Source: Glycomyces salinus
GTDB taxonomy: Bacteria; Actinomycetota; Actinomycetes; Mycobacteriales; Micromonosporaceae
Length of the DNA stretch: 64,000 bases
Assembly: GCF_016428645.1 (NCBI RefSeq)
Contig: NZ_JAELXW010000011.1
Location: forward strand, 1 to 64,000
Reading direction: 5' to 3'
Every line of letters begins with the position of its first letter. Within the stretch, counting starts at the first letter, position 1. Both the position numbers and the translations under genes were made by a program. Under the pieces are notes generated by a model. That model saw only the letters and a list, made by a program, of their open reading frames with translations, was not told the DNA's origin and searched no databases. Of this stretch, positions 1 through 64,000 are shown one piece after another.

Positions 1-120
1 CCGGTCCCCTCCGCGCCCCGCGGCCGGGCATGTCGCCACCCAAGATCTGAGCCGTGTTGCCGGGAGCCCTTCATTCGGAGGACACCGCCGTTTCCTGAGG
101 TGGAGCCGCGTCAGCGCCCG

Positions 121-136
121 TGACAGCGCCATGTCA
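121..136. promoter_or_regulatory. Candidate operator upstream of the DrrAB-type exporter
   Basis: TGACA and TGTCA form a 5-bp inverted repeat with a 6-bp spacer, and a third TGTCA follows at about 143. It sits 36 bp before the ATPase start. TetR regulators often control this transporter class, but no such gene is visible next to it here, so the assignment is inference from position and symmetry. Confidence 0.25.
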
Positions 137-171
137 GGCCGGTGTCAGCACGGGCGCCGACGCTTGCCCGC

Positions 172-1113
172 ATGAACGAAACAGCGATTGCGGTCTCCGG
201 ACTGCGGAAGGCGTTCGGGGACAAGGTCGTGCTCGACGGCATCGACCTGGACGTCCCCGAAGGCACCATATTCTCCCTGCTCGGCCCCAACGGGGCCGGC
301 AAGACCACGACGGTCAACGTGCTCACCACGTTGACGAGGGCCGACGGCGGAACGGCGCGCGTCGCCGGGCACGACGTCGCCACCGAGCAGAAGGCGGTGC
401 GGTCGGCGATCGGCGTCACCGGCCAGTTCGCGGCCGTGGACGAACTGCTGACCGGCCAGGAGAACCTCCAGCTGATGGCGGACCTGAGCCCGGTGCCCCC
501 GAAAGAGGGCAAGCGGATCGTCGCGGACCTGCTGGAGCGCTTCGAGTTGACCGAGGCGGCGGGCAAGCCCTCCTCGACCTACTCCGGCGGAATGCGCCGC
601 AAGCTCGACCTGGCGATGACCCTGGTCGGCAGCCCGCGGGTCATCTTCCTCGACGAGCCGACCACCGGGCTGGACCCGCGCAGCCGCCGCACGATGTGGT
701 CGATCATCCGCGAACTGGTGGCCGACGGCGTGACCGTCTTCCTCACCACCCAGTACCTCGAGGAGGCCGACCAGCTCGCCGACCGCATCGCGGTCCTCGA
801 CCAGGGCCGCCTGGTCGCCCAGGGCACCTCCGACGAGCTCAAGCGCCGCATCCCCGGAACCCACGTCCGGCTCCGGTTCACCAGCGCCGCCGAACTCGAC
901 GCGGCCGAACCGCTCTTCCCCGGCGCCACCCGGGACTACGAGGCGCTGTCCCTGCGCGTGCCCGGCGACGCGGGCACGCGGTCCCTGCGGGCCCTGCTCG
1001 ACCGGCTCGACGAGCACTCCCTCAACGCCGAAGAACTCTCGGTCCACACGCCCGACCTCGACGACGTCTTCCTCGCCCTGACGGGCCACACCACGGAGGT
1101 GGAAGCGAAATGA
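172..1113 (+). CDS. DrrA-like ABC exporter ATP-binding protein
   Basis: Cytoplasmic ATPase of a two-gene ABC exporter of the daunorubicin-resistance (DrrA) family, expected to power efflux of a drug or lipid. Visible motifs: Walker A GPNGAGKTTT near residue 40, signature YSGGMRRKLDLA near 140, Walker B VIFLDEPTTGLD near 160, and the C-terminal DrrA extension ending in DDVFLALTG. I chose the ATG at 172 because the ABC fold begins directly after it (MNETAIAVSGLRKAFG); an in-frame GTG at 142 would add ten residues with no support. The stop overlaps the permease start by four bases (ATGA), so the two are translationally coupled. Substrate cannot be told from sequence. Confidence 0.93.
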   Translation: MNETAIAVSGLRKAFGDKVVLDGIDLDVPEGTIFSLLGPNGAGKTTTVNVLTTLTRADGGTARVAGHDVATEQKAVRSAIGVTGQFAAVDELLTGQENLQLMADLSPVPPKEGKRIVADLLERFELTEAAGKPSSTYSGGMRRKLDLAMTLVGSPRVIFLDEPTTGLDPRSRRTMWSIIRELVADGVTVFLTTQYLEEADQLADRIAVLDQGRLVAQGTSDELKRRIPGTHVRLRFTSAAELDAAEPLFPGATRDYEALSLRVPGDAGTRSLRALLDRLDEHSLNAEELSVHTPDLDDVFLALTGHTTEVEAK

Positions 1114-1853
1114 AGTCCCATTCGATGGTGATGTTCCGCCGGAACGTCAAGCACGTCGCCCGGAACCCGTTCTCGGTGTTCAACGGCATCCTGATGCCGG
1201 TCATCGTCATGCTGATGTTCGTCTACATGATGGGCGACGCCTTCGACGTCGGCGTCGACTACATCGACTACTCGACACCGGGCCTGATGGCGCTGGCCGT
1301 CTGCTACGGGCTGTCGGGCATCGCGCTCGCGGTCAACTCTGACATGACCAAGGGCATCATCAACCGCTTCAAGGTCATGGACGTCTCCCGCAGCGCGGTG
1401 CTGAACGGCCACCTCATCGCCAGCGTGCTGACCAACCTGGTCGCCGTCGCCGCCCTCACCGGGGTGGCGTTCCTGCTGGGTCTCGACCCGGCGGCGGGAG
1501 TCGCCGAGTGGTTCGGCATCGCCGGCATGGTCGTCCTGCTCAGCATCGCGGCCGGCTGGATGACCGTCGCGATGGGCCTGGCCGCGAAGACCCCGGAGAC
1601 GGCGGGCATGGCGACCGTGCCGCTGGTGATGCTGCCGTTCTTCAGCAGCGCGATCGTCCCGGCGGACGCGATGGGGACCGGGCTCAAGCAGTTCGCGGAG
1701 TATCAGCCCCTGACTCCGATCATCGAGACCGTGCGCGGACTGCTGGCCGGCTCGCCGGACGGCACCGACGCGATCATCGCCGTCGCCTGGTGCGTCGGCA
1801 TCGCATTCATCGGCTACCTCTGGGCCAACGCCACCTTCAAGAAGCGGGCCTGA
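1110..1853 (+). CDS. DrrB-like ABC-2 type exporter permease
   Basis: Membrane partner of the preceding ATPase: 247 residues with about six hydrophobic segments typical of the ABC-2 (DrrB/NodJ) family, opening with a short basic N-terminus and the RNVKHVARNP stretch common in this group. Hydrophobic segments are visible near residues 25-45, 55-75, 105-130, 140-165, 170-190 and 220-240. It starts at the ATG overlapping the ATPase stop and ends in a short positively charged tail (FKKRA). A strong hairpin about 40 bp downstream closes the operon. Together the pair should form a 2+2 exporter; the exported compound is unknown. Confidence 0.92.
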   Translation: MKSHSMVMFRRNVKHVARNPFSVFNGILMPVIVMLMFVYMMGDAFDVGVDYIDYSTPGLMALAVCYGLSGIALAVNSDMTKGIINRFKVMDVSRSAVLNGHLIASVLTNLVAVAALTGVAFLLGLDPAAGVAEWFGIAGMVVLLSIAAGWMTVAMGLAAKTPETAGMATVPLVMLPFFSSAIVPADAMGTGLKQFAEYQPLTPIIETVRGLLAGSPDGTDAIIAVAWCVGIAFIGYLWANATFKKRA

Positions 1854-1891
1854 CCGGTGGGCGCCGACTAGAACCTTCCTCAACACCCACA

Positions 1892-1937
1892 CCCGAAGCC
1901 GTCTCGGTGGACCGCAAGCCACCGGGGCGGCTTCGGG
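1892..1937 (+). terminator. Hairpin terminator after the exporter operon
   Basis: Perfect 10-bp arms CCCGAAGCCG / CGGCTTCGGG enclose a second nested 5-bp pair (GGTGG/CCACC). There is no T-run, as is common for GC-rich actinomycete terminators. It lies between the exporter and the convergent CBS gene, so it may serve both strands. Confidence 0.7.
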
Positions 1938-1998
1938 CCGTCCCGGTCAGTCGCGCGGGACTGGATCTCACGCTGAGTCCGGCCGCCGCCCTGGTCGA

Positions 1999-2433
1999 TC
2001 AGCCCGCGTTGGAGATATAGCCCTCGAGCTGTTCCTTCTCGAACTCGAGCTGCCCGATGCGTCCCTTCACGACGTCGCCGATGCTCACGATGCCCGCCAG
2101 GACACCGCTGGCGGTGAGGACCGGGACGTGCCGGACTCGCTGCTCGGTCATCAGCAGCATCAGGTCCTCGAGGGAGTCCTCGAGGGCGCATGTGTGCACG
2201 TCGGCGGTCATGATCCGCGAGACGGGCGCGTCCAGCAGATCGGGATCGGCGTGGAGGCCCCGGGCGACGTCGCGCTCCGAGGCGATACCGGCTACCGCGA
2301 GGCCGTCCGCACTCACCACGAGCGCGCCCAGATTATGCTCGGCCAGCTTGGCCAGCAAGGCGCGCACCGGCTCCTCGGGCCGGACGGTGACCACGACGGA
2401 CCCCTTGGATCGCAGAATGTCACTTATTCTCAC
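1999..2433 (-). CDS. Tandem CBS-domain protein
   Basis: 144-residue soluble protein made of two CBS domains (roughly residues 10-65 and 75-135), a Bateman module that normally binds adenine nucleotides or similar ligands and senses energy state or redox. The patterns LVVSADGLAVAGIASERDVARGL and VPVLTASGVLAGIVSIGDVVKGRI are characteristic of single-module CBS proteins of actinomycetes. The start is GTG with a good ribosome site (GGGAGGG) seven bases upstream. It is alone on its strand; no partner enzyme adjoins, so its target is unknown. Confidence 0.88.
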   Translation of the reverse strand: MRISDILRSKGSVVVTVRPEEPVRALLAKLAEHNLGALVVSADGLAVAGIASERDVARGLHADPDLLDAPVSRIMTADVHTCALEDSLEDLMLLMTEQRVRHVPVLTASGVLAGIVSIGDVVKGRIGQLEFEKEQLEGYISNAG

Positions 2434-2529
2434 AGCGACCCTCCCGTGTGTATATCGGGTAATCCCTCACGATACAGGAGCCAAGGCCGGTGAAACAGAG
2501 CAAATGCCGGAAGAATGCGGCCCGGCGGG

Positions 2530-3579
2530 CTACGACCGCTCCACCGGAGGAGTGGTGCTTTCGCGGACGACCAGTTCGGTGGCGAGCTCGATCCGGGCCC
2601 GGGGGAGGGGACGGCCCTGGGAGAGGGCGACGACCATCTCCGCCGCCGTCGTGGCCATCTCCTTGAGCGGCTGGCGGATCGTGGTCAGCGGCGGGATGTT
2701 CCACTCCGCCATCGGCAGGTCGTCGAAGCCGACGACGCTCATGTCCCGGGGAATGCGCAGCCCGGCCTCGGCGGCCGCCTGGTAGACGCCGAGGGCCTCG
2801 CCGTCGTTGCAGGCGAACACGGCGGTCGGGGGATCGGGCAGCCGCAGCAGCTCGCGCGTGAAGCGCCGTCCGTCCTCGATCTGGAAGTCGCCGTGGCACA
2901 CCAGGTCGGGATCGACCGCGACTCCGGCCATGTCGAGCGCGGCCCGGTAGCCGTCCAGTCGCGCCCGAGCCGCCAGCATGTGCTCGGGACCGGTGATCAC
3001 GGCGATGCGGCGGTGGCCCAGATCGAGCAGATGCCGGGTCGCCGCGAGGCCGCCGTTCCAGTTCCCGGCCCCGACCGACGGCACCTCGTGGCTCGGCTCC
3101 CCGGTGGGGTCGACCATCACCAGTGGAATGTCGCGGCTGCGGACCTGGTCCAACTGCCGGTCGGTCAGGCTCGAGAAGACCGAGATGATCCCGGTCGGGC
3201 GGCGCGCCAGCACGTCCTCGACCCAGCCGCGGCCGGGCGTGTGGCGGCCCTGCAACTCGGTGACGACCACGCCGAGGTGCTCGCCCCGGGCCACCTCCGC
3301 CACCCCGTTGAGGATCTCGATCCCGTAGAGCCCCTGAAGCTCGTGGAAGACCACCTCCACCAGCGGATTCGCCTTCATGGGCCGCTTCTGCCTCCGGTAG
3401 CCGTGCTGGCGTATGAGCGCCTCGACCAAGTCCCGGGTACCGGGAGCGACGTCGACCCGCCCGTTCACCACCTTCGAGACGGTAGCGACAGAGACCCCCG
3501 CCCGCTCGGCGATCTGAGCGATGGTCAGCGGCCCGGCGTTCGTCGCGTCATCGGCGCTGCTGTCAGGACTGGAGGTCAT
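2530..3579 (-). CDS. LacI-family transcriptional regulator (probable repressor of the DUF2264 gene)
   Basis: 349 residues: N-terminal LacI helix-turn-helix near residues 18-65 (LTIAQIAERAGVSVATVSKVVNGR) followed by a periplasmic-binding-like sugar sensor ending in TTPPVERS. LacI regulators of this type usually repress sugar-utilisation genes and are released by a carbohydrate ligand. The promoter region carries a palindromic AAGCGCTT core at 3607-3614, and the same core recurs at 4261-4268 before the DUF2264 gene, so autoregulation plus control of that gene is the simplest reading. The effector is unknown. Confidence 0.93.
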   Translation of the reverse strand: MTSSPDSSADDATNAGPLTIAQIAERAGVSVATVSKVVNGRVDVAPGTRDLVEALIRQHGYRRQKRPMKANPLVEVVFHELQGLYGIEILNGVAEVARGEHLGVVVTELQGRHTPGRGWVEDVLARRPTGIISVFSSLTDRQLDQVRSRDIPLVMVDPTGEPSHEVPSVGAGNWNGGLAATRHLLDLGHRRIAVITGPEHMLAARARLDGYRAALDMAGVAVDPDLVCHGDFQIEDGRRFTRELLRLPDPPTAVFACNDGEALGVYQAAAEAGLRIPRDMSVVGFDDLPMAEWNIPPLTTIRQPLKEMATTAAEMVVALSQGRPLPRARIELATELVVRESTTPPVERS

Positions 3580-3604
3580 CGCGAAAGTTTAGCGTCATGT
3601 CGTC

Positions 3605-3616
3605 GAAGCGCTTTCC
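3605..3616. promoter_or_regulatory. LacI-type operator before the regulator gene
   Basis: GAAGCGCTTTCC with the perfect 8-bp core AAGCGCTT, about 25 bp upstream of the LacI start codon. LacI operators in actinomycetes usually carry such a central CG palindrome. The core and following T are identical to the site at 4261-4269. Confidence 0.6.
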
Positions 3617-3706
3617 AAGGTGATCGGCGATGTCACGGCTCACCGCGGAGGCCGAGCCCGTCCCGTCGCGGATTCCGGACACTGAACATAGAGGATCGAC
3701 ACCCGA

Positions 3707-4120
3707 ATGCGAGCTCGGAGACAGGTCGTCTGCAACGGCATCGAGATTTCATACCTGGTCGACGGTCGGCCCAATGCGCCGGTGGTGGTGGTGCTGATCC
3801 ACGGCGGCAGCCTCGATTCTGGTTCCTGGGCGGAAGTGCTGGACGAGCTCGTGGAGGACCATCGGGCGTACGCGCCGGAGATGCGGGGCCACGGGCGAGG
3901 CAGTTGGACACCGACGTATTCGTTCGATCTGCTCGCCGAGGATGTCGACGGCTTCGTCGAGTCGCTCGGGTTGTCGGAGGTCGCGTTGGTGGGGCGCTCA
4001 ATCGGGGGCGCCGAGCGTATACCCGATGCCCGGGTCGAGGTCATCTCGGTCGGACACGGCATACATGAGGACGCTCCGGAGCGGTTCCTGCGGGCGCTGC
4101 TCGCGTTCTTGAGGCGGTGA
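3707..4120 (+). pseudogene. Alpha/beta hydrolase with internal deletion
   Basis: An open frame of 137 residues that joins the first and last parts of an alpha/beta hydrolase. The N-terminal half has the oxyanion HGGS motif, the RGHGRG loop and the nucleophile elbow VGRSIGG near residue 100. Immediately after it the sequence jumps to a typical family C-terminus, VEVISVGHGIHEDAPERFLRALLAFL, containing the expected catalytic His region. Family members are normally about 250-280 residues, so around 100 residues (the cap and the Asp strand) are missing, although the frame is kept. It could still be transcribed, but a working hydrolase is unlikely. No frameshift or stop is needed to explain it: this is one clean deletion. 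Confidence 0.65.
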
Positions 4121-4481
4121 ACCTCACGCACCCCGGCGTTCGATCGGGCTGATTCCGAGGGCGGGGTCCGTGGAGGTGTTCTCAGTGTGTTCAAGCGTTT
4201 ACTCTTTCTTGAGCTGCGGTGGGGGCGGGTAGTGGGGTGGGGGACTTGACTCGTATATGTAAGCGCTTTAATCTTGGTGACGCTCGGCCCAAGGATTTGT
4301 CCGGGATGTGATCTGGAGGTGGTCGCGCCGGCGGGTGTCGTCGGTGGCTCGGCTCGTTCCGGGGTCCGAGAGGACGCCCCCGCGTGGGCGCGGCAGCGGG
4401 TGGACCGGCCGTGATGGCCCCGGAGAGCCACCCGTCGGCGGCCCGCGCGTTCCGAAGAGAGAAGAAAGAGGTGGCCTGCGG
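4121..4481 (+). promoter_or_regulatory. Upstream region of the DUF2264 gene with LacI-type operator
   Basis: 361 bp without a gene. It contains a palindromic AAGCGCTT core at 4261-4268 (in TGTAAGCGCTTTAA) matching the site before the upstream LacI gene, and a weaker AAGCGTTT at 4193-4200. The 210-bp gap from the operator to the GTG start leaves room for a leader, in which I see nothing else definite. Confidence 0.55.
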
Positions 4482-6434
4482 GTGCCACGAATACCACTGC
4501 CGCCGACCGACGGGATCGGCTCGCCGTACACCGGATGGACCAGGGCCCACTGGGAGGCGGTCGCCGACCACCTGCTCGAAGCGGTCGTTCCGTTCGCGAC
4601 GCCTGATTTCGCGCAGATCCGCCTGCCGGGGCGGACCGGTCGGGCCGGGCTGGAGAGCGACGGTCTGGAGGGGTTCGCGCGCACGTTCCTGCTCGCCGCG
4701 TGCCGCATCGGCGGCATCAAGCGGGCCGGAGACGCCGCCACCGGCGAGGTCGAGGACCGGCTGCTGGAGCGGTACGCGCGCGGCCTGGCGGCGGGCACCG
4801 ACCCCGGTCACCGCCACGCCTGGCCGCAGATCTCGGACTGCTCCCAGCAGCTGGTCGAGGCGGCCTCGATCGCCGTGGCGCTGCACGAGACCCGGCCCTG
4901 GCTGTTCGACAGGCTCGACCCGGCCGTCCGCGAGCGGGTCGTGGGCTGGCTCGCCGGCGTCATCGGCAAGCGCACCCGCAACAGCAACTGGGCGCTCTTC
5001 CCGGTCGTGATCGAGCAGTTCCTCGCCTCCGTGGGCGGACCGCACGCTCCCGAGGACATCGAGGGCGGCCTGGACCGGATCGAGCAGTGGTACGCCGGCG
5101 ACGGCTGGTACACCGACGGCGACGGCCAGTCCTTCGACTACTACGCCGGCTGGGCCATGCACCTGTACCCGCTGCTGTGGGCCCGCATGTCCGGAGACGA
5201 GGACCGCGGAGCGCTCTACCGCGAACGTCTGCGGCTCTTCCTGTCCGGATACCAGCACTTCTTCGCCGCCGACGGCGCGCCGATCCACCAGGGTCGGTCG
5301 CTCTGCTACCGGTTCGCCGCCGTCTCTCCCCTGTGGCTGGGGGAGCTGTCGGGCGCCGGACCGCTCCCGCCGGGCCGGACCCGCCGAATCGCCAGCGGCG
5401 CGCTGCGGCACTTCGTCGAACGCGGCGTCCCCGACTCCCGCGGTCTGCTCAGCCTCGGCTGGTACGACCGGTTCCTGCCCTCCACGCAGGCATACTCCGG
5501 TCCGGCCTCCCCCTACTGGGCGAGCAAGGCGTTCCTCGGCCTGCTCCTGCCGCCCGACCACCCCGTGTGGACGGCCCGGGAGGAGGGAGCGCCGATCGAC
5601 GAGGACGACCAGGTCGTCGCGCTGCCGGCACCGGGCTGGATCCTGCACGGCACCCGGCACGACGGCGTGGTGCGGCTGCTCAACCACGGCAGCGACCGGG
5701 CCCGCCACCAGAGCCCGGACGGTATGGACGACCCGCACTACTCGCGCATCGCCTACTCCACGCACACCGCCCCCGAGACCGGCGAAGAGGCGCGGCGGCG
5801 CGCGGTCGACGGCCACGTCGCCGTGCACGACCGGGACGGCGCGGTCTCGCGTCGGCGCTACATCCAGCGCATCGGCGTGTTCGACCGGTTCGCCGCCTCC
5901 GCCTACGAGGACGAGCTGCCCTCCGGCCCGGTCCGCGTCGAGACCGCCTCGGTCGTCCGCGGCCCCTGGGAGGTCCGCATCAGCCGGGTCACGGCCTCGG
6001 CCGGGACCACCGTCAGGGACGGCGGCCACAGCCTGGCCCACGAAAGCCGGCCGACCGCCCGCTCCGGCGACGCCTGGTCGCTGGTCACGCGGCCTGACGG
6101 CCTCGGCAGCGCGATGGTCGCGCTGCACGGCTACCAGACCGCCGGGGTGGCGCGGGCCGCCTCGGCCAACGCCTTCGGCCCCTGCTCGGCCGCGCCCTGC
6201 CTATCGGCGCCCGACCATCCGGGCGGCACCACGATCCACGCGTCCCTGGCGGTCCTCACCGGCGACCGCCTCGACCCGGCCGCGCTGGCCGAGTCGGTGC
6301 GCGCCGAGGTCGACGGCGACCAGGTCACGGTGCGCTTCCCCGACGGCGAGCGAGTCGAAGTGACCCTGGGGGAGCGGCCCGCTTACGCGCGCCACCCGGC
6401 CGACGCCGCCGAGGCGGTGCACTGGCCCGGCTGA
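4482..6434 (+). CDS. DUF2264 domain protein, putative carbohydrate-active
   Basis: 650 residues covering one long DUF2264 domain. The first half looks like an alpha/alpha barrel (ETRPWLFDRLDP, GDGWYTDGDGQSFDYYAGWAMH, ASKAFLGLLLPPDHPVW) and the second half is beta-rich, an arrangement like polysaccharide lyases or unsaturated glucuronyl hydrolases. The biochemical activity of the family is not established. No signal peptide is present, so it is probably cytoplasmic. I start it at GTG 4482: the ribosome site AAAGAGGTGG lies seven bases before it and homology-like sequence begins at once; an upstream in-frame extension is arginine-rich and looks untranslated. LacI-type operators on both sides suggest induction by a sugar or oligosaccharide. 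Confidence 0.85.
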   Translation: MPRIPLPPTDGIGSPYTGWTRAHWEAVADHLLEAVVPFATPDFAQIRLPGRTGRAGLESDGLEGFARTFLLAACRIGGIKRAGDAATGEVEDRLLERYARGLAAGTDPGHRHAWPQISDCSQQLVEAASIAVALHETRPWLFDRLDPAVRERVVGWLAGVIGKRTRNSNWALFPVVIEQFLASVGGPHAPEDIEGGLDRIEQWYAGDGWYTDGDGQSFDYYAGWAMHLYPLLWARMSGDEDRGALYRERLRLFLSGYQHFFAADGAPIHQGRSLCYRFAAVSPLWLGELSGAGPLPPGRTRRIASGALRHFVERGVPDSRGLLSLGWYDRFLPSTQAYSGPASPYWASKAFLGLLLPPDHPVWTAREEGAPIDEDDQVVALPAPGWILHGTRHDGVVRLLNHGSDRARHQSPDGMDDPHYSRIAYSTHTAPETGEEARRRAVDGHVAVHDRDGAVSRRRYIQRIGVFDRFAASAYEDELPSGPVRVETASVVRGPWEVRISRVTASAGTTVRDGGHSLAHESRPTARSGDAWSLVTRPDGLGSAMVALHGYQTAGVARAASANAFGPCSAAPCLSAPDHPGGTTIHASLAVLTGDRLDPAALAESVRAEVDGDQVTVRFPDGERVEVTLGERPAYARHPADAAEAVHWPG

Positions 6435-6475
6435 CCGGCCCCGGCTTGACACCTTCTCGACGACCGGGAATCATT

Positions 6476-6504
6476 GTTTCTGAAACCGGTTGTCGAAAAT
6501 TTTC
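6476..6504. promoter_or_regulatory. Palindrome-rich operator region before the second LacI gene
   Basis: Three overlapping palindromes lie in 29 bp: GTTTCTGAAAC (6476-6486), AACCGGTT (6484-6491) and GAAAATTTTC (6495-6504), ending 16 bp before the GTG start of the LacI gene. Autoregulation by that protein is the natural inference. The AACCGGTT core differs from the AAGCGCTT core of the first LacI gene, so the two regulators probably recognise different sites. Confidence 0.5.
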
Positions 6505-6520
6505 AAGCAAGGTGGATTCG

Positions 6521-7603
6521 GTGGCGCGTAAGGCAGGCAAGTCCGAGGACGGGGCACGGCAGTCGACCATCCGCGAGGTCGCCGAACACGCCGGGGTCTC
6601 CATCGCCACCGTCTCCCGGATCCTGTCGGGCAGCTATCCGGCCTCCCCGGCCACCCGCGGCAAGGTCATGCGAGCGGTCGAGGAGCTGGACTACGTCGCC
6701 AACGTCCACGCCCGCGCGCTGGCCGGCACCTCGCGCAAGAGCGTGGCCATCGTCGTCAATTCGGTGGTCTCGCCGCACTACGCGCATGTAGCTCAAGGCG
6801 TCCAGGCGCAGACGGCCGAGGCCGGCCAACTGTGCCTGATCGGCACCACCGGAGGGGACGCCGAACGCGAACTGGACATGGTCCGGTTCATGCGCGAGCA
6901 GGGCGCCCAGGCGGTGATCCTGGTCGGGAACGTCGCGGTCGACGACTCCTACCGGGCCCGCATGAGCCGGTACGCGCACGCGCTGGCGGCGATCGGTTCG
7001 CGGCTGGTGCTGTGCGGGCGGCCGCCGCTGGGCCCTGACACCCCGGCGGTGGTCGTGGAGTGCGACTACATCGGCGGGGCGTTCGCCGCGACCAGCCACC
7101 TGCTGTCGGCCGGGCACAAGCGGATCCTCTTCCTCGGCAGCCGCCCCGGCTACACCACCGCCGAGGCCCGCGCCACCGGCTACCGGAACGCTCTGGCCGC
7201 GCACGGAGTGCCGCATGACCCGGACCTGGAGATGGAGGGCAGCTTCCTGCGGTTCGAGGGCTACCGGATGATGACCGAGCGCCTCGACTCGGACCGAATG
7301 GACTTCACGGCCGTGTTCGCCTGCAACGACCAGCTCGCGGCAGGGGCCCGGCAGGCCCTGGTCGAGCGCGGCCTGGGCGTGCCCGAGGACGTGTCCATGG
7401 TCGGCTTCGACGACCTGCCGCCGGCGGCCGACATCAACCTGACCACCATCTACCAGCCGCACGAGGAACTCGGGCGCACCGCCGTGCGGCTCGCGATGGA
7501 GCACGCCGAGCACGGCGGCCCCCCGCCGCACACGGTCCTCGGCACCCACCTGGTGGTGCGTGATTCGGTCCGGCCTCTGGTCGGGCCGCGACCGGGCGAC
7601 TAG
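6521..7603 (+). CDS. LacI-family transcriptional regulator
   Basis: 360 residues: LacI helix-turn-helix STIREVAEHAGVSIATVSRIL near residues 15-35, hinge region, then a periplasmic-binding-type ligand domain with the usual VFACNDQLAAGARQAL and VSMVGFDDLPPA motifs. I use GTG 6521 because AAGGTGG sits five bases upstream and the DNA-binding domain follows after a short basic tail. It is downstream of and co-oriented with the DUF2264 gene and separated by a palindromic operator region, so it may sense the product of that enzyme. Its last codons overlap the convergent small membrane gene by four bases. Confidence 0.93.
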   Translation: MARKAGKSEDGARQSTIREVAEHAGVSIATVSRILSGSYPASPATRGKVMRAVEELDYVANVHARALAGTSRKSVAIVVNSVVSPHYAHVAQGVQAQTAEAGQLCLIGTTGGDAERELDMVRFMREQGAQAVILVGNVAVDDSYRARMSRYAHALAAIGSRLVLCGRPPLGPDTPAVVVECDYIGGAFAATSHLLSAGHKRILFLGSRPGYTTAEARATGYRNALAAHGVPHDPDLEMEGSFLRFEGYRMMTERLDSDRMDFTAVFACNDQLAAGARQALVERGLGVPEDVSMVGFDDLPPAADINLTTIYQPHEELGRTAVRLAMEHAEHGGPPPHTVLGTHLVVRDSVRPLVGPRPGD

Positions 7604-7842
7604 GACTCGGTGGGGTCGGTGGGCATGGGGTAGGGTTCGGCCTCGCTCATCCTCTCGTCGTCCCAGTACTCGCTGAGCTCCTCGCCCTCCAACTGCTCGG
7701 CGGGTGCGCTGTCGGGACTGACGATCTCGTCCGGGGCCGGCTCGCCGGGCGACTGGCCCGGACGCGAGACGGCGAGAACGACGCTTCCGATCGCCACCAG
7801 GACGGTGACGCCCGCCACCAGGTATACCGTTCGACTGACCAT
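7600..7842 (-). CDS. Small membrane-anchored protein resembling a protease propeptide
   Basis: 80 residues: a single hydrophobic helix at residues 6-26 (YLVAGVTVLVAIGSVVLAV) followed by an acidic, proline-rich external tail. Near the end is LSEYWDDERMSEAEPYPMP, which lines up with LDAYWTDERIADTVPLDLA in the propeptide of the secreted protease encoded just downstream on the same strand (Y59-M65 against Y63-I69 there). No catalytic domain is present. It could be a propeptide-like inhibitor, chaperone or anchor for that protease, or a remnant of a second protease gene. The two genes are 57 bp apart on the same strand, with the protease gene first in transcription order. Confidence 0.6.
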   Translation of the reverse strand: MVSRTVYLVAGVTVLVAIGSVVLAVSRPGQSPGEPAPDEIVSPDSAPAEQLEGEELSEYWDDERMSEAEPYPMPTDPTES

Positions 7843-7899
7843 GGCTTCCTCCCGACGGTCGGGGGCGGCGGTGCCACCGCCCCCGATCTGTTCATCGCC

Positions 7900-8895
7900 T
7901 TACAGGGCGCTCATCTGCGTGTAGAAGTTCCAGACCGAGTCGTCGAAGTAAGGACTGAAGTTCGCTCCATCCGACGACCGCCAGGTGGACATGGTTCCAT
8001 TCGCCACTCCGAGTCCGGTGTAGACGGAAGAGTAGTTCATCAGCCATGGACCGCCGCTGGCTCCGAAGTTGAAGTCGCAGTCCAGCCTCACCTGGGGGTT
8101 GAACAGCCCTGCCCGGGACACGTCGCCCCAGCAGTGCCACTGAATCTGGTTGTTGTCGTGGTTCTGCGGATAGCCGATCACGTGCAGTTCGTGCCCGTAG
8201 CCCTGGCCGGTGGAGAGTCCATGGCCGCCGGTGACCTGGGTGAGGTTCTGTCCGCTGGAGTTCGGACTGACCAGGTACATGCCGACGTCGCGCTGGAGAT
8301 TGCCGCTGCTGTACCAGGAGCTGAAGACGTTCTCGGTGGCGTAGATTCCGTTCCAGGTCCCGCGCGGGCGGTTCCCGTTGTTATAGCCGGGTATGAAGAT
8401 CACGTTCGTGGACCAGCTCGACGCGGATCCGTTGCCCGCGTGCAGGCAGTGTCCCGCGGTCAGCACCACGCTCTGGTTGCCGCTCGAGACGGCCGAGGCG
8501 GAGCAACTGTACGAGCCGCCGTCCTGGTTGAAGAACATCCGGCCCGTCGCGTAGGAGTGGTCCACCTGGGTGTCCACGCCGCCGTCGGGCATGCTCGGTG
8601 CGATCTCCCGAACCATCCCGGGATCGAAATCCGTCACCGGGTCGGGGGCCGACTTCGGCTGCGCCAGGTCGAGTGGCACCGTATCGGCGATGCGCTCGTC
8701 GGTCCAGTAGGCGTCGAGGTCCTTCTGCGCGCCCACGGCGGGGCCCGTTGGCGAGGCCAGGTCGGCTACGACCTCGTCCGCCCGGTCCGACTCGGCCGTG
8801 GCGGAACCTGGAAGGAAGAACACGGCGGCGAGGACCGCCGAGATGAGGATCGCGAGCAGCTTCGCCGGTCGCCTGATTTCATGGGGGAGTATCAA
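7900..8895 (-). CDS. Secreted trypsin-like serine protease (S1 family)
   Basis: 331 residues with a signal peptide (basic start, hydrophobic core, cleavage near ATA-ES at residue 34), a propeptide of about 80 residues carrying the YWTDERI motif at 63-69, and a chymotrypsin-fold domain. The catalytic triad is visible: H149 in LTAGHC, D203 in RDVGMYLV and S280 in FGASGGPW. Cysteines in CSASAV/AGHC and in WHCWGD/LDCDFNFG can make the usual disulfides. The enzyme should be exported as a zymogen and degrade extracellular protein. The substrate is unknown, though it would fit a saprophyte that also imports peptides (the locus at 13-24 kb). Confidence 0.9.
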   Translation of the reverse strand: MILPHEIRRPAKLLAILISAVLAAVFFLPGSATAESDRADEVVADLASPTGPAVGAQKDLDAYWTDERIADTVPLDLAQPKSAPDPVTDFDPGMVREIAPSMPDGGVDTQVDHSYATGRMFFNQDGGSYSCSASAVSSGNQSVVLTAGHCLHAGNGSASSWSTNVIFIPGYNNGNRPRGTWNGIYATENVFSSWYSSGNLQRDVGMYLVSPNSSGQNLTQVTGGHGLSTGQGYGHELHVIGYPQNHDNNQIQWHCWGDVSRAGLFNPQVRLDCDFNFGASGGPWLMNYSSVYTGLGVANGTMSTWRSSDGANFSPYFDDSVWNFYTQMSAL

Positions 8896-9513
8896 GAATC
8901 CTCCTAGAATCTCGAAAGAATGGGGTTTCGTAAGTCAACATAATGTGGATTGTTCATGATCACAATGGGCAAAGATTGATCAGTTTTAAATGGAGCGGGT
9001 CCATGGTTCAAAACCGATCTTGTTTATTGAAGATTACGAATATAACTACGATCGACCGTGTAACGAAGTCACAGCTCTTCAACTATCTCGTGGGATATTC
9101 AGGCGAGGCTAGTCGTCTGCTCAGGAGGCATACTTCTTCATGAATGTTGCTGTCAGAGCACGGATGTGCTCGAGTGGGCGGCGGAGAGTTCAGGGGCTGG
9201 TGGTGCGAGCAGTGGCTGAGGAGTCGCGTGCTGTAGTGATGTGATTATCCGGGTCCCCTGGTCGGGTAAGAGGTGTGAAAGGATCCCGGAAATCGGTGCG
9301 GATCGGTTACTGAACAGGATTGAACGACCCGGAGAGTTCACTTTGAATCTCCATTGTCGGCATTTTTGAGATAGATTGGAACTGTCACAATGAGAGGTCC
9401 CGGGCGGAACGACGGTCCAACTAGAGTCCACGCACATCTCCACGAGCGGTGCCGCTCCACCGGACCGGCGCGCAGGTCTACCATGTGAGCTCTGCCTATA
9501 TGGGAGGCGCGCC
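8896..9513. other. Gene-free, unusually AT-rich gap
   Basis: About 620 bp between divergent genes. From roughly 8900 to 9130 the base composition is far less GC-rich than anywhere else in the window (for example the line beginning at 8941 is below 45 % GC by eye). The remainder returns to normal. Short frames exist but have no ribosome site or recognisable product. A good ribosome site (GGGAGG) for the next gene lies at its end. Confidence 0.6.
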
Positions 9514-11154
9514 TTGAGCGGTTTCATCGAGACCCACGCGGTCACGAACCAGCCTCCGCCGCTGGTCGACCGGAACCTGTTCGACACGAACACGCCCCTG
9601 CGCGAGGCCGCCGAATGGTCGGGCGCGGGCTGGATCGCCGGGCGGGCGAGCGCGCTCGGCGAGGTCCTGGCCGGCGCCGAGGCCGCCGGATGGGCCGAGG
9701 AGGCCCACCGGCACCCGCCGGTGCTGCGGACCCACGACCGCTACGGCAACCGCGTCGACGAGGTCGACTTCCACCCCTCCTGGCACCACCTCATGCGGCT
9801 CGCGGTCGAGAACGGCGCGCACGCGCTGCCCTGGGCCGAGCCGAGGCCGGGCGCCCACGCCGCGCGGGCGGTGCTGCTGTCGATGCTCGCCCAGACCGAG
9901 CCCGGGCACTGCTGCCCGATCTCGATGACCTACGCCGCCGTCCCGGCCCTGCGCGCGAGCCCCGAACTGGCCGCCGAATGGGAACCGCGCATCACCGCCC
10001 CCGTTTACGACCCCGGCCTGCGTCCGCCCCAGTCCAAGAGCGGCGTGCTCGTCGGCATGGCGATGACCGAGAAGCAGGGCGGCTCCGACGTCCGCGCCAA
10101 CACCACGACCGCGACCCCGACCGGGGAGGGCACCTATGTGCTGCGCGGGCACAAGTGGTTCTGCTCGGCGCCGATGAACGACGCGTTCCTCGTCCTCGCG
10201 CAGGCCCCCGGCGGGCTCTCGTGCTTCCTCTTGCCCCGCGTCCTCCCCGACGGCACCCGCAACGCGATCCGCTTGCAGCGCCTGAAGGACAAGCTCGGGA
10301 ACCGCTCCAACGCCTCGGCCGAGATCGAACTGGACGACGCGGTCGCCCACCTGGTCGGCCAGGAGGGACGCGGGGTGCCCACCATCATCGAGATGGTCGG
10401 CCACACCCGCTTGGACTGCGTCATCGCCACCGCCGCCGGGATGCGCCAGAGCGTCGCCGAGGCCGCCTGGCACGCCGCGCACCGCAGTGCCTTCGGCCGG
10501 CGGCTGATCGATCAGCCGGCCATGACGCAGGTCCTGGCCGACCTGAGCGTCGAGTCCGAGGCCGCCACCGCCATGATGATGCGCCTGGCCTCGGCCTACG
10601 ACGAACCGGCCGAGGCCCCGTTCCGGCGGCTGGCGACCGCCGTCGCCAAGTACTGGGTGTGCAAGCGCGGTCCGGCGCACGCCGCCGAGGCCCTGGAATG
10701 CCTGGGAGGCAACGGCTACATCGAGGAGGCGTCGCTGGCGCGACGTTACCGCGAGCAGCCCCTCATGTCCATATGGGAGGGATCGGGGAACGTCATCTGC
10801 CTCGACGTCCTCCGCGCGCTGGCCTCGGCCCCCGAGACCGCCGAGGCGGTCCTGGCCGAGATCGAACCGGCCGCCTCCTCCGACGCCCTCCTCGGCGCGC
10901 ACCTCGAGCGCCTGAAGCAGACCCTCGCCGCGGGATCGGACCAGGCCGAGGCCCGCCGCCTCACCGAGGACCTCGGCCTGGCGCTCCAGGCGTCCCTGCT
11001 GATCCGCCACGCCCCGGCCGAGGTCGCCGACGCGTTCTGCGCCTCGCGCCTCGGACCCGGCCGCGGCCTGAACTACGGCGCCGTGCCGACCCCGGCGGCG
11101 GAGGCGATCGTCGCCAGGCACCTCCCGGGCCCTGGGGCTCAGAGCTCCATGTAG
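9514..11154 (+). CDS. aidB: AidB-type acyl-CoA dehydrogenase family protein
   Basis: 546 residues, TTG start preceded by GGGAGG. This is the AidB branch of the acyl-CoA dehydrogenase fold, known from the E. coli adaptive response to DNA alkylation: long N-terminal region (NQPPPLVDRNLFDTN), the signature MTEKQGGSDVRANTT, KWFCSAP, and the C-terminal GNGYIEEASLARRYREQPL and IWEGSGNV. It should bind FAD and, by analogy, DNA. The usual alkylation-repair partners (Ada, AlkA, AlkB) are not nearby. Its last 16 bases overlap the end of the convergent pectate lyase gene. Confidence 0.9.
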   Translation: MSGFIETHAVTNQPPPLVDRNLFDTNTPLREAAEWSGAGWIAGRASALGEVLAGAEAAGWAEEAHRHPPVLRTHDRYGNRVDEVDFHPSWHHLMRLAVENGAHALPWAEPRPGAHAARAVLLSMLAQTEPGHCCPISMTYAAVPALRASPELAAEWEPRITAPVYDPGLRPPQSKSGVLVGMAMTEKQGGSDVRANTTTATPTGEGTYVLRGHKWFCSAPMNDAFLVLAQAPGGLSCFLLPRVLPDGTRNAIRLQRLKDKLGNRSNASAEIELDDAVAHLVGQEGRGVPTIIEMVGHTRLDCVIATAAGMRQSVAEAAWHAAHRSAFGRRLIDQPAMTQVLADLSVESEAATAMMMRLASAYDEPAEAPFRRLATAVAKYWVCKRGPAHAAEALECLGGNGYIEEASLARRYREQPLMSIWEGSGNVICLDVLRALASAPETAEAVLAEIEPAASSDALLGAHLERLKQTLAAGSDQAEARRLTEDLGLALQASLLIRHAPAEVADAFCASRLGPGRGLNYGAVPTPAAEAIVARHLPGPGAQSSM

Positions 11155-12740
11155 TCGATGTTCGGCAGGCCGCCCGAGCCGGTCGCCACCAGTGCGACGG
11201 TGTTCGCCACTTCCTCCAGGTCGACGGTCACGGTCTCGGTCGACCAGCCGTTCCAGGCGCCGGTGGGCTCGAACGAGACCGAGGCGGCGGGGGAGCCGTC
11301 GACGACCACGTCGGCGTCCCGGGCGCTCGACGTGCCGTTGGCGAACCGGATCTCGATCGCGACCGGGCCGGTTCCGTCGGCCTCGACGCTGAACGTCGCG
11401 GCCGCCCCGACGGTGTTCTCGGTGTTGCAGAACCCGCTGCCGGAGTAGCCGGAGTGGTTCGAGTCGATCGTGCCGTCGCAGTCGGCCGACGCGTCCTCGG
11501 CCTCGTAGCGGTCGGAGCCGGGCTCGTCGCCGTCGCCGAAGTCCGCGCCGAGGCCCGGATAGCCCTCCGGCCGCAGGAAGTCCGTGGCCGGGATCGAGCC
11601 GTCCGCCTCGCGCGGCCCCTTGATGGCCGCGGCATCGGTGCTGACCAGGTCGGCGTCGCTCCAGTCGTCCTTGATGTCCCAGGAGTTCCCGCTCCCGCCG
11701 GAGGCACCGAGGCTGGCGGCGTCGGTGTTGGAGACCGAGAGGTTCCGGTTCAGGGTCGAGGTCGAGCGGTCGAAGACGAACCCGGTGCCGCCATTGGCCC
11801 AGGCGGTGTTGTTCTCGATGCTCAGCGAGGCGGTGTTCCCGTTGTCGATGACGCCGTGGTGGGCGTTGTCGAAGGCGATGCTGCCGGTCACGACGTGGTT
11901 CGCGTCGCCGCGGCCGAGCTTGAAGCCGTTGCCGTCGCCCTCCCAGTCCGGGAAGCCCCAGCGGTCGAAGCCGTTGCCCCAGGCCGCCGAGTCCTCGATC
12001 GTGATCGGGGACAGGAAGTCCCAGGAGTCGAAGCCGTCGTCGGCGTTGTTCCACGTCCGGGCCCCGACGACGACGTTGCCCGATCCGGAGCCCTGCTTGA
12101 TGGCCAGGCCGTCGGCGCTCTCGCCGTTCTTGCGCGGGTCGCGGTTGCCGTAGCTGTCGAGGTTGATGACCTGGTTGTCGCTGGAGTCCAGGACCAGGTG
12201 CAGGCCGGTCTCGTAGTTGTCGCGGGTGACCAGGTCCCGGTAGACGTTGTGGCTGGACTCGATGGCGAAGATGCCGTAGGGCCCGTTGATCAGCTCCAGG
12301 CCCTCGAACCGCCACCAGTCCCCGGCGACGTGGATCGCGCCCCGCTCGATGCGCGGATACGACTCGCCGACCGGGGCCGGGGTGTTCGGCATGTTCTCCC
12401 CGTCGATGACCACGTGCTCGCCGCCGTAGGCGCGCATGGTGATCGGCTCGGATGAGGTGCCGCTCGTCTCGATGCGGATGTTGACCTCGGGCGCGTAGGT
12501 GCCGCCGCGGATCTGGATCACGGTGCCGGGTTCGGCCAGATCCACGGCGCGCTGGACGCTGCGCAGGGGCGATGAGACGGTGCCGGGGTTGGAGTCGCTG
12601 CCGTCGGTGGCGACGGTGAGCGTCCCGGTCTGGGCGGTGGCCGGCTGCGACAGCGCGAGGGCCGCGAGCAGGCCGAGTGCGGCCGTCGCGATCGCGACCG
12701 GCAGCGCTCTCGGTCGGTGTCGGGTGCTGCTGACGGACAT
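11139..12740 (-). CDS. Secreted family 9 pectate lyase with C-terminal carbohydrate-binding module
   Basis: 533 residues from ATG 12740, the start with a following signal peptide (ALPVAIATAALGLLAALAL, cleavage near ATA-QT). Residues 40-390 form a right-handed parallel beta-helix with the family 9 lyase signature GNGFKLGRGD, whose lysine is the usual base of PL9 enzymes, and many asparagine-ladder repeats (IENNTAWANGG). The C-terminus, from about residue 405 (RYEAEDASADCDGTID to LPNIDYMEL), is a CBM35-like beta-sandwich. The enzyme should cleave polygalacturonate in plant pectin outside the cell. A LacI-type operator lies 37 bp upstream of the start. The upstream in-frame extension to 12836 is rejected because it precedes the signal sequence. 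Confidence 0.88.
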   Translation of the reverse strand: MSVSSTRHRPRALPVAIATAALGLLAALALSQPATAQTGTLTVATDGSDSNPGTVSSPLRSVQRAVDLAEPGTVIQIRGGTYAPEVNIRIETSGTSSEPITMRAYGGEHVVIDGENMPNTPAPVGESYPRIERGAIHVAGDWWRFEGLELINGPYGIFAIESSHNVYRDLVTRDNYETGLHLVLDSSDNQVINLDSYGNRDPRKNGESADGLAIKQGSGSGNVVVGARTWNNADDGFDSWDFLSPITIEDSAAWGNGFDRWGFPDWEGDGNGFKLGRGDANHVVTGSIAFDNAHHGVIDNGNTASLSIENNTAWANGGTGFVFDRSTSTLNRNLSVSNTDAASLGASGGSGNSWDIKDDWSDADLVSTDAAAIKGPREADGSIPATDFLRPEGYPGLGADFGDGDEPGSDRYEAEDASADCDGTIDSNHSGYSGSGFCNTENTVGAAATFSVEADGTGPVAIEIRFANGTSSARDADVVVDGSPAASVSFEPTGAWNGWSTETVTVDLEEVANTVALVATGSGGLPNIDYMEL

Positions 12741-12776
12741 GGGATATCGGCCCCTCTCGGGTCGGTGACGAGTGGA

Positions 12777-12790
12777 TGCAAACGGTTGCA
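12777..12790. promoter_or_regulatory. LacI-type operator before the pectate lyase gene
   Basis: TGCAAACGGTTGCA: arms TGCAA/TTGCA around a central ACGG. The right half, CGGTTGCA, recurs at 46906-46913 downstream of the promoter of the sugar-binding protein gene. A LacI-family repressor is the likely ligand; which one cannot be told. Confidence 0.55.
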
Positions 12791-12915
12791 CGCAACCTGT
12801 CCGAGCAGCGTAGCGACGAATCGACATTGAAGTCAACTATTCAGATGTATGAATCAAACGGCGCGACCGCGGGAGCTCCCGCGCCTCTTCCGCGGAGGTG
12901 GGGGACAATCCCCGC

Positions 12916-13350
12916 ATGGCACAGCGCTCCCGACATCCCCGAAAGCCCCGTCCGGCCGCCCGGCCCGAGGCGTGCCCGTGCGGCAGCGGTACCGGCTACG
13001 CCGAATGCTGCGGCCCGCTGCACTCCGGGGCGGCCAGGGCCGGGACCGCCGAGGCGCTCATGCGCTCGCGCTACAGCGCCTTCGCGGTCGGCGACACCGC
13101 CTACCTGCTGCGCACCTGGCATCCGCGCACCCGTCCGGCCGGGATCGACCTGTCCGGCGGCCTGACCTGGACCGGCCTGGAGATCACCGGCACCTCCGGC
13201 GGCACCGCGCTGCACACCACCGGCACGGTCGCCTTCCGCGCCCGCTTCAACGACGCCGACGGGCCCGGCGTCCAGGTCGAGACCAGCGCGTTCGAGCGGG
13301 TCGACGGCGATTGGCTCTACGTCGAGGCGGCCGATCCGGGAGTGCCGTAG
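12916..13350 (+). CDS. YchJ/UPF0225-like protein with SEC-C zinc motif
   Basis: 144 residues. The N-terminus has the SEC-C metal-binding motif CPCGSG...CCGPLH (residues about 17-35), followed by an NTF2-like alpha+beta domain with RSRYSAFAVGD and the family-typical FERVDGDWLYVEA close. The family is conserved in bacteria and has no established function. I choose ATG 12916; a GTG 18 bases upstream is also in frame, and the purine-rich GGAGGTGGGGG stretch fits the ATG at a long spacing. It stands alone between the pectate lyase promoter and the peptide-import locus. Confidence 0.85.
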   Translation: MAQRSRHPRKPRPAARPEACPCGSGTGYAECCGPLHSGAARAGTAEALMRSRYSAFAVGDTAYLLRTWHPRTRPAGIDLSGGLTWTGLEITGTSGGTALHTTGTVAFRARFNDADGPGVQVETSAFERVDGDWLYVEAADPGVP

Positions 13351-13674
13351 CGGGGCCCTGGCCGGCGGATCTCCGCTGTCGAGACCACTCGAAACCGCAG
13401 TGGTATGTGATATGTTACTGTCGACGCGGCGGCACGGAGACGGCGATCCGTGCGACGCCCAGTGGCATATCACATGTCACATAGAAGACCGATGCAAATG
13501 CGAACGGGCACCGGACCGGACGGCACGCGAGCGGCGCCTCGCGTTCCCCGGATCGGCCGACCGGTCGCGAGGGCACCGTGGCCCGCAGGTTCGCAGAACC
13601 ACCGAAGCCAGCAGCTCCGGCCCCCGGGCAACCGACGGGACCGACCGGCGCGAAGAAGCGATTGGAATTCCCTC
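13351..13674 (+). promoter_or_regulatory. Regulatory region of the peptide-import operon with TGTGAYAT repeats
   Basis: 324 bp without a gene. TGTGATATGTTACTG at 13406-13420 differs at only two of 15 positions from the element at 25009-25023 before the hydroxyproline genes. A second cluster in the opposite orientation, GCATATCACATGTCACAT at 13465-13482, contains two more inverted TGTGAYAT units. Together they look like operator sites for one dimeric regulator, most simply the GntR protein at 24283. The distance from the sites to the first gene leaves a leader of about 190-250 nt. Confidence 0.6.
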
Positions 13675-15360
13675 ATGATCAAGAAACTGACGCGCGCCTC
13701 GGCGGGCCTGGCGGCAGCGGCACTGCTGCTGTCGGCCTGTTCGGGCGGCAGCGGCGGCTCCGAGGACGGCGGCGGAGACGGCCCCGTCTCCGGCGGAACC
13801 GTCCACATGCTCCAGAACGCCGACTTCTCCTACCTCGACCCGGCCCGCGGCTGGGACGGCGGCGTGAACGCGTTCTACCGGCTGATCTACCGCGGCCTGA
13901 CCATGCAGGCGGCCGGCGACGCCGAGGACCCCAACGCGATCGTCCCCGACCTGGCCGAAAGCCTCGGCACCGCCTCGGAGGACGGTCTCACCTGGACCTA
14001 CACCCTCAAGGACGACCTGAAGTTCGACAACGGCGACCCCATCACCTCCGCCGAGATGGCCTTCGGCATCTCCCGCGCCTGGGACCCCGAGATCGGCATC
14101 GGCTCGCCGTACCTGAAGAAGACCATCGACGCGCCCGAGGACTACCAGGGCCCCTACATCTCCGGCGAGCACCCCGGCATCGAGACCCCGGACGAGAACA
14201 CCATCGTCTTCCACCTCAAGGAGCCTTTCCCCGAGTTCGACAACGTGCTCGCGCAGCCGAACGCGGTGCCGTTCCCGGTCGACTCCGGAGCCGGGGACGA
14301 GTTCATCAACGACATCATCGCCTCCGGGCCCTACACCCTCGAGACCTACACGCCCGGCAGCCTCATCAAGCTGGAGCGCAACGAGCACTGGGACCCGGAC
14401 ACCGACGACGTCCGCAAGGCCTACCCCGACGCCTGGGAGTTCGAGATCGGCCTCGAAGGCGCCACGATCGACGAGCGGCTCCTGGCCGGCCAGGGCGGCG
14501 ACGTCAACGCCATCTCCGGGAGAGTCCAGCCGGCCACCCTGGCGCGGCTCCAGTCCCCTGAAGTGGCCGACCGGGTCCTGACCGCGGACGCCTACTGCAC
14601 GACCTACATGGGCATGAACACCACCAAGGCCCCGTTCGACCAGGTCGAGGTCCGCCAGGCGATCAACTACGCGATCGACCGCGAGTCGCTGGTGACCGCC
14701 TCGGGCGGCACCCAGCTGGCCGACCCCGCCACCACGATCATCCCCCCGTCGGTCACCGGCCACCGCGACTTCGACCTCTACCCGAGCGATGACAATGCCG
14801 GCGACCCCGACCAGGCGGTCGAACTGCTCACCGAGGCGGGACTCGAGGACGGCTTCACCTTCACCCTCGACATCCGCTCGCAGCCGGCCATGCAGGCCCA
14901 GGCCGAGGCCATCCAGCAGGCGCTGGCCGAGATCGACGTCGAGGTCGAGCTGAACGTCATCGACACCTCCACCTACTACGAGACGATCGGCACGCCCTCG
15001 CAGCAGTCCGACGCCGCCATCACCGGCTGGTGCCCCGACTGGGCCTCCAGCGCCAGCACCATGGTCCCGCCGCTGGTCGACGGGGACGCCATCACCGACA
15101 AGGGCAACACCAACCTGGCCCAGATCGACGACCCCGAGATCAACGACCGCATCGACCAGATCATGGCGATGACCGACCTCGAGGCCGCCAACCAGGAGTG
15201 GGGCGCCTTCGACGAGGAGGTCATGGCCCTGGCGCCGATGGCCCCGATCCTGTGGGAGAAGGGCATCTTCCTCCCCGGCGAGAACATCGCCGGCTACATC
15301 CCCAACACCAGCATGACCGATCTGACGATCATCGGGCTGAAGGACCCGTCCCTGGGCTGA
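13675..15360 (+). CDS. Oligopeptide ABC transporter substrate-binding lipoprotein
   Basis: 561 residues of the extracytoplasmic solute-binding protein family 5 (DppA/OppA). The lipoprotein signal ends LLLSACSGGSGG, so it should be anchored outside the membrane after cleavage before the cysteine at residue 22. A glycine/serine linker is followed by GGTVHMLQNADFSYLDPA, the usual domain start, and the family-typical VRQAINYAIDRESLV near residue 330. I use ATG 13675, directly before the lipoprotein signal. It delivers peptides to the downstream DppBC/DppDF-type complex. Given the neighbours (Pro/Hyp peptidases, GH127, Hyp catabolism) the ligand is probably a Pro/Hyp-rich, perhaps arabinosylated, peptide; that is inference. 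Confidence 0.93.
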   Translation: MIKKLTRASAGLAAAALLLSACSGGSGGSEDGGGDGPVSGGTVHMLQNADFSYLDPARGWDGGVNAFYRLIYRGLTMQAAGDAEDPNAIVPDLAESLGTASEDGLTWTYTLKDDLKFDNGDPITSAEMAFGISRAWDPEIGIGSPYLKKTIDAPEDYQGPYISGEHPGIETPDENTIVFHLKEPFPEFDNVLAQPNAVPFPVDSGAGDEFINDIIASGPYTLETYTPGSLIKLERNEHWDPDTDDVRKAYPDAWEFEIGLEGATIDERLLAGQGGDVNAISGRVQPATLARLQSPEVADRVLTADAYCTTYMGMNTTKAPFDQVEVRQAINYAIDRESLVTASGGTQLADPATTIIPPSVTGHRDFDLYPSDDNAGDPDQAVELLTEAGLEDGFTFTLDIRSQPAMQAQAEAIQQALAEIDVEVELNVIDTSTYYETIGTPSQQSDAAITGWCPDWASSASTMVPPLVDGDAITDKGNTNLAQIDDPEINDRIDQIMAMTDLEAANQEWGAFDEEVMALAPMAPILWEKGIFLPGENIAGYIPNTSMTDLTIIGLKDPSLG

Positions 15361-15365
15361 TATCC

Positions 15366-16340
15366 ATGACCTTCACTCCGACAGATCTCGAAGTCGAAGG
15401 TGCGGCGGGCGGCGAGACGGCGGGCGAATCCCTGCCGGCCTCGCCGCCGGCCTCCGGGCGGCGCCTGGTCCGCACCTTCCTCCGCGACCGCGCGGCCGTC
15501 GCCTGCTGCGTCTACATCCTGCTGGTGATCGTCGTCGCCCTGGCCGCGCCCCTGCTGGTCAAGATCAGCGGCTGGGGACCGTACGAGTTCGACCAGAGCG
15601 CCGTCGACCCCGATCTGGGCGGCATCCCTCTGGGGACCGCCGGCGGGATCAGCGCCGAGCACTGGTTCGGCGTCGAGCCCGGCAACGGGCGCGACATCTT
15701 CGCGCGCATCGTCTACGGCGCGCGCGTGTCGATGACGATCGCGCTCCTGGCGACCGTGCTCACCAGCGTCCTCGGCGTCGTCTTCGGCCTCATCGCCGGA
15801 TACTTCGGCGGCCGGGTGGACATGATCGTCTCCCGCGTCATGGAGTTCCTCATGGCCTTCCCGGCGCTGATCTTCATGATCGCCGTCCTCTCGGCGCTTC
15901 CGGCCGAGAACCGGCAGCTCCTGCTGGTCGTCGTCATCTCCTTCTTCGGCTGGCCGTACCTGGCCCGCATCGTCCGCGGCCAGACCATGTCGATCAAGGA
16001 GCGCGAGTTCGTCGAGTCCGCGCGTGCCTCGGGCGCCTCCAGCGCGCAGATCATCTTCAAGGAGATCCTGCCGAACCTCACCTCAACCATCATCGTGATG
16101 ACCACCCTGGCCGTCCCCGGCTACGTCGGCACCGAGGCCGGGCTGTCGTTCCTCGGCGTCGGCGTCGTCCCCCCGACCCCCTCGTGGGGCCAGATGATCG
16201 CCGGCTCCGTGCCCTGGTACGCCGTCGACCCGGCCTACTTCCTGTTCCCGGGGGCCTGCCTGTTCCTGCTCGTCCTGTCGTTCACCGTCCTCGGTGACCG
16301 CGTCAAGAAGATCGCCGAGTCCGGGGAGGGCCGGGTATGA
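15366..16340 (+). CDS. Oligopeptide ABC transporter permease (DppC-like)
   Basis: 324 residues with an N-terminal cytoplasmic stretch, a first membrane helix (AVACCVYILLVIVVALAAPLL), a large external loop and five further helices. The cytoplasmic coupling motif is visible in ESARASGASSAQIIFKEILPN. Permeases of this type form a heterodimer with the DppB-like subunit. It starts five bases after the binding-protein stop and its own stop overlaps the next start (ATGA). It begins an unbroken chain of six ATGA-coupled junctions that runs through to the GH127 gene, which implies co-translation of importer, peptidases and glycosidase. Confidence 0.93.
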   Translation: MTFTPTDLEVEGAAGGETAGESLPASPPASGRRLVRTFLRDRAAVACCVYILLVIVVALAAPLLVKISGWGPYEFDQSAVDPDLGGIPLGTAGGISAEHWFGVEPGNGRDIFARIVYGARVSMTIALLATVLTSVLGVVFGLIAGYFGGRVDMIVSRVMEFLMAFPALIFMIAVLSALPAENRQLLLVVVISFFGWPYLARIVRGQTMSIKEREFVESARASGASSAQIIFKEILPNLTSTIIVMTTLAVPGYVGTEAGLSFLGVGVVPPTPSWGQMIAGSVPWYAVDPAYFLFPGACLFLLVLSFTVLGDRVKKIAESGEGRV

Positions 16341-17331
16341 GCCGCTTCCTGATCAACCGCGTGCTCGGCATGGCCGTCGTGCTGTTTCTGGTGTGCCTGT
16401 TCACCTTCGTGGTCTTCTTCGTCCTCTCGCCCGACCCGGCGGTGCAGATCTGCGGCAAGAACTGCACCCCCGAGGCGATCGACCAGATCCGCGCGAACCT
16501 CGGCCTCGACCAGCCGTTCTGGACCCAGTTCTGGACGTTCCTCAGCGGCCTGTTCGCCGGGCGCACCTACGGGACCGGCGCGAACGCCATCGAGTGCGCC
16601 GCCCCGTGCCTGGGGTACTCCTTCCAGACCAGCCAGCCGGTCACCGACATGATCGTGCAGCGGCTCCCGGTCTCGGCGACCGTCGCGATCGGAGCAGCGG
16701 TGCTGTGGCTGCTCGCCGGGGTCTCGGCCGGACTCGTCAGCGCCGTCCGCGAAGGGCGCTTCGCCGACCGCTTCGTCACCGGCCTCACCCTCACCGGCAT
16801 GTCCATCCCCAACTACGTGCTGGCGCTGTCGCTCCAGTTCCTGCTCGTGGTCACACTCGGCTGGCTGCCGTTCCCGCAGGCGGTCCCGTTCGCCGACGAC
16901 CCGGTGCGCTGGTTCCTGAACTTCCTGATGCCCTGGATCGTGCTCGCCATCGGCGCCGCGGCCGTCTACACCAGACTCACGCGGGCCAACGTCATCGACA
17001 CCCTCCAGGAGAACTACGTCCGCACCGCGCGGGCCAAGGGACTCAGACCCGACCTGGTCTGGCGGCGGCACGCGCTGCGCCCGGCCCTGACCCCGATCGT
17101 CACCATCTTCGGCATGGACTTCGCCAACCTGCTCGGCGGCGCCCTCATCACCGAGACCGTCTTCGGGCTCAACGGCATCGGCAAGCTCGCCGCCGACTCG
17201 ATCACCAAGAACGACCAGCCGGTCATCATGGGAGTCACGCTCCTGGCCGCGTTCCTCGTGGTCGTCGGCAACATGGTGGTCGACCTGACGTACACCGCCA
17301 TCGACCCGCGCGTGCGAGTGGGGAGCGCCAA

Positions 17332-17335
<4 letters not shown>
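16337..17335 (+). CDS. Oligopeptide ABC transporter permease (DppB-like)
   Basis: 332 residues with the DppB-type first helix (RVLGMAVVLFLVCLFTFVVFF), the conserved ANLGLDQPFW segment, and the coupling loop NYVRTARAKGLRPDLVWRRHALRPALTPI. The external loop after helix 1 contains two cysteine pairs (ICGKNC and ECAAPC), which may form disulfides. It overlaps the genes on both sides by four bases. With the DppC-like subunit it forms the membrane channel. Confidence 0.94.
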
Positions 17336-18194
<859 letters not shown>

Positions 18195-18198
<4 letters not shown>

Positions 18199-19070
18199 CC
18201 GACACTCCCGAACCCCTGCTGCGGGCCCGCGACCTCGTCAAGGAGTTCGCCATTCCCGGCGGCGGGCCGCTGAGCCGGGCCAGGCGGTTCCGCGCCGTCG
18301 ACGACGTCTCCCTCGAAGTCCGCACCGGAGAGACCCTCGCCCTGGTCGGCGAGTCGGGCTCCGGCAAGTCCACCACCGCGCGCCTGATCGCGCGGCTCAT
18401 CGACATCACCAGCGGCTCGATCGAGTTCGCCGGCAGGGAGGTCCACGCTCTCACCGGCCGGGCCCTGCACGCCTACCGCAGCGAGGTGCAGGTCGTCTTC
18501 CAGGACCCGTACTCCTCGCTCAACCCCAGGCACTCGGTCGAGCGGATCGTGACCGCGCCCCTGGTCTACCAGCGGCGCCGCGTACCCGGCGGCGCGAGGG
18601 CCTTCACCAAGGAGCTCATGGAGCGCGTCGGCCTCGACCCCGACCACTCGGCCCGGTTCCCCTCCCAGTTCTCCGGAGGGCAGGCCCAGCGCATCGGCAT
18701 CGCCCGCGCGCTCGCCGTCTCACCGAAGCTGATCATCGCCGACGAGGCGGTCTCAGCCCTCGACGTCTCGGTGCAGGCGCAGGTGATCAACCTGCTCCGG
18801 CGGCTCCAGGACGAGGAGGGGTTCAGCTACCTCTTCATCGCCCACGACCTCGCGGTGGTCCGCCAGATCGCGACCAGGGTCGCGGTCATGAACGGCGGCC
18901 GCATCGTCGAGACCGGCGACCGGGACCAGGTGTTCGAGGAACCCCGCGACGACTACACGAAGAAGCTGCTGTCCGCGATCCCGCGCATCAGGCCCGAGTG
19001 GGACGCTGCACGACGGAGGAACGAGCGGGCCCGCCGGGACCGAGAGCGACAGGAGGCGGTCGAATCATGA
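18195..19070 (+). CDS. Oligopeptide ABC transporter ATPase (DppF-like)
   Basis: 291 residues. Walker [14 protein letters not shown], signature [15 protein letters not shown] and Walker [19 protein letters not shown] are intact; the usual DEPxSALD reads DEAVSALD here, a mild variation. The tail is strongly charged ([19 protein letters not shown]). ATGA overlaps on both sides place it between the DppD-like ATPase and a proline iminopeptidase, so imported peptides meet peptidases made from the same message. Confidence 0.93.
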
Positions 19071-20362
19071 GAGAAGCGCACGTGGAGTACTCGATGCCGG
19101 GCATGCGGGTGCGCGAGCGGACCGTCCGCGTCCCCCTTGACTGGTGGGACCGCGACCGAGGCGAGATCGAGGTCTTCGTCCGCGAGATCGTCGACCCCGA
19201 CAAGCGCGGCGACGACCTGCCGCTGCTGACCTACCTCCAAGGCGGCCCCGGCGGGGCGAACCCGCGCCCCACCGAGGCCTCCGGCTGGATGGAGGAGGCA
19301 CTCAAGGACTACCGCGTCGTCCTCGTCGACCAGCGCGGCACCGGACGCAGCACCCCCGTCGACGCCCGCACGGTCGCCGAGATCGGCGACGCGCAGGCCG
19401 GCGCCGAGTACCTCGCCAGGTTCCGCGCCGACTCGATCGTCCGCGACCTCGAGCACGTGAGGACGGTGCTCTACGAGGGACGGAAATGGGCCACCCTCGC
19501 GCAGAGCTACGGCGGCTGGCTCACCCTCGCCTACCTCTCGCACGCACCGGAGGCGCTGGCGGCCTGCTACGTGTGCGGCGGCATCCCCGGGAACCCCATG
19601 AGCGCCGAGGAGGTCTACCGGCGCACCTTCGACCGCGTCGCGGACAAGACCGCCGAGTACTACCGGCGGTACCCCCAGGACGTCGAGAAGGTCGCCGCGA
19701 TCGCCGACCGGCTCGCGGCGGAGACCGTCCTGCTGCCCGACGGCGACCGGCTCACCGTGCGGCGCTTCCAGTCGCTCGGCCTCGACCTGGGCATGAAACC
19801 GGGCCTGGAGCGGATGCACTGGCTGGTCGAGGACGCGTTCATCACCGCGGACCGCCTCTCCGAGGGCTTCCTCGCCGCCGTCCTCGCCCGCACCTCCTCG
19901 GCGGCCAACCCGCTGTTCTGGACGCTCCAGGAGTCGATCTACGGCGACGGCGCCAACGGCCCCACCGACTGGGCGGCCCAACGCGAACGCGACCGCCGCC
20001 CCGAGTTCGGCGAGGAGGTGCGCCCGCTCCAGTTCACCGGCGAGATGGCCTTCCCCTGGATGTTCGACGAGGTCAGGCTCCTGCGCGGGTTCGGCCCGGC
20101 CGTGCGCGACCTGGCCGAGCGCCGCGAGTGGAGCCCGGTGTTCGACGCCGACCGACTCGAATCGAACGAGGTACCGGTGGCCGCGGCCGTCTACTTCGAG
20201 GACATGTTCGTCGACTCGGGGCTGCAACTGGACACCCTCAAGGGCCTGGGCAACTCCCAGTCCTGGGTCACCAACGAGTTCGAACACGACGGCATCGGGT
20301 CGGGACGGGTCCTCACCCGCCTGCGAGAGATGGTCCGCGACCGAGGAGGCGAGCGCCGATGA
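19067..20362 (+). CDS. Proline iminopeptidase-like alpha/beta hydrolase (S33)
   Basis: 431 residues of the S33 prolyl aminopeptidase type, which removes N-terminal proline (and in some members hydroxyproline) from peptides. Visible: LQGGPGG oxyanion loop near residue 60, DQRGTGRSTP, nucleophile S147 in LAQSYGGW, a long helical cap, and the terminal histidine H407 in EFEHDGIGSG. There is no signal peptide, so it acts in the cytoplasm. Start at ATG 19067 overlapping the DppF-like stop. In this operon its likely task is to peel Pro or Hyp from imported peptides. Confidence 0.88.
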   Translation: MREAHVEYSMPGMRVRERTVRVPLDWWDRDRGEIEVFVREIVDPDKRGDDLPLLTYLQGGPGGANPRPTEASGWMEEALKDYRVVLVDQRGTGRSTPVDARTVAEIGDAQAGAEYLARFRADSIVRDLEHVRTVLYEGRKWATLAQSYGGWLTLAYLSHAPEALAACYVCGGIPGNPMSAEEVYRRTFDRVADKTAEYYRRYPQDVEKVAAIADRLAAETVLLPDGDRLTVRRFQSLGLDLGMKPGLERMHWLVEDAFITADRLSEGFLAAVLARTSSAANPLFWTLQESIYGDGANGPTDWAAQRERDRRPEFGEEVRPLQFTGEMAFPWMFDEVRLLRGFGPAVRDLAERREWSPVFDADRLESNEVPVAAAVYFEDMFVDSGLQLDTLKGLGNSQSWVTNEFEHDGIGSGRVLTRLREMVRDRGGERR

Positions 20363-21783
20363 CCGAAACGAGCCGTCCGCCCTACGCGGGCACCCGCTAC
20401 CCGAGACTGTCCGAAGTCGAGGCGTTCACCGAGTTCGTCGCGACCGGCTGGAGCGACGAACCGGTACCGGCGACGCCGGTCGAGGGCGCCGCGGGGGCCG
20501 CCGCCTCCCACCGCGGGCGGCTGAGCGAGCGCCTCCCCGGCCGGACCGTCGTCGTCTCGGCCGGGACCGCCCCGATCCGCAACGACGACAACGACTACCC
20601 CTTCCGCGCCGACAGCGACTTCGTCTGGCTCACCGGCTGCCAGGCCGAAGGCGGCACCCTCGTGATGCGGCCCCGGCCCGGCGGACACGACGCGACCCTG
20701 TACCTGCCCCCGCCGTTCCGGCCCGGCGAGACCGGGTTCTTCGGCTCCGTCTCCCACGGCGAACTGTGGGTCGGCGCCTCGCCCGGACTGCGCGAATGGT
20801 CCGAGGCGCTCGAGATCGCCGTCGAACCGGTGGCCGCCATCGACGAGGCGACCATCGACGGCGCCCTGGCGAGCGACTCGGTGAGCGAAGCCCTCGTGCG
20901 AAAGCATGGGCTCGAACGATCCGCGCTCCTCGAACGCCACCTCTCCCGGTTGCGGATGATCAAGGACGCCTGGGAGATCGAACAGCTCCGCGGAGCGGTC
21001 GACGCGACCGTCGCCGGTTTCACCGCCGTCGCCGAGCAGATCCCGCGCGCCGTCCGCGACGGACTCGGTGAACGCTGGCTCCAAGGCACGTTCGACCGCC
21101 ACGCGCGCACCTTCGGCAACGGCACCGGATACACGACCATCGTCGGCTCCGGCCCGCACGCGCCCGTGCTCCACTGGGTCCGCTGCGACGGGCCGATCCT
21201 GCCCGAGGCCGTGATCCTGCTGGACATGGGCGTCGAAGCCCGCAGCCTCTACACCGCCGACGTCACCCGGACCCTCCCGGCGAGCGGTGCCTTCGATACC
21301 GAGCAGCGCGCCGTCCACGACCTGGTCGAACGGGCCCACCGGGCCGGGCTGGAACGGATCCGGCCCGGCACGAACTACCTCGACTTCCACTTCGCCGCCA
21401 TGGAGGTCATCGCCCAGGGCCTGCACGACTGGGGGCTCCTCCCGGTCTCGGTCGACGAGGCCCTGTCCCCGCGGGGCCAGCAGCACCGCCGCTACCTCGC
21501 CTGCGGCATCGGCCACCACCTCGGCCTGGACGTCCACGACTGCGGAAGCGCCGAATACGAGGACTACATGGGCGCCGACCTCGAACCGGGCGTGGTGATG
21601 ACGGTCGAACCCGGCCTGTACTTCCATGCAGGCGACCTCACCGTCCCACCCGAGCTGCGCGGAATCGGCGTCCGCCTCGAAGACGACGTGCTCGTCACCG
21701 ACACCGGCTCGGAAGTCCTCTCCGCGGCGCTGCCGATCGACGCCGACGGCATCGAAGCCTGGACGAAGGAACAGCAGCGATGA
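20359..21783 (+). CDS. Xaa-Pro aminopeptidase (M24B)
   Basis: 474 residues. The N-terminal aminopeptidase-P domain includes the NDNDYPFRADSDFVWLTG stretch typical of PepP. The C-terminal pita-bread domain shows the five metal ligands: Asp in LDMGVE, Asp in YTADVTRTLP, His in GIGHHLGLDVHD, Glu in MTVEPGLYF and Glu in GVRLEDDVLVT. It should bind two Mn or Co ions and release residues preceding proline. Cytoplasmic. Coupled by ATGA on both sides. With the iminopeptidase it allows alternating removal of X and Pro/Hyp, suited to extensin-like repeats. Confidence 0.93.
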   Translation: MTETSRPPYAGTRYPRLSEVEAFTEFVATGWSDEPVPATPVEGAAGAAASHRGRLSERLPGRTVVVSAGTAPIRNDDNDYPFRADSDFVWLTGCQAEGGTLVMRPRPGGHDATLYLPPPFRPGETGFFGSVSHGELWVGASPGLREWSEALEIAVEPVAAIDEATIDGALASDSVSEALVRKHGLERSALLERHLSRLRMIKDAWEIEQLRGAVDATVAGFTAVAEQIPRAVRDGLGERWLQGTFDRHARTFGNGTGYTTIVGSGPHAPVLHWVRCDGPILPEAVILLDMGVEARSLYTADVTRTLPASGAFDTEQRAVHDLVERAHRAGLERIRPGTNYLDFHFAAMEVIAQGLHDWGLLPVSVDEALSPRGQQHRRYLACGIGHHLGLDVHDCGSAEYEDYMGADLEPGVVMTVEPGLYFHAGDLTVPPELRGIGVRLEDDVLVTDTGSEVLSAALPIDADGIEAWTKEQQR

Positions 21784-24188
21784 CCGCACCGACACCCTTG
21801 CGGCCCTTCGCGCTGGAGGCGGTCCGCATCGACGGCGCCAGTGTCTTCGCCCGCGCCCGCGACGAGATCCTGCACCTGGCGCGCGCCTACCCGGTCGACC
21901 GCCTGCTGGCCGTCTTCCGCCGCAACGCGGGCCTGGACACCCGCGGCGCGGCCCCGCCCGGCAACTGGGAGGACTTCGGCCACGCCAACGAGGAGCCCTG
22001 GAGCGAGACCGACTACCCCGGCCGCGAACGCGCCCAGACCGCGAACCTGCTCCGGGGTCACTACGCCGGGCACTTCCTCTCGATGCTCGCCATGGCCGCG
22101 GCCGGAGAGCGGGACCGGTCCCTGCGCGCGAAGACCGAAGAACTCGTCTCCGGACTCGGCGAGGTCCAGGACACCCTCGCCGCGACCGGCCGCTACACCC
22201 ACCCCGGATTCCTCGCCGCCTACGGCGAATGGCAGTTCTCGCGCCTGGAGGACTTCGCCCCCTACGGCGAGATCTGGGCGCCCTACTACACCTGCCACAA
22301 GATCATGGCCGGACTCCTCGACGCCCACCGGCTCACCGGCTCGGACCGTGCCCTGGAGATCGCCACCGCCATGGGCCACTGGGTCCACCACCGGCTCTCG
22401 CGCCTCGAACCCGAACGCCGCCAACGCATGTGGTCGATCTACATCGCCGGAGAGTTCGGCGGCATGAACGAGACGCTCGCTCGACTCGCCGCGGCCGCCG
22501 CCGAGCCGACCTTCGCCGACACCGCCGCGTTCTTCGACCAGGAGAACCTGCTCGAAGCGGGCGCCTCCGGCGCCGACATCCTCGACGACATGCACGCCAA
22601 CCAGCACCTGCCCCAGCTCATCGGCTACATCGAGCAGTACGAGCTGACCGGCGAGCGCCGCTACCTCGAAGCCTCGAAGGGCCTGTGGGACCAGATCGTC
22701 CCCGGCCGCACCTACGCCCACGGCGGCACCGGCGAGAGCGAACTGTGGGGCCCGCCCGAGACGGTCGCCGGCGACATCGGGCACCGCAACGCCGAGACCT
22801 GCGCCAGCTACAACCTGCTCAAACTCGCCCGGAAGCTGTTCGCGCACACCCGCGAGGCGCGCTACATGGACTACTACGAGCGGACCGTCCTCAACCACAT
22901 CCTCGGATCCCGCAAGACCGCCCGCTCCGATGTCGGCCCCGAGGTCGCCTACATGTTCCCGGTCCACCCCGGCGCGCTCCGCGAATACGACAACGTCGGA
23001 ACCTGCTGCGGCGGCACCGGACTGGAGAACCACGTCAAATACCAGGAGGCCGTCTACCTCCGGGACGACGACGGCCTGTACGTGAACCTGCCGATCGACT
23101 CCGAGGCCGACTGGGACGAGGCGGGCCTGCGCATCGGGCTCGAATCCGGCTACCCCTTGGGGAGCGAGCTCGCGCTCCGCTTCGACCGGCTCGACGGGGC
23201 CGAACCCGACCGCGCCGAGCGCACGATCCGCCTGCGCGTCCCCGCCTGGGCCGCGGGCGAACTCGAACTGCGGCTGAACGGCGCGCCGAGCGGCGTCGAA
23301 CCCGTCCCGGGCGAGTACGCCGCGATCACCCGCGCCTGGCGGCCCGGAGACGAGCTGCGCCTGGACACCCCCGCCGCCCTCCGGGCCGAGGCCACGATCG
23401 ACGACCCCGGCCTGTGCGCGCTCCGGCTCGGCGCGACCGTGCTGCTGGCGCGGTCCGAATCGACCACCCGCATGCGGTTCCCGCTGGCCGGCCGGCTCGA
23501 CGGCGGCCCGGTCGAGGGCAGGACCGGCGCCGAACTGCTGGCCGAGCTCGCCCGGGAAGGCACCGTGCGGCTCGACGGCGTCGACTTCGAACCCTGCTGG
23601 TCCGGCCTGGAGACCAGGTACCACATGTACGTGCGCTCCAGAGCGGCCGAAGCCGCCTACGCCGGCCGGCCCGGCGGCCCCGGGCTCGCCATCGAGGTCC
23701 TCGACGAGCCGGCCCCGTCCGGCTGGTACACGACCGCGCCGACGATCCGCCTGCGCGCCTTCGGCACCGGTGATCGGCCCGGCCTGGAGCTGCGCGTCGC
23801 CGGAGGCGACTGGACCCCCTACACCGAGCCGGTCCGGATCACCGCCGAAGGCGAGCACCTCATCGAGGCGCGCGCCACCGGCCCGGACGGGTCCGCGGTC
23901 ACGGCGAGCCGCGAGATCAGCGTGGACACCGACCCGCCGAAGTCGTACGCGACGGTCAAAGACCTCGGCGCGGGCGTCGAGATCACCCTCCACGCCACCG
24001 ACGAGGTCTCCGGCGTCGAACGCATCCAGTGGGAGGGCCCCGGCACGTTCTGGGGCACCTTCCAGGAGGCGTTCGTGCGGGCGATCGACGACGAGCCGCA
24101 GGTCATCGAGTTCGCCGCGACCGACCGGGCGGGCAACGAGGAACCGCGCCGAAGACTCGTGCTCCCCGGCCGAGAGGGCTCACAATGA
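21780..24188 (+). CDS. GH127 beta-L-arabinofuranosidase with C-terminal Ig-like domain
   Basis: 802 residues, DUF1680/GH127. The family, typified by bifidobacterial HypBA1, releases L-arabinose from beta-arabinofuranosides including those on hydroxyproline. The zinc-thiolate active site is visible: E339 and C341 in AETCASYN, and the pair C409-C410 in GTCCGGTGLENH, equivalent to the Glu/Cys3 site in HypBA1 where one of the paired cysteines is the nucleophile. The catalytic alpha/alpha barrel spans about 40-430, then beta-rich domains; residues about 650-795 look like an added Ig/chitobiase-type module (WYTTAPTIRLRAFG, TDRAGNEEPRRR). There is no signal peptide, so it should work in the cytoplasm on imported substrate. 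It starts at ATG overlapping the aminopeptidase stop. Confidence 0.9.
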   Translation: MTAPTPLRPFALEAVRIDGASVFARARDEILHLARAYPVDRLLAVFRRNAGLDTRGAAPPGNWEDFGHANEEPWSETDYPGRERAQTANLLRGHYAGHFLSMLAMAAAGERDRSLRAKTEELVSGLGEVQDTLAATGRYTHPGFLAAYGEWQFSRLEDFAPYGEIWAPYYTCHKIMAGLLDAHRLTGSDRALEIATAMGHWVHHRLSRLEPERRQRMWSIYIAGEFGGMNETLARLAAAAAEPTFADTAAFFDQENLLEAGASGADILDDMHANQHLPQLIGYIEQYELTGERRYLEASKGLWDQIVPGRTYAHGGTGESELWGPPETVAGDIGHRNAETCASYNLLKLARKLFAHTREARYMDYYERTVLNHILGSRKTARSDVGPEVAYMFPVHPGALREYDNVGTCCGGTGLENHVKYQEAVYLRDDDGLYVNLPIDSEADWDEAGLRIGLESGYPLGSELALRFDRLDGAEPDRAERTIRLRVPAWAAGELELRLNGAPSGVEPVPGEYAAITRAWRPGDELRLDTPAALRAEATIDDPGLCALRLGATVLLARSESTTRMRFPLAGRLDGGPVEGRTGAELLAELAREGTVRLDGVDFEPCWSGLETRYHMYVRSRAAEAAYAGRPGGPGLAIEVLDEPAPSGWYTTAPTIRLRAFGTGDRPGLELRVAGGDWTPYTEPVRITAEGEHLIEARATGPDGSAVTASREISVDTDPPKSYATVKDLGAGVEITLHATDEVSGVERIQWEGPGTFWGTFQEAFVRAIDDEPQVIEFAATDRAGNEEPRRRLVLPGREGSQ

Positions 24189-24282
24189 ACACCGGAACGG
24201 AAGGCCGCCCAGACCGTGCGGTGTACCCTGCAAAGCGACGGCATCGGTCTCGACCGTGCGTTACAGAAAGGCAAGCGGGAGA

Positions 24283-24963
24283 GTGACGTTGCTATCCATC
24301 CAACGGCTGGAACCGGGCGAGAGCCTGCGGGCGAGGGTCGAGCGCACCCTGTCGCTGGCCATCATCTCCGGTGAGCTCGCGCCGGGGACGCTGCTGACCG
24401 TGCCGACCCTGGCCGAGAGGTTCGACGTGTCGGCCACGCCGGTCCGCGAGGCCATGCTCGACCTGGAGAAGCGCGGCTTCGTCGAGCCGGTGCGCAACAA
24501 GGGCTTCCGCGTGACGGCCGTCAGCGACGACCTGCTCCACGACATTGTGGAGATCCGGCTGCTGCTCGAACCGCCCGCCATGGCTCGCCTGGCCGAGTCG
24601 TTCCCGGCCGAGCGGCTGGCGGAGTTCCGCACCCAGGCCGACGAGATCGTCACCGGCGCCCACTCGGGCGACCTGACCGCCTACCTCCTGGCCGACCAGC
24701 ACTTCCATCTCGAACTGACCTCCCTGCTCGGCAACCCCGTGCTGGTGGAGACGATCGCCGAGCTGCGCGCGCGCACCCGGCTGGTCGGGCTCGTCTCGAT
24801 GCTGGAGACGAGCATGCTCCACGTCTCGGCCGAAGAGCACCACCGGCTGCTCGACAACCTCGCCGCCGGCGACGCGGACGCGGCGGCCGACCTCATGCGG
24901 CAGCACATCAGGCACGCCGTCGGCTGGTGGGCCGGCAAGACCGAGGATGACGCGGGGGAGTAG
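24283..24963 (+). CDS. GntR-family (FadR subfamily) regulator
   Basis: 226 residues from GTG 24283; a TTG six bases on has better spacing to GGGAG and may be the true start. N-terminal winged helix (LAERFDVSATPVREAMLDLEKRGFVEPV) and a C-terminal FCD ligand domain with the usual D and H residues (ADQHFHLELTSLLGN, EEHHRLLDNLAAGDADAAADLMRQHIRHAV). FCD regulators usually bind small carboxylates and are released by them. It lies between the peptide-import operon and the Hyp catabolic genes, and near-identical elements precede both blocks, so it probably controls both. Hyp or a pathway intermediate is the expected effector; inference. Confidence 0.92.
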   Translation: MTLLSIQRLEPGESLRARVERTLSLAIISGELAPGTLLTVPTLAERFDVSATPVREAMLDLEKRGFVEPVRNKGFRVTAVSDDLLHDIVEIRLLLEPPAMARLAESFPAERLAEFRTQADEIVTGAHSGDLTAYLLADQHFHLELTSLLGNPVLVETIAELRARTRLVGLVSMLETSMLHVSAEEHHRLLDNLAAGDADAAADLMRQHIRHAVGWWAGKTEDDAGE

Positions 24964-24991
24964 CCCCCGCGGTCGAGTGAACGAATCCGAG

Positions 24992-25023
24992 TGTCGCACA
25001 TATAAATGTGTGACATATTACTG
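24992..25023. promoter_or_regulatory. Operator before the hydroxyproline catabolic operon
   Basis: TGTCGCACAT and ATGTGTGACA form an imperfect 10-bp inverted repeat (one mismatch) with a 4-bp ATAA spacer at 24992-25015. Overlapping it is TGTGACATATTACTG (25009-25023), 13 of 15 identical to 13406-13420. It ends 15 bp before the first start codon, overlapping the expected promoter, so repression by the adjacent GntR protein is plausible. Confidence 0.65.
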
Positions 25024-25038
25024 GAGCGGGAGGTGGCC

Positions 25039-26229
25039 ATGAGAACCGACGTCGTCATCGTCGGTGCCGGCATCATCGGCGCCGCGTGCGCGCGCGAGGC
25101 CGCGCGCGCCGGACTGAGCGTCACCGTCGTCGACCGAGGCGCGGCGGCCAGCGCCACCAGCGCCCGCGGCGAAGGGAACCTCCTGGTATCCGACAAGGCC
25201 CCGGGCCCCGAGCTCGACCTCGCCCTGCTGGCCGCCGACCACTGGCCCGGTCTGGCCGCCGAGCTCGCCGACGAACTCGGCGGAGCGTTCCCCGACATCG
25301 AATACCAGCGCAAGGGCGGCGTCGTCGTCGCCACGACACCCGAAGGCGCCGAACCCCTCCGCGCCTTCGCCCGCCGCCAGACCGAACTCGGCGTCGAGGC
25401 CGCCGACCTGTCCGTCCCCGAGGCCCTCGAACTCGAACCCCACCTCGACCCCGCCGTCGCCGCGGCCGTCCACTACCCGCAGGACGCGCAGGTCCAACCC
25501 GTCATCGCCACCGAGGCCCTGCTCGCCTCCGCCAGGCGTGCGGGCGCGAAGATACTGCCCCACAGCGAAGTCGTCGGCCCGGTCCGTGACAGGAACGGCC
25601 GCCTCGGCGGCGTCCGCACCGCCGCCGAGGCGATCTCGGCCGGAGCGGTCCTCGTCGCCGCCGGGCCCTGGTCCGGCGAGGTCGCCCGGACGCTCGGCGC
25701 GGATCTGCCGGTCCGCCCCCGCCGCGGCATGGTCCTGGTGACCTCCCGCATGCGGCAGCGGGTCTTCCACAAGGTGTACGACGCCGACTACTTCGGCGCG
25801 ACCCAGTCCTCGGACGAGGGCCTACAGACCTCCAGCGTCATCGAGTCCACTCCCGGCGGAACCGTCCTCATCGGCTCGAGCCGCCAGCAGATCGGCTTCG
25901 ACGACCGGCTGCGCGTCGAGGTCCTGGCGCGCATCGCCCGCAAGGCGCTGCGCCTGTTCCCGTTCCTGGAGACCACCTCCGCGATCCGGGCCTACGGAGG
26001 CTTCCGCCCCTACGTGCCCGACCACCTCCCGGTCATCGGCGAGGACCACCGCGACCCCGGACTCTGGTACGCCACCGGACACGAAGGCGCCGGGATCGGC
26101 CTCGCCGGCGTCACCGGAGCCCTGATCGGCGCCCAGCTCACCGGTGCCGAACCCGCCCTCGACCCGAGACCGTTCCAGCTCTCCAGGCCGAGCCTGGCCG
26201 CCCACCTGAGCCCCGGAGGTCCGACGTGA
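25039..26229 (+). CDS. FAD-dependent oxidoreductase, putative cis-4-hydroxy-D-proline dehydrogenase subunit
   Basis: 396 residues of the DAO/HcnC-type FAD amine oxidoreductases. The dinucleotide fold VVIVGAGIIGAACAREAARAG opens the protein and the closing GLWYATGHEGAGIGLAGVTG is typical. As in the heterotrimeric D-hydroxyproline dehydrogenases of Pseudomonas and rhizobia, this would be the catalytic amine-oxidising subunit, making delta1-pyrroline-4-hydroxy-2-carboxylate. I use ATG 25039, six bases after GGGAGG. Its stop overlaps the GTG of the next gene. The next two genes encode the iron-sulfur and second flavin subunits, which supports the three-subunit reading. Confidence 0.87.
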   Translation: MRTDVVIVGAGIIGAACAREAARAGLSVTVVDRGAAASATSARGEGNLLVSDKAPGPELDLALLAADHWPGLAAELADELGGAFPDIEYQRKGGVVVATTPEGAEPLRAFARRQTELGVEAADLSVPEALELEPHLDPAVAAAVHYPQDAQVQPVIATEALLASARRAGAKILPHSEVVGPVRDRNGRLGGVRTAAEAISAGAVLVAAGPWSGEVARTLGADLPVRPRRGMVLVTSRMRQRVFHKVYDADYFGATQSSDEGLQTSSVIESTPGGTVLIGSSRQQIGFDDRLRVEVLARIARKALRLFPFLETTSAIRAYGGFRPYVPDHLPVIGEDHRDPGLWYATGHEGAGIGLAGVTGALIGAQLTGAEPALDPRPFQLSRPSLAAHLSPGGPT

Positions 26230-26540
26230 GCAGCATCGTCCCCTTCGAATCCGACCCGATCCGGCCCGCCGAACCGCGATGCCTGACCATCAGCGTCGAC
26301 GGCGAGCGGATCGAAGGGCTGCGAGGGCAGTCCATCGCCGGAATCCTCCTCGCCCAGGGCCGGACCGCCTGGCGCACCACCGTCGCCGGCCGCGAGCGCG
26401 GCGTCTTCTGCGGCATCGGCGTCTGCTTCGACTGCGTCGGCACCGTCAACGGCGAGAGCGACGTCCGCCTGTGCCTGCGGCGGGCCCGCGACGGCGACAC
26501 CGTGGAGACCCAGGACGACTCCGAGGAGGACACCCGATGA
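26226..26540 (+). CDS. [2Fe-2S] small subunit of the D-hydroxyproline dehydrogenase
   Basis: 104 residues, GTG start overlapping the previous stop. A plant-ferredoxin-like fold with four cysteines, C62, C67, C70 and C83 (pattern C-x4-C-x2-C-x12-C), matching the HcnA-like gamma subunits that pass electrons between the two flavoproteins of proline/hydroxyproline dehydrogenase complexes. ATGA couples it to the larger subunit. Confidence 0.88.
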   Translation: MSSIVPFESDPIRPAEPRCLTISVDGERIEGLRGQSIAGILLAQGRTAWRTTVAGRERGVFCGIGVCFDCVGTVNGESDVRLCLRRARDGDTVETQDDSEEDTR

Positions 26541-27949
26541 AGCACGTCCTCGTCATCGGCGCCGGACCGGCCGGACTGACCGCCGCCGTCGCGGCGGCCG
26601 ACGCCGGAGCGCGCGTCACCGTCCTCGACTCCGGCACCGGCCCCGGCGGCCAGTACTGGCGGCACCTGCCCCCCGAGCGCCCGAGCCGCCGCGAAGCCCG
26701 GCTCCACCATGGCTGGTCCGAATTCGAGCGGCTGCGCGAGCGCACCGAACGCGACGGGTCGATCGACGTGGTCACCGAGGCCCAGGCCTGGGCGATCGAG
26801 ACCACCGGCGGCGCGACCGTCCACGCCTTGATCGGGCCGAGCGACGCCGCCGGACGCGAGGCGCTCGCACTGGAAGCCGACTCACTCGTGTTCGCCACCG
26901 GCGCCCACGACCGCACCCTGCCCTTCCCCGGCTGGAACCTCCCCGGCGTGTTCTCCGCCGGAGCCGCCCAGGCCCTGGCCAAAGGCGAGCGGATCGCCGT
27001 CGGGCGCCGCGCCGTCGTCGCCGGAGCCGGGCCGTTCCTGCTGCCGGTCGCCCAGTCGCTCACCGCTACCGGGTCGACCGTCCTCGGCGTATACGAGGCC
27101 GCGCGCACCCCGGCCCTCGCGAAAGGCTGGCTGCCGCGCCCGTGGCGACTGCTGTCCTCGGCGCGCAAGGGAGGCGAACTCGCCGGCTACCTGGCCCACC
27201 ACCTCCGCCACCGCGTGCCCTACCGCCTCGGCCGGGCCGTGGTCGAAGCGCGCGGCGACGGCCGCGTCGAAGAGGCCGTCATCGCGCGCCTGGACGCCGA
27301 CTGGTCCCCGATACCCGGCACCGAACTCACCGTCGCCGCCGACGCCGTATGCGTCAGCCACGGCTTCACCCCGCGACTCGAACTGCCCATCGCCGCCGGA
27401 TGCGAGATCGGCCCCGACCGCTTCGTCACCGTCGACGACGACCAGCGCACCAGCGTCGACGGCGTCTGGGCGGCCGGAGAGATCACCGGCATCGGCGGCG
27501 TCGACGCCGCGCTCGCCGAGGGCCGCGTCGCCGGACACCTCGCGGCCGGAGGCGACCGGTCCGCGATCGGACCCGCCCGGCGCCGCCGCCGCGCGAGTGC
27601 CGATTTCGCCCGCCGCATCGAGGCCGCCCACGGCGTCCGGCCCGGCTGGACCGCCTGGATGCGCGAGGACACCGTCGTCTGCCGCTGCGAAGAGGTCGCC
27701 TACGGCGCGCTGCTCGGCACCGCCGCGGCGACCGAGCAGGGCTCGCTGCGCTCGGTCAAGCTCACGACCCGGGCGGGCCTGGGCATCTGCCAGGCCCGCA
27801 TGTGCGGCCGCACGGTCGAGGAGCTCACCGGAGCCGACCCCTCTCGCGCCGCCGACACCTCCGACCGGCGGCCCCTGGCCGCCCCAGTTCGACTCGGCGA
27901 CCTCGCCGGGCTCTCCAGCAAGGACGACCCCCAGAAAGGTGAACACTGA
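26537..27949 (+). CDS. NAD(P)/FAD-type oxidoreductase subunit of the D-hydroxyproline dehydrogenase
   Basis: 470 residues of the HcnB/alpha-subunit type. N-terminal FAD fold HVLVIGAGPAGLTAAVAAADAG, GPGGQYWRHLP, second nucleotide fold around residue 160 (VVAGAGPFLLPVAQSL), and a C-terminal BFD-like iron-sulfur segment with CRCEEV and GICQARMCGRTVEEL. In related heterotrimers it accepts electrons from the amine-oxidising subunit through the [2Fe-2S] protein. It begins at ATG overlapping the small-subunit stop; its stop shares one base with the next ATG. Confidence 0.87.
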   Translation: MKHVLVIGAGPAGLTAAVAAADAGARVTVLDSGTGPGGQYWRHLPPERPSRREARLHHGWSEFERLRERTERDGSIDVVTEAQAWAIETTGGATVHALIGPSDAAGREALALEADSLVFATGAHDRTLPFPGWNLPGVFSAGAAQALAKGERIAVGRRAVVAGAGPFLLPVAQSLTATGSTVLGVYEAARTPALAKGWLPRPWRLLSSARKGGELAGYLAHHLRHRVPYRLGRAVVEARGDGRVEEAVIARLDADWSPIPGTELTVAADAVCVSHGFTPRLELPIAAGCEIGPDRFVTVDDDQRTSVDGVWAAGEITGIGGVDAALAEGRVAGHLAAGGDRSAIGPARRRRRASADFARRIEAAHGVRPGWTAWMREDTVVCRCEEVAYGALLGTAAATEQGSLRSVKLTTRAGLGICQARMCGRTVEELTGADPSRAADTSDRRPLAAPVRLGDLAGLSSKDDPQKGEH

Positions 27950-28887
27950 TGAGCGAGAAGAACTTCGACCTAGGCGGCGTCATCGTCGCGACGACGCTGG
28001 CGTTCAAGGAGGACCCGAAGGCCCCCGGCGGACTGGCCGTCGACTACGACAAGTTCGCCGAGCACTGCGACTTCCTCATCGAGAACGGATGCCGCGGCGT
28101 CGGACCCAACGGCTCGCTCGGCGAGTACTCGTCCCTGACCGACGCCGAGCGCCGCAAGGTCGTCCAGGTGGCCGTCGAGACCGTCGGCGACCGCGGCCTG
28201 GTCGTCGCCGGAGTCCACGGCGTCGGCTGGCACCAGTCCGTCAAGTGGGCCGAGTACGCCGAAGAGGACGGCGCCGACGGCCTGCTGCTGCTGCCGCCCA
28301 CGATCTACCGCTCCAACCGCGCCGAAGTGATCGAGCACTACACCAAGGTCGACGAGGTCGGCCTGCCGATCATGATGTACAACAACCCGATCGACACCAA
28401 GGTCGACATGGAGCCCGACCTCATCGCCGAGCTGTTCCAGCTCGAGAACGTCGTGGCCGTCAAGGAGTTCTCCACCGACGTCCGCCGCGTCCTGGAGATC
28501 AAGGAGCTGTGCGACATCGACGTCATCGCCGGCGCCGACGACCTCCTGTTCGAGTCCCTGGTCGTCGGGGCCGTCGGCTGGTTCGCCGGATACCCGAACG
28601 CGTTCCCGCGCGAGGCGGTGGAAATCTACGATCTCGTCCAGGCCGGCGAGATCGCCCGCGCCCGCGAGCTCTACACCGGCCTGGTCCCGGTGTTCCGCTG
28701 GGACACCAAGACCGAGTTCGTGCAGGCCATCAAGCTGTCGATGGACGTCGCCGGCAACAGCTACGGCGGCCCGACCCGCCCGCCGCGCGGGCCGCTCACG
28801 GCCGCCCAGCGCGAGCAGGTCGTCCGCGACACCCGCCGCGCCCTGGACCACTCCGCCCGGACCTTCGGAGCCGGCGCGGCCCGCTAG
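27949..28887 (+). CDS. DHDPS-family protein, putative pyrroline-4-hydroxy-2-carboxylate deaminase
   Basis: 312 residues, a TIM barrel of the dihydrodipicolinate synthase/N-acetylneuraminate lyase family. Schiff-base lysine K172 sits in VVAVKEFSTDVRR and the catalytic tyrosine Y144 in MMYNNPID; the substrate loop reads GPNGSLGEYSSL. In hydroxyproline pathways a member of this family deaminates delta1-pyrroline-4-hydroxy-2-carboxylate to 2-oxoglutarate semialdehyde. Assignment rests on the neighbours: dehydrogenase genes before it, epimerase and aldehyde dehydrogenase after. The family also includes unrelated aldolases, so genomic context decides here. Confidence 0.87.
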   Translation: MSEKNFDLGGVIVATTLAFKEDPKAPGGLAVDYDKFAEHCDFLIENGCRGVGPNGSLGEYSSLTDAERRKVVQVAVETVGDRGLVVAGVHGVGWHQSVKWAEYAEEDGADGLLLLPPTIYRSNRAEVIEHYTKVDEVGLPIMMYNNPIDTKVDMEPDLIAELFQLENVVAVKEFSTDVRRVLEIKELCDIDVIAGADDLLFESLVVGAVGWFAGYPNAFPREAVEIYDLVQAGEIARARELYTGLVPVFRWDTKTEFVQAIKLSMDVAGNSYGGPTRPPRGPLTAAQREQVVRDTRRALDHSARTFGAGAAR

Positions 28888-28911
28888 CGGCTACCCCGCG
28901 AGAGGACGGAT

Positions 28912-29913
28912 ATGAGAACGACACGGCTGATCAGCGCGGTCGACTCGCACACCGAGGGCATGCCGACCCGTGTGGTCACCGGCGGCGTCGGCCCGATTCC
29001 CGGCGCGACGATGAACGACAAGCGCCTCCACTTCATCGACCACATGGACGACATCCGCCGGTTCCTGGTCAACGAGCCGCGCGGCCACGCGGCGATGAGC
29101 GGCGCGATCCTGCAACCGCCGACCCGGCCCGACTGCGACTGGGGCGTGGTCTTCATCGAAGTGTCGGGCTGCCTGCCGATGTGCGGGCACGGCACGATCG
29201 GCGTCGCCACGGTCCTGGTCGAGACCGGCATGGTCCCGGTCGTCGAACCGGTAACCGAGATCCGGCTCGACACCCCGGCCGGCCCCGTCACCGCCCGCGT
29301 CGCCGTCTCCGGAGGCCACGCCGACTCGGTCACCATCGAGAACGTCCCGAGCTACGCCGAGACGCTCGACGCGACCGTGGAGGTTTCCGGGCTCGGCACC
29401 GTCCCGTACTCGATGGCCTTCGGCGGCAACTTCTACGCCATGGTCGACCTCGACGACGTCGGGCTGCCGTTCGACCGCTCCCGCCAGCGGGAGATCCTGG
29501 AGGCGGGCCTGGCGATCATGGACGCGGTCAACCGGACCGCGCCGCCGGTGCACCCGCACATAGCCGGGCTCGACCACTGCCACCACGTCGAGTTCATCGC
29601 GCCCGGCTCGACCGCGGCGCACTCGCGGCACGCCATGGCCATCCACCCCGGCTGGTTCGACCGGTCCCCGTGCGGGACCGGCACCTCGGCCCGGATGGCC
29701 GAACTGTGGGCCCGCGGCGAACTGGCCCTCGGGTCCGACTTCGTCAACGAGTCTTTCATCGGCTCCCGCTTCACCGGACGCCTCGTCGCCGAGACCACCG
29801 TCGGCGACCGCCCGGCGGTGGTCCCCGCGATCACCGGCCGCGCCTGGGTCACCGGCACCGCCCAGTACATGCTCGACCCCGCCGACCCGTTCCCCACCGG
29901 CTTCCAGTTCTAG
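28912..29913 (+). CDS. 4-hydroxyproline 2-epimerase (proline racemase family)
   Basis: 333 residues. Two catalytic cysteines are present: C91 in LPMCGHGTIG and C254 in DRSPCGTGTSARMA. Cys at both positions is the signature of proline racemase and of the 4-hydroxyproline 2-epimerases, and excludes the Thr-containing trans-3-hydroxyproline dehydratases. With D-Hyp dehydrogenase genes beside it, conversion of trans-4-hydroxy-L-proline to cis-4-hydroxy-D-proline is the most likely reaction. Cytoplasmic, cofactor-free. GAGAGGA precedes the start. The gap to the previous gene is 24 bp, so it belongs to the same operon. Confidence 0.93.
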   Translation: MRTTRLISAVDSHTEGMPTRVVTGGVGPIPGATMNDKRLHFIDHMDDIRRFLVNEPRGHAAMSGAILQPPTRPDCDWGVVFIEVSGCLPMCGHGTIGVATVLVETGMVPVVEPVTEIRLDTPAGPVTARVAVSGGHADSVTIENVPSYAETLDATVEVSGLGTVPYSMAFGGNFYAMVDLDDVGLPFDRSRQREILEAGLAIMDAVNRTAPPVHPHIAGLDHCHHVEFIAPGSTAAHSRHAMAIHPGWFDRSPCGTGTSARMAELWARGELALGSDFVNESFIGSRFTGRLVAETTVGDRPAVVPAITGRAWVTGTAQYMLDPADPFPTGFQF

Positions 29914-29921
29914 GAGTATCG

Positions 29922-31418
29922 ATGACCGACCAGACGCCCCCCGACCGCATCGACCAGACCGCCCGCGCCGCCGACGCGGCCGCCCGCGCGCTCGCGGCGG
30001 TCCCCCCGGCGACCCGCGCCGCCGCGCTCGTGGCGGCGGCCGACGCGGTCACCGCGCACGCCGACGAGCTGGTGCCGCTGGCGATGGACGAGACGGGCCT
30101 GACCGAGCCGCGGCTGCGCGCCGAGCTGAAGCGCACGGCCGTCCAGCTGCGGCTGTTCGCCGACACCATCGTCGACGGCGCCTACCTCGACGCCCGGATC
30201 GATCGGGCCGACCCCGAGTTCGCGCTCGGTCCCCGGCCCGACGTGCGCCGCGTCAACGAACCGGTCGGGCCCGTGCTGAACTTCGCCGCCGGCAACTTCC
30301 CGTTCGCGTTCTCGGTCGCCGGAGGGGACACCGCCTCGGCCCTGGCCGCGGGCAACCCGGTGATCGTCAAGGCCCACCCCGGGCATCCGCGACTGTCGGA
30401 GCGCACCGCCGCGATCGTGGCCGCCGCGCTCGAAGAGGCCGGACTCCCGGAGACGGCGCTGCAATTGATCGAGGGCCGGGAGGCCGGGGTGGCGATGCTG
30501 AAGCACCCGCTGGTCAAGGCGTCGACCTTCACCGGGTCGATCCCCGGGGGCCAGTTCCTCGCGGGCGAGGCCGCCTCCAGGCCGGTCCCGATTCCGTTCT
30601 ACGGCGAGCTCGGCAGCGTGAACCCGGTCTTCGCCACCGCGGGCGCCGTCGCCGAGCGCGCCGAGTCGTTCGTGTCCGGGATGGTCGCGAGCGTGGCCGG
30701 TTCCGCCGGGCAGCTGTGCACCAAGCCCGGATTCGTGTTCCTCCCGGCCGACCACGGGCTCGAGGAGGCGATCGCGGAGGCCGCGGGCGGCGTGGCCGAG
30801 CACCGGATGCTCGATGCGCGCATCGCCGGCGGATACCGGGAGCGGCGCGCGACGATCCTCGACAGCGCGGGCGTCCGTGTCGTCGCCGAGGGCTCGATCC
30901 GGATCGACGCGGACGGCCACGGCTGGGCGACCCCCACGATCGCGGCCGTCGGCCTGGACGGCCTGCGCGAGGCGTTCGACGCGCTGCGGGACGAATGCTT
31001 CGGCCCGCTGGCGATCCTCGTCGAGGTCCCGGCCGAAACCGACTACGCGGACCTGCTGGGGGAGTTCTTCGAGGGCGACCTGACCGTCACCGTGCACCGG
31101 ACCGAGGGCGAGAACGTCGAGCGCCTCGTCCGGGCCGCGGCCGGTCACGCCGGGCGGGTCCTGTTCGACGGATGGCCGACCGGTGTGGCCGTCACCCCGG
31201 CGATGCAGCACGGCGGGCCGTGGCCCGCGACGACGTCGGGCGGCACGAGCGTCGGCACGGCGGCCATCGCCAGGTTCGTGCGGGCGGTGGCCTACCAGAA
31301 CGCGCCGGCCGACCTGCTCCCGCCGCCGGTGCGCGACGACAACCCGTGGGGCGTCCCGCAGCGGATCGCCGCGCCCGGCGAGTCGTCCCGGTGGGGCGAC
31401 CGCTCGGCGCGGCGTTGA
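29922..31418 (+). CDS. Aldehyde dehydrogenase, putative 2-oxoglutarate semialdehyde dehydrogenase
   Basis: 498 residues of the aldehyde dehydrogenase superfamily, closest in style to the ketoglutarate-semialdehyde dehydrogenases of sugar-acid and hydroxyproline pathways. NLNFAAGNFPFAFSVAGGD-type N-terminal strand, glutamate in PFYGELGSVNP, catalytic C266 in GQLCTKPGF, and FGPLAILVEV are visible. It finishes the pathway by oxidising 2-oxoglutarate semialdehyde to 2-oxoglutarate for the TCA cycle. ATG 29922 is preceded by GGAG that overlaps the epimerase stop region. It is the last gene of the operon; the next gene is on the other strand. Confidence 0.9.
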   Translation: MTDQTPPDRIDQTARAADAAARALAAVPPATRAAALVAAADAVTAHADELVPLAMDETGLTEPRLRAELKRTAVQLRLFADTIVDGAYLDARIDRADPEFALGPRPDVRRVNEPVGPVLNFAAGNFPFAFSVAGGDTASALAAGNPVIVKAHPGHPRLSERTAAIVAAALEEAGLPETALQLIEGREAGVAMLKHPLVKASTFTGSIPGGQFLAGEAASRPVPIPFYGELGSVNPVFATAGAVAERAESFVSGMVASVAGSAGQLCTKPGFVFLPADHGLEEAIAEAAGGVAEHRMLDARIAGGYRERRATILDSAGVRVVAEGSIRIDADGHGWATPTIAAVGLDGLREAFDALRDECFGPLAILVEVPAETDYADLLGEFFEGDLTVTVHRTEGENVERLVRAAAGHAGRVLFDGWPTGVAVTPAMQHGGPWPATTSGGTSVGTAAIARFVRAVAYQNAPADLLPPPVRDDNPWGVPQRIAAPGESSRWGDRSARR

Positions 31419-31435
31419 GGCGACCGGCGGGCCGG

Positions 31436-31891
31436 TCAGTCGGTGAGCAGGCGCGCTTCCCGCTGGAGGCGGAGCGCCGCGAACATCGGGTGCCTGGACG
31501 GTGATTCGGCCAGGCCGCTGTAGAGGACCGCCTTGATGGCGACTCCGGCGGCGGCCTGGTCGGCGGCGGTGACGCCCGCGGCGATCATGTCGAGGATCTC
31601 GTCGGCGGCGGCCGCCACGAGCGCGGGATCGGCCGTCTTGGCCGCTTTGGAGAACCCGAAGGCGAGGTCCTTGTCGCCGGTGACCTTCCGGGCGGCGCAG
31701 GTGTGGATGCGTCGCCCCAGTCCGGTGCCCTCGATCCAGGTGTCGATCTGGTACACGAGGGTCAGTTCCGCCTGATCCCACAGCATGTCACCGTCGAGGA
31801 GGTCCGACAGCGCGGGCAGCCGCCGCGCTTCGGGGTATTTGGATTCGACCACGGCCGCGGCAGCGGCCTGAGAAAGATAGCTGTAGGTCAT
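31436..31891 (-). CDS. Hypothetical protein
   Basis: 151 residues, not recognised. No signal peptide or membrane helix. It is mostly helical by composition, with an alanine-rich central region (ALVAAAADEILDMIAAGVTAADQAAAGVAIKAVL) and two isolated Cys/His positions (RIHTCAARK). It lies tail to tail with the aldehyde dehydrogenase gene and 252 bp downstream of nothing on its own strand that would suggest a partner. Codon use is like its neighbours, so a real gene is likely. Confidence 0.65.
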   Translation of the reverse strand: MTYSYLSQAAAAAVVESKYPEARRLPALSDLLDGDMLWDQAELTLVYQIDTWIEGTGLGRRIHTCAARKVTGDKDLAFGFSKAAKTADPALVAAAADEILDMIAAGVTAADQAAAGVAIKAVLYSGLAESPSRHPMFAALRLQREARLLTD

Positions 31892-31979
31892 ACATGAACC
31901 GTATCCTGCGGGGACGGTAACGCCACGTCCCGATACGACCGATTTCGGCGCCGAGGCGGCGCCCCGGCCGAGAGAGTGG

Positions 31980-34727
31980 TCACCGCAGCGCCGTGACGTC
32001 GAAGACCGCGACGGTCCGTTCGCTGGTCAGGACCGCCAGCAGGTCTCCGGACAGCTTCATGCTCTCGGGTGTTTCGGCTCCGACCTCCTGGGGCGCCGTC
32101 CGCGTCCCCGAGGCGACGTCCCAGACGATGGCGTCGTAGACGATCCGCCCGTCTCGGTCCCCGGTGGCGTTCACGGCGGCGAGTCCCTCGTTGACCGCCT
32201 GCGCCTCCCGGTACATCGCGGGCTCCAAGATCGACTCGCCGTCGTCACCGAGCAGTCGGGCGTTCCAGATGGACGGGAGGCTGGCGAAGGGCTTGTCCCC
32301 GAAGACCATGCCGTCCGGGGCGGTGTACCAGGCCGCGTCCATCGACCAGTCCACCGGCATCGACCACGCCTGTTCGCCGTCCTCGATGTCGACGGCGATC
32401 ATCCGGGACAGGTCGCCGTCGCCGGTGTTCCCGATCGCGGCGCAGACCCGCGTCGCTCCGCACGGTTTGACGACCTCGATGCCGTCGCCGGCGTCGAGCG
32501 GGAGCTCCCACATCTGCTCCAGCCCGGACAGCGAGTAGGCCGCCAGGACGTCGCGGCCCGGCGACGCGTCGTCGGAGAGCTTCCCGATCGCCAGGTCCTC
32601 GTATACGGTCCAGAACTCGGCGTCGAGCGGCAGCGAGCCGCTGGCCTCCGACTCCCCGGTGGCCGCGTCGCGAATGTACCCGGTGTCGGTCTCCGGGTCG
32701 ATCTCGATGATCCGGGGGCCCGCGATCAGGTTGTCATGGAGCGCACCCGAGTCCGGCGCGAGAGCTCCGGCGGCCTCACCACCGTCGTCCCAATACGTGG
32801 ACGGCTGGATGCGCCGCTCGTCGCTGATCCACAGACCGTCGGGTCCGGCCTCGGTCCACACCTCGTCTCCGGTGGCGAGGTCGATGCCGAGCGCGGCGTT
32901 GTCGTAGATGCCGTCGTTGACCTCGACGACGACCTGGGTGCCGTAGTAGGCGACCTCCCGGCGCAGGTCCTCCCACGGGCCCTTCCACTGGAGTTCACCG
33001 TCCTCCAGAGACACGACGACCCGCATGTCCCGGCCGTCGTCGGTGGCGGACTCCTCGGCGTCGACGACGAGCAGGCCGCCGACGACGGTCATCTGCAACT
33101 CGGTCGGCTCGATATCGAAGGCGCCGGCCCACACCTGCTCGCCTTCGATCCCGGTCAATGCGCTGATCTCGGTCTGCCCGTCCACGGCCTCGGCGATGAG
33201 CGCCAACTCGTCGGTGACCGCCACGGCGGCGGCTCCGGTCCCGGCCAGCTCCCACTCGTGCAGCCGCGGCATTTCGACCTCGCCGCCGTCGCCGCTCGCG
33301 GTTCCGCCGTCTCCTCCCAGCGCCGCCAGGTCCTCGGTGAGGTTCCAGTCGTAGCGCTGGATCACGAGACCGAGCGCCACGGCGACGGCGATGACCAGCG
33401 CCGCGGCCACATATCCGGCAGCCCGGCCGCGCCTTTGCGTCGGTCGGGGCGGAGGCGGCCCGGTCTGCGGCAGCGGGAACGCCGGGGTCGGATCCGGCAC
33501 ACGGCCGCCCGCCGGCGGCGTGGCGTCCGGACCCGGCGCCGGGTATGGCGCGTACTGCACCGGCGTCAGCGGTTCGGGCCGCGGCGAGACCGAGGCGGGA
33601 GGCGTTCGGGGAGGCGAGTCGGCGGCCCGCTCGGCCTCGGCCAAGCCGTGCAGCAGCGCACCGTAGGCGACCGGCAGCTCCGGCTGCTCGGGCACGACCG
33701 GGGCGACGCCGAGGCGGGCGTGGAGGCGGGTGGCGACCTGCGGCATCCGGCTGGTCCCGCCGACCAGCAGCAGCATGGCCAGGTCGGGCGGGGCGATCCC
33801 GGCGCGCTCGATGGTCCGGCGGGTCTCGTCGACGGCGCGGGCGATCAGCGGGTCGGCCAGGCTCGTCAGCTCGTCGCGGGTCAGGTGCAGGTCGGTCGAG
33901 TCGCGGCCGGGCACGGCCACGGGCGCGCTCGAAGCGCGCGAGAGCATCTCCTTGGCGGCGCGCACTTCGGACCAGAACGCCAGTCGGTCGCGGCGGTCGG
34001 CGGCCTCGTCGGGCCGGTCGAGGCGGCGCCACAGCTCGGGGTCGCGGGAGGCCAGGATGCGGCCGAGGTGGGCGACGAGCGTGTGGTCGATGTCCAGGCC
34101 GCCGAGGTCGTCGAGGCCGCCGACGGCGAGAGTGCGCGTCTCGGCGTCCCCCGGATGGCCGCGTCGGACCACGGCGACGTCGAGGGTGCCGCCCCCGAAG
34201 TCGAAGATGGCGATGCCCGCGCCGTGGGAGATATCGCCGTCGAGCTCCTGCGTGCAGTAGGTTGCGGCCGCCACCGGCTCGGGGAGCAGCCGGACCGGGC
34301 CGAGGCCGGCCTCGGCGGCGGCCCGCTCCAGGATGCCGCGGCGGACCGGGCCCCAGTCGGCCGGGTGGGTGAGGATCACGTGCGAGGGGCGGAGCCCGGA
34401 GCCGGCCGCTTCCTCGGCGACCCGGCGCAGACCGGCGGTGAGCAGTCCCTCCACCGGGACCTCGCGGTCGCCGAGCAGGACGCTGCCGTCGTCGATGCGG
34501 CGCTTCGGATGCGGCTCGAAGCGGTCGGGCTCGGTCGAGGCCAGGCGCTGCGCGTCGCGTCCGGTGTGGAGCGAGCCGCCGGAGTCGAGGTAGACGCCGG
34601 AGGGAAGCAGCGGGGAGCCGTCGAACAGCAGGGCACGAGGCCGCTGGTCACCGCGGCCCACCACGGCGACGGTGTGGGTGGTGCCTAGATCGACGGCCAG
34701 CCGGACGGAGGTCGGGGGTTGGGGCAC
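31980..34727 (-). CDS. Hsp70-like ATPase fused to a membrane helix and external beta-propeller
   Basis: 915 residues, GTG start with no clear ribosome site. Residues 1-360 are an actin/Hsp70 nucleotide-binding domain: LAVDLGTTHTVAVV, IFDFGGGTLDVAVVR and LLLVGGTSRMPQV are the three phosphate-binding motifs. A proline-rich linker (about 365-430) leads to one membrane helix near 434-456 (AAGYVAAALVIAVAVALGLVI). The remaining 460 residues look like a PQQ-type beta-propeller with repeated GELQWKGPW, GDEVWTE and EQAWSMPV strands, predicted outside. The Hsp70 peptide-binding domain is absent. Such proteins occur in actinomycetes; their job is unknown. A role as an ATP-driven signalling or envelope-sensing protein is speculation. 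Confidence 0.85.
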   Translation of the reverse strand: MPQPPTSVRLAVDLGTTHTVAVVGRGDQRPRALLFDGSPLLPSGVYLDSGGSLHTGRDAQRLASTEPDRFEPHPKRRIDDGSVLLGDREVPVEGLLTAGLRRVAEEAAGSGLRPSHVILTHPADWGPVRRGILERAAAEAGLGPVRLLPEPVAAATYCTQELDGDISHGAGIAIFDFGGGTLDVAVVRRGHPGDAETRTLAVGGLDDLGGLDIDHTLVAHLGRILASRDPELWRRLDRPDEAADRRDRLAFWSEVRAAKEMLSRASSAPVAVPGRDSTDLHLTRDELTSLADPLIARAVDETRRTIERAGIAPPDLAMLLLVGGTSRMPQVATRLHARLGVAPVVPEQPELPVAYGALLHGLAEAERAADSPPRTPPASVSPRPEPLTPVQYAPYPAPGPDATPPAGGRVPDPTPAFPLPQTGPPPPRPTQRRGRAAGYVAAALVIAVAVALGLVIQRYDWNLTEDLAALGGDGGTASGDGGEVEMPRLHEWELAGTGAAAVAVTDELALIAEAVDGQTEISALTGIEGEQVWAGAFDIEPTELQMTVVGGLLVVDAEESATDDGRDMRVVVSLEDGELQWKGPWEDLRREVAYYGTQVVVEVNDGIYDNAALGIDLATGDEVWTEAGPDGLWISDERRIQPSTYWDDGGEAAGALAPDSGALHDNLIAGPRIIEIDPETDTGYIRDAATGESEASGSLPLDAEFWTVYEDLAIGKLSDDASPGRDVLAAYSLSGLEQMWELPLDAGDGIEVVKPCGATRVCAAIGNTGDGDLSRMIAVDIEDGEQAWSMPVDWSMDAAWYTAPDGMVFGDKPFASLPSIWNARLLGDDGESILEPAMYREAQAVNEGLAAVNATGDRDGRIVYDAIVWDVASGTRTAPQEVGAETPESMKLSGDLLAVLTSERTVAVFDVTALR

Positions 34728-34780
34728 AGGCCGAGAATACAGTCCCGAGTCGACGATCGCGAAGGTCGAGCCCGCGACCG

Positions 34781-34816
34781 TCCGGGTCCGGTGGGGCGCG
34801 CCCCACCGGACCCGGA
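34781..34816 (-). terminator. Perfect 18-bp palindromic terminator after the RidA gene
   Basis: Two 18-base arms, TCCGGGTCCGGTGGGGCG and its exact complement, abut with no loop. The structure begins five bases after the RidA stop and lies before the Hsp70-like gene, so it should insulate the two. No T-run follows. Confidence 0.75.
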
Positions 34817-34820
34817 GAGG

Positions 34821-35231
34821 TCAGTCGAGGACGGCGAACGCCTCGACCTCGACGAGCACGTCCGGCTCGAACAGGTAGTCCACGCCGATGAGCGAGACCG
34901 GCGGCAGCGGCTGCGGCAGTTCGAGCTCTTCGACGACCTTCTCGATGCCCGCCATGAACGCGTCGGCCTTGTCCGGGCTCCATTCGGTGACGAAGAACCT
35001 GAGGCGCACCACATCGGAGAAGGTCGCTCCGGCCCCGGCCAAGCCGCGCGCGGTGTTGCGCAGGGCCTGGACGACCTGGCCGGTGAGGTCGCCGGTCGCG
35101 ATGCGGTTCGCCTCGCCGTCGCGGGCGATCTGTCCGGCCACGTGGATCTGGCGAGACCCGGTGCCGATCGCGACGTGGTGGTAGGGCACGGGCTGGAACA
35201 TGCTTTCGGGGGTGAGCAGTCGGACGGTCAT
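34821..35231 (-). CDS. ridA: RidA-family enamine/imine deaminase
   Basis: 136 residues with the YjgF/RidA fold: IHVAGQIARDGE, LRNTARGLAGAGATFSDVVRLRFFVTEWS and the closing FEPDVLVEVEAFAVLD are diagnostic. RidA proteins hydrolyse reactive enamines and imines such as 2-aminoacrylate. The conserved arginine that binds the carboxylate in true RidA (usually in the RNxxxxLEAAG... to R105 region) cannot be assigned with certainty here, so it may be one of the less-defined subgroups. It is divergent from an HxlR regulator across a nested inverted repeat, which suggests regulation by that protein. Confidence 0.85.
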   Translation of the reverse strand: MTVRLLTPESMFQPVPYHHVAIGTGSRQIHVAGQIARDGEANRIATGDLTGQVVQALRNTARGLAGAGATFSDVVRLRFFVTEWSPDKADAFMAGIEKVVEELELPQPLPPVSLIGVDYLFEPDVLVEVEAFAVLD

Positions 35232-35234
35232 GGG

Positions 35235-35292
35235 GTTCCCTTCGTTCGGCGACTTGCAGGTATCTGATGTATACCTGGTTTACGAAGGGAAC
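35235..35292. promoter_or_regulatory. Nested inverted repeats between ridA and the HxlR gene
   Basis: Outer arms GTTCCCTTCGT (35235-35245) and ACGAAGGGAAC (35282-35292) are a perfect 11-bp inverted repeat. Inside them, CAGGTAT (35257-35263) and ATACCTG (35271-35277) form a perfect 7-bp inverted repeat with a 7-bp spacer. HxlR/DUF24 regulators bind GTAT-type palindromes, so the inner repeat is a good operator candidate. The outer arm overlaps the ribosome site of ridA. Confidence 0.65.
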
Positions 35293-35311
35293 TTCAACTA
35301 TACTAGGTTTC

Positions 35312-35689
35312 ATGGCCGAAACCGCGAAGCCCGCCACCGATCCGCCCCGTCTCGACTCCGCCCACCGCGAGCTGCTCGACCAGGTGCTCGACAAGTGGTC
35401 GTTGCAGGTCCTGGACCGGCTCTGCGAACGGCCCTCGCGATTCAACGAACTCCGCCGGGCCATCCCGGTCGTGACCCAGAAGTCGCTCACCGCGACCCTG
35501 CGGCGCCTCGAACGCAACGGCATGGTCGACCGCGTGATCGTCGGCACCAGGCCCATCGCCGTCGAGTACCGCATCTCGGCGCTCGGGAAGACCCTCCAAG
35601 GCCTCATCGACGCGCTCCTGCACTGGTCGACGACCAACATGCCCGACGTCGAACGCGCGAGAGAGCGGTTCGACCGGCAAGGGGACTGA
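35312..35689 (+). CDS. HxlR-family transcriptional regulator
   Basis: 125 residues with a winged helix: DKWSLQVLDRLCERPSRFNELRRAIPVVTQKSLTATLRRLERNGMVDRVI is the DUF24 signature. The aromatic-lacking N-terminus has no conserved redox cysteine near residue 10, so the thiol-switch mechanism known for some members is not expected. I use ATG 35312 rather than an upstream ATG at 35267, which lies inside the operator. It is divergent from ridA and probably represses both genes. Confidence 0.9.
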   Translation: MAETAKPATDPPRLDSAHRELLDQVLDKWSLQVLDRLCERPSRFNELRRAIPVVTQKSLTATLRRLERNGMVDRVIVGTRPIAVEYRISALGKTLQGLIDALLHWSTTNMPDVERARERFDRQGD

Positions 35690-35784
35690 CCCCGGCCGAA
35701 TGCGACGACGCCGATTCGCGGCCGGGCGGTTCGGCGGCGGGAGCCCGGCAGCACCGCTCCTCTGTTATGGAATCGTCACCGAAT

Positions 35785-35790
35785 TATGAT
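35785..35790 (+). promoter_or_regulatory. -10 element TATGAT, probable leaderless SARP transcript
   Basis: TATGAT ends seven bases before the ATG of the AfsR-like gene. That spacing puts transcription start at or next to the start codon, and no ribosome-binding sequence is present in between, so the message is probably leaderless. The -35 box is not clear. Confidence 0.45.
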
Positions 35791-35797
35791 CTAGTGC

Positions 35798-38638
35798 ATG
35801 ACCCGTCACCGCCCCGTCGAGGAAGAGCCCGGTCTGCGCGTGGACCTCCTGGGCCCATTGGTGGTCTCGGTGGAAGGCAGCGTCGTCCGGCCCACCGGCA
35901 GCCAGGTGCCCCGGCTCCTGTCGCTCCTCGCCCTGCGCAACGGCATGCCGGTCCGGATCGAGACCGTCATCGACGTGATCTGGTCCGACTCGCCCCCGGC
36001 CCAGTCGAGGCGCGTGGCCCTCAACCTCGTGGGCCGCCTGCGGCGGCTCGTCGGCGGCCGGTCGGCCGTCACCCACCAGGGCGCGATCTCCCTGGCCGGA
36101 GCGACGACCGACCTCGACCGGTTCCGGGAGCTGTGCGCCGACGCCTACCGACTGCGCCGCGCGGGCGACGAGACCCGCGAACGAGCCTCCCTGGAGGCGG
36201 CGCTCCGACTCGTCCGCGGCGTCCCCTTCGCCGAATGGGAGGACGACGCCTTCTTCAACGGCGAATCGGCCCGGCTTCAGCGCGAGATCGACCGGGCCCG
36301 GCTGCGGGAATCCAAACTGGCGCTCGACCAAGGAGACCACGACGCCGCCCGCCGCGGTGCCGAGGCGGTGCTCGCGGGCGATCCACTGTCCCAGGAGGCG
36401 CTCGGCATCCTTATGTCCGCGCTGGCCGCCGCCGGCCGGGTCCACGAGGCGCTGGCCGCCTATCAGGACGTCAAGGGGATGCTGGCCGAGGAGACCGGCC
36501 TGGACCCCGACCCGGGCCTGACGGCCCTCTACTCCGAGATCCTCCGCACCGACGGCGGCGACGCCTCCGAGCCGGCGCCCGAGCCCGCTCCCGTCCCGCG
36601 GCAGCTTCCCCGGCTGCCCGACCACGTATCGGTCCATCCGCGCGAGCGCACACGCGCCCGCAGGGCCATGTCGGTCCTGGACACGACCTCGCCGGCCATC
36701 GTCGCCGTCAACGGTCCCGGAGGGATCGGCAAGTCCGCCTTCGCGCTCGAACTGGCCCACAGCCTCAAGAAGTGCTATCCCGACGGCCAGCTCTTCGCCG
36801 ACCTCCACGGCAACGCCCCCGGGCACGAGCCCCTCGACACCGGACAGGTCGTCAGGCGCTTCCTCCGGTCGCTGGGCGCCGGGGGCGACCAGTGGATCGA
36901 CGTCGAGGAGGCGGCCGCGCACTTCCGCTCGGTCACCGCCGACCGCCAGGTGCTCATCGTCCTGGACGATGTCCGCGACGCCGCGCAGATCCGCCCGCTG
37001 CTGCCCAACGGCTCCAGCTGCGGAGTCATCGTCACCAGCAGGCGCGCGCTCCCCTCGCTGCGAGGAGCCCGCCACATCAGCCTGTCTTATCTCGATAGAG
37101 AAACTTCCCGCGTGCTGTTCAGGGACGGCGTCGACCACCGGTTCACCTCGGAGGACGAAGCGGCGCTCGACGGCGTGCTCGACCGCTGCGGCGGGCTGCC
37201 GCTGGCGCTGTGCATCGCGGCGGCCCGCTTCAACGCGGGCGAGCCGGGTTCGCTGCCGGTCATCCTGGACGGCCTGTCCGACGAGAGGCTCGGCCTGTCG
37301 GGCTTCGACGACGGTGAGAACTCGCTCGCCGCTTCGCTGGCGGGGAGCCTCGAAGCCCTCGCCGCCACCGATTTCGGGGCGGAGGCGGCGGAGCTGTTCA
37401 CCCTGCTGGCCCTGCATCCCGGACCGGCGGTTCCGGTCGAGATCGCCGCCGCACTGGCGGACAAGCCGGTGCCGAGGACGCGGCACCTCGGCGAGCTGCT
37501 GCGCCGCTACCGGCTGGTCGAACAGGACCGCCTCGGCGACCTGGCGATGCACGACCTGGTCCGGTCGTTCGCGGCGGAGGAGGCCCGAAAGCTCGACCGG
37601 TCCGAGGTCGCGGCGGCCGAGAAGCGAATGCGCTCGGCCTATCTGGGGATCGCCGTGGATGCCTACCGGTTCTACCGGAAGCAGGTCGACAAGTCGGTGG
37701 TCCGCAATCGCCTGGACCTCATGTCCGAACATCCGGCCTCACCGATCGAGTTCGCCTCCTCCCAGGAGATCGACGAATGGCTCGTGGCGCGCCTGCCCGC
37801 CCTCACCGAAGTCGCGCGCACCGCCGGTGAGGCCGACCGGCGATTCCCCGGACTGATCTTCATCCTCGTCGGGCCCCCGGTCGGGGTCCGGGCCGGGATG
37901 ATCTCCGAGCTGGTGGCGATCGGCGAAGCGGCATCGGCCGCGCCCTGGATCGACGACGAGCCGTGGTCGGTGTACTTCCACCACGACCTCGCGGCCAAGT
38001 ACTCCTGGCTGGGCGACCACGACGCGGGAATCCGCGGTCTCGGCGACGCCGAGCGGTCCGCCCTCAAGCACGGCCTCATCGCCGAGGCGCTCGCCGTGAG
38101 GGCCACACTGGTCAGGGCTCTTCAGCGCCACGGCAGGGAGGACGAGGCGCTGGAACTGGCCGACAAGACCATCGCCGAGGCCCGGCAGCGGGACCTGCCC
38201 GACGTCGCCGAGCGGGTCTGCGCCTTCAGGTCGTACATCCTCGATCGGCGCGGAGAGCACGATGCGGCCATCGAGCAGAGCGCCCAACTGGCGGCGCTGG
38301 CCGAGGACGAGACGGCGGGCGTCGCGCCGCTTCGCCGGTCGATGCATCTGATCAACCACGCCTTTCGGCTGGTGCACGGCGGCAGGGCCGCCGAGGGCCT
38401 CACCTTCGCCGAAGCGGCTCGGGCCATCGCGGTGGAAGAGGGCTTCGAGAAGTCCGAGACCTACATCGAGATCCTCTGGGGCCAGGCCGAGGCCCAGCAG
38501 GCGCTCGGCGACGCCGCCGCGGCGGAGTGCCTTTGGAAGGAAGCGGCCGAGCTCATGCTGGCCAGCGGCCAAATCGACCAGGCCGAGTACGACGACATCC
38601 TGGCCGGGCGCAGACCCCGGGTCGACCCGGCCAACTGA
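35798..38638 (+). CDS. AfsR/SARP-type regulator with NB-ARC and TPR domains
   Basis: 946 residues. Residues 15-95: OmpR-like winged helix (RVDLLGPLVVSVEGSVV, PPAQSRRVALNLVGRLRRLV). Residues 100-245: BTAD domain ending EALAAYQDVKGMLAEETGLDPDPGLTALYSEIL. Residues about 275-560: NB-ARC ATPase with P-loop VNGPGGIGKSAFALELAH near 305 and LIVLDDVRDAAQIRPLLP. The C-terminal 350 residues are helical TPR-like repeats. Large SARP-STAND proteins act as ATP-dependent activators of secondary metabolism or sugar genes. Immediately downstream, co-oriented and 100 bp away, is the GH10 xylanase, a possible target. Confidence 0.9.
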   Translation: MTRHRPVEEEPGLRVDLLGPLVVSVEGSVVRPTGSQVPRLLSLLALRNGMPVRIETVIDVIWSDSPPAQSRRVALNLVGRLRRLVGGRSAVTHQGAISLAGATTDLDRFRELCADAYRLRRAGDETRERASLEAALRLVRGVPFAEWEDDAFFNGESARLQREIDRARLRESKLALDQGDHDAARRGAEAVLAGDPLSQEALGILMSALAAAGRVHEALAAYQDVKGMLAEETGLDPDPGLTALYSEILRTDGGDASEPAPEPAPVPRQLPRLPDHVSVHPRERTRARRAMSVLDTTSPAIVAVNGPGGIGKSAFALELAHSLKKCYPDGQLFADLHGNAPGHEPLDTGQVVRRFLRSLGAGGDQWIDVEEAAAHFRSVTADRQVLIVLDDVRDAAQIRPLLPNGSSCGVIVTSRRALPSLRGARHISLSYLDRETSRVLFRDGVDHRFTSEDEAALDGVLDRCGGLPLALCIAAARFNAGEPGSLPVILDGLSDERLGLSGFDDGENSLAASLAGSLEALAATDFGAEAAELFTLLALHPGPAVPVEIAAALADKPVPRTRHLGELLRRYRLVEQDRLGDLAMHDLVRSFAAEEARKLDRSEVAAAEKRMRSAYLGIAVDAYRFYRKQVDKSVVRNRLDLMSEHPASPIEFASSQEIDEWLVARLPALTEVARTAGEADRRFPGLIFILVGPPVGVRAGMISELVAIGEAASAAPWIDDEPWSVYFHHDLAAKYSWLGDHDAGIRGLGDAERSALKHGLIAEALAVRATLVRALQRHGREDEALELADKTIAEARQRDLPDVAERVCAFRSYILDRRGEHDAAIEQSAQLAALAEDETAGVAPLRRSMHLINHAFRLVHGGRAAEGLTFAEAARAIAVEEGFEKSETYIEILWGQAEAQQALGDAAAAECLWKEAAELMLASGQIDQAEYDDILAGRRPRVDPAN

Positions 38639-38712
38639 GAGCGCGTCGTCGACCGGGACGCGCCGGGATCTTGACGGAAGGCCCCGCGGCTGCTGGAATG
38701 TCGAGAAGTACC

Positions 38713-38728
38713 GAAACTTCCATGGAAA
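38713..38728. promoter_or_regulatory. GAAACTTCC-type site before the xylanase gene
   Basis: GAAACTTCCATGGAAA contains a perfect TTCCATGGAA palindrome and a near match to the CGAAACTTTCG element reported before streptomycete xylanase genes. It lies 10 bp before the start codon. GAAAC-type palindromes also occur at 46799 and 46956 before the sugar-transporter genes. Confidence 0.4.
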
Positions 38729-38738
38729 TTGGTGACCC

Positions 38739-39971
38739 ATGACCGAAATTTCCGAGATCCGCAGGCACCGAGCCGCCGATGCGACCGTCACCGTGACCCG
38801 CGACGGCGAGCCGCTGGCCGGGCACGAAGTCGAACTCCACCAGGTGCGCCACCGCTTCCTGTTCGGATGCACCGGATTCGAGTTCATCGACTACGCGAAC
38901 GGCGAATCGGAGGACCCCGAGCGGGACGGGCGCGCGGTCGAACTCTGGGAGGGCCTGTTCAACTTCGCGACCCTGCCGTTCTACTGGGGCCGCTTCGAGC
39001 CCGAGCGCGGCAAGCCGGACACGCACCGCCTGCTCGGGGCAGCGCGCTGGCTGGCCGACCGCGGCCACACCGTCAAGGGCCACCCGCTGACCTGGCACAC
39101 CGTGACCGCCGACTGGCTGCTCGACCTCGACAACGCCGAGATCGCGCGGGTCCAGACCGACCGCATCCGCCGCGAGATGAGCGACTTCGCGGGCGTGATC
39201 GACATGTGGGACGTCATCAACGAGGTCGTCATCATGCCGATCTTCGCGCAGTACGACAACGGGATCACCAGGCTCTGCCGCGAGATCGGCCGGATTCCGA
39301 TGGTGCGGATGGTCTTCGACGCCGCCCGGGAGGCCAACCCCGGAGCGGTGCTGCTGCTCAACGACTTCGACATGTCGGCCGCCTACGAATGCCTCATCGA
39401 GGGCCTGCTCGAAGCGGGCGTCCGCATCGACGCGCTCGGCCTCCAGAGCCACATGCACCAGGGCTACTGGGGAGAGGAGAAGACCCTGTCGATCCTGGAG
39501 CGGTTCTCCCGCTACGGCCTGCCGATCCACTTCACCGAGACGACCATTCTCTCGGGGCACCTGATGCCGCCCGAGATCGTCGACCTCAACGACTACCAGA
39601 TCGACCGGTGGCCAACCACGCCCGAAGGCGAAGAGTGCCAGGCCGACGAGATCGAACGCCACTACCGGACCCTGCTCTCCCACCCCTCGGTCGAGGCGAT
39701 CACCTACTGGGGCATGGGCGACGGCGGCTGGCTCGGCGCCCCGGGCGGCTTCGTGCGCGCCGACGGGACGCCCAAGCCCTCCTACGAGCGGCTCCACCGA
39801 CTGGTCAACGAGGAATGGGGAACGCCGCCGACCAAGGCCGTCACCGACGCCGAGGGCCGCCTCCGCTTCAACGGCTTCCTGGGCGACTACCGCCTCACCT
39901 GGCAGGACCGCACCGCCGAGTTCGCGATCGAGGCCACCGGCGACCAGCGCCTGGACGTCGGCCTCCGCTGA
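38739..39971 (+). CDS. GH10 endo-1,4-beta-xylanase, cytoplasmic
   Basis: 410 residues. The GH10 barrel spans about 45-345. Acid/base E162 sits in MWDVINEVV and the nucleophile E267 in IHFTETTIL, 105 residues apart as expected. The first 35 residues form a short beta-rich lead (VTVTRDGEPLAGHEVELHQ) and the last 60 another (GRLRFNGFLGDYRLTW), a layout seen in intracellular GH10 enzymes. No signal peptide or binding module is present, so it would act on imported xylo-oligosaccharides. GGTGA five bases before ATG serves as ribosome site. Confidence 0.92.
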   Translation: MTEISEIRRHRAADATVTVTRDGEPLAGHEVELHQVRHRFLFGCTGFEFIDYANGESEDPERDGRAVELWEGLFNFATLPFYWGRFEPERGKPDTHRLLGAARWLADRGHTVKGHPLTWHTVTADWLLDLDNAEIARVQTDRIRREMSDFAGVIDMWDVINEVVIMPIFAQYDNGITRLCREIGRIPMVRMVFDAAREANPGAVLLLNDFDMSAAYECLIEGLLEAGVRIDALGLQSHMHQGYWGEEKTLSILERFSRYGLPIHFTETTILSGHLMPPEIVDLNDYQIDRWPTTPEGEECQADEIERHYRTLLSHPSVEAITYWGMGDGGWLGAPGGFVRADGTPKPSYERLHRLVNEEWGTPPTKAVTDAEGRLRFNGFLGDYRLTWQDRTAEFAIEATGDQRLDVGLR

Positions 39972-39976
39972 GCCGC

Positions 39977-40612
39977 CTACCGGCCGCCGCCCGAGTCGGA
40001 CCGCGCGACGGTCTCCCAGGCGAACCCGTCGGGGTCGGTGAACGGCTCGGCGTCGGTGCCGATCGTGATCCGGTGGGACCCGCTCCCCTCGGGATCGACC
40101 CCGGCGAGCTTGGCGAGGCCGCGGCGGCCGTAGAGAGCCAGCTTCACCGGGGAGCCCGTCGCGTCGAACTCGACGTACTTGCGGCCGAAGCTCTTGGCCA
40201 CCTCGAGCCCGTGGTCGACGTAGAACTGCTTGGTCGCGAGCATGTCCTCGACGCCCAGCAGCAGCACGACGTCGTCGATCTCCCGGGTGGCCGGGCCGGT
40301 GTCCTTCTTCTGGGAGGTCGAGATCTGCCAGATCGTCCCGTCCGGGGCCTGCACGATGCCGCCGAAGCCCCAGAACGACTTCTTGGCCGGTTTCAACGAG
40401 GTCGCCCCGGCCTCCAGCGCCGAGTCGAAGAACCCCCGGGCGGTCGCCGGTTGCGACACGATCAACGAGACCGTGAACCCTCGGAACCCGGAGGCGGGCG
40501 CCTCGGCGGTGCGCGTGCGCACCCGCGAGTCCAGGCCGAACGCGACGGAGTAGAACCGGTCGGCGGCGGTGGCGTCGTCGACCTCGAGCGTGATGGATTC
40601 GATGGAAGTCAT
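39977..40612 (-). CDS. VOC superfamily (glyoxalase-like) protein
   Basis: 211 residues made of two beta-alpha-beta-beta-beta repeats: one at about 5-100 (ITLEVDDATAADRFYSVAFGLDSRV, GFGGIVQAPDGTIWQIST) and one at about 115-205 (DVVLLLGVEDMLATKQFYVDHGLEVAKSFG, EPFTDPDGFAWETVARSD). The metal ligands of true glyoxalases are not obvious, so it may bind rather than transform its ligand. No function can be assigned. It is convergent with the xylanase gene, five bases apart. Start is taken at ATG 40612. Confidence 0.8.
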   Translation of the reverse strand: MTSIESITLEVDDATAADRFYSVAFGLDSRVRTRTAEAPASGFRGFTVSLIVSQPATARGFFDSALEAGATSLKPAKKSFWGFGGIVQAPDGTIWQISTSQKKDTGPATREIDDVVLLLGVEDMLATKQFYVDHGLEVAKSFGRKYVEFDATGSPVKLALYGRRGLAKLAGVDPEGSGSHRITIGTDAEPFTDPDGFAWETVARSDSGGGR

Positions 40613-40726
40613 GGTCACCACGCTATGCGCCCACCGGCACCCCCGCTTCTCGATTCCTGACCGACCCGCGTCGTCGCCCCGGGACGCCCCGGTTTGCCGT
40701 TCTGCCGCGACGGGTACCTCCCGCGG

Positions 40727-41305
40727 ATGACACGGGGGGACCGGTTGGACGAATACCGGAGGAAACGGGATCTTTCGCAGTCCGGGGAGCCGTCGGGAGG
40801 CCGGCGCAAGGGCGGCGGCGACCAGTTCGTCGTCCAGCGGCACGACGCCTCCTCGCTGCACTTCGACTTCCGGCTCCAGGTCGGCGAGGTCCTGGTGTCC
40901 TGGGCGGTGCCCAAGGGCCCGTCGGTCGATCCGGGCGAGAAGCGGCTGGCCGTGCGCACCGAGGACCACCCGGTGGACTACGCCGACTTCGAGGGCCGCA
41001 TCCCGTCCGACCAGTACGGCGGCGGGACGGTCGTGGTGTGGGACTCCGGCACCTACCAAAACCTCACCGAGAAGGACGGCCGGGAGGTCCCCGTCACCGA
41101 CGCCGTCGAGGACGGCCACCTGGTGGTCCGGCTCGACGGGGAGAAGCTCGCCGGGGCGTTCGCCATGACCAGGATGCGCGGCCGCGACCAGTGGCTGCTG
41201 GTGAAGAAGGACGACCAGGGCGCCGACCGCCGCCGCAAACCGGCCAAGACCCAGCCCGAGTCGGTGCTGTCCGGGTGGACCAACGAGGATCTGGAGGACC
41301 AGTGA
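40727..41305 (+). CDS. ligD: LigD 3'-phosphoesterase module (stand-alone)
   Basis: 192 residues equal to the phosphoesterase domain of bacterial NHEJ ligase LigD: FVVQRHDASSLHFDFRLQVGEVLVSWAVPKGPS, RTEDHPVDYADFEGRIPSDQYGGGTVVVWDSGTY and GRDQWLLVKKDD. The domain trims 3'-phosphate and ribonucleotide ends during double-strand break repair. The HDASSLHFDFR stretch provides the metal-binding His/Asp. I use ATG 40727; an upstream ATG at 40694 adds a region without homology. Its stop overlaps the GTG of the ligase remnant, evidence that three LigD modules were once separate, coupled genes. No Ku gene is in the window. Confidence 0.88.
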   Translation: MTRGDRLDEYRRKRDLSQSGEPSGGRRKGGGDQFVVQRHDASSLHFDFRLQVGEVLVSWAVPKGPSVDPGEKRLAVRTEDHPVDYADFEGRIPSDQYGGGTVVVWDSGTYQNLTEKDGREVPVTDAVEDGHLVVRLDGEKLAGAFAMTRMRGRDQWLLVKKDDQGADRRRKPAKTQPESVLSGWTNEDLEDQ

Positions 41306-41496
41306 GCCGCTGGCGCGAACCGATGCCGGCGACGCTCACCGAGCGTCGCTTCTCCGACCCCGACCGGATCGCCGCGACCGGGGTCGCCGTCTACTACTAC
41401 ACCGAATAGACCGGCGACGGACTGCTGCGGCACCCCCGCTACCAGGGAATCCGCACCGACAAGTCGCCCGACGACGTAGTGAGGGAGACGAGCTGA
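41302..41496 (+). pseudogene. ligD: Remnant of LigD ATP-dependent ligase gene
   Basis: GTG 41302 overlaps the previous stop and reads SRWREPMPATLTERRFSDPD, the standard opening of LigD ligase modules. The sequence then jumps to VAVYYYTE, a TAG stop, and in the same frame TGDGLLRHPRYQGIRTDKSP followed by DDVVRETS and a TGA that overlaps the next ATG. The second part is the standard ligase C-terminus, where YTEWTGDG is expected, so TGG has become TAG. About 800 bp encoding the nucleotidyltransferase core, including the KxDG lysine, has been lost. The gene cannot make a ligase. Flanking modules remain intact and coupled. Confidence 0.8.
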
Positions 41497-42407
41497 TGGC
41501 ACCGCCCACGATCCACGCCGACGGGCGCGACGTCGACGTGTCCAGACTCGACAAGGAGTTCTATCCCGAAGACCACGTCAGCAAGGGCGACGTGCTCGAC
41601 CACTACCGCGCGGTCGCCGACACCATGCTTCCGCATCTGGCCGGGCGGCCCCTGACCATGCGCCGCTTCCCCGACGGGATCGGCGCCGAGGGGTTCTTCC
41701 AGAAGCACGCCTCCGACCACTTCCCCGAATGGCTCCGCATCGCTCCGATGCGGCAGCGCGGCGACGGTTCGGTCAGGCACGTCGTGTGCGACGACGAGGC
41801 CACCCTGATATACCTGGTCGACCAGGCCACCATCGAGTTCCACGTCTGGCTCTCCACTGTCGACCGGCCGGAGTCGCCCGACCGCCTGGTGATCGACATC
41901 GACCCGCCGCCCCGCACCGAGGCGGCCACACTGCACCAGGTCGCGCGCCGGGTGCGGGACCTCGGCAGCGAGATCGGCCTCGCCCCGTTCTTGCAGGCCA
42001 CGGGCGGCAAGGGCTACCACGTCGTGGCGCCGCTGGACCGCTCCGCGGAGTTCGACCTCGTGCGCGGCCTGGCCGCCGACATGGCCGACCTCCTGGTCGA
42101 GCGCGACCCCGACCTGCTGACCACCGCGCAGCGCAAGGACAAGCGCGGCGACCGGATCTTCCTCGACGTCAACCGGAACGCCTACGGGCAGACGTTCATC
42201 GCCCCGTACTCGCTGCGCGCCCGGCCCGGCGCGTCGGTGGCCACGCCGCTGGACTGGTCCGAGCTCGGCCGCTCCGCCCCGAACGGCCACACGCCGGAGA
42301 CCGTCCGGCGCCGGCTCGCGCAGAAGTCCGACCCGTGGTCGAGCCTCGCCGAGCACGCCGCCGCGCCCGCGGCCGCCCGGGAACGCCTGGACGCCGTCGG
42401 CCGCTGA
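41496..42407 (+). CDS. ligD: LigD polymerase/primase module (stand-alone)
   Basis: 303 residues of the archaeo-eukaryotic primase-like polymerase domain of LigD, which fills gaps with ribonucleotides at broken ends. Visible: LDKEFYPEDHVSKGDVLDHY, GRPLTMRRFPDG, FHVWLSTVD, the catalytic VIDIDPPP Asp pair, LQATGGKGYHVVAPL and NRNAYGQTFIAPYSLRA. It starts at ATG sharing a base with the ligase remnant's stop. Intact in length and motifs. With the ligase gone, sealing would need another ligase in the genome. Confidence 0.92.
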   Translation: MAPPTIHADGRDVDVSRLDKEFYPEDHVSKGDVLDHYRAVADTMLPHLAGRPLTMRRFPDGIGAEGFFQKHASDHFPEWLRIAPMRQRGDGSVRHVVCDDEATLIYLVDQATIEFHVWLSTVDRPESPDRLVIDIDPPPRTEAATLHQVARRVRDLGSEIGLAPFLQATGGKGYHVVAPLDRSAEFDLVRGLAADMADLLVERDPDLLTTAQRKDKRGDRIFLDVNRNAYGQTFIAPYSLRARPGASVATPLDWSELGRSAPNGHTPETVRRRLAQKSDPWSSLAEHAAAPAAARERLDAVGR

Positions 42408-42408
42408 G

Positions 42409-42437
42409 CGGGTGACCGCGACCCTGGCGATCACCCG
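42409..42437 (+). terminator. Hairpin between the LigD polymerase and aldo/keto reductase genes
   Basis: CGGGTGA and TCACCCG are perfect 7-bp arms around a 15-base loop, starting two bases after the polymerase stop, in a convergent intergenic gap. No T-run. Confidence 0.5.
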
Positions 42438-42483
42438 TTCGGCGGAACACCCGCGACCGATCCCGGCGGACCGGCGCTCGGGT

Positions 42484-43485
42484 TCAGCGGCGCTTGAAGT
42501 TGTCGAGCAGCCCGAACGGGTAGGGCTTCTTGAGCTCGCTGACCTCGGTGAGGCGCCCGGCCAGCTCCGGGTCCAACTCTTGCTCGACGGCGGCGAGGTT
42601 GTCCTCCAGGTGCTCGGGCGTTCGTGCGCCGATGATCGGGGCCGTCACGCCCGGCCGGTCCTTGACCCACTGCACCGCGACCCGGGACGGGCTGCCGCCG
42701 GTCTTCTCTGCTACCTCCAGGAGGGTGTCGATCACGTTCCAGGTGCGGTCGTTCGCGTAGACGTCCCAGGCCTCGGGCCAGCCTCCGCCGTTGTTCTCGG
42801 CGCGGCTGCCCTCGGGAGGTCCGTCCATGCCGCGCCGGTATCGGCCCGAGAGCCACCCGCCCCGCAGCGGGCTCCACGGGATGACCCCCAGGCCCTCCTC
42901 CTGGCAGACCGGGATCAGGTCCCACTCGGTCTCCCGGTCGAGGAGGTTGTAGAGCGGCTGGAGGCACGAGAAGCGCTCCCAGCCGCGCATGCTCGACACG
43001 TCGATCGACTTCTGGAGCTGCCAGCCGGCGTAGTTGCTGGCGCCCAGGAACCTGACCTTGCCGTCGTGGACGAGGTCGTCGAGCGTGCTGAGGGTCTCCT
43101 CGATCGGGGTCGCGTCGTCGAAGACGTGGACCTGGTAGAGGTCGATGTAGTCGGTCCTGAGGCGGCGCAGGCTGGCTTCGACGGCGCTGCGCAGGTGCTT
43201 GCGCCCGGCGCCGCCGTCGTTGGATCCCGGACCCATGTCGCCGTAGAACTTCGTGGCGACCACCAGGTCGTCCCGGTTCTGGCGCTCCAGCCAGCGCCCG
43301 AGGATCTCCTCGGAGACGCCGTTGCTGTAGACGTCGGCGGTGTCGATGAACGTCCCGCCCGCCTCCACGAAGCGGTCGAGCATGCGGTGGGCGGTCTCCT
43401 CGCCGGTGGCCGCGCCGAAGGACATCGTGCCGAAGCACAGTTCGCTGACTTTCAGGCCGGTTCGGCCCATGTATCGGTACTTCAT
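42484..43485 (-). CDS. Aldo/keto reductase
   Basis: 333 residues, TIM-barrel NADPH-dependent reductase of the potassium-channel-beta/AKR subgroup: [42 protein letters not shown] (catalytic Asp and Tyr), [11 protein letters not shown] (catalytic Lys), and [15 protein letters not shown]. It probably reduces small aldehydes or ketones. Start ATG 43485: it lies seven bases after a -10 box, with no ribosome site, so the message is likely leaderless. Promoter architecture (below) indicates induction by a MerR-family regulator, which is not encoded next door. The divergent-looking neighbour TetR gene is actually co-oriented upstream. Confidence 0.93.
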
Positions 43486-43492
43486 GCGGGGG

Positions 43493-43523
43493 ACGCTATT
43501 CCTTGGAGTGCACTCCAAGTCAA
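43493..43523 (-). promoter_or_regulatory. MerR-type promoter with 19-bp spacer and 18-bp palindrome
   Basis: On the minus strand: -35 TTGACT, then exactly 19 bp, then -10 TAGCGT, then seven bases to the ATG. A perfect palindrome, CTTGGAGTGCACTCCAAG (43502-43519), fills the spacer. Over-long 19-bp spacers with a central palindrome are the hallmark of promoters that MerR-family activators untwist. Confidence 0.8.
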
Positions 43524-43551
43524 GTCGAGTCTCGAAGGCGGGCGCGGGAAC

Positions 43552-44127
43552 TCAGCGGGCGGCGGCGCCTCGCAGGTGTCCGAGCAGGTCGTCGACCAGG
43601 TCACCGGGGTCGGCCCTGCCCTTGCCGTGAGCGGAGATGTGCCCGGCCAGAGCCAGGTCGGCCGCGCCGTGGGTCAGGGCGCGCAGCAGCGACGACAGCC
43701 GCTCCGGGTCCCCGGGCGGCAGGTCGCCGGACTCCTGGGCCGAGGCGACCACGTCCACGAAGGCCCCCTGGGCCTGCTCCGCGGCCTCGCCGAGCTCGGC
43801 CGATTCGATCGTCCAGGACTTGAACACGAGCCTGAACCGCTCGGGGTGGCGCTGGGCCCATTCGATGTAGCCGTGCAGGACCGCGCGCAGCGCCTCGCCG
43901 GGGGGCCGCTCGCGGCGCACCGAGTCGGTGAACGCCGCGCGCAGACCCTCGAGCTCGCGGGCCGCGATCGCCGCCAGCAGGGCCTCCTTGCCCGCGAAGT
44001 GCTTGTACGGCGCGTTGTGCGACACCCCGACCAGGCGTCCCACCTCGCGCAGCGTCACCGCCTCGACGCCGCCGCCGTCCAGGAGCCGGGCGGCCGACTC
44101 CACCAACGCGTCCCGCGTGTTGCTCAT
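43552..44127 (-). CDS. TetR-family transcriptional regulator
   Basis: 191 residues: N-terminal helix-turn-helix (ALVESAARLLDGGGVEAVTLREVGRLVGVSHNAPYKHFAGKEALL) and an all-helical C-terminal domain of the TetR_C_13-like type (WAQRHPERFRLVFKSW). ATG 44127 has GGAGG eight bases upstream. A perfect inverted repeat lies 17 bp before the start, indicating autoregulation and possibly control of the divergent DinB-like gene. The ligand is unknown. Confidence 0.92.
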   Translation of the reverse strand: MSNTRDALVESAARLLDGGGVEAVTLREVGRLVGVSHNAPYKHFAGKEALLAAIAARELEGLRAAFTDSVRRERPPGEALRAVLHGYIEWAQRHPERFRLVFKSWTIESAELGEAAEQAQGAFVDVVASAQESGDLPPGDPERLSSLLRALTHGAADLALAGHISAHGKGRADPGDLVDDLLGHLRGAAAR

Positions 44128-44143
44128 CACATCCTCCAGGGAG

Positions 44144-44164
44144 TAGGTTGACGGCATCAACCTA
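44144..44164. promoter_or_regulatory. TetR operator between the TetR and DinB-like genes
   Basis: TAGGTTGA and TCAACCTA are perfect 8-bp arms with a 5-bp spacer, ideal for a TetR dimer, placed in the divergent intergenic region. Confidence 0.7.
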
Positions 44165-44271
44165 GCAGCCTCGGGTGGGCCGCCGACCGAAAGGAACCGA
44201 ACCGCGCCGCCGCCCGCGAAAGCCGCGGTCACTGCCGGGCAGTGTCGGCGGCCCGGTCTACCGTGGCGGAT

Positions 44272-44847
44272 ATGAGCGACGACGACACCTGGTGGGAACC
44301 GCCCCTGGCCGGGACGGAGACCGAGCACCTGATCGGCTCTCTCGACCGGCTTCGCGCGACCTTCAGATGGAAGACCGACGACCTCGACGCGGACGGGCTC
44401 GCCCAGCGGATCGGCGCCTCGACGCTGACGCTAGGCGGGCTGCTCAAGCACCTGGCCGCGTGCGAAGACGTCATGTTCACCGGGAAGCTCTCCGGGAACC
44501 CGCCCGGCGAACCGTGGGAGTCCTTCGGCTGGAGCCCCCTCGGAGACTGGGCCTTCACCTTCGACACGACCGGCCATGCGCCCGAGGAGCTGTACGCGCT
44601 GTGGGACGGCGCGGTCGAGCGCAGCCGCGAGCGCCTCGGCGCGGTGCTGGAGGACGGCGGCCTCGACCGGCCGGTGTACCTGGAGTGGCCCGGCCGCGGG
44701 CATCTGAGCCTGCGGCGGCTGGTCTTCGACCTGGTCGAGGAGTACGGCAGGCACACCGGGCACGCCGACCTGCTGCGCGAGGCGGTGGACGGCCGAGCCG
44801 GCGAGGACCCACCGCCGGGTTGGAACCCGGTCAGCGGCCGTCCGTGA
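44272..44847 (+). CDS. DinB/DUF664-like protein
   Basis: 191 residues of the DinB-like four-helix bundle group (DUF664): LIGSLDRLRATFRWKTDDLDADGLAQRI, LTLGGLLKHLAACEDVMFTG and LVFDLVEEYGRHTGHADLLREAVDG carry the family's three metal-binding histidine positions (LKHLA, GRHTGHADLL). Such proteins include mycothiol- or bacillithiol-dependent S-transferases; in an actinomycete, mycothiol is a reasonable but unproven co-substrate. ATG 44272 is preceded by GGCGGA. Confidence 0.82.
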   Translation: MSDDDTWWEPPLAGTETEHLIGSLDRLRATFRWKTDDLDADGLAQRIGASTLTLGGLLKHLAACEDVMFTGKLSGNPPGEPWESFGWSPLGDWAFTFDTTGHAPEELYALWDGAVERSRERLGAVLEDGGLDRPVYLEWPGRGHLSLRRLVFDLVEEYGRHTGHADLLREAVDGRAGEDPPPGWNPVSGRP

Positions 44848-44872
44848 CCGCCTCGCGCCGGCCCGGCCGTGC

Positions 44873-45769
44873 TCACTTGATGCCGGTGGTCGCTATGCCT
44901 TTGGTCAGGTAGCGCTGGCCGAAGACGAAAATGAGGAACATCGGGGCCAGGGAGACGATGCTCATGGCGAACATCGAGCCGTAGTCCGAAGTCGACTGGG
45001 CGTCGAGGAATCCCTTCAGCGCCACAGAGACCGGCCAGGACTCAGGTAGGCGCAGGTAGACCAGGGGGCCGAAGAAGTCCGCCCACGTCCAGATGAACGT
45101 GAAGATCGCCGTGGCCGCGAGGGCCGGCATGATCAGCGGAAGGGTGATCTGGAGGTACGAGCGCAGGTGCCCGGCGCCGTCGATGCGGGCGGCCTCGAAG
45201 ATCTCCCTGGGCAGTCCCCGGATGAACTGCACCATCAAGAACACGAAGAACGCCTCGGTCGCGAGGAACTTCGGGGCGATGAGCGGCAGGAACGTGTTCA
45301 GCCAGCCCAGTTCCTTGAAGATCAGGAACTGCGGCACCAGCAGCACCTGGAACGGGAGCATGATCGAGCCGAGCATGATCGCGAACATCAGGTTGCGCCC
45401 GCGGAACCGCAACCGCGCGAAGGCGTAGGCCGCCAGGGAGCACGAGAACAGGTTCCCCGCGATCGCCCCGAAGGCGATGACCGAGGAGTTCAGGAGGAAC
45501 ACTCCGAACGGGAATTGCAGGTCGTTCCAGCCGTTGGCGTAGTTCTCCAGGGTCAGGTCGGTGGTGAAGATGCTCAGGTCGCGGAAGATCTCGCTGTTGG
45601 GCTTGAAGCTCGAGACGAGCAGCCAGAGCAGCGGGTAGATCATCACCAGCGACAGCGCGATCAGCATCGCGTGCTTCACCACGGAGCGGAACCCGCCCCG
45701 TCGCGTTCCGCCGGGGCGCCGGGCCGGAGCGGTCTCGGCGCGGACGAGGGTTTCGGTCTCAGTCGTCAT
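44873..45769 (-). CDS. Sugar ABC transporter permease (MalG-like)
   Basis: 298 residues, six membrane helices, with the coupling loop IFEAARIDGAGHLRSYLQITLPLIMPA (EAA motif) near residue 195. It starts 11 bases inside the end of the MalF-like gene, so both are co-translated. Subunit of a carbohydrate importer of the CUT1 type whose binding protein is the divergent gene at 47033. Substrate probably an oligosaccharide from plant xylan or a related polymer, from the surrounding glycosidases. Confidence 0.93.
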   Translation of the reverse strand: MTTETETLVRAETAPARRPGGTRRGGFRSVVKHAMLIALSLVMIYPLLWLLVSSFKPNSEIFRDLSIFTTDLTLENYANGWNDLQFPFGVFLLNSSVIAFGAIAGNLFSCSLAAYAFARLRFRGRNLMFAIMLGSIMLPFQVLLVPQFLIFKELGWLNTFLPLIAPKFLATEAFFVFLMVQFIRGLPREIFEAARIDGAGHLRSYLQITLPLIMPALAATAIFTFIWTWADFFGPLVYLRLPESWPVSVALKGFLDAQSTSDYGSMFAMSIVSLAPMFLIFVFGQRYLTKGIATTGIK

Positions 45770-46700
45770 AGAACACCCAGTACTTCGAGAGCCAGAAGTT
45801 GAACGCGGTGAAGGCGGCGATCACGATCACCAGGAACCAGGCCATGGCGGACGCGTAGCCCATGTTGAGCTCGGTGAATGCCTCCTTGTAGAGCAGGAGC
45901 GTGTAGAACATCGTCGAGTCGCCGGGGCCGCCGGTGCCCCCGGAGACCACGTACGCCTGCGTGAACGCCTGGAAGGCGAAGATGATCTGGAGCACCAGGT
46001 TGAAGAAGACGATCGGTGTCAGCAGCGGCAGCGTGATCGACAGGAACTGCCGGAACCGTCCGGCGCCGTCGATCGCGGCGGCCTCGTAGAACATCTCCGG
46101 GATCTGCCGCAGCCCGGCCAGGAAGATCACCATCGGCGAGCCGAACGTCCACACGTTCAGGACGATGAGGGTGCCGAGGGCGTAGTCCGGGTGGCCGATC
46201 CAGCCGGGACCGTCCACTCCGAACCAGGAGAGGGCGCCGTTGACCAGGCCCTCCTTGCCGAACACCTGCCGCCACAGGATCGCGATCGCGACCGACCCGC
46301 CCAGCAGGCTCGGCAGGTAGAACACCGATCGGTACAGCGACAGGCCCCGCATGCCCTTGTCCAGCAGCATCGCCAGTCCGAGGGCGAGCGCGAGTTGGAT
46401 CGGGACGCCTACGAGCACGTAGACCGCGGTGACCCGGAACGAGTTCCAGAATCTCGCGTCGCCGAACATCGCGGTGAAGTTGTCCAGACCGGACCATTCG
46501 GGCGGTCGGAGCAGGTTGTAGTCCGTGAACGAGAGGTAGAGGGAGGCGATCATCGGTCCGATGGTCAGGCCGAGCAGGCCGATGAACCATGGGAGCAGGA
46601 AGAGGTACGCGGCCTTGTTGTCGGGGTACTTCTCCTCGGTGCGGCGCCCGCCCTTTCGTTTGTTCACGGCGATGCTGCGAAGCTCGCCGAGACTGCTCAT
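45759..46700 (-). CDS. Sugar ABC transporter permease (MalF-like)
   Basis: 313 residues with six helices and the EAA loop EMFYEAAAIDGAGRFRQFLSITLPLLTP. AGGAGG five bases before the ATG is a near-perfect ribosome site. It forms the channel with the MalG-like subunit. No ATPase gene lies in this locus; actinomycetes often use one shared MsiK-type ATPase for several CUT1 systems, which would explain this. Confidence 0.93.
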   Translation of the reverse strand: MSSLGELRSIAVNKRKGGRRTEEKYPDNKAAYLFLLPWFIGLLGLTIGPMIASLYLSFTDYNLLRPPEWSGLDNFTAMFGDARFWNSFRVTAVYVLVGVPIQLALALGLAMLLDKGMRGLSLYRSVFYLPSLLGGSVAIAILWRQVFGKEGLVNGALSWFGVDGPGWIGHPDYALGTLIVLNVWTFGSPMVIFLAGLRQIPEMFYEAAAIDGAGRFRQFLSITLPLLTPIVFFNLVLQIIFAFQAFTQAYVVSGGTGGPGDSTMFYTLLLYKEAFTELNMGYASAMAWFLVIVIAAFTAFNFWLSKYWVFYDD

Positions 46701-47032
46701 ACTTCCTCCTGGATAAGAGTCCGAAATGGAGAAAGCGATTACCCGACTGCGTTGATTATGGCCGCCCCCGAGTGGGCCGTCAATAGCCCCGGATCTACGA
46801 AACAGTTTCCCATTCTAGGGAGACCCGCTGGCGAGAGTCGGTAGATGGATGCACGGAGGGGAATATTGACATCCAGAGATGCGGATGTTAGGTTCGCTCA
46901 ACAAGCGGTTGCATTCCCGACTGAAACCGCCGATGCCGGCTCCCTCACCGCGTACGAAAAAGTTTCCACGCGACCATCGGCTCCCCTAGGTGGCCCCGAC
47001 ACCACCCCGATTCACGAATTGAGGGCGCAAAG
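46701..47032. promoter_or_regulatory. Divergent control region of the sugar transporter
   Basis: 332 bp between permease and binding-protein genes. Rightward promoter: TTGACA at 46866-46871, 17-bp spacer, TAGGTT at 46889-46894. Just downstream is AAGCGGTTGCA (46903-46913), a LacI-type operator half like that of the pectate lyase. Leftward, AAAGCGATTA (46733-46742) lies 32 bp before the permease start. GAAACAGTTTC (46799-46809, perfect) and GAAAAAGTTTC (46956-46966) are further palindromic candidates, resembling GAAAC-type elements of actinomycete xylan genes. Several regulators may act here. Confidence 0.6.
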
Positions 47033-48340
47033 ATGCGTACAAGACGTTCGCGCGTGGCCGTTGGAATCCTCGCGGCGACGACCCTGCTTCTGTCCGGATG
47101 CTTCGGCTCCGACGGCGGGTCCGCCGGAGAGTACGACCCGGACGAGGAGATCGAGCTCGAGATCTCCTGGTGGGGCGACGACAATCGCGCTCGCCTCTTC
47201 GGCGAGGTCATCGACCTGTTCGAGGATGAGCATCCCAACATCACCGTCGTCGAGACCCCGGTGGGAGCGCCCGACGACCTGTTCAACCGCCTCGCCACCG
47301 ACTTCGCCGGCGGCGGGGACACCGCCCCCGACGTATTCGCGCTCGGCGGTGCCAAACCCCAGGAATACGGCGACCTCGGCGCCCTGCTCGACCTCTCGAC
47401 CGTCGGCGACCGCCTCGACACCACGGCCTACCCCGACTTCTCGCTCACCAGCGCCATCGTCGACGACACGCTGTACGGCCTCCCGACCGGCGGGAACGCC
47501 ACCGCCGCGTTCATCAACGCCGACATCTTCGAGCAGGCCGGCGTGCCCCTGCCCGAAGAGGGCTGGAACTGGGACCAGCTCGTCGAGGCTGCCGGACAGA
47601 TCGGGAGCGCCGGTCTCACCAACGACGAGGGCAACCCGATCTTCGGCATCGACCTGCGCATCCAGGACATCCTCGGAACCTACGCGGGCCAGCTCAGCGA
47701 GGTCGGGATGTACGACTGGGACGGCGGGCTCGGTGTCGACGCCGACCAGATCGCCGGCTGGTACGAGATAGAAGAGCGGTTGCTGGACAACGGCGGACTG
47801 CCCGACCCGTCCATCGTGACCGCCAACTGGCAGCTCCCGCCCGACCAGCAGCCCTTCACCATCGGCCAGGCCGCCGTCACCTTCGGATACACCAACCTGA
47901 TGTCGGCCTACAGCGCCGCCGGCGACGTCCGGATGATGCTGCCTCCGACCGACACCGGCGTGTCCGGGGTCGCACTGCTGCCCTCGGGCTTCTGGTCGGT
48001 CAACGCCGCCAGCCCGCACCCGGAGGCCGCGGCCATGCTCATCGACTGGTTCCTGCACGAGCCCGCCGCCGTCGAGCTGGTCCTCGACACCCGCGGCGTG
48101 CCGTTCAACCCCGACTCGCTCGAGATCGTCTCGCCCCTGCTGGACGAGCCCGGCCAGGCCGCGGCCGACTACGTCGGCATCGTCTTCGACGAGGGCGTGG
48201 TCGCGCCGCCGCAGCCGGCGGGCGGCTCGATCATGAACGAGCTGTCGCAGCGCATGGAGACCGAGGTCCTGTTCGGCCGGATGAGCTCCGACGAGGCCGC
48301 GGACCAATGGGTCCAGGAACTCGGGGAAGCGCTCGAGTGA
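47033..48340 (+). CDS. Sugar ABC transporter substrate-binding lipoprotein
   Basis: 435 residues of the solute-binding protein family 1. Lipoprotein signal ends LLLSGCFGSDGG; then ELEISWWGDDNRARLFGEVIDLFEDEHPNITV, typical of the oligosaccharide-binding group, and a tryptophan-rich binding region (EGWNWDQLVEAAG). It is divergent from its two permeases. Its last codons overlap the GTG start of a glycosidase gene, so binding protein and glycosidase are co-translated, linking the imported sugar to that enzyme. Confidence 0.93.
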   Translation: MRTRRSRVAVGILAATTLLLSGCFGSDGGSAGEYDPDEEIELEISWWGDDNRARLFGEVIDLFEDEHPNITVVETPVGAPDDLFNRLATDFAGGGDTAPDVFALGGAKPQEYGDLGALLDLSTVGDRLDTTAYPDFSLTSAIVDDTLYGLPTGGNATAAFINADIFEQAGVPLPEEGWNWDQLVEAAGQIGSAGLTNDEGNPIFGIDLRIQDILGTYAGQLSEVGMYDWDGGLGVDADQIAGWYEIEERLLDNGGLPDPSIVTANWQLPPDQQPFTIGQAAVTFGYTNLMSAYSAAGDVRMMLPPTDTGVSGVALLPSGFWSVNAASPHPEAAAMLIDWFLHEPAAVELVLDTRGVPFNPDSLEIVSPLLDEPGQAAADYVGIVFDEGVVAPPQPAGGSIMNELSQRMETEVLFGRMSSDEAADQWVQELGEALE

Positions 48341-49986
48341 TCGAGGAGGCGCTGGCCCGTCTCCGCGCGGGCGACCCGGCCGAGCGCGCCGGCGTCCAGG
48401 GGACGGGCCTGGGCGCCGGACTCGCCGACCAGGGCGTGGGCTTCGCCGCCGTGGGCGGCCCGCTCGAGCGGCGCTGGCACCAGGCGCTCGCCGAGCTCGA
48501 CCAGTGCGTGCGACCGCTCGGCGGCGGCGCCCCGGTCCTGAACGAAGGCGGCGTCTACGCGGGCGCGTGGCTGGAGAGCACCGGCACGATCAGCGCCGAA
48601 GTGCTCGCCCGCTTCGCGCCCGCCCTCGCCCGCGACACGCACCTGCTGTTCGCCGCCCACCGGCGCGAGGACGGCATGATCCCGTACAAGGTCACCGACT
48701 CCGGGCCCGGATTCAGCCAGATCCAGATCGTCACTCCGCTGGCGCGCACGGTGTGGCACCACTACCGGCTGACCGGGTGCGACCGGTCCTTCCTGGAGGC
48801 CGTGTACCCCGCGATGGCCTACTACGACGCCTGGCTCGAGCGCTACCGCGACACGAGGGGCACCGGCGGCGTCGAGGCGTTCTGCACCTTCGACACCGGG
48901 CACGACCTCTCGCCGCGGTTCTGGTTCGCGCCCGACCGCGCCTTCGGCGGCGACGCCCGCCGCTGCGACCCCGACTCGCCGACGCTCCCCTATGTGGCGC
49001 CCGACCTGACCGCGAACGTCGCCTGCCAGCGCGCTTACCTCGCGCGGATCGCAGAGGAGCTGGGGGAGGACGGCGAGCCGTGGCGGTCCCGGTCGCGCGC
49101 GTCGGTCGCGGCCCTGTACGCCCGTTGCTTCGACGCGGACGACGGGAGCTTCTACGACCTGGACCGGTCGGGCCGGCACGTCCGGGTGCGGTCCGATGTG
49201 CTGCTGCGGGTGCTGGCCTGCGAGATGGGGGACGGCGAGTTCTTCGACCGGGCGCTGCGCGAGCACCTGATGAACACCCGGAGGTTCCTGGCGCACTACG
49301 GGTTCACGTCGCTGGCCATGGACGACCCGCGGTTCGACGCCGACGCCTCGCACAACTCCTGGGGCGGGCCGGTCAACTTCCTGTCCCTGCTGCGCGCGCC
49401 GCACGCGTTCGAGCATCACGGCCGCGTCGCCGAACTGGCCGTGGCGACCGCGCCGGCCCTGGCCGCTACGGCGGTCGCCGACCGCTTCCCGCAGTGCCTC
49501 GACCCGTGGTCGGGCGCGCCGGGGTTCACCTCGGTGTACTCGCCGGCGATCCTGTGGTTCCTGGACACGGTGGAGCGCAGCGCGGGCATCCTGCCGCGCC
49601 CCGACGGCGAGGTGTGGTTCACCGGCACGCCGCCGACGCGGCTCGACCACGGCGCGGCCGCCCGGGCGACCGCCTACGCCCGGAGTGTCGGCGGGGCGCG
49701 GTACGAACTCGCCGCCGACGACGAGCGAGCCGAGGTCCACCGCGACGGGAGGCGGCTCTACTCCTTCCCGCGCGGGTGGCGGATCGCGACCGACTCCGCC
49801 GGGGCGGTCCGGGCGGTCGTCGGCATGAGCCCGGCGGCGGTCTCGGGGGACCTGGAGATCGGCGCCGGGCCGGGGGCGGCGCGGATTCCGTTGTCAGCCG
49901 CGGCCAATGAGCGGATCGAACTCGCCCCGGACGGCCGCGTCGAGGCCAGGTCTGCGGTGCCGTTCGTGCCGCCGGGAACCGGCTGA
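48337..49986 (+). CDS. Alpha/alpha-barrel glycoside hydrolase-like protein
   Basis: 549 residues, GTG start overlapping the binding-protein stop (GTGA). It has the (alpha/alpha)6 layout of the GH63/MGH1-like group: GVYAGAWLESTG, REDGMIPYKVTDSG, FCTFDTGHDLSPRFWFAPD, YDLDRSGRHVRVRSDVLLRVLACE and HNSWGGPVNFLSLLRAPHAFEHHG. The last 100 residues are beta-rich. There is no signal peptide. I cannot name the family or substrate safely; the aromatic and acidic residues in the motifs above are consistent with a glycosidase acting on what the transporter imports. Confidence 0.7.
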   Translation: MIEEALARLRAGDPAERAGVQGTGLGAGLADQGVGFAAVGGPLERRWHQALAELDQCVRPLGGGAPVLNEGGVYAGAWLESTGTISAEVLARFAPALARDTHLLFAAHRREDGMIPYKVTDSGPGFSQIQIVTPLARTVWHHYRLTGCDRSFLEAVYPAMAYYDAWLERYRDTRGTGGVEAFCTFDTGHDLSPRFWFAPDRAFGGDARRCDPDSPTLPYVAPDLTANVACQRAYLARIAEELGEDGEPWRSRSRASVAALYARCFDADDGSFYDLDRSGRHVRVRSDVLLRVLACEMGDGEFFDRALREHLMNTRRFLAHYGFTSLAMDDPRFDADASHNSWGGPVNFLSLLRAPHAFEHHGRVAELAVATAPALAATAVADRFPQCLDPWSGAPGFTSVYSPAILWFLDTVERSAGILPRPDGEVWFTGTPPTRLDHGAAARATAYARSVGGARYELAADDERAEVHRDGRRLYSFPRGWRIATDSAGAVRAVVGMSPAAVSGDLEIGAGPGAARIPLSAAANERIELAPDGRVEARSAVPFVPPGTG

Positions 49987-49995
49987 GGGGCGCGC

Positions 49996-50868
49996 TCACC
50001 GCAGGGCCATGCCGCCGGGGACCTCCTCGACCTCGATGAAGCGGGCCCGCTCCTCGGGGGTCCGGTTCGGCCGGTGGAGCGCCAGCAGCAGCCGTCCGGT
50101 CGCGTCCTCGAAGACCATCCCGTGGCCGCCGTCGGCCGGCCACAGCGGCTTGTGGGCCTGCCGCCAGGGTCCGTGCAGGCGGTCGGTCTCGGAGGCGGCG
50201 ACCCCGAGGGCGTAGCCGTCCTCGCCCATGCTCGACCAGAGCATCAGCAGCCGGCCGTCGGAGTTGCGGTGCAGGAAGGGCCCGTCGGTGACGTGGGCGG
50301 TCGGCCCCGGCCTGTCGAGCGGGCGCGCCCACGGTGCCTGGGAGGCGGTGAACAGCAATTCCGGTTCGCCGATCGTCCCGCGCAGGTCCGGGGTCAGCCG
50401 CACCGAGCGGATCTCGCCGTCGCCGACGTCCTTCCACTCGTGGCAGAACACCATGTGGGGTTCGCCGTCCTCGACGTGGAGGGTGCCGTCGAGGCATTCC
50501 CAGTCGCGGGGCGTCAGGGGGCCGTCCGACCAGGGCTCGTACGGGCCCTCGGGGTTTTCGGACCGGAGTACCTGGGTGCCGCGGCAGTGCCCTTCGGCCG
50601 TGAACGTCGCGAACATGTAGTACGCCCCGCCGAAGCGGTGCACCTCCGGCGCCCAGTACTGGGTGCGCGACCAGAAGTCCGGGCCGGGCCGGAAGGCCGG
50701 GATCGGGCCGTGCCAATCGGCCAGGTCGGTGCTCCAGTACGTGTCGAACCCGGTCGCCGGTCCGCTCCAGATGTCCGGGTCGGTGCTGCCGAACAGGTAG
50801 TAGCGGTCCCGTTCGGGCACGCGGAGCACGAACGGGTCGCGGATCTGGATGTCGCTCAGTGCGGGCAC
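49996..50868 (-). CDS. GH43-like glycosidase
   Basis: 290 residues, a single five-bladed propeller of the GH43 clan. General base D11 in IQIRDPFVLRV, a second Asp in CLDGTLHVEDGEPHMVF, and the acid Glu in YWAPEVHRFGGAYYMF match the family's triad pattern. Most such enzymes are arabinofuranosidases or xylosidases. No signal peptide; cytoplasmic. GTG start with GAGAGGA upstream. It is convergent with the preceding glycosidase gene. Confidence 0.85.
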   Translation of the reverse strand: MPALSDIQIRDPFVLRVPERDRYYLFGSTDPDIWSGPATGFDTYWSTDLADWHGPIPAFRPGPDFWSRTQYWAPEVHRFGGAYYMFATFTAEGHCRGTQVLRSENPEGPYEPWSDGPLTPRDWECLDGTLHVEDGEPHMVFCHEWKDVGDGEIRSVRLTPDLRGTIGEPELLFTASQAPWARPLDRPGPTAHVTDGPFLHRNSDGRLLMLWSSMGEDGYALGVAASETDRLHGPWRQAHKPLWPADGGHGMVFEDATGRLLLALHRPNRTPEERARFIEVEEVPGGMALR

Positions 50869-50887
50869 TGTCGTCCTCTCGTCGCGG

Positions 50888-51562
50888 TCAGGCGGCGGCC
50901 AGGCGGATGATCGCCGCCGCCACGGCCGCCGGTTCCCGCAGCATGTGCAGGTGGCCGCCGTCCATCGTCTCGACCGGCCACCCGCGGCTCCGGGCGTCGT
51001 CCCGCTCGTCGGCGTAGGCGTCGCCGAACGCCAGGTAGGCGGCCGGGGCCCGGTCCCATCCGTCGGGGACCTCGACGCGGGCGTCCAGATAGGCCAGCGG
51101 CATGCGCCGCTGGCCGGCCTCGACGCTCGCCTTGGTCGCGGCGTCGGGGAACAGCTCGTCGACGACCCGCTCGGGCCACCATCCGGTCCAGGGAGGCAGC
51201 AGCCCGTCCTCGTCGGCCTCGGCCGCGAGCGCGTCGCGCAGGCCCGGCGGGGCCACGGGCAGGGTCCCGTTCGGCGGCGGCAGGATCGCGTCGACGAACA
51301 CCACCCGGCGCCTCGGGGCGTCGAGCGCCAGCGCCGGTGCGTACAGGCCCGCGTTGCTGTGGGGGACGAGCAGGAGCTCCTCGCCGGGCGGCAGTCGCTC
51401 GCGCAGGGCGGCCAGGATCGCGTCCGGGTCAGAGGCGTCCGAGTCGTGGACCGCCACCGTGGTCGCGGGCGTCCCGAAGCCCTCGCGCAGTTCGGCCTCG
51501 ACCCCGGACCATACGGCCGGGCCGAGGAACGGGCTGGAAATCAGGACCGCGGTAAGACTCAT
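50888..51562 (-). CDS. Alpha/beta hydrolase
   Basis: 224 residues. The nucleophile elbow is LVPHSNAGLYAP (serine near residue 75 with an Asn in the next position instead of the usual Met/Gln), then a cap with WTGWWPERVVDELFP, and a terminal histidine in ETMDGGHLHMLREPAAVA. Substrate not predictable. The start at ATG 51562 fits the family; upstream in-frame sequence is arginine-rich and unsupported. Nineteen bases separate it from the GH43-like gene it would follow in transcription to, so they may be co-transcribed. Confidence 0.8.
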   Translation of the reverse strand: MSLTAVLISSPFLGPAVWSGVEAELREGFGTPATTVAVHDSDASDPDAILAALRERLPPGEELLLVPHSNAGLYAPALALDAPRRRVVFVDAILPPPNGTLPVAPPGLRDALAAEADEDGLLPPWTGWWPERVVDELFPDAATKASVEAGQRRMPLAYLDARVEVPDGWDRAPAAYLAFGDAYADERDDARSRGWPVETMDGGHLHMLREPAAVAAAIIRLAAA

Positions 51563-51732
51563 ATCACCAAGCCGGATCGTTCGGGGGCTCCTCCGCTGCG
51601 ACGCGGTGACCGACAACGCTATCAAAGGCCCCCGGCCCGGCCGGGGACTCGGACGCGCCGGTCGAGTCGTCCAGGGCACCGGGGCGCGGCCGCCCTTCGC
51701 GGCGACCGCACGGGAGTGAAAGATGACCACTC

Positions 51733-52491
51733 ATGAGCGCATTCCCCACCGAGCCGTCGGCCTGGCTCCTGCTGGCGCTGGGCGCGGCCCTGGTCGGCTT
51801 CGCCAAGACCGGGTTCGGCGGCGTCGCCTCGCTGGCGATCCTGCTGTTCGCGACGGTCATCCCGGCCAAGGAGTCGACCGGGGCGCTGCTGCCGGTCTTG
51901 ATCGTGGCCGACTTGTTCGCGATCCGCTTCTACCGCCACCACGTGGAGTGGCCGGTGCTGGTCGGGCTCGCCCCGTGGGTCGTGGCCGGTGTCGGGGTCG
52001 GCGCGGTCGTGCTGTGGTTCGCCGACGACTCGCACATGCGCGTCGTGATCGGGACGATCCTGCTGGCGCTGCTGGCGATGCAGGTCTACTCGAAGCTCCG
52101 CCCGAGTCCGGCGGAGGCGAGGCCGCCGAGCGGGCTCGCGCGCAGGAGCGCCGCCGCCGGAGCCGGGGTCGCGGCCGGGGCGGCGACGATGGTCGCCAAC
52201 GCGGCCGGGCCGGTCATGGTGCTCTACCTGATGCTGTCGGGCTTCTCGAAGCTGCGGTTCCTGGGGACGATGGCGTGGTTCTTCTTCTCGGTGAACCTGT
52301 TCAAGGTCCCCTTCAGCGCCGCCCTGGGCCTGACCACCTGGCACACGCTCGCGCTGGCCGCGGCGCTGGTCCCCGCCGTCGCCTTGGGCGCCTTCGCGGG
52401 CCGGGCGCTGGTGCACCGGGTCGACCAGCGCCAGTTCGAGATCGCGACGCTCGTGCTCTCGGGAGTGGGCGCGGGGCTGCTCATCATCTGA
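51733..52491 (+). CDS. TauE/SafE-family membrane transporter
   Basis: 252 residues with about eight membrane helices and the repeated family signature: GFAKTGFGGVASLAILLF near residue 22 and the equivalent VANAAGPVMVLYLMLSGFSKLRFLGTMAWFFFSVNLFK in the second half. The family exports sulfite, sulfoacetate or similar organosulfur anions. No sulfonate metabolism gene is adjacent, so the substrate is unknown. Confidence 0.9.
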   Translation: MSAFPTEPSAWLLLALGAALVGFAKTGFGGVASLAILLFATVIPAKESTGALLPVLIVADLFAIRFYRHHVEWPVLVGLAPWVVAGVGVGAVVLWFADDSHMRVVIGTILLALLAMQVYSKLRPSPAEARPPSGLARRSAAAGAGVAAGAATMVANAAGPVMVLYLMLSGFSKLRFLGTMAWFFFSVNLFKVPFSAALGLTTWHTLALAAALVPAVALGAFAGRALVHRVDQRQFEIATLVLSGVGAGLLII

Positions 52492-52593
52492 GCGGGGCCG
52501 CGCCCGCGCGTGGAAGGATTGGTCGTGCCTCCCGGCGAATCCCGGTTCGGCGGCGGCCCGCGGAGTCCCTCTTATCTGGAACGGTGGTTGGAG

Positions 52594-54057
52594 ATGTCAG
52601 CGACGCCGATCATTCCCGGGTTCTACCCCGACCCGACGATCTGCCGGGTCGGGGACGACTACTACCTGGCGAACTCGAGTTTCGAGTACTTTCCCGGCGC
52701 GCCGATCTTCCACAGCCGCGACCTGGTGACCTGGCGTCAGATCGGGAACATCCTGGACCGGCGCAGCCAGTTCGAGCGCGGCGACGGCCGCCCCTCCGGC
52801 GGGATCTACGGCTCGACGCTGCGCCACCACGGCGGCCGGTTCTGGTTCGTCACCACCAACGTCGGCGGCTCCGAGCCGGGCCAGACGATCGTGACCGCCG
52901 CCGATCCGGCCGGGTCGTGGAGCGAGCCGGTGTTCGTCCGGGAAGCGCTCGGCATCGACCCCGACCTTTGCTGGGACGAGGACGGCGAATGCTTCCTGAC
53001 CTGGAAGGGGACGGTCGCCGGTGGCGAGGGCGACGGGATCTTCCAGGTCCGCCTCGACCCCGAGACCGGGATGTTCAAGAGCGAGCCCTACCCGGTCTGG
53101 CAGGGCCTCGGCCTCCACGCGCCCGAGGCCCCGCACCTGTACCGGATCGGCGAGCGGTGGTACCTGATCCTGGCCGAGGGCGGCACCGAACGCGGGCACA
53201 CCGTCACCGTCGCGCGCGGCGAGAGCCCGGCCGGGCCGTTCGAGCCGTGCCCGGACAACCCCGTGTTCAGCCACCGCAGCACCCCGCACCCGGTGCAGAA
53301 CACCGGCCACGCCGACCTGGTCCAGACCCCCGAGGGGGAGTGGGCGGCGGTCTACCTGGCGGTGCGCCCGCTCGGGTTCACCCCGCACTTCCACGTCCTG
53401 GGCCGCGAGACCTTCCTGGCCGGGGTCGACTGGGTCGACGGCTGGCCGGTCTTCGACGAGGAGCGCCACCGGGCGCCCGGGGCCGACACGGCCTTCACCG
53501 ACGACTTCACCGGGCCCGGTCTCGATCCCCGCTGGGTCGCGCCGGGAGCCGAACCCGACTCGATCGCCCGGCCGCACCCCGACGGGGGACTGGAACTGCG
53601 CGACGCCCCGGACGGCGCCCCCGGCCTGCTGAGCGCGCGCGTCCGCGACCTGAGCTGGAGGGCCGAGGCGGTCCTGGCCGGGGCCGGGCGCTTCCAGGTC
53701 GGGATCGACGACCGCCACTGGTACGGGCTGACCTGGGAGGACGGGCAGGTGCGCGCCGAGGTCCGCATCGGCGGCCTCCTCCACCGGCTCGGCTCGGCCC
53801 CGTGCCCGGAGGAGCGGTCGGTGCTGCGCATCGAGGCGTTCCGGCCCGAGTCCGAGGGCGTCTTCCCCACCCGCGTCGGCCCGGATGAGATCGTGCTCGC
53901 CTTCGGCGACGGCGAGGCGTTCGAGGAGCTGGGGCGCATGGACGGCCGCTACCTGTCCACCGAGGTCGCCACCGGCTTCACCGGGAGAACGCTCGCGGTC
54001 TCGGCCGCTGCCGCGCCTTCCCGGGTCCTCTCGGTGGGGTACGAGCCGACGGCCTGA
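52594..54057 (+). CDS. GH43 beta-xylosidase/alpha-L-arabinofuranosidase
   Basis: 487 residues. N-terminal five-bladed propeller with the triad D13 (FYPDPTICR), D124 (IDPDLCWDEDG) and E178 (GLHAPEAPHLYR), and a C-terminal beta-sandwich (from about 310, TAFTDDFTGPGLDPRW) of the XynB type common in GH43 xylosidases. No signal peptide; would cleave imported xylo- or arabinoxylo-oligosaccharides. I start at ATG 52594, where the family sequence begins (SATPIIPGFYPDP); a GTG at 52510 is possible but the leader is not family-like. Confidence 0.92.
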   Translation: MSATPIIPGFYPDPTICRVGDDYYLANSSFEYFPGAPIFHSRDLVTWRQIGNILDRRSQFERGDGRPSGGIYGSTLRHHGGRFWFVTTNVGGSEPGQTIVTAADPAGSWSEPVFVREALGIDPDLCWDEDGECFLTWKGTVAGGEGDGIFQVRLDPETGMFKSEPYPVWQGLGLHAPEAPHLYRIGERWYLILAEGGTERGHTVTVARGESPAGPFEPCPDNPVFSHRSTPHPVQNTGHADLVQTPEGEWAAVYLAVRPLGFTPHFHVLGRETFLAGVDWVDGWPVFDEERHRAPGADTAFTDDFTGPGLDPRWVAPGAEPDSIARPHPDGGLELRDAPDGAPGLLSARVRDLSWRAEAVLAGAGRFQVGIDDRHWYGLTWEDGQVRAEVRIGGLLHRLGSAPCPEERSVLRIEAFRPESEGVFPTRVGPDEIVLAFGDGEAFEELGRMDGRYLSTEVATGFTGRTLAVSAAAAPSRVLSVGYEPTA

Positions 54058-54137
54058 CCGGCGCACCCGGCGGAATAGATGACAGATCACGTATGTTCCT
54101 GTGGTAGACAGCCGATCCGCGACGACGGGAAGCGACC

Positions 54138-55022
54138 ATGAACAGCCCAGCGACACTCCAGCGGACCCTGAACCGGGTCGACGACAGCCAGCGCCTGGGC
54201 CCGGACTCCCAGGTCGACGACAAGGCGATCGCGTTCGCCCCGGCCGACCCGGCCCTGACCGACCCGTTCCTGATCATGGCCGAGGACTGGTTCTCCGAAC
54301 CCGGCTTCGAATGGCACCCGCACCGCGGCCTGGAGACGGTCACACTCGTCGTCGACGGCGTGCTCGAACACGGCGACAACCTCGGCAACGCCGGGGCGCT
54401 CGAGCCGGGCGAAGTGCAGTGGATGACCGCCGGACACGGCATCATCCACCGCGAACTGGCCTACCGCAACGAGCACGCGCACACGATGCAGCTGTGGCTC
54501 AACCTGCCCAAGTCCAAGAAGATGACCGCCTCGCGGTACCAGGACCTCACCCGCGCGACCATGCCGCAGATCCACGCGCCCGGCGCCGTCATCGACGTCC
54601 ACGCCGGCACCGTCGGCGGCGTCAGCGGCCGGGCCGAGACCCACCAGTCGGTGCAGGGCCTGCTCGCCACCCTCGACCCGCTCGCCTCCTACGAACTGAC
54701 CGTCCCCGCCGAGCACCGCCTGTTCGCCCACGTCGCCGCCGGGCCGGTCCTGGTCGGCGGCCGCGAGCTCGCCGCCGGGCAGATCGGCTGGTCCGACCCG
54801 GTCGGCGCGGCCGAGACCACGACCCTGCACCTGTCGGTCCCCGACGGTGACGCGCCCGCGCGGGTCATGGTCTACAGCGGCACGCCGCTGCGCGAGCCGG
54901 TCGCCTTCGGCGGCCCGTTCGTGATGAACACCAGGTCCGAGATCAGCGAGGCGTTCCGCGACTTCCACGCCGGGGCCTTCGGCGACGTGCCGCGCCGGGC
55001 CCGGCTCGACTTCGACCTCTGA
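54138..55022 (+). CDS. Pirin-family protein
   Basis: 294 residues, bicupin of the pirin family. The metal-site motif is seen in GFEWHPHRGLETVTLVVDGVLEH (two His), with another His and Glu in MTAGHGIIHRELAYRNEHAHTMQLWLNLP. The C-terminal cupin ends PFVMNTRSEISEAFRDFHAGAFG, diagnostic. Some pirins have quercetinase activity or act as redox-sensitive cofactors. It lies before the catalase-peroxidase gene, which suggests an oxidative-stress setting, but the 157-bp gap argues against a shared message. Confidence 0.92.
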   Translation: MNSPATLQRTLNRVDDSQRLGPDSQVDDKAIAFAPADPALTDPFLIMAEDWFSEPGFEWHPHRGLETVTLVVDGVLEHGDNLGNAGALEPGEVQWMTAGHGIIHRELAYRNEHAHTMQLWLNLPKSKKMTASRYQDLTRATMPQIHAPGAVIDVHAGTVGGVSGRAETHQSVQGLLATLDPLASYELTVPAEHRLFAHVAAGPVLVGGRELAAGQIGWSDPVGAAETTTLHLSVPDGDAPARVMVYSGTPLREPVAFGGPFVMNTRSEISEAFRDFHAGAFGDVPRRARLDFDL

Positions 55023-55164
55023 GCGGCCGAAACGCGCGAACCCGGACCTCGGTGCCGAAGCGGGGCGATTCCGGGTGTGGACAGGTCCCAGCCACCGGTA
55101 CTAGCCGGCGTACCTGTGGGTAGTGTGGGACCAAAACCCTTCCAGAGCACCGTGGAACAACTAG

Positions 55165-57411
<2,247 letters not shown>

Positions 57412-57439
57412 CAACCGACGCGATCACGGCGGCGGAGCC

Positions 57440-57982
57440 TCACCGGCCCCGCCGCCGTCGCCCGTCTCTTCCCGGCCCGCCGGGCGCCCCGAACACGGCC
57501 CGCCGCGCGTCCGGGACGTCCTCGGTGTAGACCACGACCGAGCCCGCGACCAGGTCGTGGATGCCTCTGCGGTTCGTCCGATCCGCCAGCACGTACATCG
57601 CGTTGAGCCAGAATCCGATGACGGTCAGCCACAGCATCCAGTACACGACGGTGCGCGCCAGCGCCCGCCCGAACGGCAGCGGCCCTCCGTCGTCGATCCG
57701 CACGACCCTGATCTTCATGGCCCACTTGCCCGCCGTCGTCCGCCCCCCGGCGGTAAGGCCCGCCTCGTACAGCGGGACCCCGACCACCAAGCCGACCAGG
57801 ACACCGATGAACGCGACGGAGCCGAAACTGTCGCTCTCCGCCTCCGAGTTCGCGAGCACCGCCGGGATGCTCAACACGCAGCCGAGGAGCGCGATGAGCC
57901 CCAGCACGGCGATCCCGTCGACGAGCCGCGCCACGATGCGGAGCGAGTAGCTGGAGAGCGGAGGCGGGAGCTGTTCGGTCAC
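57440..57982 (-). CDS. RDD-family membrane protein
   Basis: 180 residues, GTG start. Three hydrophobic segments and the RDD signature: RIVARLVDGIAVLGLIALLG (Arg, Asp), a middle helix GSVAFIGVLVGLVVGVPLYEAG with TAGKWAMKIRVVR, and a third before NRRGIHDLVAGSVVV. The family is of unknown function, with some members acting in ion transport or sodium resistance. The tail is Arg/Gly-rich. Convergent with katG. Confidence 0.85.
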   Translation of the reverse strand: MTEQLPPPLSSYSLRIVARLVDGIAVLGLIALLGCVLSIPAVLANSEAESDSFGSVAFIGVLVGLVVGVPLYEAGLTAGGRTTAGKWAMKIRVVRIDDGGPLPFGRALARTVVYWMLWLTVIGFWLNAMYVLADRTNRRGIHDLVAGSVVVYTEDVPDARRAVFGAPGGPGRDGRRRRGR

Positions 57983-57997
57983 CGCTCGAGGCTCTCA

Positions 57998-58110
57998 CCG
58001 GTCTGCCGGGACCGGTCCCGACCGTTCAAAGCCGCTTGCGACCCTAAGCCTGGAACAGGACCGCCGTGCTCGGTGCGCTTCGGGCGGACGGCGGGCCAGC
58101 ACCGTGCCCG
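57998..58110 (-). pseudogene. Decayed copy of the 3' end of the methyltransferase gene
   Basis: Bases 57998-58080 align with 59807-59882 at roughly 80 % identity over about 75 bp, including CCTGGAACAGGACCGCCGTG, present in both. The minus-strand reading is SAPSTAVLFQA, stop (TAG), GRKR, against GAPTTAVLFQAWGRKL at the end of the methyltransferase at 59831-60559, so TGG became TAG. Upstream, VLARRPP matches WLAGRRP but in a shifted frame. Similarity fades beyond about 58110. It is a non-functional remnant of a duplication. Confidence 0.75.
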
Positions 58111-59127
58111 ACCCCAGGCGCCTGGCACCTGAAGCTTCGTGCTCAGCGATCAGTGTCGGTTGTCGCATCGGCCGGGCACGATCGAACCGGGGGACTCGGT
58201 GCGGCGACACTCCCGACCGCGGGGCACGGAGCGGCCCGATCCTTTTGCAGCCGTGTGGGTCCGGTGCCGAATGTGAATGTCTTCGCCCCGGTCGGGTGAT
58301 GCGGGCCGGGCTTGAACCGGGGATAATAGAGATACGCACAGGGATATGGCATTCGATCAGGAGTCGGACAGGTGTAAGCAGACTGCGACAAGCCTCTGGC
58401 CGAGCCGGCAACCTGACCGATGCCGAGACCACCGGCCCCGCAGTAGCAGACGGGCCCGGAACGGTCTCAACCCCACGTGCTATCGGGTCCCGCAGCGTTC
58501 TACGCCGAACCCGGCGTGATTGGGTGGGAGACGGCCCGGTCGGGATCACCCCGACCCGGCGGCGAGTGCTCCGAACGAGGCACACCGCGTGGAAGCGGCG
58601 CAGGGCCGACCATAGCCTGAGCCGCGCGCGCATCACCGCCACCGCTGACCGGGCCACCGCGCCCGTCCAGCGATGAGCCCTGCCCGCGCCAACCGGCCGC
58701 GAGCAGCACCACCACCGAGACTGAAAGGAGGCACCGGACAGGCCGAGGAGCGTCTTCGTCCTCCGGTCAGTCCCACCGGGCGAGCGCAGCACCGGCTACC
58801 GGCCAGGACCGACTGCGTTGCTGCCGGACCGGCCACCGGCCAGAATCGACCGGGCCCGAGCAGCACCTGCGACGGCAAATAGCCGACACCGGTCACGGGC
58901 TGGACCGACCGCCTACAGCAGCAGTTTCCCACACCCGGAACGGAGGTGAGACCGCCATGACCGACGCCACGGACACGCTCCCACCCCGGCCGGTACCGTC
59001 GGCGCCACCGCGCAGCCGAGCGGCTCGCACTCGCCCGCGCGCCGTCGAGGCCGCCGGTCGCCGGCCCGCCCGGCACACGCCACCGGCACCGAGCCAGGCC
59101 CCGGCAACTCCCCGGGCGTAGTGCGAG
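58111..59127. other. Long stretch without a convincing gene
   Basis: About 1 kb in which all frames of both strands give Arg/Pro-rich, low-information translations without family motifs. The plus-strand frames 58104-58676 and 58673-58882 overlap by ATGA, but neither has a ribosome site or recognisable product. Short CCGG-rich inverted repeats are frequent, so folded RNA is possible but not demonstrable. One small frame with a strong ribosome site at 58957 is listed separately. Confidence 0.5.
58957..59121 (+). CDS. Possible small basic, proline-rich protein
   Basis: 54 residues beginning MTDATDTLPPRPVPSAPPRS, then Arg/Ala/Pro-rich. The only reason to list it is an excellent ribosome site, GGAGGTGA, seven bases before the ATG. 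No domain, membrane helix or cysteine. Its stop lies seven bases from the convergent zinc-ribbon gene. It may equally be chance in a GC-rich gap. Confidence 0.3.
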   Translation: MTDATDTLPPRPVPSAPPRSRAARTRPRAVEAAGRRPARHTPPAPSQAPATPRA

Positions 59128-59721
59128 CTAGATGGTGCCGTCGGCTCGGACATCGTAGGAGGTGACCACGCCGTCTCCGTATCGCCGGTACTTGATGCCC
59201 CTGCTGTCGATGCTGTTCAGGGCGGCGCAAGAGGGGCATCTGACTGCGGTGAAACTCTGGTACCGCACGCCGTCCTCCCATTCGTGCTCACAGTTGCCGC
59301 AGCGCACACCGACGATGAAGTTATCGCCGCTGCCGTTGTCGATGGCGACGAAACCGGCCGCACCGGTCACCACGCCGATGATGTCGCCCTTATGATCGGC
59401 AGCGGCGACGTTCCGTTGCCATGGGAGCAGGTTCTCCAGGTACAAGCCATCGATATCCTTGCCCCAGTTGCCGTTCGGGGTTTCGACTACGTAATAGATC
59501 AGTTCGCGGACCACATCGATCTCGTCACGCAGGTACTGCTTGGCCTTCTCGGTGTCGCTGCCCCGGAACACGTAGTAGGTGCCGCTGGCATTGCGCAGAC
59601 TCCCGTACCCGGGTTCCAGCCCGGCCGCGGCCTGCTTCGCCTCGGCCGCTTCGGCTTCGGCGCGGGTCGCGAAGACGATCGGCCCGGCGTCATCGGAGCG
59701 GCGCTTCTTGAACCAGCCCAT
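59128..59721 (-). CDS. Hypothetical protein with C-terminal zinc ribbon
   Basis: 197 residues, not assigned to a family. The N-terminus (GWFKKRRSDDAGPIVFATRAEAEAAEAKQ) is charged. Near residues 140-170 are two CxxC knuckles, VRCGNCEHEWEDG and VRCPSCAALNSID, forming a likely zinc ribbon. The middle region (IIGVVTGAAGFVAIDNGSGDNFIVG) is small-residue-rich. No signal peptide. Ribosome site GGAGAG before ATG. Codon use is less extreme in GC than that of its neighbours. Confidence 0.75.
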   Translation of the reverse strand: MGWFKKRRSDDAGPIVFATRAEAEAAEAKQAAAGLEPGYGSLRNASGTYYVFRGSDTEKAKQYLRDEIDVVRELIYYVVETPNGNWGKDIDGLYLENLLPWQRNVAAADHKGDIIGVVTGAAGFVAIDNGSGDNFIVGVRCGNCEHEWEDGVRYQSFTAVRCPSCAALNSIDSRGIKYRRYGDGVVTSYDVRADGTI

Positions 59722-59830
59722 GTGCTCTCCTCGGGGAAGGTCTGACAGGTGAGTCGAAACTAGCCCGGGAGCCGCGAGAGGGGTCCCGGCTTCAGGTCGT
59801 GGTCGGCCGGTCCGGGCCGGTCCCGGCTGC

Positions 59831-60559
59831 TCAGGGGAGCTTGCGGCCCCACGCCTGGAACAGGACCGCCGTGGTCGGCGCGCCGAGCATTCGGACAGCC
59901 GGTCTGCGGCCCGCCAGCCATGCCGCGAAGTCCACTATTGACGGCCTGATGCCGCGCAGTTCCAGTTCCACTCCGTGCCCGGCGCACTCGGCGACCAGCT
60001 CGTCGCGGTCGACCAGCAGATCCGGGTCGTGGACGCCGCGCGGGGCCAGGCCCCGCAGCCGCTCGGCCACGCCGATCGCGATGAGCCGGCACAGCAACGT
60101 GTCCGCGAGAGTGTCGATCACCACCAGACCGCCGGGACGCAGCAGGCGGCACGCCTCCGACACCGCCAGCGGCAGATCCGGGACGTGCTCCAGGATCTCC
60201 CCGGCCGCCACCACGTCGGCGCACCCGTCCGCCAACGGAACGGCCAGCACGTCCCCGCGCACCGCCGCCACCCCCTGCTCGGCGGCCAGCGCGACCGCGC
60301 TCGGCGACCGGTCCACCCCGATATGCCGGTACCCCTTGCCCTCCAAGCGCGGCGCCAAGAGCCCGGCCCCGCACCCCAGGTCCACCAGCACCGCACCCGG
60401 CCGCGGCGCAGGCGGAATCATCTCGGCCCGAGCGGCGGCCAGCCAGTGCAGCATCGCGAACTTCCCGCGCGGCCGCCACCACTCGTCCGCCAGCTCCTCA
60501 TAGAGCGCAGGGTCATTGGGCACCGGTCGCTTCCTTGGCCGCGCGGCGGTTCCGCCCAT
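59831..60559 (-). CDS. Class I SAM-dependent methyltransferase (UbiG-like)
   Basis: 242 residues. Motif I VLVDLGCGAGLLAPRL near residue 60, GVDRSPSAVALAAEQG, VRGDVLAVPLADGCADVVAAGEILEHVPD and the N-terminal DEWWRPRGKFAMLHWLAAAR are typical of UbiG-type O-methyltransferases. With a UbiA prenyltransferase 26 bp away in the opposite direction and a type III polyketide synthase beyond, it probably methylates a phenolic or quinone product. ATG 60559 is chosen; a start 18 bases upstream is possible. A decayed partial copy of its 3' end lies at 57998-58110. Confidence 0.88.
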   Translation of the reverse strand: MGGTAARPRKRPVPNDPALYEELADEWWRPRGKFAMLHWLAAARAEMIPPAPRPGAVLVDLGCGAGLLAPRLEGKGYRHIGVDRSPSAVALAAEQGVAAVRGDVLAVPLADGCADVVAAGEILEHVPDLPLAVSEACRLLRPGGLVVIDTLADTLLCRLIAIGVAERLRGLAPRGVHDPDLLVDRDELVAECAGHGVELELRGIRPSIVDFAAWLAGRRPAVRMLGAPTTAVLFQAWGRKLP

Positions 60560-60585
60560 CACCCCAGGATGGCACACTTGCGGAT

Positions 60586-61422
60586 GTGCGGCTGACTCTG
60601 GCGGGGACCTGGGCTCTGGCCCGCTCCTGCCATCCGCTGCCCGCGCTCGGGGTCACGGCCGTGGCCGCCGGGCTCATCGCCGGTACGGGCCGGCCGGTGG
60701 CCGCCGCGTTCGCCGCGACCGCGGCCGTCCTGGCCGGACAGTTGTCCGTCGGCTGGCTCAACGACCTGGTCGACGCGCCGCGGGACGCCCAGGTCGGGCG
60801 CCCCGGGAAACCGGTGGCGGCGGGGGAGATCGGCCCCGGGCCCGTGCGGGTCGCCGTGGCGGCGGCCGCCGTCGCCGCCGTGGTCCTTTCTCTGCTGTCC
60901 GGGCTCGCCGCAGGAGGGGCCCACGTGATCGCCCTCGTCTTCGCCTGGGCCTACGACCTCGGCGTCAAGGCCACCGCGCTCTCGGTGCTGCCGTATGCGG
61001 TCTCGTTCGGACTGCTGACGGCGTTCGTCTCGCTCGGCGCCCCCGGCGGGGCGTTCCCGCCGATCTGGCTGTTCGCCGCCGGGGCGGCCCTGGGATGCGG
61101 AGCGCACTTCGCGAACGTCCTGCCCGACCTGGACGACGACGCCGCCACCGGCGTGCGCGGCCTGCCGCACCGCTTGGGGCCCAACGCGAGTCAACTCATC
61201 GCCGCCGCGCTGGTGCTGACCGCCTCGGTCCTGCTGGCCTTCGGTCCGCCCGGCCCGCCCTCGGCCCTGGCGCTGGCGGCAGTGCCGGTCTCGGCGGCGG
61301 TGCTGGCCGCCGGTCTCATCTTCGGCCGCAGGCCGCGCTCCCGAGCGGCCTTCCACGCGGTGATCCTGGTGGCGCTCATCGACGTCGCGCTGCTGCTGGG
61401 AACCGGCGTGCCCGTCGCCTGA
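60586..61422 (+). CDS. UbiA-family prenyltransferase
   Basis: 278 residues, GTG start. About eight membrane helices. Both Asp-rich motifs are present: NDLVDAPRD (NDxxDxxxD, near residue 60) and NVLPDLDDD (near 180), which bind the prenyl diphosphate through Mg. The enzyme should transfer an isoprenoid chain to an aromatic acceptor in the membrane. It is divergent from the methyltransferase with only 26 bp between starts, so their promoters must overlap or the transcripts are leaderless. It probably heads a message that continues into the next two genes (82-bp gap). Confidence 0.9.
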   Translation: MRLTLAGTWALARSCHPLPALGVTAVAAGLIAGTGRPVAAAFAATAAVLAGQLSVGWLNDLVDAPRDAQVGRPGKPVAAGEIGPGPVRVAVAAAAVAAVVLSLLSGLAAGGAHVIALVFAWAYDLGVKATALSVLPYAVSFGLLTAFVSLGAPGGAFPPIWLFAAGAALGCGAHFANVLPDLDDDAATGVRGLPHRLGPNASQLIAAALVLTASVLLAFGPPGPPSALALAAVPVSAAVLAAGLIFGRRPRSRAAFHAVILVALIDVALLLGTGVPVA

Positions 61423-61504
61423 CGCGGCCGGTCCTTGCCGAAGCCCTGATTCCGGAGGACACTCGACAGAGCGCGACGACCCACCCCCCGAGGAGTGAGC
61501 GCCA

Positions 61505-62698
61505 ATGGCGACAACGGAAACGCTCGAGGACGAACGACGTGCGCTGACCCTGGCACGGGAACTGTCTCCGCGCCTGGCCGAGCGCGCGGCCGAGCACGAC
61601 CGGCGGGGCCTGTTCCCCGAGGACGATTTCGCCGACCTGCGCGAAGCGGGCCTGCTGGGCCTGATGGTCCCCTCCCGCCTCGGCGGCTTCGGGGCCTCCT
61701 TCGCCGGATACGCCCGCGTGGCCGCCGAACTCGGGCGCGGCGCGGGCGCGACCGCGCTGGTGTTCAACATGCACGCCTCGGTCACCGGCGCCCTGGCCCA
61801 GACCCCCGACGAGCTGGTGCGCTACCTCGGCGCCCCCGACCGCTACTTCGCCGCCCGAGACAAGGCCCTCGCCGACGCGGCCGCAGGCGCGCTGTACGCG
61901 GTCGCCATGAGCGAGCGCGGCACCGGATCGCGGCTCTCGCGGACCCGCACCGCCTACCGGGCCACCGGCAGCGGCTACCGGATCACCGGCAGCAAGGCGT
62001 TCGTCTCCGGCGCCGGGCACGCCGACGCCTACCTGGTGACCGCGCGCGACGCCGAAGCCGAGGACCCGAAGGTCTCCTACTTCCTCGTCCCGGCCGCGGA
62101 GGGCGTCCGCGTCGAGCAGACCTGGGACTCGCTGGGCATGCGCGCCACCGGAAGCCACGACGTCCACTTCGACGTCGAAGTCGGACCGGACGCGCTCCTG
62201 GGCGGCAAGGAGGGCCTGACGCTGATCCTGGCCGAGGCCATGCCGCAGTGGCTGGTGGCCTCCTACTCCGCGGTCTACGTCGGCGTCGCCCGCGCCGCCG
62301 TGGACGCCGCCGCCGAGCACCTGCGCGAACGCGGACTCGGCTCGCTCGCCGGAGCGCGCGCCCGCCTCGGACGCGCCGACGCGGCGGTGGCCGCCGCCGA
62401 ACTGGCCGTGGCCGAAGCCGCCGCGCGCATCGACTCCCACCCCGGCGACGAGGACACCAACCTGTGGGTCTGGCGCGCCAAGCTCCTGGCCGGAGACACC
62501 GCCTCCCAGGTCGCCTCCTCCCTGCTGGAGGCCGCCGGGACCTCCGCGAGCCGACGCGGCCACCCGCTGGAGCGGACCTTCCGCGACGCCCGCTGCGGCG
62601 CACTGCAACCGGCCACCTCCGACGTGTGCGCCGACTGGCTCGGCGTGGCCGCGCTCGGCGACGACCCCGACGGCGACGCCCAGGTGCCGCGGTGGTGA
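61505..62698 (+). CDS. Acyl-CoA dehydrogenase family protein
   Basis: 397 residues with N-terminal helices, the middle beta domain (AMSERGTGSRLSRTRTAYRATGSGYRITGSKAFVSGAGHADAYLV) and C-terminal helical domain. The segment FNMHASVTGAL resembles the FMN/FAD monooxygenase-like (DszC/HpaA) branch as much as true acyl-CoA dehydrogenases, and the catalytic Glu of the latter is not evident. It could therefore hydroxylate or desaturate the product of the adjoining polyketide synthase. GAGGAG precedes the ATG. Its stop overlaps the GTG of the synthase gene. Confidence 0.87.
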   Translation: MATTETLEDERRALTLARELSPRLAERAAEHDRRGLFPEDDFADLREAGLLGLMVPSRLGGFGASFAGYARVAAELGRGAGATALVFNMHASVTGALAQTPDELVRYLGAPDRYFAARDKALADAAAGALYAVAMSERGTGSRLSRTRTAYRATGSGYRITGSKAFVSGAGHADAYLVTARDAEAEDPKVSYFLVPAAEGVRVEQTWDSLGMRATGSHDVHFDVEVGPDALLGGKEGLTLILAEAMPQWLVASYSAVYVGVARAAVDAAAEHLRERGLGSLAGARARLGRADAAVAAAELAVAEAAARIDSHPGDEDTNLWVWRAKLLAGDTASQVASSLLEAAGTSASRRGHPLERTFRDARCGALQPATSDVCADWLGVAALGDDPDGDAQVPRW

Positions 62699-63732
62699 CC
62701 GCCAGGATCGCCGGACTCGGCACGGCCCTGCCTGCGGCCTACGAACAGGACCTGCTGTGGCGGAACGCCTTCCGCGAGCACTTCTCCGGCAACCGGATCG
62801 CCAAGCGGGTCTTCGCCGACGCGGGCGTGGTCCGCCGCCACTCGGTGACCGACCCGGCCGAGTTCCAGGCCGTCACCACCTGGTCCACAGGAGAGCGGAT
62901 GCGCCGCTTCATCGAGCGGGCGCCGCCGCTGGGCCTGAGCGCGGTTCGCCAGGCCCTGGCCGACGCCGAGACCGACGCCGAGGAGGTCGGACTGATGGCC
63001 GTCGTCTCGTGCACCGGCTACGGCACCCCCGGGCTCGACATCGAACTGGCGCGCTCGCTCCCGCTGTCCCCGGACGCGCGGCGGCTGCTGGTGGGCCACA
63101 TGGGCTGCCACGCCGCCATCCCCGGACTCGGCGCGGCCGCCGAATACGTCCAGGCCCGATCCAGGCCCGCGGTGCTGCTGTGCCTGGAGCTGACCTCGCT
63201 GCACCTCCAACCGCCGTCGAGCGAGATCGAGCAGATGATCACCCACGCCCTGTTCGCCGACGCCGCGGCCGCGATCGTGCTGCGGCCCGGCGACGAGGGA
63301 CCCGGCCCGCGCGTGGTCGACTTCGCCGCCCGCACCGACACCGCCAAGAGCGACCACATGACCTGGCACGTCACCGACCTCGGCTTCCGCATGGGCCTGT
63401 CACCGCGGGTGCCCGACGTCCTCGGGGAGCACATCGGACCGGTGGTGAAGGACCTGCTGTCCCGGAACGGACTCGAAGTGTCCGATGTGGGCTCCTGGGC
63501 GGTGCACCCCGGCGGGCCCAGGGTCCTCGACGCGGTCCGCGACGGACTCGACCTCGACCCCTCGGCGCTCGAAGCATCCCGCACCGTCCTCGCTGAACAC
63601 GGCAACTGCTCCTCGGTCACCGTCATGCTGGTGATCCGGGAACTGCTCGAGCACGGCCCGCCGCCCGGACCGATGGTGGCCGTGGCCTTCGGCCCCGGCC
63701 TGACCTTGTACGCCGCGCTCCTCCAACCGTGA
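62695..63732 (+). CDS. Type III polyketide synthase
   Basis: 345 residues from GTG 62695 (GTGA overlap; GTG 62692 also in frame). Chalcone-synthase fold with the catalytic triad C138 (VGHMGCHAAIPGL), H271 (WAVHPGGPRV) and N304 (HGNCSSV), and the family close GPGLTLYAALLQ. It should condense malonyl-CoA units onto an acyl or aroyl starter to make an alkylresorcinol, pyrone or naphthalene-type core. Neighbouring prenyltransferase, methyltransferase and flavoprotein point to a prenylated or methylated product. Starter and chain length cannot be read from sequence. Confidence 0.92.
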   Translation: MTARIAGLGTALPAAYEQDLLWRNAFREHFSGNRIAKRVFADAGVVRRHSVTDPAEFQAVTTWSTGERMRRFIERAPPLGLSAVRQALADAETDAEEVGLMAVVSCTGYGTPGLDIELARSLPLSPDARRLLVGHMGCHAAIPGLGAAAEYVQARSRPAVLLCLELTSLHLQPPSSEIEQMITHALFADAAAAIVLRPGDEGPGPRVVDFAARTDTAKSDHMTWHVTDLGFRMGLSPRVPDVLGEHIGPVVKDLLSRNGLEVSDVGSWAVHPGGPRVLDAVRDGLDLDPSALEASRTVLAEHGNCSSVTVMLVIRELLEHGPPPGPMVAVAFGPGLTLYAALLQP

Positions 63733-63821
63733 TGCCGCCCGCGAGTCCGCCGACCCCACGGCCGCCGAATCGGAGGAAAGCGGATTGACTCGCCGGACCG
63801 GTACCCGCATGATCGGTATCC

Positions 63822-64000
63822 GTGACTCCAGCGAAGCAGACCCTGATCCGGGCGGCCGCCCGCAACAACGCCGGATGGTGCGCGGCCGTCGCCCGCTCAC
63901 ACGGCACGGCGAGTGAGTTCGGGCCGCAGGCGTGGACCGCCCCGGCCCGTACGCCCCAGTTCTACCCGGACGCGGTGACGCTGGCGCCCCGCGCCGACGT
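63822..64000 (+). CDS. Partial N-terminal end of a GNAT-like acetyltransferase
   Basis: Open from GTG 63822 to the window edge (59 codons, no stop). Residues ARNNAGWCAAVARSHG and EFGPQAWTAPARTPQFYPDAVTLAP match the opening typical of a group of actinomycete GNAT-family proteins. The acetyl-CoA-binding motif would lie outside the window. No ribosome site is near; TTGACT at 63785-63790 could be a -35 box, but no good -10 is seen. Confidence 0.6.
   Translation, partial: MTPAKQTLIRAAARNNAGWCAAVARSHGTASEFGPQAWTAPARTPQFYPDAVTLAPRAD

What the first reader, a model, noticed from the sequence alone, without database searches (positions are those of the whole stretch)
13406..31418. A complete import-to-TCA locus for arabinosylated hydroxyproline-rich plant glycoproteins
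In one 18-kb block lie a peptide ABC importer, two proline-specific peptidases, a GH127 beta-L-arabinofuranosidase, a GntR regulator and every step from trans-4-hydroxy-L-proline to 2-oxoglutarate. Each function is known separately (HypBA1-type GH127; LhpA/HypRE-type epimerase, D-Hyp dehydrogenase, DHDPS-like deaminase, KGSA dehydrogenase). Their combination fits one substrate: extensin-like Hyp-O-arabinoside peptides of plant cell walls. I know of no described actinomycete locus that takes such glycopeptides from uptake to central metabolism; that this is new is inference.
Basis: partly seen in the sequence, partly recalled or inferred. Interest (0 to 1): 0.88.

Follow-up and report, generated by a model that had tools for sequence, protein, structure and literature searches.

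The report
Gene cluster eating sugar-coated plant peptides
A soil actinobacterium carries one co-regulated gene set that most likely imports plant cell-wall peptides decorated with arabinose, strips the sugar off inside the cell and burns the freed hydroxyproline, and relatives of this set occur in several other actinobacterial genera.

Summary
Confirmed. Window 13401-31418 (a Glycomyces genome) holds 15 co-directional genes: an Opp-type peptide importer, two proline-specific peptidases, a beta-L-arabinofuranosidase, a GntR regulator and a route from trans-4-hydroxyproline to 2-oxoglutarate. Correction: the glycosidase is GH146-like, not HypBA1-type GH127. Three tests go beyond adjacency. (1) The glycosidase-peptidase(-importer) module recurs in other actinobacterial genera. 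Of its 35-row glycosidase clade, 34 genomes could be tested and all hold the hydroxyproline epimerase, 24 within about 20 kb, in at least four gene orders; 14 genomes with the next glycosidase clades but no module hold none. (2) A palindromic operator precedes importer and hydroxyproline operon in Glycomyces, with similar sites in other genera, but none in eight Microbacterium module loci. (3) Module glycosidases lack export signals (0 of 35); 15 of 18 proteins of the next clades show twin-arginine-like leaders. Best reading: peptides bearing Hyp-O-arabinose are imported, deglycosylated and hydrolysed in the cytosol, and the Hyp is burned. The hydroxyproline part alone is known in Streptomyces; my searches listed no paper on the combined system. 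No biochemistry fixes the substrate.

The parts
13401..13421 (+). Palindromic operator 1 upstream of the importer (TGGTATGTGATATGTTACTGT)
   Evidence: PWM score 24.9, not a training site; one of 4 exact RTGTGAYATRYYAC sites in the 5.37-Mb genome
13459..13479 (-). Operator 2 upstream of the importer (TGACATGTGATATGCCACTGG)
   Evidence: PWM score 20.5, not a training site; exact pattern site
13675..15360 (+). Lipoprotein-type solute-binding protein of an oligopeptide ABC importer
   Evidence: SBP_bac_5 7.4e-77; start and lipobox-like LSAC read by eye; nearest solved: oligopeptide-binding protein 2wok, 1.3e-86
15366..16340 (+). OppC-type permease
   Evidence: BPD_transp_1, OppC_N
16337..17335 (+). 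OppB-type permease
   Evidence: BPD_transp_1_N, BPD_transp_1
17332..18198 (+). OppD-type ATPase
   Evidence: ABC_tran, oligo_HPY
18195..19070 (+). OppF-type ATPase
   Evidence: ABC_tran, oligo_HPY
19067..20362 (+). S33 prolyl aminopeptidase-like hydrolase (N-terminal Pro/Hyp release, inferred)
   Evidence: Abhydrolase_1; weak prolyl aminopeptidase models, below cut-off; nearest solved: 8jgm and the Arabidopsis AT3g61540 protein 8jgn, 2.1e-99
20359..21783 (+). M24 aminopeptidase P-like (Xaa-Pro/Xaa-Hyp, inferred)
   Evidence: AMP_N plus Peptidase_M24; PRK10879 Xaa-Pro aminopeptidase 6.9e-58, below cut-off
21780..24188 (+). Cytosolic GH146-like beta-L-arabinofuranosidase (cysteine glycosidase) with C-terminal beta domains
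   Evidence: PF07944/PF20736; GH146 nearest in sequence and fold; catalytic and Zn residues conserved; no export signal
24283..24963 (+). GntR/FCD regulator (HypR-like, inferred)
   Evidence: GntR, FCD; S. coelicolor HypR is a FadR-subfamily GntR (PMC6608401)
25004..25024 (+). Operator 3, just upstream of the Hyp operon (AAATGTGTGACATATTACTGG)
   Evidence: one of the PWM training sites; exact pattern site
25039..26229 (+). D-hydroxyproline dehydrogenase, DAO subunit (beta)
   Evidence: DAO 3e-68; same three-subunit make-up as SCO6289-91 (PMC6608401)
26226..26540 (+). D-hydroxyproline dehydrogenase, [2Fe-2S] subunit (gamma)
   Evidence: Fer2_4 9e-20
26537..27949 (+). D-hydroxyproline dehydrogenase, Pyr_redox_2/BFD subunit (alpha)
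   Evidence: Pyr_redox_2 2.1e-32, Fer2_BFD
27949..28887 (+). Delta1-pyrroline-4-hydroxy-2-carboxylate deaminase (DHDPS family)
   Evidence: DHDPS 4.8e-49; best NCBIfam model dapA below cut-off; role from context
28912..29913 (+). 4-hydroxyproline 2-epimerase (proline racemase superfamily, Cys/Cys)
   Evidence: Pro_racemase 5.8e-129; best NCBIfam model 4-hydroxyproline epimerase 346 bits, cut-off 376; HypE-like Ser and His at discriminating sites 1 and 4
29922..31418 (+). 2-oxoglutarate semialdehyde dehydrogenase (aldehyde dehydrogenase)
   Evidence: Aldedh 6.9e-39; nearest solved: NADP+ aldehyde dehydrogenase 3v4c, 1e-96; specificity inferred from context

Best explanation
The block is a co-regulated nutritional locus for peptides bearing Hyp-O-L-arabinofuranose from plant cell-wall and related glycoproteins. 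An OppABCDF-type ABC importer takes up short peptides that still carry arabinose. In the cytosol a GH146 cysteine glycosidase removes the Hyp-linked beta-L-arabinofuranose. An aminopeptidase P-like M24 enzyme and an S33 prolyl aminopeptidase then open the Xaa-Hyp and Hyp-Xaa bonds. Free trans-4-L-Hyp is epimerised, oxidised by the three-subunit D-Hyp dehydrogenase, deaminated and oxidised to 2-oxoglutarate. The GntR protein is the likely repressor acting on the palindromic operators before the importer and the Hyp operon. SHOWN by computation: gene identities, catalytic-residue conservation, lack of an export signal, operator conservation, conserved linkage and co-occurrence. INFERRED: intact-glycopeptide uptake, exact substrate, enzyme specificities, repressor-operator binding, extensin as the source.
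For: Gene content. Co-occurrence: of 30 genomes searched through loci, 16 with the module (glycosidase beside S33 and/or M24; importer off-contig in some) all hold the epimerase, and 14 without it hold none (Fisher 6.9e-9, not corrected for phylogeny). Of 101 relatives, 18 of 18 with module-type S33 (>=63% identity) hold the epimerase against 29 of 83 others. Within the genus, 15 of 15 with the glycosidase orthologue against 4 of 7 others. Linkage: epimerase on the same contig within about 20 kb of the glycosidase in 24 of the 35 clade rows, in at least four gene orders. Shared operator: in Glycomyces before the importer in 15 of 15 module genomes and before the DAO gene in 10 of 10 full loci. 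In 35 loci mostly of other actinobacterial genera the same matrix gives 53 raw hits against 6 in reversed sequence, or 27 against 6 after removing double strands, overlapping loci and identical sites, the 6 all lying in two loci of Paenibacillus and Bifidobacterium; many of the 27 stand before importer, DAO, DHDPS or GntR genes. Localisation: 0 of 35 module glycosidases with an export signal, 15 of 18 of the next clades with one. Enzyme: GH146 fold and active site, model pLDDT 90.9. Two enzymes listed under GH146 in PMC10850190 act on Araf-beta-Hyp: XeHypBA1, which prefers Ara-Hyp (PMC6085000, abstract and passages), and Bll4HypBA1 (named so in PMC10850190).
Against: No biochemical, growth or transcript data. 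GH146 specificity varies: Bll3HypBA1 is beta1,3-specific with 0.053% or less relative activity on Ara-Hyp (PMC10850190), and BT0349 sits in an RG-I locus (same paper). Oligopeptide-binding proteins are promiscuous (general knowledge). In five Glycomyces genomes the module lies apart from the Hyp operon, and G006 keeps S33 and the Hyp operon but not the importer or glycosidase. The operator was not found at the score used in the eight Microbacterium module loci scanned, nor in the Pseudoclavibacter module locus L077. The pattern is not exclusive to the locus: one further exact site (C194) and two one-mismatch sites (C149, C159) exist in the genome, and some other Glycomyces hold up to 22 exact sites. 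Epimerase site 5 is Ile, typical of neither HypE nor ProR. Co-occurrence is not corrected for phylogeny; an independent-pairs test of peptidase and Hyp neighbours on the glycosidase tree had too few pairs to decide.
Confidence: 0.76

Rival explanations
1. The system takes up unglycosylated Hyp peptides, such as collagen fragments, and the GH146 acts on separately imported arabino-oligosaccharides or is an accessory.
For: The importer is of a general oligopeptide type. The S. coelicolor Hyp regulon includes a putative collagenase (PMC6608401). Hyp operons without the module are common: 29 of the 83 relatives without module-type S33 hold the epimerase.
Against: The glycosidase is kept next to the peptidases across genera, lacks an export signal in the module clade but not in the next clades, and no sugar importer is among the 15 genes. 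Collagen Hyp is not known to carry L-arabinose (general knowledge).
Confidence: 0.12
2. The substrate is free Hyp-arabinoside (Ara1-Hyp or Ara2-Hyp amino-acid glycosides) rather than longer peptides, the peptidases serving other peptides.
For: XeHypBA1 prefers Ara-Hyp over longer chains (PMC6085000, passages).
Against: Proline-specific exopeptidases and, where the contig reaches, usually a peptide-type importer are kept in the module, which a free amino-acid glycoside would not need.
Confidence: 0.1
3. Chance or neighbour-only association: two unrelated operons, arabinan or AGP-oligosaccharide use and Hyp use, lie side by side.
For: In five Glycomyces genomes the two modules are apart.
Against: At least four gene orders in several genera, co-occurrence and a shared operator even where unlinked, for example before DHDPS-HypE in L041 and L044 (matrix training sites) and before the importer of the same genomes in L020 and L017 (not training sites).
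Confidence: 0.02

Closest known systems
Streptomyces coelicolor HypR regulon (SCO6289-6294), PMC6608401 (abstract, sections 20 and 25 read)
   Same: GntR/FadR-type regulator, three-subunit D-Hyp dehydrogenase, Pyr4H2C deaminase and epimerase; published operator shares the core ATGTCAC.
   Different: In its table of regulon genes there is no peptide importer, proline-specific peptidase or glycosidase (a multidrug-type ABC gene and a collagenase are listed); KGSA dehydrogenase elsewhere; linked by its authors to collagen.
Bifidobacterium longum HypAA/HypBA2/HypBA1 beta-arabino-oligosaccharide system (PMC7263609: listing and start of abstract; PMC5928203: passages)
   Same: Targets Hyp-O-arabinosides of plant HRGPs; a cytosolic clan GH-P cysteine glycosidase coupled to an ABC importer.
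   Different: Imports released arabino-oligosaccharide, with HypBA1 (GH127) and a LacI-family regulator; Hyp catabolism is not mentioned in what I saw.
Xanthomonas euvesicatoria XeHypAA/XeHypBA2/XeHypBA1 (PMC6085000, abstract and passages)
   Same: XeHypBA1 (GH127 in its own paper, listed under GH146 in PMC10850190) cleaves Araf-beta-Hyp.
   Different: Extracellular enzymes; the word transporter does not occur in the text; no Hyp catabolism in the passages read.
GH146 BT0349 (5opj) and Bll3HypBA1 (8k7y)
   Same: Nearest solved relatives in sequence and fold; same Cys3-Glu zinc site and acid/base.
   Different: About 22-23% identity in the fold alignments; Bll3 is beta1,3-specific and cell-surface anchored, BT0349 belongs to an RG-I locus (PMC10850190).
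Latescibacteria SAGs, in-silico HRGP degradation (PMC4454575, passages)
   Same: Predicts extensin use through GH127, peptidases and oligopeptide importers.
   Different: Genome inventory, not a locus; no Hyp catabolic locus in the passages read.

Membership tests
GH146 (clan GH-P cysteine glycosidase) | Zn site of Glu plus three Cys, with the nucleophile Cys | tested here: met
   E339, C341, C409, C410 align with E723, C725, C804, C805 of Bll3HypBA1 and are invariant in 38 sequences
GH146 (clan GH-P cysteine glycosidase) | Acid/base Glu and other subsite residues | tested here: met
   E321 (=E694), E225 (=E578), W63, Y170, H272, N274, Y391 aligned and invariant; T631 is Gln275 here
GH146 (clan GH-P cysteine glycosidase) | Closer to GH146 than to GH127 | tested here: met
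   Sequence ranks; fold ranks 1-6 are all GH146 chains; no tree with XeHypBA1, Bll4HypBA1 or other CAZy references was built
   HypBA1 not among phmmer hits at E <= 1e-5; in the fold search its chains follow all GH146 chains
4-hydroxyproline 2-epimerase | Two catalytic Cys (epimerase/racemase, not T3LHyp dehydratase) | tested here: met
   MCGHGT and SPCGTG in the protein; the Cys/Thr rule for the dehydratase is largely recalled
4-hydroxyproline 2-epimerase | HypE-type residues at sites 1, 4 and 5 (Ser/Val; His; Cys/Tyr) | tested here: inconclusive
   Read by hand from the alignment with the sites of PMC4364671 (passages): site 1 Ser, site 4 His, site 5 Ile (neither type)
HypR-type Hyp regulon | GntR/FCD regulator with conserved operators before Hyp genes | tested here: met
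   that this GntR protein binds them is inferred
HypR-type Hyp regulon | Published S. coelicolor motif CTNTGC(A/C)ATGTCAC | tested here: inconclusive
   With up to 3 mismatches it is no commoner than chance in the window (15 against 14.9 expected); the core ATGTCAC is shared but is not enriched either (5 against 3.7)
HypR-type Hyp regulon | Induction by Hyp and repressor-DNA binding | not testable with these tools
   needs reporter assay, EMSA or RNA-seq

The most novel reading that the evidence does not exclude
Actinobacteria have evolved a dedicated uptake and cytosolic processing system for intact Hyp-O-arabinosylated peptides, in which a formerly Tat-exported GH146 moved into the cytosol and came under Hyp control. 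Its natural substrates include plant arabinosylated signalling peptides of the CLE type as well as extensin fragments, so that these soil and plant-associated bacteria remove plant peptide hormones from their surroundings.
Probability: 0.15. Interest if true: 0.85.

Novelty: new variant of a known kind. Interest (0 to 1): 0.62.

Why it matters
Hyp-rich glycoproteins are an abundant and protease-resistant part of plant walls. How bacteria use the protein and the sugar part together is poorly described. This gene set gives a testable answer: one regulon couples glycopeptide import, cytosolic de-arabinosylation, proline-specific peptidases and Hyp catabolism, with relatives in several actinobacterial genera. 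It also offers a clean evolutionary contrast (cytosolic against exported GH146 within the same genera), a predicted operator, and candidate enzymes for cleaving Hyp-O-arabinose from peptides.

Tried and rejected
Chance clustering: rejected by recurrence in several genera and gene orders. HypBA1-type GH127: rejected. trans-3-Hyp dehydratase instead of epimerase: rejected, both catalytic Cys present. Published S. coelicolor HypR motif as such: not enriched in the window; a matrix from Glycomyces sites was needed. Fourth exact operator-pattern hit at C194:9358: it lies in a stretch where my gene caller finds no gene and lacks the second half-site by eye, so I treat it as chance; the one-mismatch sites on C149 and C159 lie near genes with no visible link to Hyp (read by eye) and were not followed. 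First structure model (6 sequences, pLDDT 59) was too poor and was replaced by one on 38 sequences. Independent-pairs test on the glycosidase tree: too few pairs. Paper searches listed none that describes the combined system; open-access PMC papers only, judged from titles and abstract starts except for the papers named.

In one search, 31 of the 80 loci were given (15 of the module clade, 16 of the next clades) and one (L102) was not held. In one search, 24 genomes were given: the 16 of the next clades and 8 of the module clade. In one search, 18 of 19 rows of the two next clades were used (L108 left out: 69 bases upstream). The tree is a quick search with SH-aLRT only. In the first count of operator hits sites were counted on both strands and some loci overlap; one search gives the count without these.


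Full report
WHAT IS THERE. Gene calls by codon-position GC and Pfam/NCBIfam confirm 15 co-directional genes from 13675 to 31418, many with overlapping stops and starts. They are a lipoprotein-type binding protein, OppC, OppB, OppD, OppF, an S33 hydrolase, an M24 aminopeptidase P-like enzyme, a clan GH-P glycosidase, a GntR/FCD regulator, a DAO subunit, a [2Fe-2S] subunit, a Pyr_redox_2/BFD subunit, a DHDPS-family protein, a proline-racemase-family protein and an aldehyde dehydrogenase.

THE GLYCOSIDASE. The nearest solved proteins are the GH146 enzymes BT0349 (5opj, 202 bits) and Bll3HypBA1 (8k7y, 151 bits). The best GH127 scores 56 bits and HypBA1 was not found at E <= 1e-5. An AlphaFold2 model on 38 sequences has mean pLDDT 90.9. 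All six GH146 chains in the listing precede every GH127 chain in the fold search. The zinc residues E339, C341, C409 and C410, the acid/base E321 and E225 align with residues found essential in Bll3HypBA1 (PMC10850190, sections 17 and 23 read) and are invariant in 38 relatives. At the place of Ile522 of Bll3HypBA1, which its authors connect with linkage specificity, this protein has Trp166; BT0349 has Trp162 there according to the same paper (hand reading). Two enzymes listed under GH146 in that paper act on Araf-beta-Hyp: XeHypBA1, which prefers Ara-Hyp (PMC6085000, abstract and passages), and Bll4HypBA1 (named so).

THE HYDROXYPROLINE ROUTE. The epimerase has both catalytic Cys. By hand reading of the alignment with the sites of PMC4364671 (passages), site 1 is Ser and site 4 is His, both HypE-like; site 5 is Ile, found in neither class. 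The best NCBIfam model is 4-hydroxyproline epimerase, below its cut-off (346 of 376 bits). The three-subunit dehydrogenase, deaminase and epimerase match the make-up of the S. coelicolor operon SCO6289-6293; a strain without its epimerase gene no longer grew on L-Hyp as sole carbon source (PMC6608401, sections 20 and 25 read). S. lividans grows on t4Hyp (PMC4113996, passages). This half is therefore known in actinomycetes.

SYNTENY IN THE GENUS. Of 22 Glycomyces genomes (G000-G021), 10 including this one hold the full 15-gene order. Five (G002, G007, G010, G015, G017) hold the importer-peptidase-glycosidase-GntR part without the Hyp operon next to it. G006 keeps S33 plus the Hyp operon without importer or glycosidase orthologue. 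All 15 genomes with the glycosidase orthologue hold the epimerase somewhere, against 4 of the 7 others.

OTHER GENERA. A quick tree of 82 glycosidase rows puts 35 of them in one clade with SH-aLRT 99: Promicromonospora, Kineosporia, Actinoplanes, Kineococcus, G027, Microbacterium, Pseudoclavibacter, Leucobacter, Nesterenkonia, Brachybacterium and Glycomyces. All 35 have S33 and/or M24 within the fetched flanks; of the other 47 rows, 4 do. Gene orders differ: module then Hyp operon (Glycomyces); Hyp operon, ALDH, GntR, module (G027, Kineosporia, Kineococcus); divergent (Promicromonospora); module then DHDPS-HypE-GntR-DAO (Microbacterium, whose DHDPS and DAO are only 46-53% identical, so a different Hyp operon lineage); importer inverted (Brachybacterium). 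In ten of the other rows the epimerase is elsewhere in the genome or on another contig; one row (L102) could not be searched.

CO-OCCURRENCE. I searched the epimerase in 30 genomes behind loci, 14 of the clade and 16 of the two next clades. It was found in 16: all 14 of the clade plus two of the others, and those two proved to carry module genes beside the epimerase as well (L161 and L162). The other 14 have no epimerase at E <= 1e-30 and no module-type S33 (best 58% identity, against 65-74% in the ten module genomes given). So 16 of 16 against 0 of 14 (Fisher 6.9e-9; not corrected for phylogeny, and the genomes cluster by genus). Among 101 relatives, module-type S33 (>=63%) is in 18, all with the epimerase; of the other 83, 29 have it. 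The relation is one-sided: Hyp use occurs without the module, but in these sets the module was not seen without the epimerase. This is what a feeder system for the Hyp route should show. Some Bifidobacterium loci hold a distant GH146 with S33, and with M24 or Opp-like genes, but no Hyp genes within the flanks.

OPERATOR. A palindrome of the type TAATATGTGACATATTACTG stands before the DAO gene in 10 of 10 full loci; these sites are among the matrix training sites (18 matches, 12 distinct). It also stands before the binding protein in 15 of 15 module genomes: 13, which were not training sites, and 2 (G014, G015) from the genome-wide pattern hits because their loci were cut short. Ten shuffles of the window gave 1 hit in all at score 12. 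In this genome the exact pattern RTGTGAYATRYYAC occurs four times in 5.37 Mb, three of them in this locus; with one mismatch two more places appear (C149, C159); the pattern read backwards occurs 0 times. Where the modules are apart, the separate DHDPS-HypE operon carries it too (L041, L044; also L045; these were training sites). In 35 loci mostly of other genera (728,922 bases, some overlapping) the same matrix gives 53 raw hits against 6 in reversed sequence. Counted once each they are 27 against 6, and the 6 all lie in the Paenibacillus and Bifidobacterium loci L122 and L140. Sites stand before the binding protein in Promicromonospora, Kineosporia, Actinoplanes and Kineococcus, and before DAO, DHDPS or GntR in several genera, among them Pseudoclavibacter (L147), Leucobacter (L148) and the separate Hyp locus of one Microbacterium (L150). 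None reached the score in the eight Microbacterium module loci scanned nor in L077. The core ATGTCAC is that of S. coelicolor HypR, but neither it nor the full published motif is enriched in the window.

LOCALISATION. None of the 35 module-clade glycosidases shows an RR leader or a hydrophobic N-terminal stretch. In the window the glycosidase start overlaps the M24 stop. Of 18 proteins of the two next clades (Microbacterium, Cellulosimicrobium, Oerskovia, Promicromonospora and others), 15 show RR plus a hydrophobic stretch and 16 a hydrophobic stretch (a simple hydropathy rule, no signal-peptide program). The module enzyme is thus most likely cytosolic, which requires that the arabinosylated compound be imported first.

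MECHANISM. Most likely: outer arabinoses and the polypeptide are trimmed outside by enzymes not in the locus. Short peptides with residual Hyp-arabinose enter by the Opp importer. GH146 removes arabinose. M24 and S33 exopeptidases release residues around Hyp. The epimerase, D-Hyp dehydrogenase, deaminase and semialdehyde dehydrogenase give 2-oxoglutarate. Arabinose isomerase for the freed sugar is elsewhere. Order of sugar and peptide cleavage, and the sugar chain length taken up, are open.

WHAT IS NOT SHOWN. No enzyme, transport or induction experiment. Extensin, other arabinosylated wall proteins and arabinosylated signalling peptides cannot be told apart by sequence. Paper searches listed nothing on the combined locus, but only open-access PMC papers were searched.

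Noticed in passing
L041 (G002:C12), L044 (G007:C1), L066 (G014:C6) and positions: In some Glycomyces genomes, palindromes of the operator type (ATGTGACATGYCAC and similar) crowd within 75 kb of a second GntR gene: 14 of 18 genome sites in G002, 14 of 22 in G007, 8 of 13 in G014 (expected 0.5, 0.6 and 0.35; window chosen after seeing the data). Many are not at promoters, and in G014 the epimerase lies on another contig. Looks like a region-wide binding array centred on a regulator gene.
   Followed up: partly
L126, L131, L140: Bifidobacterium loci with a distant GH146 and S33 (51-55% identical to the window's), with M24 or Opp-like genes, but no Hyp catabolic genes within the flanks: perhaps arabinose harvest from the same glycopeptides.
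   Followed up: partly
L122: Paenibacillus sp. JJ-223 has epimerase, DHDPS, DAO and Pyr_redox relatives near a GH146 relative without the peptidases: a possible independent link of GH146 and Hyp use in Bacillota.
   Followed up: no
window 19067-20362: The S33 peptidase is far closer to the Arabidopsis AT3g61540 protein (8jgn, 2.1e-99) than to the solved bacterial and archaeal proline iminopeptidases (best 8e-06).
   Followed up: no
window 21780-24188 against L021, L023, L031; L029 oriented 9593-9734: Relatives of the glycosidase carry an insert of some 60-90 residues near residue 633 that the window, L017 and L019 lack. In G014 the region near residue 476 holds palindromes at 57-bp spacing.
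   Followed up: no
window 11139-12740 (-): Next to the locus lies a Pel9A-like beta-helix protein with carbohydrate-binding domains, in line with a plant-wall diet.
   Followed up: no
window 31980-34727 (-); L054 11512-14094; L056 6064-8580; L065 14208-16727: Large proteins with an Hsp70-like N-terminal part (read by eye, no family search run) recur in Glycomyces genomes.
   Followed up: no
L054 (G000:C194) about 6000-11500: A stretch of about 5.5 kb where the GC-based gene caller finds no gene, holding the one exact operator-pattern hit outside the locus.
   Followed up: no
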